DNA of 40,035 nucleotides, taken from NCBI GenBank assembly GCA_021201235.1, contig JAJQFI010000018.1, positions 1-40,035 on the forward strand, in the 5' to 3' direction. This DNA comes from Oscillospiraceae bacterium. GTDB taxonomy: Bacteria; Bacillota; Clostridia; Oscillospirales; Ruminococcaceae. Both the position numbers and the translations under genes were made by a program. The notes under the pieces were generated by a model. The model was not told the origin of the DNA. It saw only the letters and a list, made by a program, of their open reading frames with translations, and searched no databases. Positions 1 through 40,035 of this stretch are shown here, piece by piece (positions within the stretch are counted from its first letter, which is position 1; every line of letters starts with the position of its first letter).

Positions 1-3000
1 ACTCTCCCGAAGTCGGAGATGTCGCATTCATCGACACCGACCTTGACGGCAGAGCGGATGTCACCGCCATAGTCGTCTCGATTGGCGACACCATCACCGT
101 CATTCAGGGCAACTATGCAGTTTCTGACACTGAAAGTGGCGAAACTATCGATACCGTCGCCCTTGTCGAATATGCTCTCGACGAGACCATCTTGGGCTAT
201 GCTGATGTGGATTACACCGAAGAAGTCGAAGACGAAGAAGTTGTCATCGACGATGAGGAGCCCGAAATCCTCGATGCAGAGGAGCTCGACGTGTCTGCGG
301 AAGATTTCGCAACACTCAAATTCGTTGGCACCGACTACATCATCACCGTCAGCTACGGCGAGGACGCCGCTCTGCCCGAGGGAACCGAGCTCGTCGCCTA
401 TGAGTACGCTCAGGACTCTGAGAACTTCCTTGCACGCTATGCCGAAGCCGCCGAGCTCTATGGCTGGGGCGACTCCGACGAAACCGACCCCTACCATGGC
501 TTCCGCCTCTTCAACATTGGTTTGTACTACGACGGCATTGAGATTGAGCCTGCCGCCGCAGTCACCGTGACTGTCACCTACACCGGCGAAACCGACGCCA
601 CCTCCGTCAGCGTCACCCACTTCGGCGACACCGCCACCGAAACCCTCGACGCCACCCTCGACCAAGGCACCGACTCCCAGTCCGTCACCTTCACGGCTGA
701 TGGGTTCTCGGAATATGGAATTATGTTGACATCGTTGGCGGCAAATGGCGAGCAAACTGCCCTTTTCTCTGACCTTACTGATACGCAATTAGCATCCTTG
801 CAAGTTGAAATCAGAAACACCATAGCAACAGACGGAAACTTAGAGGCGGTTTTGTACTATGTTGATGACGACAATAAAAATGTATATATTGTAAATAGTG
901 ATAACGATTATTACATTGAGAGTTATACAGATGGTGATGTAACTTATACCGTAACCTATACTTGGTACCGTTCAAAAGAGCCATATCTCACACATCTCAC
1001 AGATTCAGGCGCATATCTTGAAGACGCTCCGGAAAGTATAACAGTTAGTAGTACTTCTAATTATAATTACATTATTTCATCATCCGGTAACTTAGGAGCT
1101 ACGGTAAACGGCGACAACACTTGCACTGTCGGCAGATATGTATTCTACTACTATTATGTTGAGGTAGTCATCGACGGCACAACATATGCATGTGACCCTG
1201 CCTATGCCTCCGTAGATGGTGCGGCATGCTATGTTAAAATAGAAAAGTCCTCTGATGGAAAAACATTAACTGCCGTTTTGTACGATGAAAACGGTATTGA
1301 ATACACCAACATGAACAGCAACATCACCTATACCTACACATGGTATAAATCCCGCACCTACGAAGCAACGGAGGGAACATCCGTAACTGATGCACCGTAT
1401 GCAAATACTATAGCAGATACATATGACTATGTTCAGGTTGGAGCATCAGCAAGTCTGAATTTAAGCGACGATGATTCCTTCTATTTCTACTATGTCACAG
1501 TTAGACTTAACTATAATCCGCCAGAGGATGACTTAACGACGACATATAATGCCACCGCCAAGGGCTATGAAGACTGGGTTTATGCAGGGTATATAAACAC
1601 TTCCAGCTCTTGTACTGCCGTAATTGTTGATAATATATCTTCCAACGGCACTTTTGATGCGGTTCTGTATGATGCAGAGGGGAAAATTGTCGATACAAGC
1701 AGTGGCTACACCTTCACATGGTATAAATCCGACAGCGAATATCTGATAACAGATAGTACAACAATCTATTCTGACTTATACGGACAAAATAACAAAGACA
1801 ATATTTCATGTGCAAAAGTAGACAATGCAACTACTTCAAGCACAATAAATGTTGTAGAAGACTCCGGCGGCTTGCATTATTACTATGTTGTGATAAAAGA
1901 TAGCAGTGGAAATGAATATAAATCTGCGGTTAAATATGTTAAATATTCCGACCAGATTGAAAACGGCGGGTTTGAAAACTCAACCGGTGTTCATGATGGA
2001 TATGAAAACCCATATTGGTCTACAACCAACGGCTATTATTCCGAAAACCATGGAAGTTATAACGGTTATCGGAAAATTGAACTCGGTATCTATGGAAATT
2101 CAACTGCTCTGGGAACATATGCGATTGCCTATAGTTACGGTGGCGGGGATTCAACAAGCAATAAAAATTTTGTCGAGCTTAACGCCACAGAAGCCTCCAC
2201 TCTTTATCAGAGCGTTCTGACCACCCCGGGGACAACCCTTTCCTGGAGTGTATATCATCAGAACAGGTCGGCTAGTAATTTTACAGTTACTGATATTGAC
2301 ACGACAACTACAAGTTTGGGAACTCTCACCACACGCACTGGCACCGGCACTGACTCGATGTATGTAATCATCATGTCCGACGCAGATGCCGAAAAGCTCT
2401 TGGCTGATGTGGACGAGAATAATGAAAACTACGACGAACAGCAGGAAGTCATAGATGCTGTGGCTGCGGTAATTTTGGCGGGCACGCCTGATCCGGATAA
2501 CGGCAGTGCTTCGAATGGCGAAAATAGCGGCTGTTACGAAGGCGATTATACTCTGAAGAATAGTGATGAAACCGTACATGTCACCTTGTGGGAAGTAACA
2601 ACGACGAAGACCGTCACGAGAGTTATATTGACCGACGACAGCGGAGCCCAGATTGATGCCTCCTCATTGGCTGATGATTATCCCACCAGTGAAGGATGGG
2701 CTCCTTATACTGCAACAGTAAATGGCACAACTACGACTGTCGGTTACTATAAGGTTTCGGAATGGGTTAAATATTCCGGTAGCTACAAAGTCCCAGATGG
2801 TCAGTATCTGACAAGATTCTTCTTTGCCGCCGCCGATGCTCAGGGCGGTAATTCCAATGGTAACTTTATCGACACCGTTGAATTTTCGACGGACATATCG
2901 TACACTATTGACTACTATATCTGGGATCCAGTCAGACGAACGTATGATCATCAGGATGATAGTACATACACTGAGAAGGGAATTGTAGCATACAATGCGA

Positions 3001-3662
3001 CCAGCAAAACTGTAAGCGCAAGCAATTTGAGCGCATTCACAAATCTTGGTTACACCCAGGTCGGAAGTGTCACGAGCACCGTAACGGGAGGAACAAACCC
3101 AACGCTTGAGAGTGGTAGTGAAAAGGTCATAAGTTTGGACGTCACTCTGAATACTAGTTACCTGAGCATCTATCTCGCTTCGTCCGATGTTGCGCTCAAG
3201 AAGGTTGATTCGACGACGGGAAGCGTGCTTGAAGACGTACAGTTTGTGATGTATAAGGTTGATGGGTCTGATAAATATTACTATGACGGGTCAACTTGGT
3301 CAAATGCCAATGAGATTGCTTACTTATACACAAGTACAACCGGCATGATTGACTTCGGAAGCCTCGCCGATGGCACATATTATATAGTCGAAACCAAGCC
3401 GCTTGACGGTTACAACACTACAACGGGCATAATTACGGTTACTGTTAGCGGAGGCGCTGTGACGAAAATCGAATTTACGGTGGATTCAAGCCTCATTAGC
3501 TATGCTTTGGTGGGCTCCGAGACGGTTATCACGCTTAAGAATACCCCTGGCGTCGAGCTCCCCGAGACGGGCGGCGTCAGTTTGCCGGTGGCTTATGCGG
3601 TGGGAAGTCTGATGATTCTCGCTTCGGCAATAGGGTTGGTTGTGAGAAGAAAGAAAATTTAG
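1..3662 (+). CDS. LPXTG-anchored surface protein with CHAP-like remnant, Ig-like repeats and SpaA/Cna-B domain (5' partial)
   Basis: The reading frame is open from the first bases, so the gene starts upstream of the window; the TTG at 192 is only the first in-window start-like codon. Visible order: the C-terminal part of a CHAP-like amidase domain (about 3-200, motifs GDVAFIDTD and QGN), an acidic linker, a beta-rich domain (about 290-730), three Ig-like repeats each carrying a TWYKS or TWYRS core (about 815-1945), a lectin-like region starting at ENGGFENS (about 1955-2900), a MucBP-like stretch (about 2900-3180), a SpaA/Cna-B domain (about 3180-3500), then LPETG (3558-3572), a hydrophobic helix and RRKK. 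Sortase should cleave LPETG and link it to the wall. Its role is probably adhesion or matrix binding (inference). The expected CHAP histidine appears replaced, so hydrolase activity is doubtful. Confidence 0.9.
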   Translation, partial: SPEVGDVAFIDTDLDGRADVTAIVVSIGDTITVIQGNYAVSDTESGETIDTVALVEYALDETILGYADVDYTEEVEDEEVVIDDEEPEILDAEELDVSAEDFATLKFVGTDYIITVSYGEDAALPEGTELVAYEYAQDSENFLARYAEAAELYGWGDSDETDPYHGFRLFNIGLYYDGIEIEPAAAVTVTVTYTGETDATSVSVTHFGDTATETLDATLDQGTDSQSVTFTADGFSEYGIMLTSLAANGEQTALFSDLTDTQLASLQVEIRNTIATDGNLEAVLYYVDDDNKNVYIVNSDNDYYIESYTDGDVTYTVTYTWYRSKEPYLTHLTDSGAYLEDAPESITVSSTSNYNYIISSSGNLGATVNGDNTCTVGRYVFYYYYVEVVIDGTTYACDPAYASVDGAACYVKIEKSSDGKTLTAVLYDENGIEYTNMNSNITYTYTWYKSRTYEATEGTSVTDAPYANTIADTYDYVQVGASASLNLSDDDSFYFYYVTVRLNYNPPEDDLTTTYNATAKGYEDWVYAGYINTSSSCTAVIVDNISSNGTFDAVLYDAEGKIVDTSSGYTFTWYKSDSEYLITDSTTIYSDLYGQNNKDNISCAKVDNATTSSTINVVEDSGGLHYYYVVIKDSSGNEYKSAVKYVKYSDQIENGGFENSTGVHDGYENPYWSTTNGYYSENHGSYNGYRKIELGIYGNSTALGTYAIAYSYGGGDSTSNKNFVELNATEASTLYQSVLTTPGTTLSWSVYHQNRSASNFTVTDIDTTTTSLGTLTTRTGTGTDSMYVIIMSDADAEKLLADVDENNENYDEQQEVIDAVAAVILAGTPDPDNGSASNGENSGCYEGDYTLKNSDETVHVTLWEVTTTKTVTRVILTDDSGAQIDASSLADDYPTSEGWAPYTATVNGTTTTVGYYKVSEWVKYSGSYKVPDGQYLTRFFFAAADAQGGNSNGNFIDTVEFSTDISYTIDYYIWDPVRRTYDHQDDSTYTEKGIVAYNATSKTVSASNLSAFTNLGYTQVGSVTSTVTGGTNPTLESGSEKVISLDVTLNTSYLSIYLASSDVALKKVDSTTGSVLEDVQFVMYKVDGSDKYYYDGSTWSNANEIAYLYTSTTGMIDFGSLADGTYYIVETKPLDGYNTTTGIITVTVSGGAVTKIEFTVDSSLISYALVGSETVITLKNTPGVELPETGGVSLPVAYAVGSLMILASAIGLVVRRKKI

Positions 3663-3670
3663 AGTAACGA

Positions 3671-3710
3671 AAAAAGAACGATATCAAGCGTTGATATCGT
3701 TCTTTTTTTT
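3671..3710 (+). terminator. Rho-independent terminator of the surface protein gene
   Basis: A 15-bp perfect stem (3673-3687 with 3691-3705), a 3-base loop and a run of T follow 10 bases after the stop codon of the LPETG protein. Confidence 0.93.
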
Positions 3711-3810
3711 ACACGGTAAAGCTTCTAATAACCAGGTTTTTAAGTTATGTTGGAGGCAAATCTGCTACCATTTGCTGTTTGTTCTTATCGTTCTTTGTGT
3801 AAGGTACTCT

Positions 3811-4729
3811 AACGAATGGTACCCATGGGACACCAGTAAAAAGATTCAGGCAGTTTTCAGGCAGAAAGGAACGAGCGGCAAGCACATTGGAAACCCTGTT
3901 TTCGGCTATCTTTACGAACACACAAGAGGCTATAATCTCTCAAGCTCAATGGGACAGAGTGCAGGAGCTTCGCAAGAATAAGCGGAGAAACACAAAAGCA
4001 GAGAGACAGGGATTATTCTCGGGACTACTTTTCTGTGCCGACTGCGGAAGCAAGTTGCACTTCTCCACAAGCAAGAACTTTGAAGGGAGACAAGATCACT
4101 ACGTTTGCTCCAATTACAAAAGCAATCGTGGTGACTGTTCGGCTCACTACATTCGTGAAGACGTGCTTCGGGAGTTAGTGCTTGAGCGCATCAGGTCGGT
4201 CAACGAGTATATCCGAAAAGATGTTGAAGGCTTTCAGGAGGAGTGGTTGCAGTGCAATCGGGAAGCTCAGGAGAAAAGCATCAAAGCGGACAAGAAGCGT
4301 CTTGAGCAGTCCAAGAAACGCCTTTCAGATTTGGACGTAATCATGTCAAAGCTCTACGAAGACCACGCTCTCGGAAACCTCAGCACAGACCGATACAAGA
4401 AGATGTTTGCGGACTATGAGGCTGAACAGAAGCAACTTGAACTTGAAATATCCGTCACAGAGGACTGGGTGGAGTCAAGAGAAAAGGCGGACGACAACAT
4501 GGACTCGTTCATTGCCCTTACCAAGAAGTATGTTGATGTAACCGAGCTGACGCCAACGATTGTAAACGAGTACATAAAGAAGATTATAGTCTACGTTCCC
4601 GACAAATCCACCGGCAAGCGACAGCAGAAGCTCAAGATAATCTTCAACTTCGTCGATGAGGTGGAAATCCCATCTATTGCGGAGCCAATCGTCTACAAAC
4701 GTCAAACAACAAACAGAAAAACGGCGTGA
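3811..4729 (+). pseudogene. Large serine recombinase remnant (Tn1549/TndX-like), catalytic domain lost
   Basis: Two pieces in different frames match one large serine recombinase. The 5' piece (about 3813-3912) encodes NEWYPWDTSKKIQAVF and GKHIGNPVFGYLY, typical of the segment linking the resolvase and recombinase domains. The 3' piece (3887-4729) encodes TQEAIISQAQWDRVQELRKN, the zinc ribbon (CADCGSKL then CSNYKSNRGDC), a long coiled coil and the C-terminal domain of the family. The N-terminal catalytic domain with its serine is absent, and about 30 or more residues are missing at the frame change near 3890-3915. The family excises and integrates conjugative transposons; this copy cannot do so. 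The 3' piece could still be translated from the ATG at 3887, but no clear ribosome binding site is seen. Confidence 0.88.
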
Positions 4730-4750
4730 CCGTGTGTCACACCGTTTTCT
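4716..4750 (+). terminator. Probable terminator overlapping the recombinase stop codon
   Basis: A 13-bp imperfect inverted repeat (about 4718-4730 with 4736-4748, one mismatch) ends in TTTTCT. It overlaps the TGA of the recombinase remnant. Confidence 0.55.
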
Positions 4751-4820
4751 GAGCCGCTAAAAGGCTAAATAGTTACTTGTCGGTATTTAGCTAAAGCAGA
4801 GCCTTTGATGTCTGTTTTAT

Positions 4821-5984
4821 TTAACCTCTTATAAGAGAAACGGCGTGTGCGGAAATCCCCTCACCTGTTCCGGTGAAGCCCAAGCCTTCCTCGGTCGTGG
4901 CTTTTACGGAGACACAGCTTATATCCATACCCATTGCGTCCGCCAAAACTTCCCGCATCGTGAGAATATAGGGTGCAAGCTTCGGCTTCTGGGCGATTAC
5001 GGTGATGTCGGTGTTGACTATTTGATAACCGTTGTCTTTCAGAACACGGCAGACTTCTTTCAGAAGCTCTATGCTGTTTGCACCTTTGTATTTATCGTCT
5101 GTATCAGGGAAAAGCTTTCCTATGTCGCCGAGCGCCGCCGCCCCTAAAAGCGAATCCATGAGAGCATGCGTAAGCACATCGGCATCGGAATGCCCCAATA
5201 ATCCCAGGTCATACGGTATTTCTACTCCGCCCAAAATCAGCTTTCTGCCGGGAACGAGTTTATGAACATCGTAACCGTGACCGATTCTTATGTTGCCGGA
5301 ACCAAGCAGTCCTTCTGCCATCTTTAAATCCTCCGAAACAGTGATTTTTATATTATTCCTCGAGCCTATTGTCAGATGTGGCGTTATGCCGACAGAATCA
5401 AGGATCTGTGCATCGTCGGTATAGTCGCCCGTCGAGTTCTCCAAAGCGTAGAGATAAAGCTTCCGTGAAAAGCTCTGCGGGGTTTTGATGAGATAATATT
5501 TCGAGCGGTCGGGAGAAAATGATTTCTCACCATCCGAGAATCTTATCATCTCGGTCATCGGTGTTGAGATTATCGAGCTTCCATACTCAAAAGCATCGTC
5601 AAGAGATGCTTTTATCTCGTCGTGAGAAACAAGCGGTCTTGCGCCGTCGTGAATCATGATGATGTCTTCCGTTGCGGCTTTTACAGCGTTTGTGACAGAC
5701 TGCTGACGGGTTTCGCCGGAGCTGACGAACAAAATCGGCTTTTCTATGCCGCTGAGAGCTGTTTTGTATGTATCAAATAGCTCTGTGGGAGCCGAGATTA
5801 TAATTCGCTTTATCTCAGGAAAATCGCAGAACGGCTCGCATGCACGATAAATGCAAGGTTTCCCCGAAATCAGGGAAAGAAGCTTGTTTTCGCCGCCCAT
5901 ACGAGTGCTTCTGCCACCGCAGGCTAAAATCAGCTCGGCAGACTTTGACGCAGGCATCAGTTCTGAAATATCTTTATTCATCAT
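4821..5984 (-). CDS. ispDF: Bifunctional IspD/IspF isoprenoid (MEP pathway) enzyme
   Basis: The N-terminal half is IspD, which makes CDP-methylerythritol from MEP and CTP; the nucleotide-binding motif [14 protein letters not shown] and the HDGARPLVS motif are visible. The C-terminal half is IspF, the 2,4-cyclodiphosphate synthase; it begins at [10 protein letters not shown], with the metal-binding DVH, then [11 protein letters not shown] and the terminal GTGEGI region. About 387 residues is normal for the fusion. IspE, the step between the two, is not in the window. The start is set at the ATG ending at 5984, five bases after GGGAG; a TTG 12 bases upstream keeps the frame but lies inside the ribosome binding site. 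The gene is monocistronic, with a terminal repeat of the recombinase remnant beyond its stop. Separate IspD and IspF are more usual in Firmicutes. Confidence 0.95.
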
Positions 5985-6067
5985 CCGTTCTCCCAATACT
6001 TTTGTATTCGCTCGGTTGGCAACGACTCAAAACAGAAAGCCGAAACCAACCAAATTCTATCACTTAC

Positions 6068-6096
6068 ATTATACCATACTTCAGTACGAAATTCCA
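6068..6096 (-). promoter_or_regulatory. Promoter of ispDF
   Basis: On the minus strand TGGAAT, 17 bases, then TATAAT preceded by TGG (extended -10). It lies about 85 bases before the ispDF start. Confidence 0.6.
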
Positions 6097-6216
6097 CATA
6101 AAAAAACAAAAAAATACAAGCAAATAAGGCGTGATAAACAGACGGCATATTCATCAAACATGCCTATTTTCATCAAAATTTCAGAAAATTATACTACACT
6201 TTGAACATCTTTGATG

Positions 6217-6245
6217 TTGTATTCGTCCTCATGCAGTGCTAAAAT
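6217..6245 (+). promoter_or_regulatory. Promoter of the cytidylate-kinase-like gene
   Basis: TTGTAT (6217-6222), a 17-base spacer and TAAAAT (6240-6245), about 73 bases before the start codon. Confidence 0.55.
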
Positions 6246-6254
6246 AATAATTAG

Positions 6255-6274
6255 CAGGTTACAGCATTAACCTG
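6255..6274. promoter_or_regulatory. 7-bp dyad just downstream of a promoter, candidate operator
   Basis: CAGGTTA and TAACCTG are separated by 6 bases and start 9 bases after the -10 box, where a repressor would block transcription. The binding protein is unknown. Confidence 0.35.
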
Positions 6275-6318
6275 ATCATTGGATCCGGTGAATCATATTG
6301 CAGAACGGAGGATTTATT

Positions 6319-6939
6319 ATGAAGCGAATTGTTGCAATCAGCAGAGAACTGGGTAGCGGAGGACGAACGATTGGGAAACTGGTGGCAGAAAAGAAAAGCA
6401 TCCCTTACTATGACAGAGAGTTAATTGACGAAGCCGCCAAGGTATCCGGGATTCCATCAGAATATATTGAAAAGTCAGATCAGAGAGTCACGAGCAGTTT
6501 ATTATACAATATCGCCATGGGCAGTAGCTACGGCTACGGCATGCTGGAGGAGGCAAGCAGCCAGTCTATTCCCATAACAACAAAGGTCTTCTGCGCACAG
6601 CAGGAGATTATCAGAGGCTATGCGGATGCCGGTAGCTGTGTCATCGTCGGCAGATGTGCTGACTATATACTCAGAGACCGGGATGATGTACTCCGTGTGT
6701 TCATCTACGCGGATATGGACAAGCGCATCGAGCACGGGGTGAAGGAATACGGAATGCAGAAAGAAACCGCACATAAAGAAATCGCTCGGTCTGACCACGA
6801 ACGTGCCCATCATTATAACATGTTTACCGACAGGACATGGGGCGACAGAAGAAATTATGACATCATGTTGAACAGCGGCGAATTTGGCTACGAAAACTGT
6901 GCAAAAATCATTTGTGAGATAATGGACTCGCGAACATAA
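6319..6939 (+). CDS. Cytidylate kinase-like family protein
   Basis: About 206 residues. The N-terminus MKRIVAISRELGSGGRTIG holds the variant P-loop GSGGRT of the cytidylate-kinase-like family (Pfam Cytidylate_kin2), followed by YYDRELIDEAAK, which is highly conserved there. IVGRCADYIL and the basic segment HERAHHYNMFTDRTWGD, probably lid and acceptor residues, are also family features. These proteins are distinct from the housekeeping CMP kinase, and their natural substrate is poorly known. The start is the ATG at 6319 preceded by GGAGG; a TTG at 6298 has no ribosome binding site. The gene stands alone between a promoter and a terminator. Confidence 0.88.
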   Translation: MKRIVAISRELGSGGRTIGKLVAEKKSIPYYDRELIDEAAKVSGIPSEYIEKSDQRVTSSLLYNIAMGSSYGYGMLEEASSQSIPITTKVFCAQQEIIRGYADAGSCVIVGRCADYILRDRDDVLRVFIYADMDKRIEHGVKEYGMQKETAHKEIARSDHERAHHYNMFTDRTWGDRRNYDIMLNSGEFGYENCAKIICEIMDSRT

Positions 6940-6960
6940 AAAAGACAGAAAATGATATCA

Positions 6961-7022
6961 AAAAGACCTCCTTGGTTGATTTCCGGAACCTTTCGGAATC
7001 GACTGCGGAGGTCGTTCTTTTG
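6961..7022. terminator. Bidirectional terminator between convergent genes
   Basis: GACCTCC (6965-6971) pairs with GGAGGTC (7007-7013), with further imperfect pairing inside (TTGATTTCCG with CGGAATCGA). T-rich tracts leave the hairpin on both strands, so it serves the kinase-like gene and the oppositely read comM. Confidence 0.75.
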
Positions 7023-7066
7023 TATATTGTTTAGTTATATCCGTTTCCGATGGGCATCTGTTCCGT

Positions 7067-8599
7067 TCAACCGTTCTCCCAATACTTTCTGTCGAGACAA
7101 CGATATCTTACTGCCTGAGCGACGTGCTTGCGGTCGATTCTCTCCTCGCCGTCCATGTCTGCCATAGTTCTTGATACCTTGAGAATTCGGTCATATGCCC
7201 TTGCAGAAAGCCCGAGGCGGTCAAAGACTTCGCCTAAAAGCGTGTTGGCATCTTCTGTCAGTGGGCAGACCTCGTGCAGAAGCTCGGATGTGAGCTTGGC
7301 GTTGCAAGTGATTCCTGTGCCCTTGTATCTCTCGTTCTGAATTTCTCTTGCCTTCTGGACTCTTTCACGAATGGCGGCGCTTGATTCTTCCTTCTTGGTC
7401 GACGAGATATTCTCATACTCAACCGGCGCCACCTCGATATGCAAGTCAAATCTGTCAAGGAGAGGTCCAGAAATCTTCGAAAGATACTGCGAAACCTGTC
7501 TCTTTGTGCAGACACACTTTTTCTTCGGGTGACCGTAATAGCCGCAGGGACAGGGGTTCATCGCCGCTACGAGCATTATATTTGACGGATATGTAACGGT
7601 ACCAGAGGCTCTTGAAATAGTGACTTTTCCGTCTTCGATAGGCTGACGCAGGATTTCGAGAGTTGACCGTGAGAATTCAGCGAGCTCATCCAGGAAGAGA
7701 AGTCCGTTGTGAGCAAGCGAGATTTCGCCCGGTCTGGGAATTCCTCCGCCGCCGGCGAGACCAGCTGTTGAAACCGTATGGTGCGGAGCCCTGAACGGTC
7801 TCTCGGTCACAAGAGGTGCATTCTTGTCGATAAGACCGGCTATTGAGTAAATGTTGGTTGTTTCTATGGACTCTTCAAAAGTCATCTTTGGGAGAATTGA
7901 CGGAAGCCTCTTTGCAAGCATACTCTTACCGGAGCCGGGCGAGCCTATCATCAGAAGGTTGTGTCCACCACAGGCGGCGACTTCAAGAGCTTTCTTTGCG
8001 AACTGCTGACCCTTGACATCAGCAAAGTCAAGAAGCGTGCTCGTATTCTTTTCTGTGGGAACATAAGGCGGAGCCTTCTCGATGACTATATCACCGTTAA
8101 GGCAGTGCGCCAGCTCGCTCAGCGACCGGACGCCGTAAACCTCAATTTCCTCTACAACGGAAGCTTCATATGCGTTGTCCTTGGGGACGTACATTTTTTT
8201 GATGCCCATACGCTGGGCAAATATTGTCATAGGAAGGACGCCGTTAATCGGGCGGAGGTCACCGCTCAGGGAAAGCTCGCCGATAAAACAGCAGTTTTCA
8301 GTCCGTTCTGCAGGAAAGGCGCCGGATGCTTCAAGAATAGCGACGGCGATCGCCAGATCATGCGCCGAACCGCTCTTCTTGACATCCGCCGGTGCCAGAT
8401 TGACTATAACGCTGACCGCAGGAAATCGGAGCTTTGACGAGCGAAACGCCGAACGAATCCTTTCACGGGATTCCTTGACCGAGATATTGGCAAGCCCGAC
8501 TATGTCGAAACGATCAATTCCCTTGCTCACTTCAACTTCAACGCTAACCTCGAAGGCGTTCATTCCAAACAGCCCGACACTCTTTATTTCTGAAAACAT
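7067..8599 (-). CDS. comM: YifB/ComM family Mg-chelatase-like AAA+ ATPase
   Basis: 510 residues, the usual length. The N-terminal ChlI-like domain carries FDIVGLAN and NLAPADVKKSGSAHDLAIA. The AAA+ core has Walker A GSPGSGKS (residues 219-226), Walker B GLLFLDELAEF and the arginine-rich APHHT segment. A cysteine cluster CPCGYYGHPKKKCVC and the C-terminal Mg_chelatase_C domain follow. In naturally transformable bacteria ComM is a helicase that promotes branch migration of incoming single-stranded DNA; in Clostridia the role is less clear. The start is the ATG at 8599 after AAGGGAT. It is transcribed alone, divergently from xpaC. Confidence 0.93.
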   Translation of the reverse strand: MFSEIKSVGLFGMNAFEVSVEVEVSKGIDRFDIVGLANISVKESRERIRSAFRSSKLRFPAVSVIVNLAPADVKKSGSAHDLAIAVAILEASGAFPAERTENCCFIGELSLSGDLRPINGVLPMTIFAQRMGIKKMYVPKDNAYEASVVEEIEVYGVRSLSELAHCLNGDIVIEKAPPYVPTEKNTSTLLDFADVKGQQFAKKALEVAACGGHNLLMIGSPGSGKSMLAKRLPSILPKMTFEESIETTNIYSIAGLIDKNAPLVTERPFRAPHHTVSTAGLAGGGGIPRPGEISLAHNGLLFLDELAEFSRSTLEILRQPIEDGKVTISRASGTVTYPSNIMLVAAMNPCPCGYYGHPKKKCVCTKRQVSQYLSKISGPLLDRFDLHIEVAPVEYENISSTKKEESSAAIRERVQKAREIQNERYKGTGITCNAKLTSELLHEVCPLTEDANTLLGEVFDRLGLSARAYDRILKVSRTMADMDGEERIDRKHVAQAVRYRCLDRKYWENG

Positions 8600-8638
8600 A
8601 ACGTCATCCCTTCCCTGCCGATTTTTGCTTCTTTTATT

Positions 8639-8667
8639 ATTTTACATTATTTGAGACGGTAATTCAA
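8639..8667 (-). promoter_or_regulatory. Promoter of comM
   Basis: Minus strand TTGAAT, 17 bases, TAAAAT, about 40 bases before the start codon. Confidence 0.65.
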
Positions 8668-8741
8668 GGGCTACAGAACGCATTCTTCAAAAAATTCACG
8701 AAAAATTCGCACGAAAATTGCTTTAAACCTTTCATTGGCAC

Positions 8742-8770
8742 TTGTAAAGTGATAAAAAAAGCTGTATAAT
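8742..8770 (+). promoter_or_regulatory. Promoter of the xpaC-telA-pgm unit
   Basis: TTGTAA (8742-8747), a 17-base spacer and consensus TATAAT (8765-8770), 39 bases before the first gene. Confidence 0.75.
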
Positions 8771-8809
8771 TAGATGGATGAGAATGTTCAAAAGAAATGA
8801 GATGATTTT

Positions 8810-10009
8810 TTGGCGAGCAATAATTCGAATTGGGATGATTTGGGCAACGACATCCGCGATGTGATAGATAAAGCCATCTATTCGCAGGATTACAGCGAAC
8901 TTAATCAATCGGTCCGCAATCTTGTCGGAAATGTTATAAATATGGGCAGTGATGCTCTTAAGAGAATGACAGGTGGAAGCTCCAACGCCTACTATGACGA
9001 TTCGGATACCGGCAGTTATCAGAACGGAACGAATTCAACTCCGAAGGTGGTTTCTTCTTCAAGGAATATGCCCGCACTCTATGGCAATCCGAGCAAAATC
9101 AGGTCAGGCGGAATCATGAAGTTAATCGGCGGAATCGTGCTTACAGGCGGCGGTTTTTGCCTTTCAGTGCTGATCGATTTGGTAGGATGGATGTTCTGGC
9201 TTGATTTCGGACTGCTTACTGTCCTGCCTACTATAATTGGCGTGGTTGTCGGGCTACCGTTGTCTATAAGCGGCGGCAGGCAGTTGGGCTTTGCTAACAG
9301 GTTCAAGATCTACCGGCAGACTTTGGGCTCGAAGACATGCTGTGCGATTGAAAAGCTTGCGAAAAATGTCGGAATGAGCGCGAAAAAAGTCCGCAAAGAA
9401 CTTCAAAGAATGATTGACGACGGACTTTTCCTTGAAGGTCATATTGACGACAAGCAGACAGTGCTTATTACGAGCGATGCAACGTATGAAGATTACCAGA
9501 AGAGTCTCATAAAGCAAGCCGAAGAGAAAGTCAAAGACTTAGCGAAAGAAAGACAATCCGAAAAAGAAGCAAAAGACGCAAAGGTTCAGGAGGTTCTCGA
9601 CAAGGGCAACAAATTTATCGCCCAGATAAGAGCCTGCAACGATGCGATTCCCGGCGAAGAGATTTCCGGAAAAATCTCACGGATGGAGCTTATAGTAAAA
9701 AGAATTTTCGAGCGTGCCGAGACCAATCCCGAGGTTGTCCCGGATTTGAAGAAGCTTATGGATTACTATCTGCCGATGACGGTGAAGCTTCTGAATGCTT
9801 ATGCTGATATGGACAAACAGCCGGTTCAGGGCGAAAATATCCAGGCATCGAAGCGTGAGATTGAAGAGACGCTTGACACTCTCAATCAGGCGTTTGAGAA
9901 GCTTCTGGATGAACTGTTTTCGGACACGGCTATGGACGTTTCGAGCGATATTTCCGTCCTCAACACCCTTCTGGCGCAGGAAGGGCTCAAGGGAAGCGAC
10001 TTCAAATAG
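8810..10009 (+). CDS. xpaC: XpaC-like membrane protein (5-bromo-4-chloroindolyl phosphate hydrolysis family)
   Basis: 399 residues. The hydrophilic N-terminal 100 residues are followed by two membrane helices (about 103-128 and 131-154), then a cytoplasmic part starting with RQLGFANRFKIYRQ and a winged-helix-like segment (ALAKNVG to DDGLFLEG), a charged coiled coil (about 228-260) and a helical C-terminus. This matches the XpaC family, which in Bacillus subtilis lies beside the TelA-family gene yaaN, as here. The biochemical role is unknown; the family name reflects an indicator-dye phenotype. The start is TTG at 8810: an in-frame stop at 8798 excludes anything further upstream, and the ribosome binding site is weak. 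telA follows after 51 bases. Confidence 0.85.
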   Translation: MASNNSNWDDLGNDIRDVIDKAIYSQDYSELNQSVRNLVGNVINMGSDALKRMTGGSSNAYYDDSDTGSYQNGTNSTPKVVSSSRNMPALYGNPSKIRSGGIMKLIGGIVLTGGGFCLSVLIDLVGWMFWLDFGLLTVLPTIIGVVVGLPLSISGGRQLGFANRFKIYRQTLGSKTCCAIEKLAKNVGMSAKKVRKELQRMIDDGLFLEGHIDDKQTVLITSDATYEDYQKSLIKQAEEKVKDLAKERQSEKEAKDAKVQEVLDKGNKFIAQIRACNDAIPGEEISGKISRMELIVKRIFERAETNPEVVPDLKKLMDYYLPMTVKLLNAYADMDKQPVQGENIQASKREIEETLDTLNQAFEKLLDELFSDTAMDVSSDISVLNTLLAQEGLKGSDFK

Positions 10010-10060
10010 GAGCAAAATAACACTAGCATAAAAATCATTATCAAGAACAGGAGTATTACT

Positions 10061-11221
10061 ATGGACAATGTAAACGAGCAAGAATTCACTAATGTTCCCC
10101 ACCTGACATTGGAGCCGGACATTGAAACCGAGACCATGGCTGAAGTTGTCGAAGCAGGAAGTCAGCAACCCACGCAGATTGCAGAGACAACAACCCTCAC
10201 TCCCGAGGAGCAGAAGATGGTCACGGACTTTGCCGCCAAGATTGACGTTGAGAACACCGCTCAGATTTTGCAGTATGGCGCAAGCACCCAGAAGAAGATG
10301 GCAGACTTTTCGGATGCCGCTCTTGCTAACGTCAGAACTCAGGATCTGGGTGAAGTCGGCGACCTGATTTCTAGCATGGTAAACGAGCTCAAGGGCATCA
10401 ATGAGGAAGAGGAAAAGGGCATCCGTGGCTTCTTCCGCAAGCAGTCGAATAAGCTTGAAACCATGAAGACCAAGTACGTAAAAGCCGAGGTCAACGTTGA
10501 GAAAATTGCCGATGCACTCCAGGAGCATCAGGTGAGACTTCTCAAGGATTCCGCTGTTCTTGACAAAATGTATGACCAGAATCTTGCCTACTTCAAGGAG
10601 CTGACCATGTATGTCATGGCAGGCAAGCAGAAGCTTGAAGAAACCAGAAACGGCAAGCTCGTCGAGCTTCAGGAAAAGGCTAAGGCATCGGGACTTGCGG
10701 AAGACGCACAAGCCGCAAAGGATCTCAGTGACAAGTGCGACAGATTCGAAAAGAAAATTCACGACCTCGAGCTCACAAGAGCCATCTCCATTCAGACTGC
10801 TCCGCAGATCCGTATGATTCAGAATAACAACAACGTCATGGTCGAGAAGATTCAGACGACTCTTACGAGCACCATTCCCCTCTGGAAGAACCAGATGGTT
10901 CTGGCGCTCGGAATCGAGCACTCCACCGAAGCGGCTCAAGCTCAGAGACAGGTTACCGACATCACCAACGCTCTTCTCAAGCAGAACGCCGAGAAGCTTC
11001 ACACCGCTTCCGTTGAGACTGCACAGGAAGCTGAGAGAGGAATCGTCGACATCGAAACCTTGAAGCAGACCAACGAACAGCTCATCCAGACTCTTGACGA
11101 CGTTATGAAGATTCAGTCGGACGGCAGAGCCGCGAGACTTGCCGCAGAGGCTGAAATGGTCAAGATGGAAGACGACCTTAAGCAGAAGCTTCTCCAGATT
11201 CGCAACAGTGACGAAGCTTAA
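10061..11221 (+). CDS. telA: TelA family protein (toxic anion resistance, YaaN-like)
   Basis: 386 residues, soluble and almost entirely helical. The DLGEVGDLISSMVNELK and GIRGFFRKQSNKLE segments and the repeated heptad-rich stretches match the TelA family. Family members are linked to tellurite resistance and to tolerance of cell-envelope-active peptides, but the mechanism is unresolved. The start is ATG at 10061 after AGGAG. Pairing with xpaC suggests that the two products act together at the membrane. Codon use on the opposite strand leaves a 518-codon open frame, which is rejected below. Confidence 0.92.
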   Translation: MDNVNEQEFTNVPHLTLEPDIETETMAEVVEAGSQQPTQIAETTTLTPEEQKMVTDFAAKIDVENTAQILQYGASTQKKMADFSDAALANVRTQDLGEVGDLISSMVNELKGINEEEEKGIRGFFRKQSNKLETMKTKYVKAEVNVEKIADALQEHQVRLLKDSAVLDKMYDQNLAYFKELTMYVMAGKQKLEETRNGKLVELQEKAKASGLAEDAQAAKDLSDKCDRFEKKIHDLELTRAISIQTAPQIRMIQNNNNVMVEKIQTTLTSTIPLWKNQMVLALGIEHSTEAAQAQRQVTDITNALLKQNAEKLHTASVETAQEAERGIVDIETLKQTNEQLIQTLDDVMKIQSDGRAARLAAEAEMVKMEDDLKQKLLQIRNSDEA

Positions 11222-11257
11222 TACCGCATCCAAATATATTGAAAGGGGCTAATTATT

Positions 11258-12997
11258 ATGAACGAAACAAGACTTAGCGAGGCTGAACTCTACAAGCTCT
11301 GGCTCGAGAATGCAACCGAGGACCCTGACCTCATTGAAGAGCTCAAGTCGGTTGAAGGCGACGACGAAGCGATTAAGGACCGCTTCTATCGCGACCTCGA
11401 ATTCGGAACTGGAGGGCTTCGTGGCGTCATCGGTGCAGGAACCTACAGGCTCAACATCTACACCATCAGACGGGCTACTCAGGGACTTGCGGACTATGTC
11501 AACGAGGCTTATCCCGGACAGGACAATGCAGTTGCTATCGCTTACGACTCAAGAATCAAGTCGGACCTCTTCTCAAAAGAGGCGGCAAGAGTTCTTGCCG
11601 GAAACGGAATCAAGGCTTATATCTACAGCGAGCTTATGCCGACTCCTATGCTTTCGTGGGCTGTAAGAACACTTCACTGCAAGGCTGGTATCGTCTGCAC
11701 TGCATCCCACAATCCGTCGAAATACAACGGCTACAAGGCTTACGGCTCGGACGGTTGCCAGATGACGATTGAAGCGGCTGACACAGTCTTGGGCAAGATT
11801 AACGCTACTCCGATGTTCGGCGGAGCTAAGCTCGTCGGATTCGAAGAAGGTCTTGCTAATGGCATGATTGAATACATCTCTCAGGATGTTATCACCGCTT
11901 ATCTCGACGAGGTTCAAAAACAACAGATTCACCCGGAGGTTTGCGCCGCAAGCGGCTTGAAGGTTGTTTACACTCCTCTTAACGGTACCGGTAACAAGCC
12001 TGTAAGAGCGATCCTCAAGAGAATCGGCGTCAACGACGTCACCGTCGTTTCCGAGCAGGAGAACCCGGATGGTCACTTCCCCACCTGCCCGTTCCCGAAC
12101 CCGGAAATCAAGGAAGCTTTGCACCTTGGCTTGGAACTCTGCAAGACTGTAAAGCCCGATTTGCTTCTTGCCACCGACCCGGACTGCGACAGAGTCGGAA
12201 TCGCCGTTCCCGACAAGGACGGAAACTATGTCCTCTTCAGCGGAAACGAAGTCGGAGCTATGCTTCTTGAATACATTTGCAAGGAGAGAATTAAATCAGG
12301 CACCATGCCCGAGAAGCCGGTTGCCGTAAAATCCATCGTTTCCACCGCCATTGCGGACGCTATTGCCGCAGATTACGGTGTTGAGATGAGAAACGTCCTT
12401 ACCGGATTCAAGTTCATCGGCGAACAGATTGGTTACCTTGAAGCGGCAGGAGAAGCAGACAGATACATATTCGGCTTTGAAGAGAGCTATGGCTATCTTG
12501 CCGGCTCATATGTCAGAGACAAGGACGCTGTCGTCGGCTCGATGATGATTTGCGAGATGGCGGCTTACTACCGTTCAATCGGCGTTTCACTCCTCGATGC
12601 AAGAGAAGCTATGTACAAGAAGTACGGCAATTATGTCCACACCGTCGAGAGCTTCGTTTGCGAAGGCGCCGCCGGTATGGCTGAGATGGCTAGAATTATG
12701 GGCGACCTCCACGAGAATCCTCCGAAGGAAATCGCTGGCTTCAAGGTTGTTGCTCTTGCAGACTACTTAAAGAAGACCGACACCGACCTTGTTACCGGCG
12801 AATCAAAGGGCATCGACCTCCCGAAGTCAGACGTCCTCAAGTTCACCCTCGAAAACAAGGCAACCGTCATCATCCGTCCCTCCGGCACCGAGCCGAAGAT
12901 CAAGGCTTACTACACCACTATTGCGGCTGTAAGAGAGGATGCAGTTGAGCTCGGGCAGAAGATTGCGAAGGAGTTTAAGGCGTCGCTAGGGTTCTGA
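11258..12997 (+). CDS. pgcA: Phosphoglucomutase / phosphomannomutase, PgcA type
   Basis: 579 residues, typical of the long alpha-D-phosphohexomutase of Firmicutes. Domain 1 carries FGTGGLRG and the phosphoserine loop TASHNPSKYNG (Ser about 150). Domain 2 has the metal loop DPDCDRVG. Domain 3 has the sugar-binding loop GFEESYGYL, and domain 4 the phosphate-binding RPSGTEPKIK. It interconverts glucose-1-phosphate and glucose-6-phosphate, feeding UDP-glucose, glycogen or envelope glycans. The start is ATG at 11258 with GAAAGGGG upstream. It follows telA by 36 bases and probably shares its promoter; a strong terminator follows. Confidence 0.94.
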   Translation: MNETRLSEAELYKLWLENATEDPDLIEELKSVEGDDEAIKDRFYRDLEFGTGGLRGVIGAGTYRLNIYTIRRATQGLADYVNEAYPGQDNAVAIAYDSRIKSDLFSKEAARVLAGNGIKAYIYSELMPTPMLSWAVRTLHCKAGIVCTASHNPSKYNGYKAYGSDGCQMTIEAADTVLGKINATPMFGGAKLVGFEEGLANGMIEYISQDVITAYLDEVQKQQIHPEVCAASGLKVVYTPLNGTGNKPVRAILKRIGVNDVTVVSEQENPDGHFPTCPFPNPEIKEALHLGLELCKTVKPDLLLATDPDCDRVGIAVPDKDGNYVLFSGNEVGAMLLEYICKERIKSGTMPEKPVAVKSIVSTAIADAIAADYGVEMRNVLTGFKFIGEQIGYLEAAGEADRYIFGFEESYGYLAGSYVRDKDAVVGSMMICEMAAYYRSIGVSLLDAREAMYKKYGNYVHTVESFVCEGAAGMAEMARIMGDLHENPPKEIAGFKVVALADYLKKTDTDLVTGESKGIDLPKSDVLKFTLENKATVIIRPSGTEPKIKAYYTTIAAVREDAVELGQKIAKEFKASLGF

Positions 12998-13018
12998 TTG
13001 AATTTCAGACGTAATAAT

Positions 13019-13050
13019 AAAGCCCGCAGGTTTTGAATCTGCGGGCTTTT
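13019..13050. terminator. Bidirectional terminator between pgcA and the aminopeptidase
   Basis: AAGCCCGCAG pairs with CTGCGGGCTT across a 9-base loop. A T run follows on the plus strand and an AT-rich tract on the minus strand. It sits between convergent genes. Confidence 0.9.
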
Positions 13051-13068
13051 GAATTACTACGAATAAAA

Positions 13069-14322
13069 TCAGTTGAATTCTGCGGTGAAGTTGCCGTTTT
13101 CGAAAATCTGGACAGCTTTGCCCTCGTGAGTGTAGCCGACAATCGACAAGTCGGGTGCGCCGACCATGAAGTCGACGTGAATCATCGAGTCGTTTACGCC
13201 CATAGCATCGAAGTCTTCCTTCTTAAGGTCCTCGAAGCCCTCAACGCAGTCGTTGAAGCCTCTGCCGAGAGCGATGTGACAGCTGGCGTTCTCATCGAAG
13301 AGGGTGTTATAATAAAGGATGTTCTGCTTGTTGATGGGAGACTCGCAGGGAACGAGTGCTACTTCACCGATCATTGATGCACCCTCATCCATGGTGACCA
13401 TCTTCTCAATGAGCTCCTTGTCCTTGCCTTTCTCTGCGCCGAAGTCAACTACCTTGCCATCCTTGAACTCAAACCAGAAGTTCTCGATAAGCTGACCCTG
13501 ATAGGAAAGGGGCTTTGTCGAGACAACTTTGCCCTCTGCCTTGCCTTTTTCAGGGGTGGTGAACACTTCTATTGTGGGCATGTTCGGGTTAAAGTATCTG
13601 CCGTTAAGGTCGGTCTCTCCGCCACCGCACCATCTGCCCTTGGGCATCAGCCAGACCTTGAAGTCAGTGCCGTTTGAGGACTTATATTCAAGCCTCTCAA
13701 AGTGGTAGGCGTTGAGTTTAGCGCACTTGGATTTAAAATCTTCATTGACCTGATTCCATACTTCAATCGGGTCGTTGTCGTCGGTGACATAAACGGTCTC
13801 AAGAATTGCCTGCCAGAGCTTTTCGACAGCCTGATTCTTGCGGAGACCCGGGAAGACCTTCTTTGCCCAAGCCTCACCCGGAACAGCGGCGATAGTCCAC
13901 TGATGGCGGTTCTCCATCTTCTCGGAATAGGGCTTCGAAACCTTGTATCTTGCACGGGAAGCCTTCTGCATCTTTTCCATATTGATGCCCTTGAGACCGT
14001 CGGGGTCGCTCGACTCAATCATGATTCTTGCGGGAAGCTCCTCGCTCTGCCACTTCATTTTCTCCTCCTGCCAAGGAAGAATAGTTGAAAGGGTCTTGAC
14101 GGAAGCGTGTCTATAGTTGAGCTTGGTTACAGCATCACAGCCCCACTCTACGTTGACCTTCTTAGCTCCTGCCTTGTAGGCCTCGTCGACAACGAGTGCC
14201 GCAAACTCAGCCTGATCTACATCGGCATAAACCTGAACGGTCTGACCCTTCTGGACATTTGCGCCAACTCTTACTATGAGCTTGGCGTACTTTTTTATAG
14301 TTGATTTTTTCGTAAGTACCAT
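13069..14322 (-). CDS. M29 family aminopeptidase (AmpS/PepS type)
   Basis: 417 residues, the usual length for the family. The C-terminal catalytic half holds PNMPTIEVFTTP, SMIGEVALVP (a metal-ligand glutamate), ILYYNTLFDENASCHIALG and NDSMIHVDFMVG, the conserved M29 metal-site segments. The N-terminal half has the YADVDQAEFAALVVDEAY and VNVEWGCD motifs. It is a cytoplasmic, cobalt- or zinc-dependent enzyme that removes N-terminal residues during peptide turnover. The start is ATG at 14322; GAAAGGA lies very close to it, so initiation may be weak or slightly downstream. It is transcribed alone and convergent with pgcA. Confidence 0.93.
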   Translation of the reverse strand: MVLTKKSTIKKYAKLIVRVGANVQKGQTVQVYADVDQAEFAALVVDEAYKAGAKKVNVEWGCDAVTKLNYRHASVKTLSTILPWQEEKMKWQSEELPARIMIESSDPDGLKGINMEKMQKASRARYKVSKPYSEKMENRHQWTIAAVPGEAWAKKVFPGLRKNQAVEKLWQAILETVYVTDDNDPIEVWNQVNEDFKSKCAKLNAYHFERLEYKSSNGTDFKVWLMPKGRWCGGGETDLNGRYFNPNMPTIEVFTTPEKGKAEGKVVSTKPLSYQGQLIENFWFEFKDGKVVDFGAEKGKDKELIEKMVTMDEGASMIGEVALVPCESPINKQNILYYNTLFDENASCHIALGRGFNDCVEGFEDLKKEDFDAMGVNDSMIHVDFMVGAPDLSIVGYTHEGKAVQIFENGNFTAEFN

Positions 14323-14368
14323 TTCCTTTCGGCGTTATACATTGCGGAACATATCCGCTCAAATAAAA

Positions 14369-14397
14369 AGAATAGCACAACGAGGCTGAAAAGTCAA
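14369..14397 (-). promoter_or_regulatory. Promoter of the M29 aminopeptidase
   Basis: Minus strand TTGACT, 17 bases, TATTCT, about 47 bases before the start codon. Confidence 0.65.
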
Positions 14398-14409
14398 TGA
14401 TTTTATCCG

Positions 14410-14883
14410 TTATTTCGCCTTTTTCGGCGAATTTTCAGATATCAGCATATCGGGAAGCCATCTCTGATGCGGGATGCTCTCTCCGAAAAGAAAATGCCTT
14501 AAGATATCTTCATAATATATAGCCGGAATCGAGAGCATTAGCCACAGCACCGAATAAGGCAGGCATATCTGCCCCATTATGTTAAACGGCAGTGAAGAGT
14601 AGTCCCAGACTTCAAGCCCCATTACAAGATTTACTATCACCCCGGAGGTGAACTCCATCACAGTAATCGTGAGGCTCGAGAGGCAAGCCTGCCACAGAAG
14701 GCAAGGCGCTTCCCCGCCCTCGTCCATGCTCCCGATAATCACGAGGCACAGCCCGCCGACCACAAACATCGAAATATGCGTATATCCCCGCCAGATAATC
14801 TCCAAGAGCCCATACGTGAGCCCACCGGCAATAAATATCACAACCCGCTTGACTGCCGCTTCTGCCGCACTTCTTCCCCACAT
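14410..14883 (-). CDS. Small integral membrane protein of the putative ABC-transporter type IV family
   Basis: 157 residues with about four membrane helices. LLEIIWRGYTHISMFVVGGL, EFTSGVIVN, WDYSSLPFNIMGQI and the tryptophan-rich segment after it are hallmarks of Pfam ABC_trans_CmpB (PF06541). That family name is historical: no ATPase partner or function is established. The start is ATG at 14883 after GAGGAG. It lies 86 bases downstream of the ABC exporter operon in the same direction; no terminator or clear promoter was seen in the gap, so it could be a read-through member of that operon. Confidence 0.8.
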   Translation of the reverse strand: MWGRSAAEAAVKRVVIFIAGGLTYGLLEIIWRGYTHISMFVVGGLCLVIIGSMDEGGEAPCLLWQACLSSLTITVMEFTSGVIVNLVMGLEVWDYSSLPFNIMGQICLPYSVLWLMLSIPAIYYEDILRHFLFGESIPHQRWLPDMLISENSPKKAK

Positions 14884-14969
14884 AAAACCATCTCCTCAAG
14901 CAATACTTCCATTATTTTTGCCGGGATTAGGGAAATAATACTGAGCAGGAGAGATTTTATTGATACTGA

Positions 14970-15491
14970 TTACTTCTCTACTATCCTCACCCTCACATTC
15001 TCAGGATAGAGGGACAGGACGAGGTCGTAGGGCTTCTCGAAGCCGAGGGTGTCCCAGTCGTAGGGGTATGGGAGGAGGACGGTGACCGTTTTGCCGGATT
15101 CTATCGTGCATTTAGAGCCGCCGATGCCATCATTCAGATAGCCGAAGAGATAAGGGTTGATGCCTCCGCCGGAGGTGAAGGCATACTGCATGCGGAAGGA
15201 GGTGAGGTCGAGAGTTTTCATTTCATCCGTCAGGTTGGTGATTTCGAGGGTCAGAATCAGGTCGGATTCGTCGGAGTAGTTTAGGACTTCTTCGCCGTAA
15301 ATCCTTGCGAGCTCTTCGGAAGAATAGACGCCGTCATAAGTGCAGGTGAGCTCCAAATCGTGGAAAGTGAACGTCTCATCGATTTCAAAAACGACTTTAT
15401 CGGTAAAACGATATTCGATGGCGTTGACGTAGACGACCCTTGCGGTGAAGGCTATCGCAAGAACAATGATGATGGCTATAACTCGCTTCAT
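14970..15491 (-). CDS. Membrane-tethered extracytoplasmic protein of the ABC exporter operon
   Basis: 173 residues. One N-terminal hydrophobic helix (residues 4-24) without a lipobox is followed by an all-beta, acidic domain. The pattern LILTLEITNLTDEMKTLDL followed by SGGGINPYLFG and the final beta strands resembles the Ig-like fold of DUF4352/DUF5028-type proteins. It overlaps the ATPase gene by 4 bases (ATGA), so it is translationally coupled to it. It is likely an outward-facing accessory of the exporter, comparable to the lipoprotein at the other end of the operon. Family membership is a guess from pattern, not from a search. Confidence 0.75.
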   Translation of the reverse strand: MKRVIAIIIVLAIAFTARVVYVNAIEYRFTDKVVFEIDETFTFHDLELTCTYDGVYSSEELARIYGEEVLNYSDESDLILTLEITNLTDEMKTLDLTSFRMQYAFTSGGGINPYLFGYLNDGIGGSKCTIESGKTVTVLLPYPYDWDTLGFEKPYDLVLSLYPENVRVRIVEK

Positions 15492-16117
15492 GGGACTATC
15501 CTCCCTGCGTCGATTTTGAGGATTTCGTCGGAGATGAGCTCAAGCTCTTCCCTGTCATGGCAGGCGACGATAATAAGGGAACCGCTCTCTTTGAGCCTCA
15601 TGAGAATTTTGCGGATATTCTCTACCCCGGCATCGTCGACGGCGTTGATTGGCTCGTCGAGGATGACGAGTTCTGGTTCACCCATGACTGCAGCGGCTAT
15701 GCCGAGTTTTTGCTTCATGCCGAGGGAGAAACTGCGGTATTTCCTTCTGTCTTCCGGGTCGAGACCAACGTCGGAAAGAACGGCTTTGAGCTCGTCGTCG
15801 GAAAGATGGTCTCTCAGGTCGCTTAAAAACCTGAGATTCTTCAAAGCCGTGTGTTCTGGGAGAAACGACGGATTCTCAATCAACACTCCGACGCTTCTTG
15901 GAAAGGAGATGTCTCTGCCCAAGGTTTCGCCATTTATGATGACCTGCCCGCTCGTGGGCTTGATGAGCCCGCAGATAAGACGCATTAGCATCGTTTTGCC
16001 ACTGCCGTTCTTGCCCTGGAAACCATAGACCTTGCCGCCGTGCATGGTGAGGCTGATATTGTCTAAGACCGTCACGCCTTTTATTGTTTTCGTTACGTTT
16101 TGTAGTTCTAAAATCAT
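15488..16117 (-). CDS. ABC transporter ATP-binding protein
   Basis: 209 residues, a minimal ABC ATPase. Walker A is GKNGSGKT (residues 35-42), with the Q-loop near GVLIENPSFLPEHT, the signature SFSLGMKQK and Walker B LVILDEPINAVD. The divergent signature SLGMKQ is typical of ABC-2 exporters of the lantibiotic-immunity and drug-export types. It sits between two permease genes and the tethered accessory protein: 2 bases separate it from the permease upstream, and it overlaps the downstream gene by 4 bases. Confidence 0.94.
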   Translation of the reverse strand: MILELQNVTKTIKGVTVLDNISLTMHGGKVYGFQGKNGSGKTMLMRLICGLIKPTSGQVIINGETLGRDISFPRSVGVLIENPSFLPEHTALKNLRFLSDLRDHLSDDELKAVLSDVGLDPEDRRKYRSFSLGMKQKLGIAAAVMGEPELVILDEPINAVDDAGVENIRKILMRLKESGSLIIVACHDREELELISDEILKIDAGRIVP

Positions 16118-16119
16118 AT

Positions 16120-16905
16120 TTATTCCTCGTCTCTCTGACTTTTAAGAATGTCCCGCCGGTTGAAAATTATAAGCCCCGCCGCAAGGCTTAGTATGAATAC
16201 TATCGCCAAGGTTAAATAGCTTTCGGCTGTCCCGATTCCCTCTACAGAAAATGCCGAAAGCTTTAAAAGCTGGGAGCAGTTTGTAAAAAGAATCGGGCTT
16301 GTTACATAGGTTGAGGCGGCGGAGATGACGGCTACTGCGAAGAAGCTGATTATAGGTGTGGTCAACGTCATTAAAAATAGCTCGAATACTCCCGTTACGA
16401 ATGATGTTACTATCGAGAGAAATAGTGCCACGCTCGAAAACTCTTCTGTAAGTTCAAGAATGTTAATCTCCCACGAAATCGGGACGCCTGCTACCAAACA
16501 GAAAGCAAGCGAAGTTATAATCATTACGAGATAGTATGCAAGCACCGTCAATGCTATCCACACTACCTTTGAGAGATACCACTTTGAACGTGAGCCGCCG
16601 TATATCAGGACGCCTGTGCCATGGTTGTCATAGACTGAGGAAAACGGGTATTTGCCGACTATCCATGCTAAATATAGCTGTATCAAATACCAGACTACGG
16701 GAAATCTGAACTCCTCGCCGCTTTGTGGAAACGGTGCTATGGACTTTGTGAGATACAGGATATAATCGAGACTTCCCAGGTTCAGAGAAAACAGCTCGGC
16801 ATATCTGAACAGCGAAATATTTGCGACCAAAACTATGCCAACGAATATAAGTAGCTTCGGCAAATCTTTGAGGAAGCCGACTTTCAGGTCATATTTAAAA
16901 TACAT
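16120..16905 (-). CDS. ABC-2 type permease, second subunit
   Basis: 261 residues with six predicted hydrophobic segments: LLIFVGIVLVANI near the N-terminus, an aromatic WYLIQLYLAWIVG segment, three in the middle and LAIVFILSLAAGLIIF near the C-terminus, followed by the charged tail NRRDILKSQRDEE. The layout fits an ABC-2 permease. The sequence motif YPFSSVYDNHGTGVLIYGGSRSKW resembles the cytoplasmic loop of the partner permease (YPYASTYCKDKKSGYLKNLL), consistent with a heterodimer. The gene overlaps the preceding permease gene by 11 bases. Confidence 0.85.
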   Translation of the reverse strand: MYFKYDLKVGFLKDLPKLLIFVGIVLVANISLFRYAELFSLNLGSLDYILYLTKSIAPFPQSGEEFRFPVVWYLIQLYLAWIVGKYPFSSVYDNHGTGVLIYGGSRSKWYLSKVVWIALTVLAYYLVMIITSLAFCLVAGVPISWEINILELTEEFSSVALFLSIVTSFVTGVFELFLMTLTTPIISFFAVAVISAASTYVTSPILFTNCSQLLKLSAFSVEGIGTAESYLTLAIVFILSLAAGLIIFNRRDILKSQRDEE

Positions 16906-17737
16906 CTTTCTTGCGCTCCAAAAAGTAAAATCCGATGAAGCTTGCCGCCGTGATGATTACGAATTCGGTCAGGATAATCCATAAATTTATGCCATCGCAG
17001 GTCTGAATCGGTCTTAGAAAAGTAATCGGGCTGAACTGCGACAGTGAGAAGAGCGAGAGGACATAATCCAGGACTTCGAAAACGATGAAGCTTCCGGTGA
17101 CGGCTAAGAATGCCGAGCGGGTGAACATGCTTATCAGCATTGCGAAGCTCGCCATACAGCCGCACCAGAGCATATCAACCAGGATATACAGAAGAGTGTA
17201 TAGCATCGGCAATGTGTAGAAGAGCTCTCCCCACATGTTGCCGGACTGGACATAATAGTTCTGCGTGACTGCCTCGGGAATGAGCATCGGGAAGGCAAGC
17301 ATGGTAAGTCCTAAACTTGCCAGCAAAATCACTCCGCTCACGAAGAATCCACTTAAGAATGACACTATGTACTTTGCCATGAAGCAGTCCCTGCGGTCGA
17401 TTCTCACGAGAAGATTCTTGAGGTAGCCGCTTTTCTTGTCCTTGCAATAGGTCGACGCATAAGGAAACGCCGCTATTATCGGGAAAAGAAGATAAAGAAG
17501 TATCGGCGGGAGGGCATCATATTCGAGCTCAATCGAGGAATTAAATACCGTTTTCGGGTAATGGAGATAGCCGGAAATTTTGTCGCCGTAGATGGCGAAT
17601 TCCTCCGCAAAACGCACCGATTCCGAAACCTCATGCACAAACAGCCAGACGACAAGTGCAAGACCTATCAGGAGGGCGATATACAGCTCTTTCGAAGAAA
17701 AAAGCCGGCGAAGCTCCAGTCTTAATGCTACTTTCAT
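16895..17737 (-). CDS. ABC-2 type permease, first subunit
   Basis: 280 residues. One helix lies at residues 18-34 and a cluster of five between about 75 and 275. ELRRLFSSKELYIALLIGL at the start and FPYASTYCKDKKSGYLKNLLVRIDRRDCFMAKY are the cytoplasmic elements of ABC-2 permeases of the bacitracin/lantibiotic type. It starts inside the end of the lipoprotein gene (4-base overlap) and overlaps the second permease by 11 bases, so it should be made in step with both. Confidence 0.88.
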   Translation of the reverse strand: MKVALRLELRRLFSSKELYIALLIGLALVVWLFVHEVSESVRFAEEFAIYGDKISGYLHYPKTVFNSSIELEYDALPPILLYLLFPIIAAFPYASTYCKDKKSGYLKNLLVRIDRRDCFMAKYIVSFLSGFFVSGVILLASLGLTMLAFPMLIPEAVTQNYYVQSGNMWGELFYTLPMLYTLLYILVDMLWCGCMASFAMLISMFTRSAFLAVTGSFIVFEVLDYVLSLFSLSQFSPITFLRPIQTCDGINLWIILTEFVIITAASFIGFYFLERKKDVF

Positions 17738-18366
17738 GAAAGCTCCTCCAAACTGTCGGCGAGCTTGATCAGCGGATTTGTGTATTCGCCATCATCGCCG
17801 AAGTCGGTGAACGCCGCTCCCAAAGCGATATACTTGGCATCTTCGAGCCCGGATTTCGCCATGAGATAGCCTATCGTAACGGTTTTGTCCTCATTTGCGG
17901 TGACGTTTACAGTCATAGCATTGTGCACATCATCGGGAGCGGCTGAGTCACTGATATAACTCGGCTCCTTGAAATCGTAGTTCTTGCTCGATTTTCCATA
18001 GCTGAGCCAAAAGCAGGAAAGACTGAGAGAGTCGATGGCTTCAGGACTGTTGAGAGTTACTTCAACCGTTACGAAAACGTAGCCATCGGCAAGGGTTCCG
18101 TCGTCGGAAAGCGCTGAATACCAGTCGTTGATTCTGCCAAGGTCTGAGACGGAGGTTATCTTCCCCTCTTCGACATTTATGGAATTCACGGTGCAATCGA
18201 CATAGATGGCGCTGTCGGTTTCTGCCACATAATACGGGATGGAGTAGGAAGAATCGACGGAGCCTGCATTGCTTTCTGAGTACATCATATCCCCCGAGCC
18301 GCAACCGACGAGGGAAATTGCGAGAGTGAGTGAAATGATAAGAGCAAATATTCTTTTCATAATCAT
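17734..18366 (-). CDS. Lipoprotein leading the ABC exporter operon
   Basis: 210 residues. The signal peptide MKRIFALIISLTLAISLVGC ends in a clear lipobox (LVGC), so the mature protein is lipid-anchored outside the membrane. The rest is acidic and beta-rich; YVFVTVEVTLNSPEAIDSLS resembles the core pattern of the tethered protein at the other end of the operon (DLILTLEITNLTDEMKTLDL), which suggests the same Ig-like fold. A substrate-capturing or immunity role outside the cell is plausible but inferred. Two ATG codons (18366 and 18360) are possible starts: GAAAGGAAAC is very close to the first and about 10 bases from the second. Confidence 0.82.
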   Translation of the reverse strand: MIMKRIFALIISLTLAISLVGCGSGDMMYSESNAGSVDSSYSIPYYVAETDSAIYVDCTVNSINVEEGKITSVSDLGRINDWYSALSDDGTLADGYVFVTVEVTLNSPEAIDSLSLSCFWLSYGKSSKNYDFKEPSYISDSAAPDDVHNAMTVNVTANEDKTVTIGYLMAKSGLEDAKYIALGAAFTDFGDDGEYTNPLIKLADSLEELS

Positions 18367-18391
18367 GTTTCCTTTCAGGTTTGATACGTCA

Positions 18392-18421
18392 AGTTTACAC
18401 CACGCATTTCCTGCAAGTCAA
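18392..18421 (-). promoter_or_regulatory. Promoter of the ABC exporter operon
   Basis: Minus strand TTGACT, 18 bases, TAAACT, about 26 bases before the first ATG. The CTTAAT repeats lie 12 bases upstream of the -35 box. Confidence 0.65.
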
Positions 18422-18433
18422 TAAATATTAAGA

Positions 18434-18463
18434 AATCTTAATCAAATCTTAATAGTTCTTAAT
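18434..18463. promoter_or_regulatory. Triple CTTAAT direct repeat, candidate response-regulator operator
   Basis: Plus-strand CTTAAT occurs at 18437-18442, 18448-18453 and 18458-18463, with gaps of 5 and 4 bases. Read with the operon it is ATTAAG-N4-ATTAAG-N5-ATTAAG just before the -35 box. The N5 pair matches the streptococcal CiaR box (NTTAAG-N5-WTTAAG). The 20 bases at 18434-18453 recur exactly at 35746-35765. Confidence 0.6.
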
Positions 18464-18472
18464 AATTGGGCA

Positions 18473-18504
18473 TAAAAAGACCCACCGCATGAATGCGGTG
18501 AGTC
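18473..18504 (-). terminator. Terminator of the murF-ddl operon
   Basis: On the minus strand a 12-bp stem (GACTCACCGCAT with ATGCGGTGGGTC, one G-U pair) is followed by TTTTTAT, 30 bases after the amidohydrolase stop. Confidence 0.85.
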
Positions 18505-18533
18505 GCTACAATTCGCTTGTAACGGGATTTTTC

Positions 18534-19361
18534 TTATAGTCCTAAGATATCGGAGATGTTGCCGTAGGCTATCTTTTCGATTTCTGAGTCGGTGAAATCC
18601 ATCTGATTGAGGATTTCGCAGTAGGTTTCATAGATATTTTCCGGCTCCACTCGATAAACCTGAGGATAGTCGGTGGCAAAAATCAGGCGGTCTGCGCCGA
18701 ATTCACGGAGAATGCGGTTGGAGGTTTCAATTCCATAGATGCGAACGAGTTCGGGAAGATAGGTTGAGATGTCGACGTATTCCTTGCCCTCGAGAGCATC
18801 CTGCCAACGGGAGCCGCCCATATGGGAGATTATGATGGTTCCGTCTGGGAAAATTCTTGAGATATTGTGGATTCTCGAAGGAGAGCACAGGTCGAAGTCG
18901 GTTCCGCCGAAAGGATAAGAGTGTATCATTACCGGAATTTTCAGGTCGCATGCCGTTCTTATCACCGGAACCATTTCGAGCGAATCAACCGGAATTCCGA
19001 GGTTTGACGGGTGGAGCTTCAGACCCTTCAAGCCATATTCGTTTACAGCCTGCTCCAAAAAATATGGTGCCGTGTCGTAGAAATATCCTCCTGCCGGGAG
19101 AACATCCGCAAACGAGATGAATCTGCCACCCGAAGAATTCATCATGTCCGCAAGCCACTGATTTGTCCTGTTGCAATCGGGATAATAGGTTGCTCCTTCG
19201 TTTATCGGAACCAAGACGGCTTTCTCGACATTGTATTCGTCCATGAGGCGGATATATTCCTCGCGTTCGGCGTGCTTCCACACCCCATCAATCCAACTGA
19301 GAGTTTCCTCAGGGGCAAGATGAACATGAGCATCGATTTTCCTGACGGTTTTCCAATCCAA
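18534..19361 (-). CDS. Amidohydrolase family (TIM-barrel) metal-dependent hydrolase
   Basis: 275 residues of the amidohydrolase 2 superfamily. The N-terminal metal motif is DAHVHLAPEE (His12, His14). Further metal-site segments are GLKLHPSN, PVMIHSYPFGG, TIIISHMGGSRW and the terminal FATDYPQ (aspartate). The family covers decarboxylases, lactonases and amide hydrolases; the substrate cannot be read here. The start is TTG at 19361, nine bases after GGAGG; no better ATG is in frame. It is the last gene of the murF-ddl operon, 20 bases after ddl, so a link to envelope metabolism is possible but unproven. Confidence 0.85.
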   Translation of the reverse strand: MDWKTVRKIDAHVHLAPEETLSWIDGVWKHAEREEYIRLMDEYNVEKAVLVPINEGATYYPDCNRTNQWLADMMNSSGGRFISFADVLPAGGYFYDTAPYFLEQAVNEYGLKGLKLHPSNLGIPVDSLEMVPVIRTACDLKIPVMIHSYPFGGTDFDLCSPSRIHNISRIFPDGTIIISHMGGSRWQDALEGKEYVDISTYLPELVRIYGIETSNRILREFGADRLIFATDYPQVYRVEPENIYETYCEILNQMDFTDSEIEKIAYGNISDILGL

Positions 19362-19381
19362 ATCGGATTCCTCCTTGCTGA

Positions 19382-20569
19382 TTATACTTTTCCGCCCTTG
19401 ACTCCCTTGGTGCCGCCGAGGTGGACGCCGCTTAAGACGTTCGTATCAAAAGTATAGGTGATGCTTTGCTGTTCGCGGTAGCGCTTGAGGGACAAAGAAA
19501 TCATTCTCTCGAGCAATACTGCGTACTTAACACCCTTGGGCTCCCAGAGATAGAAGGAAAGTGAGCCGGGGATGGTGTTGATTTCGTTGAGGTATACCTC
19601 GCCTGAGTCGTTATCAATCATGAAGTCGATTCGGGCGACGCCGTTGCAGCCGAGAGCCTTGAAAGCCTTGACAGCATATTCCTGAATAGCAGTTGTGTTC
19701 TCCTGAGAGATGTCCGCAGGGATAATGCGCTTGGTGCTCGCCATACCCTTTGAGGACTTCGAGCCGCTCATGTACTTGTCGTTGAAGCTTAAGATTTCAT
19801 CGGCACTGACAGGTCTCTCGCAGACGGAGGCTTCGGCTTCCCTGTCGTCGCCAAGAACCGAGCAGTTGACTTCGGTCAGGTTCGTAATAGCCCGCTCGAC
19901 AAGAATCTTCTTTGAATACTTAAAAGCATCCGAAAGTGCTGTCTCAAGCTTTTCTCTTGAATCCGCTTTTGAAATACCAATACTGGAGCCGAGATTGACC
20001 GGCTTGACAATGACGGGATAGTCGAACCTCTTCTCGATGCCGAGCATGACAAGATTCGGGTTCTCGTCAAATTCGTCGGAATAGCAGAGCGTGCAGTCAA
20101 GAACCGGTATTCCGTTGTCCTTGAAGACACACTTCATGGCGTATTTATCCATTCCGAGAGCGGACGAAAGGACGTCACAGCCGACATACGGCAAACCGAG
20201 CATATTGAGGTATCCGGCAAGGGTTCCGTCCTCAACGTTGGTGCCATGAACTATTGGAAAAGCGATGTCGACATAGTCAACAAACGGCTTCTGGAAAAGC
20301 TTTGTTTCAACTCTGTGGAGCTCCACCCTGTCTCCTACTCTTGCAAAAGTGACGCGATAGCTCTCCGAAAGAAGCTTCTTTATGTCCTTATAGGCTTCGA
20401 TGTCCGCTTCGTGCTCGCCGGTGTACATCTCGCCGGTTTTGGATATGTAGATGGGAATGATGTCGTACTTATCCTTATCGAGGTAGGAGTAAGCTTGAAG
20501 AGCCGAGATTATCGAAATCTCGTGCTCGGTGCTTCTGCCTCCGAAGAGTAGTGCGAGTTTTATTTTCAT
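19382..20569 (-). CDS. ddl: D-alanine--D-alanine (or D-lactate) ligase
   Basis: About 395 residues of the ATP-grasp fold. LFGGRSTEHEIS starts the N-terminal lobe; VKPVNLGSSIGISKA is the ATP loop, and RIDFMIDNDSGEVYLNEINTIPG holds the magnesium ligands. It makes the terminal dipeptide used by MurF. The segment aligned to the E. coli DdlB Tyr216 motif (YDYEAKY) reads SFNDKY, with Phe in place of the tyrosine. Phe here is linked to D-Ala-D-Lac synthesis in Leuconostoc ligase and in the DdlB Y216F mutant. The C-terminal tail is glycine-rich. The start is the ATG at 20569 with GGAAGG upstream; an upstream extension to 20620 runs into murF and is unlikely. Confidence 0.92.
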   Translation of the reverse strand: MKIKLALLFGGRSTEHEISIISALQAYSYLDKDKYDIIPIYISKTGEMYTGEHEADIEAYKDIKKLLSESYRVTFARVGDRVELHRVETKLFQKPFVDYVDIAFPIVHGTNVEDGTLAGYLNMLGLPYVGCDVLSSALGMDKYAMKCVFKDNGIPVLDCTLCYSDEFDENPNLVMLGIEKRFDYPVIVKPVNLGSSIGISKADSREKLETALSDAFKYSKKILVERAITNLTEVNCSVLGDDREAEASVCERPVSADEILSFNDKYMSGSKSSKGMASTKRIIPADISQENTTAIQEYAVKAFKALGCNGVARIDFMIDNDSGEVYLNEINTIPGSLSFYLWEPKGVKYAVLLERMISLSLKRYREQQSITYTFDTNVLSGVHLGGTKGVKGGKV

Positions 20570-20591
20570 ATATTGGTCTTCCTTCCTTATA

Positions 20592-22154
20592 TCAATAATT
20601 ATCGGGTAAGTCGTTTTCAAGTAGTATTATCTTACGTTTTCCGTCGGTTGTCAAGGAGTAAACTGCTCCCATAGCCTCATTTAACGATTCCGCAACGTAG
20701 ATTTTATCCTCCGGGTATCCGGCTTCCGTCAAACCATCGTGGATGGGCTTCGTCTGGGCTGAGCCGACAAGCGCAACGAAATTGCAGATTGCGGCGGCTT
20801 CGGTGCCGAATTCTTTGTTGAGTTCATACTGCTTGGAACCAAGCTCTATCATTCCGGGAGTGACAAGAATTTTCATGCCGTCTGTCATCGAGAGAGCTTC
20901 AAGAGCCGCTCTTGCGCCGGAGGGATTCGAGTTGTAGGCGTCGTCGATTACGGTATAGTCGCCCTTGTTGATGAGCTGTAGTCTGTGGGGCACACTTTCG
21001 AGCTTACGGATAGGCGCTTTGAGCTCTTCAAGGGTGATTCCGAGAGAATTTGCAACGGCGATTGCGCCGCAGATATTCACAACATTATGTCTGCCGATTA
21101 ACGGAGTATGATATTCACAACTCTTGCCGGATGGCGAGTGGACCGTAAACTCGGAACCCTTTTCGGAGATAGTGAGATCGGTTACATAGTATCCGGAGCG
21201 ATCATCAATACCGTAAGAAATATGCTCATAGTTTGATGCAACGGATTGTATATTCTCGTTATCCATGTTCAGGAACAGCATGCCCTTGCCTTTGACGGCA
21301 TCAGCGAGCTCGAATTTAGTCTTTTTGACGTTCTCAATCGAGCCGAAGCTCTCAAGGTGCATCTCGCCTACCGAGGTTATAATTCCGTGAGTCGGATGGA
21401 CTATGTCGCAGATTTCCTTGATATCGCCGACGTTTTTGGCACCCATTTCGCAGAGGAAGATATCGTGAGTAGCTCTTAGTGAGCCTCTGATGGTCTTGAC
21501 CACTCCCAGAGGTGTATTGAAATTGCCGGGGGTTTTGAGGACGTTATACTTTACACTCAGAAGTGAATCGAGGAAGTATTTGACGCTCGTCTTGCCGAAG
21601 CTTCCGGTGATTCCGATTACTGTCAGGTTCGGGCAGTCGGCTAAGATTCTTTTCGCATCGTTTATATAGTGCTTATTGATTGCGAGCTCCATCGGACGGT
21701 TGATGAGGTTTGCAAGAAGAACCATCCACGGAACAAGGAATGTCCACAGAGCCATAAGAGGCACGGAGATTTTCACGGGAATAATCCACAAAAGAATTAT
21801 AGGGATGAGATAGAGCACTGCAAGAGTTGCTATAAGCCTTTTAACACGGGCGGTATATTTGAGCGGGACTTTGTCCTTGCCCTTTGGAATGTCCGGGAGG
21901 GCTGTCAATAGAACCAGTATTGCGGAGAGTATGAGCGGAATCAAAGCATTTGTGCAGATTGCGCTCAGTGCGATTGCAATCACAAGCACTATGAGGTGCA
22001 CCACCATATACGTCGACGCATGTGAGAAAAGCCATTTTGCCTGAACATGGGGCTTATAGGAATTGAGCTGAAACATGTGGATGAAATGGCGTGCTGAAAG
22101 GCAAGCGGCGAATAAGTATACTAAAACGCTCAGTGCCTTGAACAGGTAAATCAT
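20592..22154 (-). CDS. murF: UDP-MurNAc-tripeptide--D-alanyl-D-alanine ligase with membrane-spanning N-terminus
   Basis: 520 residues, longer than the usual ~450. The N-terminal 150 residues hold about five hydrophobic helices, and the Mur ligase core follows: P-loop GITGSFGKTS (residues 181-190), the NFNTPLG substrate motif, the GAKNVGDIKEICD acidic motif, LIGRHNVVN, and YNSNPSGARAALE in the C-terminal domain. It attaches the D-Ala-D-X dipeptide to the peptidoglycan precursor. The membrane segment would hold the reaction beside the MraY/MurG stages (inference). The start is ATG at 22154 after GGAGG. ddl follows after 22 bases, so product and consumer are co-expressed. Confidence 0.93.
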   Translation of the reverse strand: MIYLFKALSVLVYLFAACLSARHFIHMFQLNSYKPHVQAKWLFSHASTYMVVHLIVLVIAIALSAICTNALIPLILSAILVLLTALPDIPKGKDKVPLKYTARVKRLIATLAVLYLIPIILLWIIPVKISVPLMALWTFLVPWMVLLANLINRPMELAINKHYINDAKRILADCPNLTVIGITGSFGKTSVKYFLDSLLSVKYNVLKTPGNFNTPLGVVKTIRGSLRATHDIFLCEMGAKNVGDIKEICDIVHPTHGIITSVGEMHLESFGSIENVKKTKFELADAVKGKGMLFLNMDNENIQSVASNYEHISYGIDDRSGYYVTDLTISEKGSEFTVHSPSGKSCEYHTPLIGRHNVVNICGAIAVANSLGITLEELKAPIRKLESVPHRLQLINKGDYTVIDDAYNSNPSGARAALEALSMTDGMKILVTPGMIELGSKQYELNKEFGTEAAAICNFVALVGSAQTKPIHDGLTEAGYPEDKIYVAESLNEAMGAVYSLTTDGKRKIILLENDLPDNY

Positions 22155-22174
22155 AGGTTATAACCTCCGGTTTG

Positions 22175-22945
22175 TTATAGTGGAATTCCTAAGAACGAAC
22201 GGATTGCACGTTCGCAAAGCTCAGGGGCTTGCAGGAAGGAATAGTGCCCTGCGCCGTTTACCCTTACTAAACCCGCATCGGGGATGAGCTTCTCGAAAGT
22301 CTCGCCATCCGAGATAGGAGTTGCAGTGTCGGTCGTTCCCCAGATTAGTAACGACGGGACGTCGATTTTTGGCAAAAGCTCGGTCAAATCCTCATTTACG
22401 ACTTTTACGAGAGTTGCACGCATTGTGGGAGTGGAGCTCTTATAGTCTGCTGAACCTCTCTTGTCGCGAAGATTGTCGAGTGCATTCGGGAATAGCGCTT
22501 TGATTGGCTTAAAGCTAAGAATGGCTTTGCCTGCTTTGTAAGCGGCAAGACTTAAGTTTTGCTTGAGGGTTTTCTTTGGCTTGATGCCGGCGGCATCTAT
22601 AAAAACTGCTTTGTTGACGCTCGGAAGAAGATTGCCCGAAAGCTCTTTTATCATGATTCTCCCACCGAAACTGTGACCGACGAGACAGACCGGCTTAACG
22701 CCCAGCTCATCCAGAAAAGTATTTACGAATTTCACATAATCGTCGACGCTCCACGGCTCGGGCGGCTCTTCGCTCCCGCCAAAGCCGGGGAGGTCAAGTG
22801 CCAGTGCGGTATATTTTTCGGAAACGGCGGTCATGAGCTTATCGAAAAGCTCCATGTTCGCTCCCCAACCGTGAAGGAAGAGAACCACATCGCCGGTACC
22901 TGTCATTTTATAGTTTATTTTTATGCCGTTTACAGCTATTGTCAT
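22175..22945 (-). CDS. Alpha/beta hydrolase
   Basis: About 256 residues. The oxyanion region is HGWGAN, the nucleophile elbow GHSFGG (Ser92), the acid likely in LLIWGTTDTATP, and the histidine in GAGHYSFLQAPE, giving a complete catalytic triad. The substrate is unknown. The start is the ATG at 22945 with AAGGAG seven bases upstream; the frame stays open to 23128 but crosses the promoter. It is the first gene of the operon with murF, ddl and the amidohydrolase (20-base gap to murF). Hydrolases of this sort are common near cell-wall genes in Clostridia, without a defined role. Confidence 0.88.
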   Translation of the reverse strand: MTIAVNGIKINYKMTGTGDVVLFLHGWGANMELFDKLMTAVSEKYTALALDLPGFGGSEEPPEPWSVDDYVKFVNTFLDELGVKPVCLVGHSFGGRIMIKELSGNLLPSVNKAVFIDAAGIKPKKTLKQNLSLAAYKAGKAILSFKPIKALFPNALDNLRDKRGSADYKSSTPTMRATLVKVVNEDLTELLPKIDVPSLLIWGTTDTATPISDGETFEKLIPDAGLVRVNGAGHYSFLQAPELCERAIRSFLGIPL

Positions 22946-22983
22946 GCTATGCTCCTTAGTGTTCACATAATCTGTCATGATAC

Positions 22984-23012
22984 AGTATATCACTTTGCAA
23001 GAAAAATTTCCA
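22984..23012 (-). promoter_or_regulatory. Probable promoter of the hydrolase-murF-ddl operon
   Basis: Minus strand TGGAAA, 17 bases, TATACT, about 39 bases before the start codon. The -35 box is a weak match. Confidence 0.45.
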
Positions 23013-23083
23013 CTGTTTTTTATACATTTTTGAGCGAATGTCGAATCTGTGAAAATTATATCCGAAATCATACTCATTAGGGC

Positions 23084-23112
23084 TTGAAAAAATAGCGGTG
23101 TTGTGCTACAAT
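23084..23112 (+). promoter_or_regulatory. Promoter of the oxaloacetate decarboxylase operon
   Basis: TTGAAA (23084-23089), a 17-base spacer and TACAAT (23107-23112), 34 bases before the first gene. Confidence 0.75.
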
Positions 23113-23146
23113 ATTTTTGATTCGGCAATTTGAAAGGAGAACTGCT

Positions 23147-23455
23147 ATGATACTTTTAGAAGCGCAAACCCCGTCAACCGCAACCGTGGTCGGTCTCGGC
23201 GTTGGCACGGTTTTCTTCGGACTGATTTGTCTTATCGCAATCTGCTATCTGCTCGGCTTCATCATGAAGAAAGTAAATAAGAGCACGGCTGATAAAGAGC
23301 CTGCTTCTGTTGCTACTTCTCCCGCTGTAAGCGCACCCACTGCTGAGCCTATCGTCAACAGACAGGAGCTTATCGCGACTGTTTCCGCCGTTATTGCGGA
23401 AGAGCTCGGGCAAGACGTAGAAGCAATCAGGATTAAATCTATCAAGAAGCTGTAA
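23147..23455 (+). CDS. oadG: Oxaloacetate decarboxylase (sodium pump) gamma subunit
   Basis: 102 residues. A single membrane helix (GLGVGTVFFGLICLIAICYLLGF, about 17-39) is followed by a positively charged stretch, an Ala/Pro/Ser linker, and a short C-terminal domain ending in IRIKSIKKL. This is the layout of OadG/MmdD-type gamma subunits, which hold the complex together at the membrane. The start is ATG at 23147 after AAAGGAGA; the frame runs back to 23117 only through promoter sequence. It is the first gene of the operon. Confidence 0.88.
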   Translation: MILLEAQTPSTATVVGLGVGTVFFGLICLIAICYLLGFIMKKVNKSTADKEPASVATSPAVSAPTAEPIVNRQELIATVSAVIAEELGQDVEAIRIKSIKKL

Positions 23456-23497
23456 TCTTTATACAGCATTTTTACGACAATGGAGGAAGGTCACATT

Positions 23498-23860
23498 ATG
23501 AAACACTATCACGTTAATGTAAACGGAACCGATTACGAAATCGAAATTGAGGAAATATCCGCAGAAGAAGCTAAGGCTCATCAGGCTTCTGCTCCGGCTA
23601 CTGCGGCTCCCGCCGCAGCATCAGCTCCGGCTTCTGTTCCCGCAGGTGCAGAAACCGTTTCCGCCCCGATGCCCGGAACTATTCTTGATGTCAAGGCTTC
23701 TCAGGGTCAGTCTGTAAACAAGGGCGACGTGCTCATGATTCTCGAGGCTATGAAGATGGAGAACGAAATCATGGCTCCGAAGTCCGGCAAGATTGTCTCC
23801 GTAAACGTATCAAAGGGCGCATCGGTCAAGACCGGCGACGTTCTTTGCGCAATCGAATAA
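23498..23860 (+). CDS. Biotin carrier protein of the sodium-pump decarboxylase
   Basis: 120 residues. A short N-terminal segment (VNVNGTDYEIEIEE) and an Ala/Pro-rich flexible linker (about 30-55) precede a biotinyl domain with EAMKME, the lysine at residue 86 being the biotin site. In enterobacterial OadA this domain is fused to the alpha subunit; here it is separate, as MmdC is in methylmalonyl-CoA decarboxylase. It shuttles carboxyl groups from alpha to beta. The start is ATG at 23498 after GGAGG; an upstream ATG at 23480 overlaps that ribosome binding site. Confidence 0.93.
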   Translation: MKHYHVNVNGTDYEIEIEEISAEEAKAHQASAPATAAPAAASAPASVPAGAETVSAPMPGTILDVKASQGQSVNKGDVLMILEAMKMENEIMAPKSGKIVSVNVSKGASVKTGDVLCAIE

Positions 23861-23905
23861 CAGCGGTTTGTAACCGTATTTACGGAAAGGAGACAAAAAG
23901 CTTAA

Positions 23906-25147
23906 ATGGATGCGATTTTAGATTTTTTGAAAACCACCGGCTTCGCTATGATTGCGGATAACTGGAAGGTTATCATCATGCTTGCTATCTCATGTTTACT
24001 TCTGTATCTTGCGATAGTTAAGAAAATGGAACCGCTGCTCTTGCTGCCGATTGCCTTCGGAATGCTTCTTACAAACATTCCGGGCTCGGAGATGTTCCAC
24101 GAGGTTCTCTTCGTTGACGGACATATTCATTGGGATCTGTTCGGAGGCGCGGCGATAACGCAGGAGTTTATCGACAGTATTGAAAACACGGTTGTGGCGA
24201 GTACGCTTACCGCCGGAGAAACGATTTCTGTAGGACTTTTGGATGTCCTCTACCTTGGCGTTAAGCTTGGTATTTACCCTTGTCTTATCTTCATCGGCGT
24301 TGGTGCACAGACTGACTTCGGTCCCCTGATTGCTAATCCGAAAACATTGCTCCTCGGTGCCGCCGCTCAGGTCGGTATCTTCATTACTTACATCGGTGCT
24401 ACTCTCATGGGCTTCACTTCACAGGAAGCAGGAGCTATTGCCATCATAGGCGGTGCTGACGGTCCTACGGCTATTTACACCACACAGATGCTGGCTTCAA
24501 ACCTCTTGGGTCCGATTGCGATTGCGGCTTATTCGTACATGGCACTTGTGCCTGTTATCCAGCCGCCGATTATGCGAGCTCTCACCACCAAGCAAGAGCG
24601 CAGAATCGTTATGAAGGAGCTCCGCCCCGTTTCCAAGACCGAGAGAATCCTCTTCCCGATTGTTGTTACAATATTTGTAGCTCTTCTTGTTCCCTCTGCG
24701 GCTCCGCTTATCGGATGTCTGATGCTCGGTAACCTCCTGAGAGAATGTGGTGTTACCGAAAGACTTTCAAAGACTGTCCAGAACGAGCTTATGAATATCT
24801 GCGTTGTATTCCTCGGTGTTTCCGTCGGTGCTACTGCTACTGCAAACACCTTCCTGAACCTCAAGACTCTTGGAATTCTTGTCCTCGGTATCGTTGCGTT
24901 CAGCTTGGGAACCGCTTGCGGCATACTCCTTGCGAAGTTCATGAACCTCTTCTCAAAGAACAAGATCAACCCGCTTATCGGTGCGGCAGGTGTTTCCGCC
25001 GTTCCAATGGCGGCGAGAGTTGCTCAAAAAGAAGGTCAAAAGGAAGATCCCTCGAACTTCCTGCTCATGCACGCCATGGGTCCGAACGTTTCGGGTGTTA
25101 TCGGCTCAGCTATTACCGCGGGTGTTCTCATCTCGCTCTTGGGCTGA
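23906..25147 (+). CDS. oadB: Sodium-pump decarboxylase beta subunit
   Basis: 413 residues, about ten membrane helices. [18 protein letters not shown] holds the aspartate that corresponds to the essential Asp203 in OadB of Klebsiella. [15 protein letters not shown] near the start and the repeated [14 protein letters not shown] pattern are also family features. The subunit decarboxylates carboxybiotin while moving sodium ions outward. Its sequence does not by itself separate oxaloacetate from methylmalonyl-CoA or glutaconyl-CoA systems; the alpha subunit does. The start is ATG at 23906 with AAAGGAG about 12 bases away. Confidence 0.94.
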
Positions 25148-25164
25148 TATGAAAGGAGATTTCA

Positions 25165-26601
25165 ATGGCTACCAATAAACTTTATATAACCGACACGATT
25201 TTAAGAGATGCACATCAGTCTCAGGCGGCAACAAGAATGAGACTTGATGACATGCTCCCCGCTTGCCCGGTTCTTGATTCCATCGGCTACTGGTCGCTCG
25301 AGTGCTGGGGCGGTGCAACGTTCGACACCTGCATGAGATTCCTGAACGAAGACCCTTGGGAGAGATTAAGAGCTCTCAGAAAGGCTATGCCGAACACCAA
25401 GCTCCAGATGCTCTTCCGTGGACAGAATATCCTCGGGTACAAGCACTATGCGGACGATGTTGTTGATGCGTTCGTAAAGAAATCCATCGAGAACGGCATC
25501 GACGTTATCAGAATTTTCGATGCCCTTAACGACACAAGAAACCTCAAGGCGGCTATCACCGCCACAAAGAAATACGGCGGAATGTGCGAAGCGGCTATCA
25601 GCTACACCACAAGCCCCGTTCACAACAAGGAATACTTCGTCAAGCTTGCTATGGAGCTCGAGGAAATGGGTGCCGACACCATCTGCATCAAGGATATGGC
25701 AAACCTGCTTCTTCCCTATGATGCGGCTGAGCTTGTCAAGGAACTGAAGGCTCACGTCAAGATTCCGATTCACCTTCATACACACAACACCACCGGTACT
25801 GGTGACATGGTAAACCTCATGGCAGCACAGGCAGGCGTTGATATCGTCGACACCGCGCTTTCGCCTCTTGCAAACGGCACTTCACAGCCGGCAACCGAGT
25901 CTTTAGTAGCTACCCTTGCCGGTACCGACAGAGACACGGGGCTCGACCAGATGAAGCTCAACGAAGCGGCAACTCATTTCAGAGATGTCGCTAACAGGCT
26001 CAAGGCTGAGGGCTCACTTGACCCGAAGGTTCTGAACGTCGACACAAAGACGCTTATGTATCAGGTTCCCGGCGGAATGCTCTCTAACCTGATTTCACAG
26101 CTCAAGCAGGCTAACGCCGAGGATAAGTATTACGAAGTTCTTGCCGAGGTTCCGAGAGTCAGAGAAGACTTCGGTTATCCTCCGCTCGTAACTCCTACAA
26201 GCCAGATTGTCGGTACACAGGCTGTCATGAACGTCCTCTCCGGCGAGCGCTACAAGATGCTCACAAAGGAATCGAAGGGGCTTCTGAGGGGCGAATACGG
26301 ACGTCTCCCGGGCGAAGTCAATGCGGATGTCAGAAAGAAAGCCGGCATCAGCGACGACGAGGTTATCACCTGCCGTCCCGCAGACAATATCGAACCCGAG
26401 CTCGACAAGTACCGTGAAGAAGTCAAGAATGTTCCCGGCTTCAACGGCTCCGAGGAAGATGTCTTAAGCTATGCCCTCTTCCCGCAAGTTGCGACAAAGT
26501 TCTTTGCATCGAGACTCGAGAAAGAAAAGAAGGTCGCTGTCACCAAGCCAGCTGACAACGGACCGAGAGTTCTTTATGTCGACGACTGCTCGATTCAGTA
26601 A
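25165..26601 (+). CDS. oadA: Oxaloacetate decarboxylase alpha subunit (carboxyltransferase), no biotin domain
   Basis: 478 residues. The HMGL-like TIM barrel starts with ITDTILRDAHQSQAATRM (metal-ligand aspartate). FDALNDTRN and ICIKDMANLL hold the lysine that becomes carbamylated, and HLHTHNTTG gives two metal histidines. The PYC/OadA domain follows with VPGGMLSNL. The protein ends without a biotinyl domain, which is supplied by the separate carrier two genes upstream. It moves the carboxyl group from oxaloacetate to biotin, giving pyruvate. This subunit identifies the operon's substrate as oxaloacetate (or pyruvate in reverse) rather than a CoA ester. The start is ATG at 25165 after AAAGGAG. 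Confidence 0.94.
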   Translation: MATNKLYITDTILRDAHQSQAATRMRLDDMLPACPVLDSIGYWSLECWGGATFDTCMRFLNEDPWERLRALRKAMPNTKLQMLFRGQNILGYKHYADDVVDAFVKKSIENGIDVIRIFDALNDTRNLKAAITATKKYGGMCEAAISYTTSPVHNKEYFVKLAMELEEMGADTICIKDMANLLLPYDAAELVKELKAHVKIPIHLHTHNTTGTGDMVNLMAAQAGVDIVDTALSPLANGTSQPATESLVATLAGTDRDTGLDQMKLNEAATHFRDVANRLKAEGSLDPKVLNVDTKTLMYQVPGGMLSNLISQLKQANAEDKYYEVLAEVPRVREDFGYPPLVTPTSQIVGTQAVMNVLSGERYKMLTKESKGLLRGEYGRLPGEVNADVRKKAGISDDEVITCRPADNIEPELDKYREEVKNVPGFNGSEEDVLSYALFPQVATKFFASRLEKEKKVAVTKPADNGPRVLYVDDCSIQ

Positions 26602-26612
26602 GTTCTGAAAAT

Positions 26613-26650
26613 AAATCTCCCCGAGAGCAAATCTTGGGGAGATTTTTCTT
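26613..26650 (+). terminator. Terminator of the oxaloacetate decarboxylase operon
   Basis: AAATCTCCCC (26613-26622) pairs with GGGGAGATTT (26636-26645), followed by TTCTT. Confidence 0.92.
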
Positions 26651-26677
26651 GCAATGAATGCTACAATGTTATATAAT
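26649..26677 (+). promoter_or_regulatory. Promoter of the GH127 gene
   Basis: TTGCAA (26649-26654), a 17-base spacer and TATAAT (26672-26677), starting inside the preceding terminator's tail. Confidence 0.7.
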
Positions 26678-26707
26678 ACTCTCAGAACCCGAAAGGAGCG
26701 TTATATT

Positions 26708-28624
26708 ATGAAAAATCAGCATCAGATTAAGCAGACAGCATATAAACCGGACGACGGTTTTATCGGCAAGAAGCAGAAGCTCATCCGTGAGACGGTTATT
26801 CCCTATCAGTATTCGGTTCTCAGGGACGAGGCGCCAGACACAGAGAAGAGCCACGTTATTGCGAACTTTATCAACGCAGGAAGGGCTCTTCGAGGCGAGG
26901 ATGTCGGCGACGGTTTCTATGGGATGGTATTTCAGGACAGTGATGCCGCAAAGTGGCTCGAGACGGTTGCCTATTCGCTGGCGATTCACCCTGACTCTCA
27001 GCTCGAAGCAACCGCCGATGAAGTAATCGACATTATAGCTTCGGCTCAGGATGAAGACGGATACCTCGACACGGCATTCACCATCAAGGACAGAGACCAC
27101 CGCTGGCAGAATCTTTTGGAGGGTCATGAGCTCTACTGCGCCGGTCACATGATGGAGGCGGCTTGCGCCTATTACGAGGCTACCAGCAAAGACAAGCTTT
27201 TGAATGTAATGGAAAAGAATGCCGAGCATATCTATAATGTCTTCATCACCGGCGGGCACAAGGGCTATCCCGGGCACCCGGAGGTCGAGCTTGCTCTCAT
27301 GAAGATGTATCACCTCACCGGCAACCACAAGTGCCTCGAGCTTGCAAAGCATTTCATTGACATTCGTGGTGTTGACCCTGAGTATTTCGAAAAAGAGCGG
27401 AAATCCCACGACTGGGTCGTCTGGGGTGGAGACGGCATAGACCACGACTATATGCAGTGCTCGAAACCCGTAAGAGAGCAGTCGGACGCTGTCGGACACT
27501 CCGTCAGAGCGGTCTATCTTTACACCGCTATGGCTGACTTGGCGAGTGAAACCGACGACAAGGAGCTTCAGGAGGCTTGCAACAGACTCTGGGAGAGCAT
27601 CACCGGGAAGAGAATGTACATAACCGGCGGCATCGGCTCATCCTGCAACGGTGAAGCGTTCACGGTTGATTACGACCTGCCGAACGACACGGCATACTGC
27701 GAGACCTGCGCTTCCATCGGACTCATGTTCTTTGCTTCGAGGATGCTTGAAAGCGACGCAAACGGAAAATACGGCGATGTCATGGAACAAGCTTTTTATA
27801 ACACAGTCCTCGCCGGAATTCAGCTTGACGGCAAGAGCTTCTTCTATGTAAATCCGCTCGAGTGCGTGCCCGGTATCTCCGGCTGTGCTTCTACCCATTG
27901 GCACGATTTGACCTATAGACCGAAGTGGTACGCTTGCGCATGCTGTCCTCCGAATCTGGCGAGATGCGTCTGCTCGTTCGGAAAGCATGCCTACGGCGAA
28001 AACGGAAAGACCGCCTTCTGCCACATGTTTGCGTCTGGCGAAGTTGATTTTGGTAACGGGCTCAAGCTGTCATGCAAGACGGAGTATCCGTATGGGTTTG
28101 ATGTTAGTTTCACTGTTCTCGACGGCGAAAGCGAGCTTGCAATCAGGATTCCTGCATGGAGCAAGGAATATAGCTTTACAGTGAACGGAGAAAATGCCGA
28201 TTGCAAGATTAAGAAAGGCTATGCTTATCTTGATGTCAAAAAAGGCGACGAGATTGTTCTTAAGCTTGATTCGCTTCCCTACTATGTCTATCCGTCGAAC
28301 AAGATTCCGGAGCTCACCGGCTCTGTGGCTCTTTGCAGAGGACCGCTTGTCTACTGCTTCGAGGGCAAGGACAATGACTGGTGCGACGGCAACATTCTCT
28401 CGCTGTCGCTGACGGGAAGCAGTGATATTTCCCGGGAAAAGGCAGACGGACTTCCCGAAGACATAATTGCTCTCAAGGTTCCTATCGTCAAAAGCTGTGA
28501 AGTGAGTGGACTTTACACGATGAGCAAGCCAACATATGAGGAAGGCTTTGCAAAAGCGATTCCCTACTATGCTTGGTGCAATCGTGGAGAGAATCAGATG
28601 AGGGTTTGGATGAACCTGATTTAA
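26708..28624 (+). CDS. GH127 beta-L-arabinofuranosidase family protein
   Basis: 638 residues. All catalytic and zinc residues known from Bifidobacterium HypBA1 are in place with matching spacing: Glu316 in GEAF, Glu332 and Cys334 in CETC, and Cys412-Cys413 in ACCPPN, the first being the nucleophile cysteine of this family. An (alpha/alpha)6 barrel precedes the C-terminal beta domains. There is no signal peptide, so it acts in the cytoplasm on imported arabino-oligosaccharides from plant glycans such as hydroxyproline-rich proteins. The start is ATG at 26708 after GAAAGGAG. It is a lone gene with its own promoter and terminator; no sugar transporter or regulator lies beside it. Confidence 0.93.
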   Translation: MKNQHQIKQTAYKPDDGFIGKKQKLIRETVIPYQYSVLRDEAPDTEKSHVIANFINAGRALRGEDVGDGFYGMVFQDSDAAKWLETVAYSLAIHPDSQLEATADEVIDIIASAQDEDGYLDTAFTIKDRDHRWQNLLEGHELYCAGHMMEAACAYYEATSKDKLLNVMEKNAEHIYNVFITGGHKGYPGHPEVELALMKMYHLTGNHKCLELAKHFIDIRGVDPEYFEKERKSHDWVVWGGDGIDHDYMQCSKPVREQSDAVGHSVRAVYLYTAMADLASETDDKELQEACNRLWESITGKRMYITGGIGSSCNGEAFTVDYDLPNDTAYCETCASIGLMFFASRMLESDANGKYGDVMEQAFYNTVLAGIQLDGKSFFYVNPLECVPGISGCASTHWHDLTYRPKWYACACCPPNLARCVCSFGKHAYGENGKTAFCHMFASGEVDFGNGLKLSCKTEYPYGFDVSFTVLDGESELAIRIPAWSKEYSFTVNGENADCKIKKGYAYLDVKKGDEIVLKLDSLPYYVYPSNKIPELTGSVALCRGPLVYCFEGKDNDWCDGNILSLSLTGSSDISREKADGLPEDIIALKVPIVKSCEVSGLYTMSKPTYEEGFAKAIPYYAWCNRGENQMRVWMNLI

Positions 28625-28635
28625 GGTAAAATAAG

Positions 28636-28667
28636 AACAGGAGCTTTTAGGGGCTCCTGTTTTTTTA
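28636..28667. terminator. Terminator between GH127 and the suf operon
   Basis: AACAGGAGC pairs with GCTCCTGTT across an 8-base loop, then a T7 run on the plus strand. On the minus strand it lies right after sufU and is followed by an AT-rich tract, so it may work both ways. Confidence 0.88.
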
Positions 28668-28670
28668 TGC

Positions 28671-29099
28671 TTATTCGGTTTTGCCGAGCATTTCGCTCAT
28701 CGTTCGCCATCCTAAGACCGCACACTTGACACGCGACGGCATGTGTGAGACGTCCTTCAGGGCTCCCGCTTCTTCGAGCTCTTCTATTTCATCATCCGAG
28801 GCTTCACCCTTGATCATCTTCAGGAATAAGTCCGATAGGTGCTGGGCTTCTTCTTTGGTTTTGCCGATTACGAGGTCGAGCATGATGTCGACAGAAGCCT
28901 GAGAGATGGCACAGCCGTCGCCCTCGAAGGAACCGTCGACGATTACGCCGTTCTCGACTTTAAGTTGCAGGACGATATCGTCACCACAGGAAGGATTCAC
29001 TCCCTCAAGAGCGCAGGTTGCGTCCTCAAGCGGTCCTTTATACTGCGGATAGAGATTGTGATCGGTAAGGACTTCGTTATAAAAAGTGTTATTCGCCAA
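28671..29099 (-). CDS. sufU: SufU, IscU-like Fe-S assembly protein
   Basis: 142 residues. The zinc/active-site ligands Cys38, Asp40, Cys63 and Cys126 lie in NPSCGDD, GDGCAISQAS and RVKCAVLGW. The 18-residue insertion of SufU relative to IscU (around residues 95-115, EASDDEIEEL) is present. SufU takes persulfide sulfur from SufS and passes it to SufBCD. It is the last gene of the operon and overlaps sufS by 11 bases. Confidence 0.95.
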   Translation of the reverse strand: MANNTFYNEVLTDHNLYPQYKGPLEDATCALEGVNPSCGDDIVLQLKVENGVIVDGSFEGDGCAISQASVDIMLDLVIGKTKEEAQHLSDLFLKMIKGEASDDEIEELEEAGALKDVSHMPSRVKCAVLGWRTMSEMLGKTE

Positions 29100-30300
29100 G
29101 ACCCATTCGCCTCCTTAGTGTTTTCAGCGACTGCATGAATCGCTCAATGTCAGCTTCGTCGTTATAAAATGCCAGGCTCGCCCGAGCCGACGAACGGATT
29201 CCAAGGAATGTGTGAAGCGGCTGAGCGCAGTGATGACCGGCACGGATTGCTACTTTATCTTCATCCAAAATAGCCGATATATCGTGCGGATGAACGCCGT
29301 CGACGGTGAAGCTGACAATTCCCGAATGATTTCTGTAATCAGAGCTACCGATTATGTTGACATGCGGAATCTTCTGCATCTCCTCAAAAAGGAGCTTTGT
29401 AAGCTCGGTTTCTCTTGAATGGATCGTGTCCATTCCGATACTCTCGATATAGTCGATAGCCGCTGAGAGACCGACTGCGTCGCCTGCGCTGACGGTTCCC
29501 GCCTCGAACTTGTGCGGGAGCTCGGCATAGGTTGCACTGTCCCTCGTGACGTACTCTATCATCTCGCCACCTGATAAGAATGGCGGCATTTTCTCAAGGA
29601 GCTCTTCCTTGCCATAGAGAACGCCGATTCCCATCGGAGCCATCATTTTGTGACCGGAGAATGCGAGAAAGTCGCAATCGAGTTCGGTTACATCAATAGC
29701 CATGTGCGGTGCGCTCTGGGCGGCATCTATAAGCACTACGCCGCCGTTCTTGTGGACGAGCGAAATAAGCTCCCTCACGGGATTCTCGCTTCCCAGAACG
29801 TTCGAAACCTGTGCCATTGCGGCGAGCTTGGTGCGCTCGGTTACTGCCTCTTTCAGCTTGTCCAAGGGGTACGAACCGTCCGGCTCACATTCGAGATACT
29901 TTAGCGTCGCCCCGGTTTTCTTGGCGACCATCTGCCACGGGAGGATATTGCTGTGATGCTCTGAGATTGTAATTAATATCTCGTCGCCTTCATGCAGAAA
30001 ATTCAAGCCGTAGCTATATGCAACCAGATTTATACTTTCGGTGGTGTTGCGGGTGAATACTATGTCGCTCGCCTTGGGAGCATTGATGAACTGTGCCACT
30101 TTTTCACGGGCATTTTCGTAATGCTCAGTGGCATCATAGGCAAGCGAATATAAGCCTCTCAGCGGATTCGCATTGGAATGCTCATAAAAGTCCCTGACAG
30201 CTTCAAGAACAACCGCCGGTCTTTGCTCGGTGGCGGCGTTGTCGAGATAGGCTATATCCGTACTCTTCAAAAGAGGAAAATCGTCTTTATAGTTACGCAT
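29089..30300 (-). CDS. sufS: SufS cysteine desulfurase
   Basis: 403 residues, pyridoxal-phosphate aminotransferase fold. The N-terminus YLDNAATEQRP, the SEHHSNILPW histidine, the PLP lysine 218 in SGHKMMAP and the catalytic cysteine 358 in RAGHHCAQPLH identify the group II desulfurase. It removes sulfur from cysteine to form a persulfide passed to SufU. It overlaps sufD by 8 bases and sufU by 11, so the three are translationally coupled. Confidence 0.96.
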   Translation of the reverse strand: MRNYKDDFPLLKSTDIAYLDNAATEQRPAVVLEAVRDFYEHSNANPLRGLYSLAYDATEHYENAREKVAQFINAPKASDIVFTRNTTESINLVAYSYGLNFLHEGDEILITISEHHSNILPWQMVAKKTGATLKYLECEPDGSYPLDKLKEAVTERTKLAAMAQVSNVLGSENPVRELISLVHKNGGVVLIDAAQSAPHMAIDVTELDCDFLAFSGHKMMAPMGIGVLYGKEELLEKMPPFLSGGEMIEYVTRDSATYAELPHKFEAGTVSAGDAVGLSAAIDYIESIGMDTIHSRETELTKLLFEEMQKIPHVNIIGSSDYRNHSGIVSFTVDGVHPHDISAILDEDKVAIRAGHHCAQPLHTFLGIRSSARASLAFYNDEADIERFMQSLKTLRRRMGLGE

Positions 30301-31330
30301 TTTCGCCTCCGTCTGCCTCGGGAGATATGAGGCTGTGAGCCAAAGTCTTTATATCCTCGTCGGGAATGTGCGAAATTATCGCATCAAGCTTGGCATGGGC
30401 GATTATGTCCTCAGCCGCCTCGGAAGAGATTCCACACGAGCCGAGATAGAAGATGATATTGTCATCAAGTCTGCCGATGGATGCGCCGTGGTTGCCCTCG
30501 ACGTCCTCTTCGTCACATAGAATGAGCGGAATTGTCTGGTTGACCTGACTATCGCCGAGAAGAAGGATGTCCTCGTTTTCGGTGCCCTTTGCTCCGGCAC
30601 AACCCTTGATGAGGTCAATCGTGCCACGGAAAATCTTGGTCGAGTCGTTCTCGAGTATTCCCGAAGCGAAGATATTCGATTCGGTTTTCCTGCCGGCGTG
30701 TCGGACAACGTAATTCATGTCAAGGCTCTGATTCGTCTTTACTCTGTAGCCCGAATTCGCCGAAAATGCGCTGTGCTCGCCTGATAAATCCACGGAAACC
30801 GCGACATATTCGTTATTGCCGCCGAGCTCTAATTTTGTAAGATTAAAGCTTGCATTTTCTTCGCAGGTGCAACCGATGTCGGTTATGACATTGGAATCGG
30901 TTCCGACAGACTGGATTACGGATAAATCGACGGTTGAGCCTGAGTCAGCCTGAATCTTGATTTCAAGGACTGCTGTCCCCTCGCCTGTCATCACGACAGA
31001 CACTGGGAGAACGGCGTTTTCCTTTGCGTGGATGAAGAGCCTTGCCTGCTTGCCGCCGGTGAAGTCGTAGCTAATAACTGCCAGAGATGCTTCGCTTCCG
31101 GATTCTATAAGAACCGAGTCACCGGTAAGAAGAGTGCCGAGCTCTCCCGCGGCGGATTTGACGTTATCAAGAGTCTCGTTATGAATGATCCTGAGCTCTT
31201 CTGGAAGCTTGGCGATTTCAGGGGTGCAGGAATCTGCTGGGATTTCACCTTGATAGTTTGCTTCATTCATCTTGAGGCTGTTCCATGTCCTGACTGGGAG
31301 CGGATTTAAAATAATGCTTTCGGTTGTCAT
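30293..31330 (-). CDS. sufD: SufD, Fe-S scaffold component
   Basis: 345 residues, shorter than SufD of E. coli (about 420) but usual for Clostridia. The C-terminal beta-helix and helical part carry GCAGAKGTENEDILLLGDSQ and GASIGRLDDNIIFYLGSCGI, the conserved SufB/SufD core. The N-terminal part is poorly conserved. It forms the SufBC2D scaffold with the two upstream genes. sufB ends 12 bases upstream. Confidence 0.93.
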   Translation of the reverse strand: MTTESIILNPLPVRTWNSLKMNEANYQGEIPADSCTPEIAKLPEELRIIHNETLDNVKSAAGELGTLLTGDSVLIESGSEASLAVISYDFTGGKQARLFIHAKENAVLPVSVVMTGEGTAVLEIKIQADSGSTVDLSVIQSVGTDSNVITDIGCTCEENASFNLTKLELGGNNEYVAVSVDLSGEHSAFSANSGYRVKTNQSLDMNYVVRHAGRKTESNIFASGILENDSTKIFRGTIDLIKGCAGAKGTENEDILLLGDSQVNQTIPLILCDEEDVEGNHGASIGRLDDNIIFYLGSCGISSEAAEDIIAHAKLDAIISHIPDEDIKTLAHSLISPEADGGENA

Positions 31331-31342
31331 CTTGTCCCCTCC

Positions 31343-32752
31343 TTAGCCTATTGCGCCCTTCATCTCAAGGCGGATGAGGTTATTCATCTCTACGGCGTAC
31401 TCAAGTGGAAGCTCCTTTGAGACGTTGTCGGCAAAGCCGCCGACAATCATAGCTCTTGCATCCTCCTCGGAAATGCCTCTTGACATGAGATAGAAGACCG
31501 CATCGTCGCTGATTCTGCCTATTCTCGCCTCATGTCCGACATCTGCGTCGCCGGTACGGATATCCATTGCCGGAATTGTGTCGGAGCGGGAAATGTCGTC
31601 GAGCATCAGAGACTGGCAGGAAACCGCCGCTTTGCTCTTGTGGGCGTTCTTGCCGACGATTACGGAGCTGCGGAACGTGCTGATTCCGCCGTCCTTTGAG
31701 ATTGATTTTGTGTTGATATATGAAGACGTATTCTCCCCGATATGGACGACCTTTGCGCCGGTATCGAGGTTCTGACCCTTGCCGGCAAATGTAATACCGG
31801 TGAACTCCATACGGGAATTCTTTCCTTTCAGAATTGTCATCGGGTAAAGGTAAGAGACATGCGAACCGAACGAGCCGGAAACCCACTCCATCGTGCCGCC
31901 CTCTTCGACAGTTGCGCGCTTGGTGTTGAGGTTATACATGTTCTTCGACCAGTTTTCAATGGTCGAATATCTGAGTCTGGCGTTCTTGCCGACAAATAGC
32001 TCGACGCATCCGGCGTGGAGGTTTGCGACGTTATACTTCGGTGCGGAGCAACCCTCGATAAAGTGGAGGTCTGCGCCCTCATCTACTATGATTAAAGTGT
32101 GCTCGAACTGTCCGGCACCGGGGGCATTCAGTCTGAAATAGGACTGAAGCGGAATCTCGACCTTGACATGCGGCGGGACATAGACGAACGAACCACCCGA
32201 CCAAACTGCGCCATGAAGTGCGGCAAATTTGTGATCTGTTGGCTTGACAAGCTTCATGAAGTGGCTTCTTATCATGTCGGCATATTCGCCGTGCATCGCG
32301 CTTTCGAGGTCCGTGTATACTACACCCATCGCGGCGACTTCCTCGCGGACGTTATGATAAACGAGCTCAGAGTCGTACTGCGCGCCGACACCTGCCAAAG
32401 ACTTTCTCTCCGCCTGCGGGATTCCGAGGCGCTCAAATGTATCTTTGATTTCGTCGGGAACATCGCTCCACTTGGCACTCATCTTGGTGTTGGGTCTTAC
32501 ATAGGTGACGATATTGTCCATGTCGAGCCCGTCAATCGGCGGTCCCCAGTCAGGGACTGACATTGAATTATATATCTGGAGCGACTGGAGGCGGAACAGG
32601 TTCATCCAAGCGGGGTCGTTCTTCTCTTTCGATATCTTATCGACGATTTCCTCGGTGAGACCGGCATTAAGCTTGTAGTTATCGGTGTCTTCATTGCGGA
32701 AATCGTACATGTTGCGGTCGATGCTTTCGACCTGACTTTTTTCTTTCATCAT
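31343..32752 (-). CDS. sufB: SufB, Fe-S scaffold subunit
   Basis: About 469 residues, normal for the family. VYTDLESAMHGEYADMIRSH, FVYVPPHVKVEIPLQSYFR and HYEG-type core residues (here HFIEGCSAPKYN) are typical, as are DDISRSDTIPAMDI and EARIGRISDDAVFYLMSRG. It is the main scaffold for cluster building. Two adjacent ATGs (32752, 32749) follow the sufC stop by 4 bases; a longer frame to 32830 runs inside sufC and is not credible. Confidence 0.95.
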   Translation of the reverse strand: MMKEKSQVESIDRNMYDFRNEDTDNYKLNAGLTEEIVDKISKEKNDPAWMNLFRLQSLQIYNSMSVPDWGPPIDGLDMDNIVTYVRPNTKMSAKWSDVPDEIKDTFERLGIPQAERKSLAGVGAQYDSELVYHNVREEVAAMGVVYTDLESAMHGEYADMIRSHFMKLVKPTDHKFAALHGAVWSGGSFVYVPPHVKVEIPLQSYFRLNAPGAGQFEHTLIIVDEGADLHFIEGCSAPKYNVANLHAGCVELFVGKNARLRYSTIENWSKNMYNLNTKRATVEEGGTMEWVSGSFGSHVSYLYPMTILKGKNSRMEFTGITFAGKGQNLDTGAKVVHIGENTSSYINTKSISKDGGISTFRSSVIVGKNAHKSKAAVSCQSLMLDDISRSDTIPAMDIRTGDADVGHEARIGRISDDAVFYLMSRGISEEDARAMIVGGFADNVSKELPLEYAVEMNNLIRLEMKGAIG

Positions 32753-32756
32753 GCGC

Positions 32757-33509
32757 TCACTTTCCCGCCAGCTCGATATACTTTTCGTAGCCGTTCTGAT
32801 TGATTTCATCGACCATCGAAGCGTCACCATCTGCGACGATATGACCGTCGACTATGACGTGGGTCTTGTCGATATCGAAGGCATCAAGGATTCTTGTCGA
32901 GTGGGTTATTACGAGGAGTGCGCCGTTCTCTTCCTCGAGATAGGTCTTGATTCCCTGAGAGACGAGCCTTACTGCGTCGACGTCGAGACCGGAGTCGGTC
33001 TCATCAAGGATTGCGAGCTTCGGGTGGAACATAAGAAGCTGTAAAATCTCAGTCTTCTTTTTCTCGCCGCCTGAGAATCCGACGTTTAGATCTCTCTTGG
33101 CATAGGATGGGTCAAGCTGAAGAAGCTCCATTGCGGCGGCAAGCTTCTTCTTGAAATCAAAGAGCTTGATTCTCTTGCCGGTTCTCTGCTCGAGAGCGCT
33201 TCGGAGGAAGCTCTCGACGGTAAGTCCCGGAACCTCCAACGGCGTCTGGAACGAGAGGAACATTCCGGCTTTTGCACGCTTATCCGGCGATTCGGAAGTT
33301 ATATCGTTTCCGTCAAAGACAATTTTGCCTGAGTTTACAGTATACTGAGGGTTGCCCATCAGGGCATAGCCGAGGGTCGACTTGCCGGCGCCGTTCGGTC
33401 CCATCAGAACATGGGCTTCGCCCTCGTTAATCTGCATGCTGACGTCATGCAGAATGTGTTTATCGTCAATCGAGACGTTTAAATTATTAACACTCAAAAG
33501 TGTAGACAC
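32757..33509 (-). CDS. sufC: SufC, Fe-S assembly ATPase
   Basis: 250 residues, soluble ABC-type ATPase. Walker A GPNGAGKS (residues 37-44), signature FSGGEKKK and Walker B LAILDETDSGLDVDA with the D-loop are visible; GGEKK with lysines is specific to SufC. Its ATPase cycle drives change in the SufBCD scaffold. The start is a GTG at 33509 after GGAG, about 11 bases away. It is the first gene of the operon sufCBDSU, the order usual in Firmicutes and in many Clostridia. Confidence 0.95.
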   Translation of the reverse strand: MSTLLSVNNLNVSIDDKHILHDVSMQINEGEAHVLMGPNGAGKSTLGYALMGNPQYTVNSGKIVFDGNDITSESPDKRAKAGMFLSFQTPLEVPGLTVESFLRSALEQRTGKRIKLFDFKKKLAAAMELLQLDPSYAKRDLNVGFSGGEKKKTEILQLLMFHPKLAILDETDSGLDVDAVRLVSQGIKTYLEEENGALLVITHSTRILDAFDIDKTHVIVDGHIVADGDASMVDEINQNGYEKYIELAGK

Positions 33510-33547
33510 TATATTTCACACTCCGTTTTTATTATAGACATCATAAA

Positions 33548-33568
33548 AACCAACCTTTATGGTGGGTT
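33548..33568. promoter_or_regulatory. Dyad at the suf transcription start: candidate Rrf2 operator or attenuator
   Basis: AACCAACC (33548-33555) faces GGTGGGTT (33561-33568), with a 5-base centre and one mismatch. It lies just downstream of the suf -10 box. On the minus strand the hairpin is followed by TTTTTAT, so it could also be a weak attenuator. Confidence 0.45.
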
Positions 33569-33574
33569 AATGTT

Positions 33575-33603
33575 ATAGTATCACATTTGAAGCCTCTTGT
33601 CAA
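33575..33603 (-). promoter_or_regulatory. Promoter of sufCBDSU
   Basis: Minus strand consensus TTGACA, 17 bases, TACTAT, giving a leader of about 60 bases before sufC. Confidence 0.8.
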
Positions 33604-33652
33604 GGGAATATGCCCCATTTCGGACTCCTCAAATCAAGATTTTTGTCGGGAC

Positions 33653-33681
33653 TTGAAATTAAGCTCGCATTGGTGTATACT
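33653..33681 (+). promoter_or_regulatory. Promoter of the Rrf2 regulator gene
   Basis: TTGAAA (33653-33658), a 17-base spacer and TATACT (33676-33681), 24 bases before the ATG. It is divergent from the suf promoter. Confidence 0.75.
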
Positions 33682-33704
33682 TAATTCAGAATGGAGTGAA
33701 TGCA

Positions 33705-34115
33705 ATGTTTATCTCATCAAAGGGCAGATACGCCCTGAGAGTTGTTGTTGATATAGCCGAGAGGCAGACTTCAGAATATATCCCGCTTCAGGAGATTGCC
33801 GACGGTCAGCATCTCTCGGAAAAATACCTCGAAGCCATCGTCAAGAGCCTTGTTTCGGGCGGCGTTCTGGAAGGACAGCGAGGAAAAGGCGGCGGCTACA
33901 AGCTGAGCCGCTCCCCAGACCAGTGCACTGTCGGCGAAATCCTGAGGCTCACCGAAGGCGAACTTGCCCCGGTCTCCTGCGTCGACAAGTCTGTCGAGCA
34001 GTGCGAGCGCCGCTATGAGTGCCGATCCTACCCCATGTGGCAAGGTCTCGACAAGATGATTTCGGATTATCTGGATGGGTTTACGATTCAGGATCTGATG
34101 AGGAATGAAGATTAA
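33705..34115 (+). CDS. Rrf2 family regulator with IscR-like cysteines
   Basis: 136 residues. The N-terminal winged helix (SSKGRYALRVVVDIAERQ, then IADGQHLSEKYLEAIVKSL) and the wing GKGGGYKLSRSP are typical of Rrf2 proteins. Cysteines 92, 100 and 106 sit where IscR has its 2Fe-2S ligands (92, 98, 104), so an Fe-S cluster is likely; the spacing C-x7-C-x5-C differs slightly from E. coli IscR. Its position, divergent from sufCBDSU with only about 195 bases between start codons, makes feedback control of suf the natural reading. The start is the ATG at 33705 with GGAG nine bases upstream; a GTG at 33696 overlaps that site. Confidence 0.9.
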   Translation: MFISSKGRYALRVVVDIAERQTSEYIPLQEIADGQHLSEKYLEAIVKSLVSGGVLEGQRGKGGGYKLSRSPDQCTVGEILRLTEGELAPVSCVDKSVEQCERRYECRSYPMWQGLDKMISDYLDGFTIQDLMRNED

Positions 34116-34118
34116 AGA

Positions 34119-34147
34119 AAACCGACGGTTGTTGCCGCCGGTTTTTG
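34119..34147 (+). terminator. Terminator of the Rrf2 gene
   Basis: AAACCGACGG and CCGCCGGTTT form a 10-bp stem with one mismatch, followed by TTGATTTT, just after the stop codon. Confidence 0.75.
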
Positions 34148-34153
34148 ATTTTA

Positions 34154-34588
34154 TTACTTGCTGAGCATCAAGTTTGTAGCACAGAATTTCGGATAATCTT
34201 CGTAGTCAAAACCATCTTTCACTCGCACAAGACCTCGTACAATAATTTCCAGTTCCCTTACGCCACTTACATCAATCTTGAAGTCTATGGTGTCATATGT
34301 ACTACTTGTTATATCATAGCACTCATACAACAGTACACCATCTCCGTATACCTTAAATGTACTAGTCCAATCGTCAGAGTAATACAGTGAGCCATACGCT
34401 CTAAACAAGGTTCCAGAAAGTTCTGAGTACGAAGCAGCAAGATTGTATACTATGTAAGTTTGTTCTCCTGAAGAGTCTTTACTCCACTGCCAAATGATAT
34501 TATTTTTATCGTAGGTATTGCCGGAAACATCTGTGTATACAAAGCTAAAAAATAGTACCAACACTCTCAGATGTTCCTTTTCTAACAT
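34154..34588 (-). pseudogene. NPCBM-like C-terminal domain, split off by a frame change
   Basis: About 135 residues after the junction: YTDVSGNTYDKNNIIW, a run of beta strands with FRAYGSLYYSDDWTSTFKVY, then DVSGVRELEIIVRG. This matches the NPCBM/NEW2-type carbohydrate-binding fold (RAYGSLY...FKVYGDGVLLYE...DVSGVRELEI). There is no start codon with a ribosome binding site near its 5' end. Removing one T from the T6 run at about 34551-34556 joins it in frame to the lipoprotein upstream (KGTSESVGTIF then SFVYTDVSGN). The intact product would be a lipid-anchored sugar-binding protein of about 460 residues. Confidence 0.75.
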
Positions 34589-35543
34589 AATCTAAAGAAG
34601 TAAGCGCAATCGGTATATACTCCTGATACTCCGCTATTTTAGCATCGATATTGTCGCCAGTAAGACCGGAACGCTGAAGAACGAGGATAGCGGCTTCATA
34701 ATCCTTGTCGGAGCCGAAGGCTTCTTCGGCTTCGTCGAAGTCGGCAGCTTCCCAAAGTGAAACGACCTTGGTCACTTCGACATCATATAAATCTTCACCA
34801 TCAAAGTCGAAATAATCATATTCATTGTAAAGAACAGCACACGCATCACTATAGTTACCTTCGGCAACAAGAGCCTCAGCATCAGCAATTACGGCATCCA
34901 TACAAGCTGTATAAATGACATCGAGTTCAGCATGGTATTCAGCATAATCTTCAAATACATTCATATAACTATAAAGATTAACCCATGCCGTCTCGAAATC
35001 CTCACTCGCAATAAGTTCGTCTGCTTCCGAAATCAGCTGCGAAAGTAGATTTTCGAGGACATTTTCGCTTTTCTCCTTTGCTGACTCATAGTTGATGTCA
35101 TCAGAAGATACTTGTTCATAAGCCGCATAGGCATCCAGGTATTCCCCACTTTCCTCGAGTGAGATGGCTTCCTCATAGTAATTCTTTGAGGTCTGCAGGT
35201 TTTCCAATTCGGCATAAGAGCTTAAAAGCAGTGAGTAGCTATAAATGTCAGCACGTTCTATAACTTCTAAAGTAAGTTCCGCTTCGTCATAGGTCATTTC
35301 TCCATTATTGTAACTTTCAATAACATTAGAAATAATCTCGGAGAGCTGATTCTCAACCTCGCTTTCAAGTTGAAGATTCCCAGATATGCTCTCATAATAA
35401 ATCTCATTGGCGGTCAGATATTCTGAATTGTTAATAGCGTTGATTACTTGTTCTACAGGATCAGTAACTACACCTGAACACCCTGTGGGCATAATAAAGA
35501 TTACAATGCATAAAATACTTGCAATAGCTTTCCTGAATTTCAT
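34545..35543 (-). CDS. Lipoprotein with tetratricopeptide-like helical repeats, truncated at a T6 run
   Basis: About 332 residues. The signal peptide MKFRKAIASILCIVIFIMPTGC has a lipobox (MPTGC). The mature part is acidic, helical and repetitive (AAYEQVSSDDINYESAKEK, AEALVAEGNYSDACAVLYNEY, EEAFGSDKDYEAAILVLQRSG), in the style of TPR units. The frame stops at VGTIF, where a one-base shift would continue into the NPCBM-like domain. The start is uncertain: the ATG at 35543 fits the signal peptide but lies about 20 bases from GGGGAGG. A nine-codon frame starting TTGGGGAGG, seven bases after AGGAGGG, ends one base before that ATG and might pass ribosomes to it. The substrate and role are unknown; sugar sensing or capture is a guess. 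Confidence 0.75.
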   Translation of the reverse strand: MKFRKAIASILCIVIFIMPTGCSGVVTDPVEQVINAINNSEYLTANEIYYESISGNLQLESEVENQLSEIISNVIESYNNGEMTYDEAELTLEVIERADIYSYSLLLSSYAELENLQTSKNYYEEAISLEESGEYLDAYAAYEQVSSDDINYESAKEKSENVLENLLSQLISEADELIASEDFETAWVNLYSYMNVFEDYAEYHAELDVIYTACMDAVIADAEALVAEGNYSDACAVLYNEYDYFDFDGEDLYDVEVTKVVSLWEAADFDEAEEAFGSDKDYEAAILVLQRSGLTGDNIDAKIAEYQEYIPIALTSLDYVRKGTSESVGTIF

Positions 35544-35635
35544 ATCAATTTTTGCACGATTCAAGCCTCCCCAAACCGTGCCCTCCTTCCAGTATGTACT
35601 AAATAAGATGAAATTTAAATACAAATTTCACCTAC

Positions 35636-35663
35636 ATTATAACATACAATTCCCCCCCCGCAA
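35636..35663 (-). promoter_or_regulatory. Promoter with a G8 tract in its spacer
   Basis: Minus strand TTGCGG, 16 bases, consensus TATAAT (35636-35641). The spacer and -35 box include eight consecutive G (C8 at 35652-35659 on the plus strand). Gain or loss of one G would change the -35 to -10 spacing, as in phase-variable promoters. Confidence 0.55.
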
Positions 35664-35709
35664 GTACAAAGTAGAACGTCGAACAAAGCAAAAATTGTTG
35701 AAAGTGCAC

Positions 35710-35744
35710 AATAAAAAAGAAGCCGACGTGATGAGCGTCGGCTT
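35710..35744 (-). terminator. Minus-strand terminator hairpin upstream of the 35.5 kb lipoprotein
   Basis: A 9-bp perfect stem AAGCCGACG / CGTCGGCTT with a 7-base loop is followed on the minus strand by CTTTTTTATT. It lies in the intergenic region, before the lipoprotein promoter. It would stop antisense transcripts coming from 35836-37700; no gene on that strand ends here. Confidence 0.75.
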
Positions 35745-35745
35745 A

Positions 35746-35786
35746 AATCTTAATCAAATCTTAATCTTTGAGATATTGCTCTTAAT
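35746..35786. promoter_or_regulatory. CTTAAT direct repeats, second copy of the candidate operator
   Basis: CTTAAT at 35749-35754 and 35760-35765 (N5 gap) plus a third at 35781-35786 inside the promoter spacer. The 20 bases at 35746-35765 are identical to 18434-18453. The repeats end 10 bases before the -35 box of the gene at 35836, in the opposite orientation to the copy at the ABC operon. Confidence 0.6.
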
Positions 35787-35804
35787 AGTTTGATATGGTA
35801 TACT
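35776..35804 (+). promoter_or_regulatory. Promoter of the duplicated lipoprotein gene
   Basis: TTGCTC (35776-35781), a 17-base spacer and TATACT (35799-35804), 32 bases before the ATG. Confidence 0.6.
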
Positions 35805-35835
35805 TTATCTAAATAGTCCGGAAGGAGAAATTATT

Positions 35836-37440
35836 ATGAAAAAGATTATTGCAATGGCTTTAGCTCTTATGCTTTTAGTGTCTTGCGGGGTGACTGAACG
35901 GGTGGAAGATAATCCCAGTGTCACGACTGTAAGCTCTCATGAAGAAAAGGTCACAAGGGCGACTACCTCACCTACTGAAGACGCCTCGGATGAACTTGAA
36001 GTCGTTGATTGGTACTACGAGAACATCAAAAGCCAATCGCTGATACTGCCGGATGATGTCAAGGTTGTGGACGCTTCCATTTCGCTATGGTTTGAGGAAC
36101 GTGCGGAAGATAGCCTCACGGAGAAGGAATATGATGAAGATGTCGACCTGTCGGATGTTTTCTGGCTCAATCAGATTGTCGACCCGGATACGATTTACGA
36201 TGTTGAGCGGGTCGGGAACTATATCGCTTTCAGGGAAGGAAGCGACATGACAGCATATCTCTGCAAGACAAGTGACACCGACACTGAGGTTATCGCCAAA
36301 GGCTCCGGTCTTTCGGTCGGCTATGTCGTCACGGACAATTTCATCTTCTTTGCAGAGGGCTATTCCCAGCTTTCCTCCGGCGAGATGAGGATGTATGTCA
36401 TCAGGGTCGCAACCGGAGAAATCGTTGCGGTCGACTTCCCCATGCCGTATGAGAACACGTTTATATCCACCATTATGCCAACCTCGGACGGCGGTATGAT
36501 GATAGCTCCCAATACAGGCGAATCGGTCAATACGCTCGAGGAATACGTCTACTATATTTCTCCTGAAAACATCGTCTTAATGTTTACCGGGCTGTTTGTG
36601 CCGGACGAAGTCTACGGCTTCACCTATGACGAATACTACGAAGCCCTCACCGGCAAGTGGGACGTGGTCGTGTGGTATGATGTTCCGACGGTCAACGAAA
36701 GCTGCACCAAGCTTGCCTATTGGTCGAACAAGTACGCCGAGGACGACGAAATGTCCCTGACCCCGGGCATCTGGATTGTGGATCTCAAAACCGGCGACGA
36801 GTCAAGGCTTGATTTGGGCGACCTCTCCCCTACAGTCGGCTATATCAACTGGATTGATGACGAGACTTTGATGTTTGACACCTATGATGGTGAGTTTTAT
36901 AAGATTAGTCTTGTGGACAATACTGTCAGCAATCTTCCGAACCCTTCTGACTTCGACGAATACTACAAGAGTGTAAACAGTCAATCGCTGATTCTGCCGG
37001 AGGATGTCGAAATAGTTGAGGCAGATACTAATAAGTGGTTTCATAGCTTCATGAAGTATGGTTTCACTGTCAGTGACATAAGTGGTAACTATGCCTATGG
37101 GACGTATTCTGATGTCGAGGAGGAGAAGAGATATTCGGCGGTTTACGACATTACGACAGGCGAATTCACAGAGCTCATAGAGCTTGAGGAGATAAACATG
37201 TCCTATCCTCTCGAAGAAGATGATGTTAATATATCCGATACTATAGGGCTCGACAAAATCGTCAATACTGATGCGATGTACGATATCGAGCGAGCCGGCA
37301 ACTACATCGCTTTCAGAGCCGGCGATGACATGACTTCATATGTCTGCGAAATCAGAGATGATAGCGTTAATGTGATAGCAAAAGGGATTGGCAATTCTGT
37401 GAGCTATGCCGTCACAGAAAATCTCGTCTTTGTTATTTGA
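35836..37440 (+). CDS. Lipoprotein with internally duplicated domain; second copy cut by a frameshift
   Basis: 534 residues in this frame. The signal peptide MKKIIAMALALMLLVSC carries a lipobox (LVSC). A Ser/Thr-rich linker precedes two copies of a ~230-residue domain. Copy 1 starts at SQSLILPDDVKVVDA and includes YDVERVGNYIAFREGSDMT; copy 2 starts at SQSLILPEDVEIVEA and includes YDIERAGNYIAFRAGDDMT. Between them lies DEYYEALTGKWDVVVWYD, a TolB/beta-propeller-like strand region (GYINWIDDETLMFDTYDG). Copy 2 stops at ENLVFVI with TGA at 37438; its missing ~84 residues lie in the next frame. The ribosome binding site GGAAGGAG and the ATG at 35836 are clear. Function unknown; the propeller-like strands suggest protein or ligand binding outside the cell. 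Confidence 0.82.
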   Translation: MKKIIAMALALMLLVSCGVTERVEDNPSVTTVSSHEEKVTRATTSPTEDASDELEVVDWYYENIKSQSLILPDDVKVVDASISLWFEERAEDSLTEKEYDEDVDLSDVFWLNQIVDPDTIYDVERVGNYIAFREGSDMTAYLCKTSDTDTEVIAKGSGLSVGYVVTDNFIFFAEGYSQLSSGEMRMYVIRVATGEIVAVDFPMPYENTFISTIMPTSDGGMMIAPNTGESVNTLEEYVYYISPENIVLMFTGLFVPDEVYGFTYDEYYEALTGKWDVVVWYDVPTVNESCTKLAYWSNKYAEDDEMSLTPGIWIVDLKTGDESRLDLGDLSPTVGYINWIDDETLMFDTYDGEFYKISLVDNTVSNLPNPSDFDEYYKSVNSQSLILPEDVEIVEADTNKWFHSFMKYGFTVSDISGNYAYGTYSDVEEEKRYSAVYDITTGEFTELIELEEINMSYPLEEDDVNISDTIGLDKIVNTDAMYDIERAGNYIAFRAGDDMTSYVCEIRDDSVNVIAKGIGNSVSYAVTENLVFVI

Positions 37441-37684
37441 GAGCTACACTAAGTTGTCTTCACCTGAGATGAGGGTGTATGTTATCAATGTTTCTACCGG
37501 CGAGATTGTTGCAGTCGACTTCACCTTGCCTTTTGAAGAGCCATATATAACAACTCTTGCATCAACTTCGGATGGTGGCATAAGAGTGAGACTTAATGAG
37601 GGAGAATCGAGCTATTCGCTTGAGAAGTACGTTTTCTATATGACCCCGGAAGACATAGCCAAAGTGGTAGCGGAGCTTTTCTAA
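37433..37684 (+). pseudogene. C-terminal end of the duplicated lipoprotein in a shifted frame
   Basis: 84 residues starting LFESYTKLSSPEMRVYV. They match copy 1 of the upstream lipoprotein (FAEGYSQLSSGEMRMYV, then TGEIVAVDF, TSDGG and EDIAKVVAELF against ENIVLMFTGLF). Skipping the single G at 37432 joins the two frames with no gap: ENLVFLFESYTKL aligns residue for residue with DNFIFFAEGYSQL. No start codon or ribosome binding site of its own is seen. Confidence 0.8.
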
Positions 37685-37701
37685 TTGTTTTGTCAAAATA
37701 C

Positions 37702-37729
37702 TTGACAAATTCTGTTAGAGGGGTATAAT
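37702..37729 (+). promoter_or_regulatory. Promoter of the ABC exporter gene
   Basis: TTGACA (37702-37707), a 16-base spacer and TATAAT (37724-37729), 30 bases before the ATG at 37760. Both boxes are consensus. Confidence 0.8.
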
Positions 37730-37759
37730 GTTAGGTGGAGTTCAGAAAGGAGCAATATT

Positions 37760-39547
37760 ATGTCAAAAAAGAAAGAAAAGAAAGAGAAAAAAGACCAGCA
37801 GGGATTCCTGCACACCGTCAAATCCACGTGGTACATACTGTCATTCATATGGCACAAGGACGGCGGAAAGCAGTATATCTCGATTTACTACTTTACAAGC
37901 ATACTCAATGCCCTTGTGTGGAATATAACAATCATATTCCCCGGCTTGATTATCAATGAGCTTACCGGCGAGTGCAGGATGAGTGTTATCATAACCTATG
38001 TTGCACTGATGGTGCTGTTGCCGCTTGCAAATACCGGAATCAACAGCCTTCTGAGCTACCAAAGGGAAAAGGCGGAACAGCGGCTTGATTTCAGTACAAA
38101 CGAGTATCTATATAACCACATCGCAAGAATGGACTATGAAACGCTCGAAAGCCCTGAAATTCAGAACTTGCAGGAAAGAGCTGAGGAAACTCTTGGTTCA
38201 ATCGTAAGCGTTGTTGACCGTTTCGGCAACTTCCTGTCGGCACTTGTCAGCATCGTCACGCTGTCCGCTATTATCAGCACCCTGAACCCACTGATTATCG
38301 TTGTAATCGCAGTTATCATCTGGATAAATTCGAGGATGACCAAGTATACAAATGGAGTATCATTTGAACTCAACAAGATAATGCACAAGTTCGACAGAAT
38401 CCAGTGGCTATATCCTTTCATGCTTGCAAATTTCACCAATGCCAAGGAAATGCGCCTTTTCGACCTTAAAGACTACTTCATGAGGCTTTGGAAAGAAAGC
38501 AAGGGTGAATCAAACAAAGTCATGATGAAGATAGTTAAAAACACACAGACGCTGAGATTCTTGCAGGGAATAACTGCTATGATTCAGAAAACGCTTCTGT
38601 ATGCTTACTTTATCTTCAACGTACTTTTCAGAGGCTTGTCTGTAGGTTCGATGACTATCTACATAACGACAACCGAGTCTTATGCTTCTGCACTTACAAA
38701 CGTCTTCTCGACCTATCTTGAACTTTCCCGCAAGAGCCTTAATATCGACGAGATGATAGCCTTCTTCAACCTTGAGCCGAAGCAGTATATGACCGGCACA
38801 AAGGAGCCTGTTTTCACAAAGGATTCCACAATAGAGTTCAGAAACGTCTGGTTCAGGTATCCCGGCAGTGAAAACTATGTTATCAAGGATCTCAGCCTCA
38901 AATTCAAGGGCAGTGACAGAATTTGCATAGTCGGTGAAAACGGAAGCGGAAAGACTACGTTTATCAAGCTACTCACTAGACTTTACTTCCCGGACAAGGG
39001 CGAAATACTCCTGAACGGCATCAACATCAACGAGTACGACTACAAGAAGTATCAGAGACTATTCTCGCCGGTATTTCAGGACTTCATCACTTATTCTCTC
39101 AGCCTGAAAGCAAACATAATTTTGGGGCATGAGGAAGACCCGAAGCTTCTTGACGAAGTCTGCAACAAGACAGGAATCATCGACTTGATAAGAAAGCTCC
39201 CGAAAGGCTACGACACTCAGGTCAACAAGTATGTTGACGAGTCTGGAATCGACCTTTCCGGCGGCGAGGGTCAGAGAGTTGCAATTTCAAGAGCCTTGTA
39301 CCACGGCGGCGAGATTTACCTTCTTGACGAACCCACAGCGGCATTAGACCCGAATATTGAGTATGAAATCTATTCACAGTTCAACTCGATGATTCAGGAC
39401 AAGTGCGCCGTCCTGATAACCCATCGCCTGTCTGCGGTTCAGCTCGCCGACAAGGTTGCAGTATTCCAAGATGGACACATAGTCGGCTATGGCACACATA
39501 AAGAGCTTTATGCTCAGGGGTGGTCTTTATACAGAGATGTTCGATAA
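37760..39547 (+). CDS. ABC transporter, fused permease and ATPase (exporter half-transporter)
   Basis: 595 residues. After a basic start (MSKKKEKKEKKDQ) comes a transmembrane domain of about six helices (55-320), without the usual type 1 ABC exporter motifs at high identity. The ATPase follows: Walker A GENGSGKT, Q-loop FSPVFQDFITY, signature DLSGGEGQRVAISRAL, Walker B IYLLDEPTAALDP and the switch histidine in VLITHRLSAV. Substrate unknown; peptide or lipid export is typical. The last residues (GWSLYRDVR) are out of register: a GGGG run at 39517-39520 carries one G too many, and dropping it gives the normal tail GGLYTEMFDKQSEFYVK. The start is ATG at 37760 after AAAGGAG. Confidence 0.9.
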   Translation: MSKKKEKKEKKDQQGFLHTVKSTWYILSFIWHKDGGKQYISIYYFTSILNALVWNITIIFPGLIINELTGECRMSVIITYVALMVLLPLANTGINSLLSYQREKAEQRLDFSTNEYLYNHIARMDYETLESPEIQNLQERAEETLGSIVSVVDRFGNFLSALVSIVTLSAIISTLNPLIIVVIAVIIWINSRMTKYTNGVSFELNKIMHKFDRIQWLYPFMLANFTNAKEMRLFDLKDYFMRLWKESKGESNKVMMKIVKNTQTLRFLQGITAMIQKTLLYAYFIFNVLFRGLSVGSMTIYITTTESYASALTNVFSTYLELSRKSLNIDEMIAFFNLEPKQYMTGTKEPVFTKDSTIEFRNVWFRYPGSENYVIKDLSLKFKGSDRICIVGENGSGKTTFIKLLTRLYFPDKGEILLNGININEYDYKKYQRLFSPVFQDFITYSLSLKANIILGHEEDPKLLDEVCNKTGIIDLIRKLPKGYDTQVNKYVDESGIDLSGGEGQRVAISRALYHGGEIYLLDEPTAALDPNIEYEIYSQFNSMIQDKCAVLITHRLSAVQLADKVAVFQDGHIVGYGTHKELYAQGWSLYRDVR

Positions 39548-39579
39548 GCAGTCGGAGTTTTATGTCAAGGCGAATGAGG

Positions 39580-39882
39580 AAAAGGCAGAAGATTGCGATT
39601 TTGCGCTCACTCTATAAAGATTCGCCTGTCCTCATTCTTGACGAACCGACAGCCGCTCTCAATCCAATCGCCGAATGTGAGATATATCGCAACTTTGCCG
39701 ACATATCCGATGGTAAGCTCACGGTGTACATCTCCCACAGAATCAACAGCACCCGCTTCTGCGACAAAATAGCCGTGTTCGACCACGGTCAGATAAAGGA
39801 GTATGGGACGTTTGAGGAACTCATGGACCTGCATGGGCTTTATTATACCTTCTTTGAGACGCAGGCGGAGATGTATAAATGA
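39580..39882 (+). pseudogene. C-terminal remnant of a second ABC exporter
   Basis: About 100 residues in a third frame: RQKIAILRSLYKDSPVLILD, EPTAALNPIAECEIYRNF, the switch histidine in VYISHRINSTRFCDKIAVFD, and the ending YYTFFETQAEMYK. This is the ATPase part of an ABC exporter from just after the signature motif to the end. The helices, Walker A and Q-loop are absent. It joins directly onto the tail of the preceding exporter, so a deletion of about 1.4 kb probably removed the rest of a tandem partner gene. The usual partner in such pairs would form a heterodimer. Confidence 0.85.
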
Positions 39883-39918
39883 GTTTTAACTTGTGAGAGA
39901 AAAGTAATTGGGTATACG

Positions 39919-39955
39919 AAAAGAGCGTATGGGGCGATGCCGTACGCTCTTTTAT
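39919..39955 (+). terminator. Terminator after the ABC exporter region
   Basis: AAAAGAGCGTA (39919-39929) pairs with TACGCTCTTTT (39943-39953) around a 13-base loop, ending in a T run. Confidence 0.9.
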
Positions 39956-40035
39956 ATTGGTCAAAATTTCCGCTATTTCGTCAGCTGGCTTTTGCCAGTT
40001 TGCACCTCACGGTTACCCTCGTCTGCCCGGAGCGG
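39956..40035. other. Window end, nothing recognised
   Basis: These 80 bases hold no recognisable gene. On the minus strand a frame open to the window edge ends at about 39975 (ADEGNREVQTGKSQLTK), but it shows no family pattern. Confidence 0.5.

Follow-up and report, generated by a model that had tools for sequence, protein, structure and literature searches.

The window, a 40,035-nt stretch of Oscillospiraceae DNA, carries two copies of a tandem CTTAAT box which sequence comparison confirms as real: at least four operons share it, related genomes retain it and it stands mainly before envelope and export genes. This box is probably the operator of an autoregulated two-component system, RR52/HK52, that would switch on export and cell-surface genes. 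RR52/HK52 is encoded in the same genome outside the window (G000:C9:204782-207907) and comprises a VanR-like response regulator with PF00072 and PF00486 domains and a sensor kinase of 791 aa.

Identical 20-mers (AATCTTAATCAAATCTTAAT) are found at 18434-18453 and 35746-35765, each containing two CTTAAT units spaced by 11 bp, and one extra matching base on the left extends the identity to 21 bp in total. When up to one mismatch is allowed, the window contains two matches compared with 0.18 expected, a number reached by 2 of 100 shuffles. Measured from the 20-bp block, the -35 hexamer lies 12 bases away at the minus-strand operon (TTGACT) and 10 bases away at the plus-strand gene (TTGCTC); measured from the 17-bp core, the distances are 15 and 10 bases, respectively. 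The two boxes have opposite orientation relative to their genes. An earlier note on this DNA had described the repeated 20-mer with its two units and a third unit nearby, a distance of 10-12 bases to -35 and the opposite orientation, all of which we confirm, the distance holding for the 20-bp block. Across nine aligned orthologous promoters, including the one from this genome and chosen partly for having the inverted unit, box 1 is invariant but for one spacer base and the inverted unit is likewise invariant.

Table 1 Coordinates of boxes, promoters and genes in the window.
Feature	Position	Strand	Remarks
CmpB-like membrane protein	14410..14883	-	PF06541; possible last operon member (86-bp gap)
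Small secreted or anchored protein, 173 aa	14970..15491	-	Without Pfam match
ABC ATPase	15488..16117	-	PF00005
Second membrane subunit, probably permease	16120..16905	-	Without Pfam match
ABC-2-like permease	16895..17737	-	PF12679, under curated cut-off
Lipoprotein-like protein, 210 aa	17734..18366	-	ORF; first gene after box 1
Exporter operon promoter-like TTGACT-N18-TAAACT	18392..18421	-	-35 lies 15 bp from box 1
Inverted unit near box 1	18427..18432	-	Minus-strand CTTAAT (ATTAAG on plus); 5 bp upstream of -35
Box 1	18437..18453	+	CTTAATCAAATCTTAAT; CTTAAT-CAAAT-CTTAAT; ATTAAG-N5-ATTAAG along the minus-strand operon
Additional CTTAAT beside box 1	18458..18463	+	Invariant in the 9 aligned orthologous promoters
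Box 2	35749..35765	+	CTTAATCAAATCTTAAT; same 17-bp core as box 1
Box 2 promoter TTGCTC-N17-TATACT	35776..35804	+	-10 at offset 50 from first unit
Third CTTAAT at box 2	35781..35786	+	32 bp past first unit; overlaps -35 end
Lipoprotein-like ORF, 534 aa, after box 2	35836..37440	+	ORF and sequence matches

The exporter operon behind box 1 begins with a 210-aa lipoprotein-like protein that has matches in 11 of 31 genus genomes. The small secreted or anchored protein is counted as an operon member because its gene overlaps the ATPase gene. The promoter behind box 2 was missed by a consensus promoter scan. The N-terminal 368 aa of the 534-aa ORF that follows resemble a family of about 386 aa, and the remainder resembles a second paralog.

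Four exact copies of CTTAAT-CAAAT-CTTAAT, all with spacer CAAAT, are present in the 2.06-Mb genome, against none of the reversed control. All four are intergenic and located ahead of ABC-exporter or lipoprotein genes. With this genome included in both counts, 10 of the 11 genes orthologous to that of the 210-aa lipoprotein retain the box upstream, as do all six that are orthologous to the N-terminal part of the 534-aa gene. Neither the many copies inside genes nor the loss at orthologous operons that the earlier note had named as fatal to its proposal was thus observed. Genus-wide, 60 exact copies were found in 25 genomes versus 4 control matches, compared with 2 copies versus 7 control matches in 16 genomes outside the genus. 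Allowing one mismatch in the whole genome gave nine matches, the four exact ones included, versus nine for the control, which puts the one-mismatch sites, taken together, at background level; the only one upheld is C22:168907, as a perfect copy precedes the corresponding gene in another genome (G001). The shortness of the 21-bp identity and this control-level count speak for two window copies that arose by coincidence or recent copying and regulate nothing. However, up to 10 genomes preserve the box at orthologous operons despite differing flanks, the excess over control in the genus is large and the box favours a set promoter register, leaving that explanation a practically negligible chance.

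The promoter register was determined across 58 distinct boxed sites, all of which carry units at 0 and +11 by construction of the search. A -10 element (TATAAT with up to one mismatch) lies 50 or 51 bp from the first unit at 31 of the 58 sites, and no other offset between 17 and 109 exceeds 6; when two mismatches are allowed, the test is uninformative, with control offsets reaching 22 of 58. A further CTTAAK is found at +33 in 16 of 58 sites. Tandem direct repeats with a period of about 11 bp near -35 are the arrangement of OmpR/PhoB-family operators. The orientation of box 1 and of the MacB box is reversed, and both lie 5 bp further from -35, an arrangement that one simple activation geometry does not account for.

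Several known systems resemble the box in part. The PmrA (BasR) box of enterobacteria is also a direct hexamer repeat with a 5-bp spacer bound by an OmpR-family regulator, and the PmrA regulon is likewise of an antimicrobial-peptide and envelope kind. In the consulted part of PMC3973317, the half-sites are given as CTTAAG and XTTAAT for Salmonella and the Klebsiella pbgP box as CTTAAT / CCTAAG. Compared with CTTAAG-N5-NTTAAT, the present box matches the second half-site exactly and carries T for G in the first. PmrA differs in belonging to another phylum and having unrelated targets, whereas the present box has a third unit at +33; RR52 scores only 122.3 bits against the PmrA model NF007928 (cut-off 330), 25th of 102 families. 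By profile, the closest curated family for both RR52 and HK52 is VanR/VanS, which is also OmpR-type with an envelope context, although scores again stay under the cut-offs (RR52 235.7 of 350 bits, HK52 150.2 of 400). The excerpted text of PMC4405338 has VanR binding 12-bp sites with the consensus (T/C)CGTANGAAA(T/A)T, to which the box, compared by eye with the consensus as excerpted, bears no likeness. HK52 further differs in its extra membrane helices, and van resistance genes were not noticed when the ORFs of the RR52 locus were read, without a dedicated search. Pho boxes (PhoP/PhoB) share the direct repeats with an 11-bp period; however, the PhoP-like gene of this genome, RR49, adjoins pst genes preceded by a different repeat, TGTTAA-N5-TGTTAA, and was set aside as a candidate.

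The genome encodes seven matches to the OmpR-type DNA-binding domain PF00486, none of them inside the window, in agreement with the earlier note, which saw no two-component genes there. That note had proposed an envelope-stress regulon under one OmpR-family regulator on the strength of a match to the CiaR consensus. A single OmpR-type regulator and an envelope regulon are supported by four operons with conserved, intergenic boxes; the CiaR identity is not. CiaR belongs to an OmpR-family system of streptococci linked to the envelope, and its box, NTTAAG-N5-TTTAAG, resembles the present one on the other strand, NTTAAG-N5-WTTAAG being matched by both window boxes when their reverse strand is read. 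According to the accessible portion of PMC3091779, the CiaR promoter search pattern is TTTAAG-N5-TTTAAG with a -10 TATAAT ten bases further on; in the window, box 1 lies 15 bp from a -35 that is itself 18 bp from -10, and box 2 is reversed and 10 bp from -35. This genome does encode a separate CiaR-like regulator, RR53, whose recognition helix (VVWVYISYLRKKL) is close to that of CiaR (VVEVYVSKVRKKL, as given in the same portion of PMC3091779) and is the best helix match, the CiaR helix being unlike that of RR52. Of the 21 box-bearing genus genomes, only 7 have an ortholog of RR53 (threshold 60% identity or more, observed at least 94%), and the best match in the other 14 reaches at most 39%. 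The operon neighbouring RR53 has its own promoter, TTTAAG-N5-CTTAAG-N10-TATACT, a geometry absent from the window promoters, with similar repeats at 11 of 12 RR53 loci, and the RR53 frame has an internal stop in this genome. RR53 was dropped for its limited presence and distinct promoter, and binding of the box by a CiaR-type regulator is highly improbable.

The other near-universal OmpR-type regulator, RR51 (C28:26923-27642), fits equally by presence, RR51 and RR52 each occurring in 20 of 21 box-bearing genus genomes. RR51 orthologs are found in 30 of 31 genus genomes, and in G003 a box heads the row murT, gatD-like, lipoprotein, RR51 and HK51. However, RR51 and its kinase were not found in the G014 assembly, which has six boxes, and none of 30 RR51 loci has a box-like pair within 200 bp upstream, a weak control given that this upstream DNA is mostly coding where read. 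We therefore judged RR51 less likely, missing as it is in G014 and having no box upstream, and consider its binding of the box improbable. The surroundings of RR47, RR48 and RR50, inspected in this genome only, contain no TTAA-N7-TTAA pair, and the RR52 locus of this genome likewise lacks it.

RR52 combines the cognate receiver and winged-helix domains of the OmpR/PhoB family and is tied to the box because of its autoregulation pattern, of which the window's own clade shows a variant form only. Scanning the genome_contigs collection for the full promoter architecture returned 67 loci. In 11 Clostridia records an OmpR-type regulator gene follows 77-186 bp after the first base of the architecture. 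Compared with the seven regulators that this genome encodes, all 11 match RR52 best (48-55% identity) and better than RR51; these records apparently come from outside the genus, since identity within it is 59% or more. The reading frame of one of them (L197) looks broken. At another locus (L196) the architecture precedes a glycosyltransferase-like gene resembling the boxed glycosyltransferase gene of the genus.

Promoters of RR52 orthologs, 29 outside the genus and 29 within and not selected for the box, have TTAA-N7-TTAA in the 200 bp ahead of the gene in 24 of 29 cases outside the genus (expected 1.03) and 14 of 29 within (expected 1.10). The pair plus third unit is found in 22 of 29 (expected 0.07) and 11 of 29 (0.05), respectively. 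A stricter score of at least 14 of 18 is reached by 16 of 29 genus promoters (expected 0.58), 5 of 29 outside (0.36) and none of the 30 RR51 loci. The 11 RR52 promoters of the window's own clade, this genome included, are without the 11-bp pair and at background by the strict score. All 11 instead contain CTTAAT-N16/17-CTTAAT-N11-TAcAAT, a variant form with a unit spacing of 23 bp (22 bp in one promoter); shuffling places a pair of these units within 200 bp at a frequency of 0.008-0.028 per locus. Four further genus RR52 loci (L262, L263, L264 and L279) fail the pair test. The RR52-family recognition helix is nearly invariant, and the commonest unit in the wider order is CTTAAA, not CTTAAT. 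Presence of box and regulator does not coincide everywhere: G015 has three boxes with neither RR52 nor HK52 found in its 190-contig, 96% complete assembly, G013 and G018 have RR52 without the exact box, and three units form a box-like run in G031, a genome from outside the genus that gave no RR52 match.

HK52 consists of a single membrane helix, a domain outside the cytoplasm, a group of additional membrane helices and the kinase core. Its full model, built on six sequences, is poor (pLDDT 63.9, pTM 0.37); among the matches shown, Foldseek mostly hit histidine kinases. The extracytoplasmic part modeled alone (pLDDT 62.5) gave no PDB match with an E-value below 0.88. We propose that HK52 senses an envelope change and phosphorylates RR52. 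A head-to-tail RR52 dimer would then fill the two CTTAAT units just upstream of -35, the third unit at +33 may accommodate one more protomer and bound RR52 would recruit RNA polymerase. Proposed targets are the exporter operon, the lipoprotein gene, two MacB/FtsX-type exporter operons, a C39-peptidase gene pair and RR52/HK52 itself. OmpR-family activators such as PmrA and PhoB usually have their site upstream of -35, where the constant pair of units is also located, and several boxed -35 hexamers are poor (TTTTTT, TTTTAT). Several others are fair (TTGACT, TTGATT), however, and in many boxed promoters the third unit lies between -35 and -10, as would suit a repressor that, bound to the units around -35 and within the spacer, keeps RNA polymerase out until released by a signal. 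On balance such repression appears unlikely.

The box system is of an ordinary kind, an OmpR-family regulon, and a literature search for this box or system returned no description. Tentatively, we suggest a wider reading of the sequences, somewhat short of an even chance, in which an undescribed autoregulated system of a VanR-like regulator and a multi-pass kinase extends across much of the clostridial order. The hexamer of its rigid three-unit operator (TTAA at 0, +11 and +33 around -35) would have drifted (CTTAAT here, CTTAAA in other families) without a change of geometry, and one clade would have adopted an inverted operator with a compensating 5-bp shift for an envelope-defence regulon of exporter and lipoprotein operons. 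Among the boxed targets are exporters and lipoproteins as well as a GT2 glycosyltransferase, C39 peptidases and a MurT ligase. Regulator, DNA code and target set of a system of largely uncultured gut Clostridia are here assigned from sequence alone. If correct, the box would make envelope-response genes predictable across many genomes with no need for experiments, while the inverted sites would represent a natural test of how far OmpR-type activators tolerate reversed operators.

Two identical 20-mers in front of two window promoters (18434-18453 and 35746-35765), each containing two CTTAAT units 11 bp apart with a third unit nearby, had been described in the earlier note and were borne out, the identity reaching 21 bp when one extra common base is counted. 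With up to one mismatch, CTTAAT-N5-CTTAAT (the box) is matched twice in the window compared with 0.18 expected matches. The whole genome (G000; 2.06 Mb, 32 contigs, of which the window is number 31) contains exactly four perfect copies, all with the spacer CAAAT, and the reversed control yields none; with one mismatch allowed, box and control are equal at nine matches each. The one-mismatch site on contig C22 was counted as a fifth target because the corresponding gene of G001 (L073) has a perfect box. Rather than being scattered inside genes, all four perfect copies are intergenic relative to ORFs of at least 70 aa; across the genus, four copies lie inside such ORFs, which are putative genes only (L086, L090, L097, L109). 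Both window boxes adjoin a terminator-like hairpin whose T-run is on the minus strand, the one beside box 2 having no obvious minus-strand gene to terminate.

Box sites, target families and regulator loci (G, genome; C, contig, of G000 unless stated; L, locus)
Feature	Location or loci	Description
Box 1 (perfect copy 1)	window 18437-18453	before minus-strand exporter operon
Box 2 (perfect copy 2)	window 35749-35765	before plus-strand lipoprotein gene
Perfect copy 3	C9:51184	before exporter operon: ABC ATPase, 620-aa protein, MacB/FtsX permease
Perfect copy 4	C9:77845	before 186-aa protein, two more ORFs (first matched FtsX, second unscanned), ABC ATPase
One-mismatch site	C22:168907	before gene pair, first member C39-like peptidase
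Hairpins	window 18479-18504; 35720-35744
Lipoprotein ORF, 534 aa	window 35836-37440	apparent fusion
Remnant	window 37433-37681
MacB-type exporter	L038, L061, L065, L066, L074, L080, L085	behind box
182-197-aa protein	L039, L060, L067, L075, L084, L089	behind box, heading FtsX operon
Lipoprotein + ABC-2 exporter	window, L062, L064, L068, L076, L079	behind box
Second lipoprotein	window, L069, L078, L082	behind box
GT2 glycosyltransferase	L057, L070, L087, L095, L105	behind box
175-181-aa membrane protein	L091, L094, L100, L103, L106	behind box
DUF218 protein	L101, L107	behind box
C39-like peptidase	L073, L104	behind box
MurT ligase	L102, L109	behind box
murT-gatD-like-lipoprotein-RR51-HK51	L102 (G003:C9) 5183-10831	row headed by box
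RR52-type gene	L193, L194, L197, L199, L209, L213, L216, L220, L228, L230, L243	directly behind extended architecture
RR47	L047, C28:141401-142072	orphan regulator
PhoP-like regulator	L049, C22:333556-334182	adjoining pst genes
RR53	L053, C22 ~301.1-301.87 kb	CiaR-like regulator

The exact box is present in 21 of 25 genus genomes (at least one copy each), with 60 copies versus four for the control. Outside the genus it was found in one of 16 genomes (G031, two overlapping matches with no gene start close behind) versus seven control matches. Conservation at orthologous operons, a check proposed earlier, was high: the 210-aa lipoprotein behind box 1 has 11 orthologs (own included), and the perfect box is in place at 10; the eleventh locus (L288, G020) has none, though another gene some 3 kb upstream is preceded by a box. 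Nine aligned box 1 promoters are invariant across the box and neighbouring units except for one spacer base; L286, which has a perfect box and a neighbouring inverted unit that did not fit the search pattern, was left out. Box 2 precedes all six orthologs (own included; four in the alignment) of the N-terminal part of its lipoprotein, and the perfect box is absent at L298-L303, which match only the other parts. The 534-aa ORF itself looks like a fusion, with residues 1-368 matching a ~386-aa family of relatives and residues ~349-534 a different ~500-aa paralog; a further remnant lies just downstream.

Measured from the start of the first unit, 31 of 58 distinct sites have a -10 element (TATAAT with at most one mismatch) at 50 or 51 bp, every other offset from 17 to 109 being seen at no more than six. 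Sixteen of these 58 sites have an additional CTTAAK at +33, and six have one at +21. The main promoter form is CTTAAT-N5-CTTAAT-N10-(-35)-CTTAAT-N11-(-10), with the start codon about 55-85 bp past the box in many recognised targets. In a second form, which the window's clade has at its MacB and lipoprotein/ABC-2 promoters, the box is reversed and stands 15 bp from the -35 instead of 10, a shift of half a helical turn. Box surroundings were read over ~6 kb on either side; target families were assigned by Pfam for L070, L101, L102 and the named own-genome genes and by eye from N-terminal sequence likeness elsewhere. Further sites have single or unclear targets, among them an esterase-like gene (L086; Pfam) and one resembling histidine phosphatases (L093, L099; by eye), which leaves the envelope theme strong but incomplete. 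RR51, a near-universal OmpR-type regulator encoded at L102, is the sole relative of the genome's regulators in the fetched box surroundings (tblastn).

A search of the genome for the OmpR-type DNA-binding domain gave seven matches (RR47 to RR53, after loci L047-L053), all outside the window, in agreement with the earlier remark that the window holds no two-component genes. The same note had likened the box to that of CiaR. RR53 does have a CiaR-like recognition helix; however, it is found (at least 94% identity) in only seven of the 21 box-bearing genus genomes. TTTAAG-N5-CTTAAG-N10-TATACT, the CiaR geometry as given in PMC3091779, lies between its kinase gene and the next operon, and similar repeats occur at 11 of 12 RR53 loci read. 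The CiaR hint therefore suits that promoter better than the window boxes, and RR53 was rejected as box regulator. In this genome the receiver domain of RR53 is interrupted by an in-frame stop, whereas relatives have open copies; the neighbouring operon looks, by eye, polyphosphate-polymerase-like, with a CotH-like region. The PhoP-like regulator at L049 likewise has an in-frame stop, and its pst neighbours are preceded by a TGTTAA-N5-TGTTAA repeat. RR47, which is followed two genes on by a protease that looks HtrA-like by eye, has Glu in place of the expected phospho-acceptor Asp (VLLEVTLP) and perhaps acts independently of phosphorylation.

The preferred candidate is RR52, a VanR-like regulator encoded with the 791-aa kinase HK52. 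Scanning the genome-contig collection for CTTAAT-N5-CTTAAT-N10-TTKNNN-CTTAAK gave 67 loci, and relatives of the seven regulators were looked for in all of them. At 36, chosen because their titles pointed to clostridial or similar records (the other 31 include clostridial L205, Pelotomaculum), the gene following the match was read, and at 11 of these an OmpR-type regulator, best matching RR52 (48-55%), follows directly; at L197 it matches in two pieces, with a short frame. The regulator relatives at L190, L215 and L218 either fall short of this likeness to RR52 or do not follow the match directly. RR52 matches occur in 29 of 31 genus genomes (the G022 copy broken) and, across the order, in 57 of the 147 genomes sampled (own included). 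Among the 29 best-scoring outside-genus loci of 62 match rows, not chosen for the box, TTAA-N7-TTAA lies within 200 bp upstream in 24 (1.03 in shuffles), with a third TTAA at +33 ± 1 in 22 (0.07). In the genus, the pair is found at 14 of 29 loci (1.10), with the third unit at 11 (0.05), and at none of 30 RR51 upstream regions. A stricter CTTAAK score gives 16 of 29 in the genus (0.58) and five of the 29 best-scoring of 62 rows in other families (0.36), low because their unit is mostly CTTAAA. The 15 genus loci lacking the pair comprise 11 of the window's clade, all with the variant CTTAAT-N17 (N16 in one)-CTTAAT-N11-TAcAAT, and L262, L263, L264 and L279, with units at other spacings (by eye). 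RR52 thus very probably controls its own gene through operators of this family.

Several findings on genome distribution count against RR52 as the regulator. G015 has three boxes, yet neither RR52 nor HK52 was found there; in G031 there are box-like units but RR52 has no match. G013 and G018 have RR52 without the exact box, G022 lacks the exact box and its RR52 frame is not intact, and both are absent from G005. Among the regulators compared across genomes, RR51 and RR52 each occur in 20 of 21 box-bearing genus genomes, so presence alone does not separate them.

HK52 begins with one predicted membrane helix and ~270 extracytoplasmic residues; four more hydrophobic stretches follow, the last of a length that could span the membrane twice, and then a kinase core. 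Eight loci were examined for kinases beside the 11 outside regulators; six have a kinase frame, all of this layout. RR52 and HK52 are nearest to the VanR and VanS models, yet under their cut-offs. As structure prediction was of low confidence and no sensor match was found, the signal is inferred solely from the targets.

The regulon is ordinary in kind, and literature searches found no description of this system. For RR52 as its regulator the evidence is good but indirect, RR52 being named mainly for its probable autoregulation. Of the earlier reading, the CiaR identity is not supported and the envelope theme holds in large part; the box itself, real and conserved, is predicted to serve a two-component regulon as its operator.
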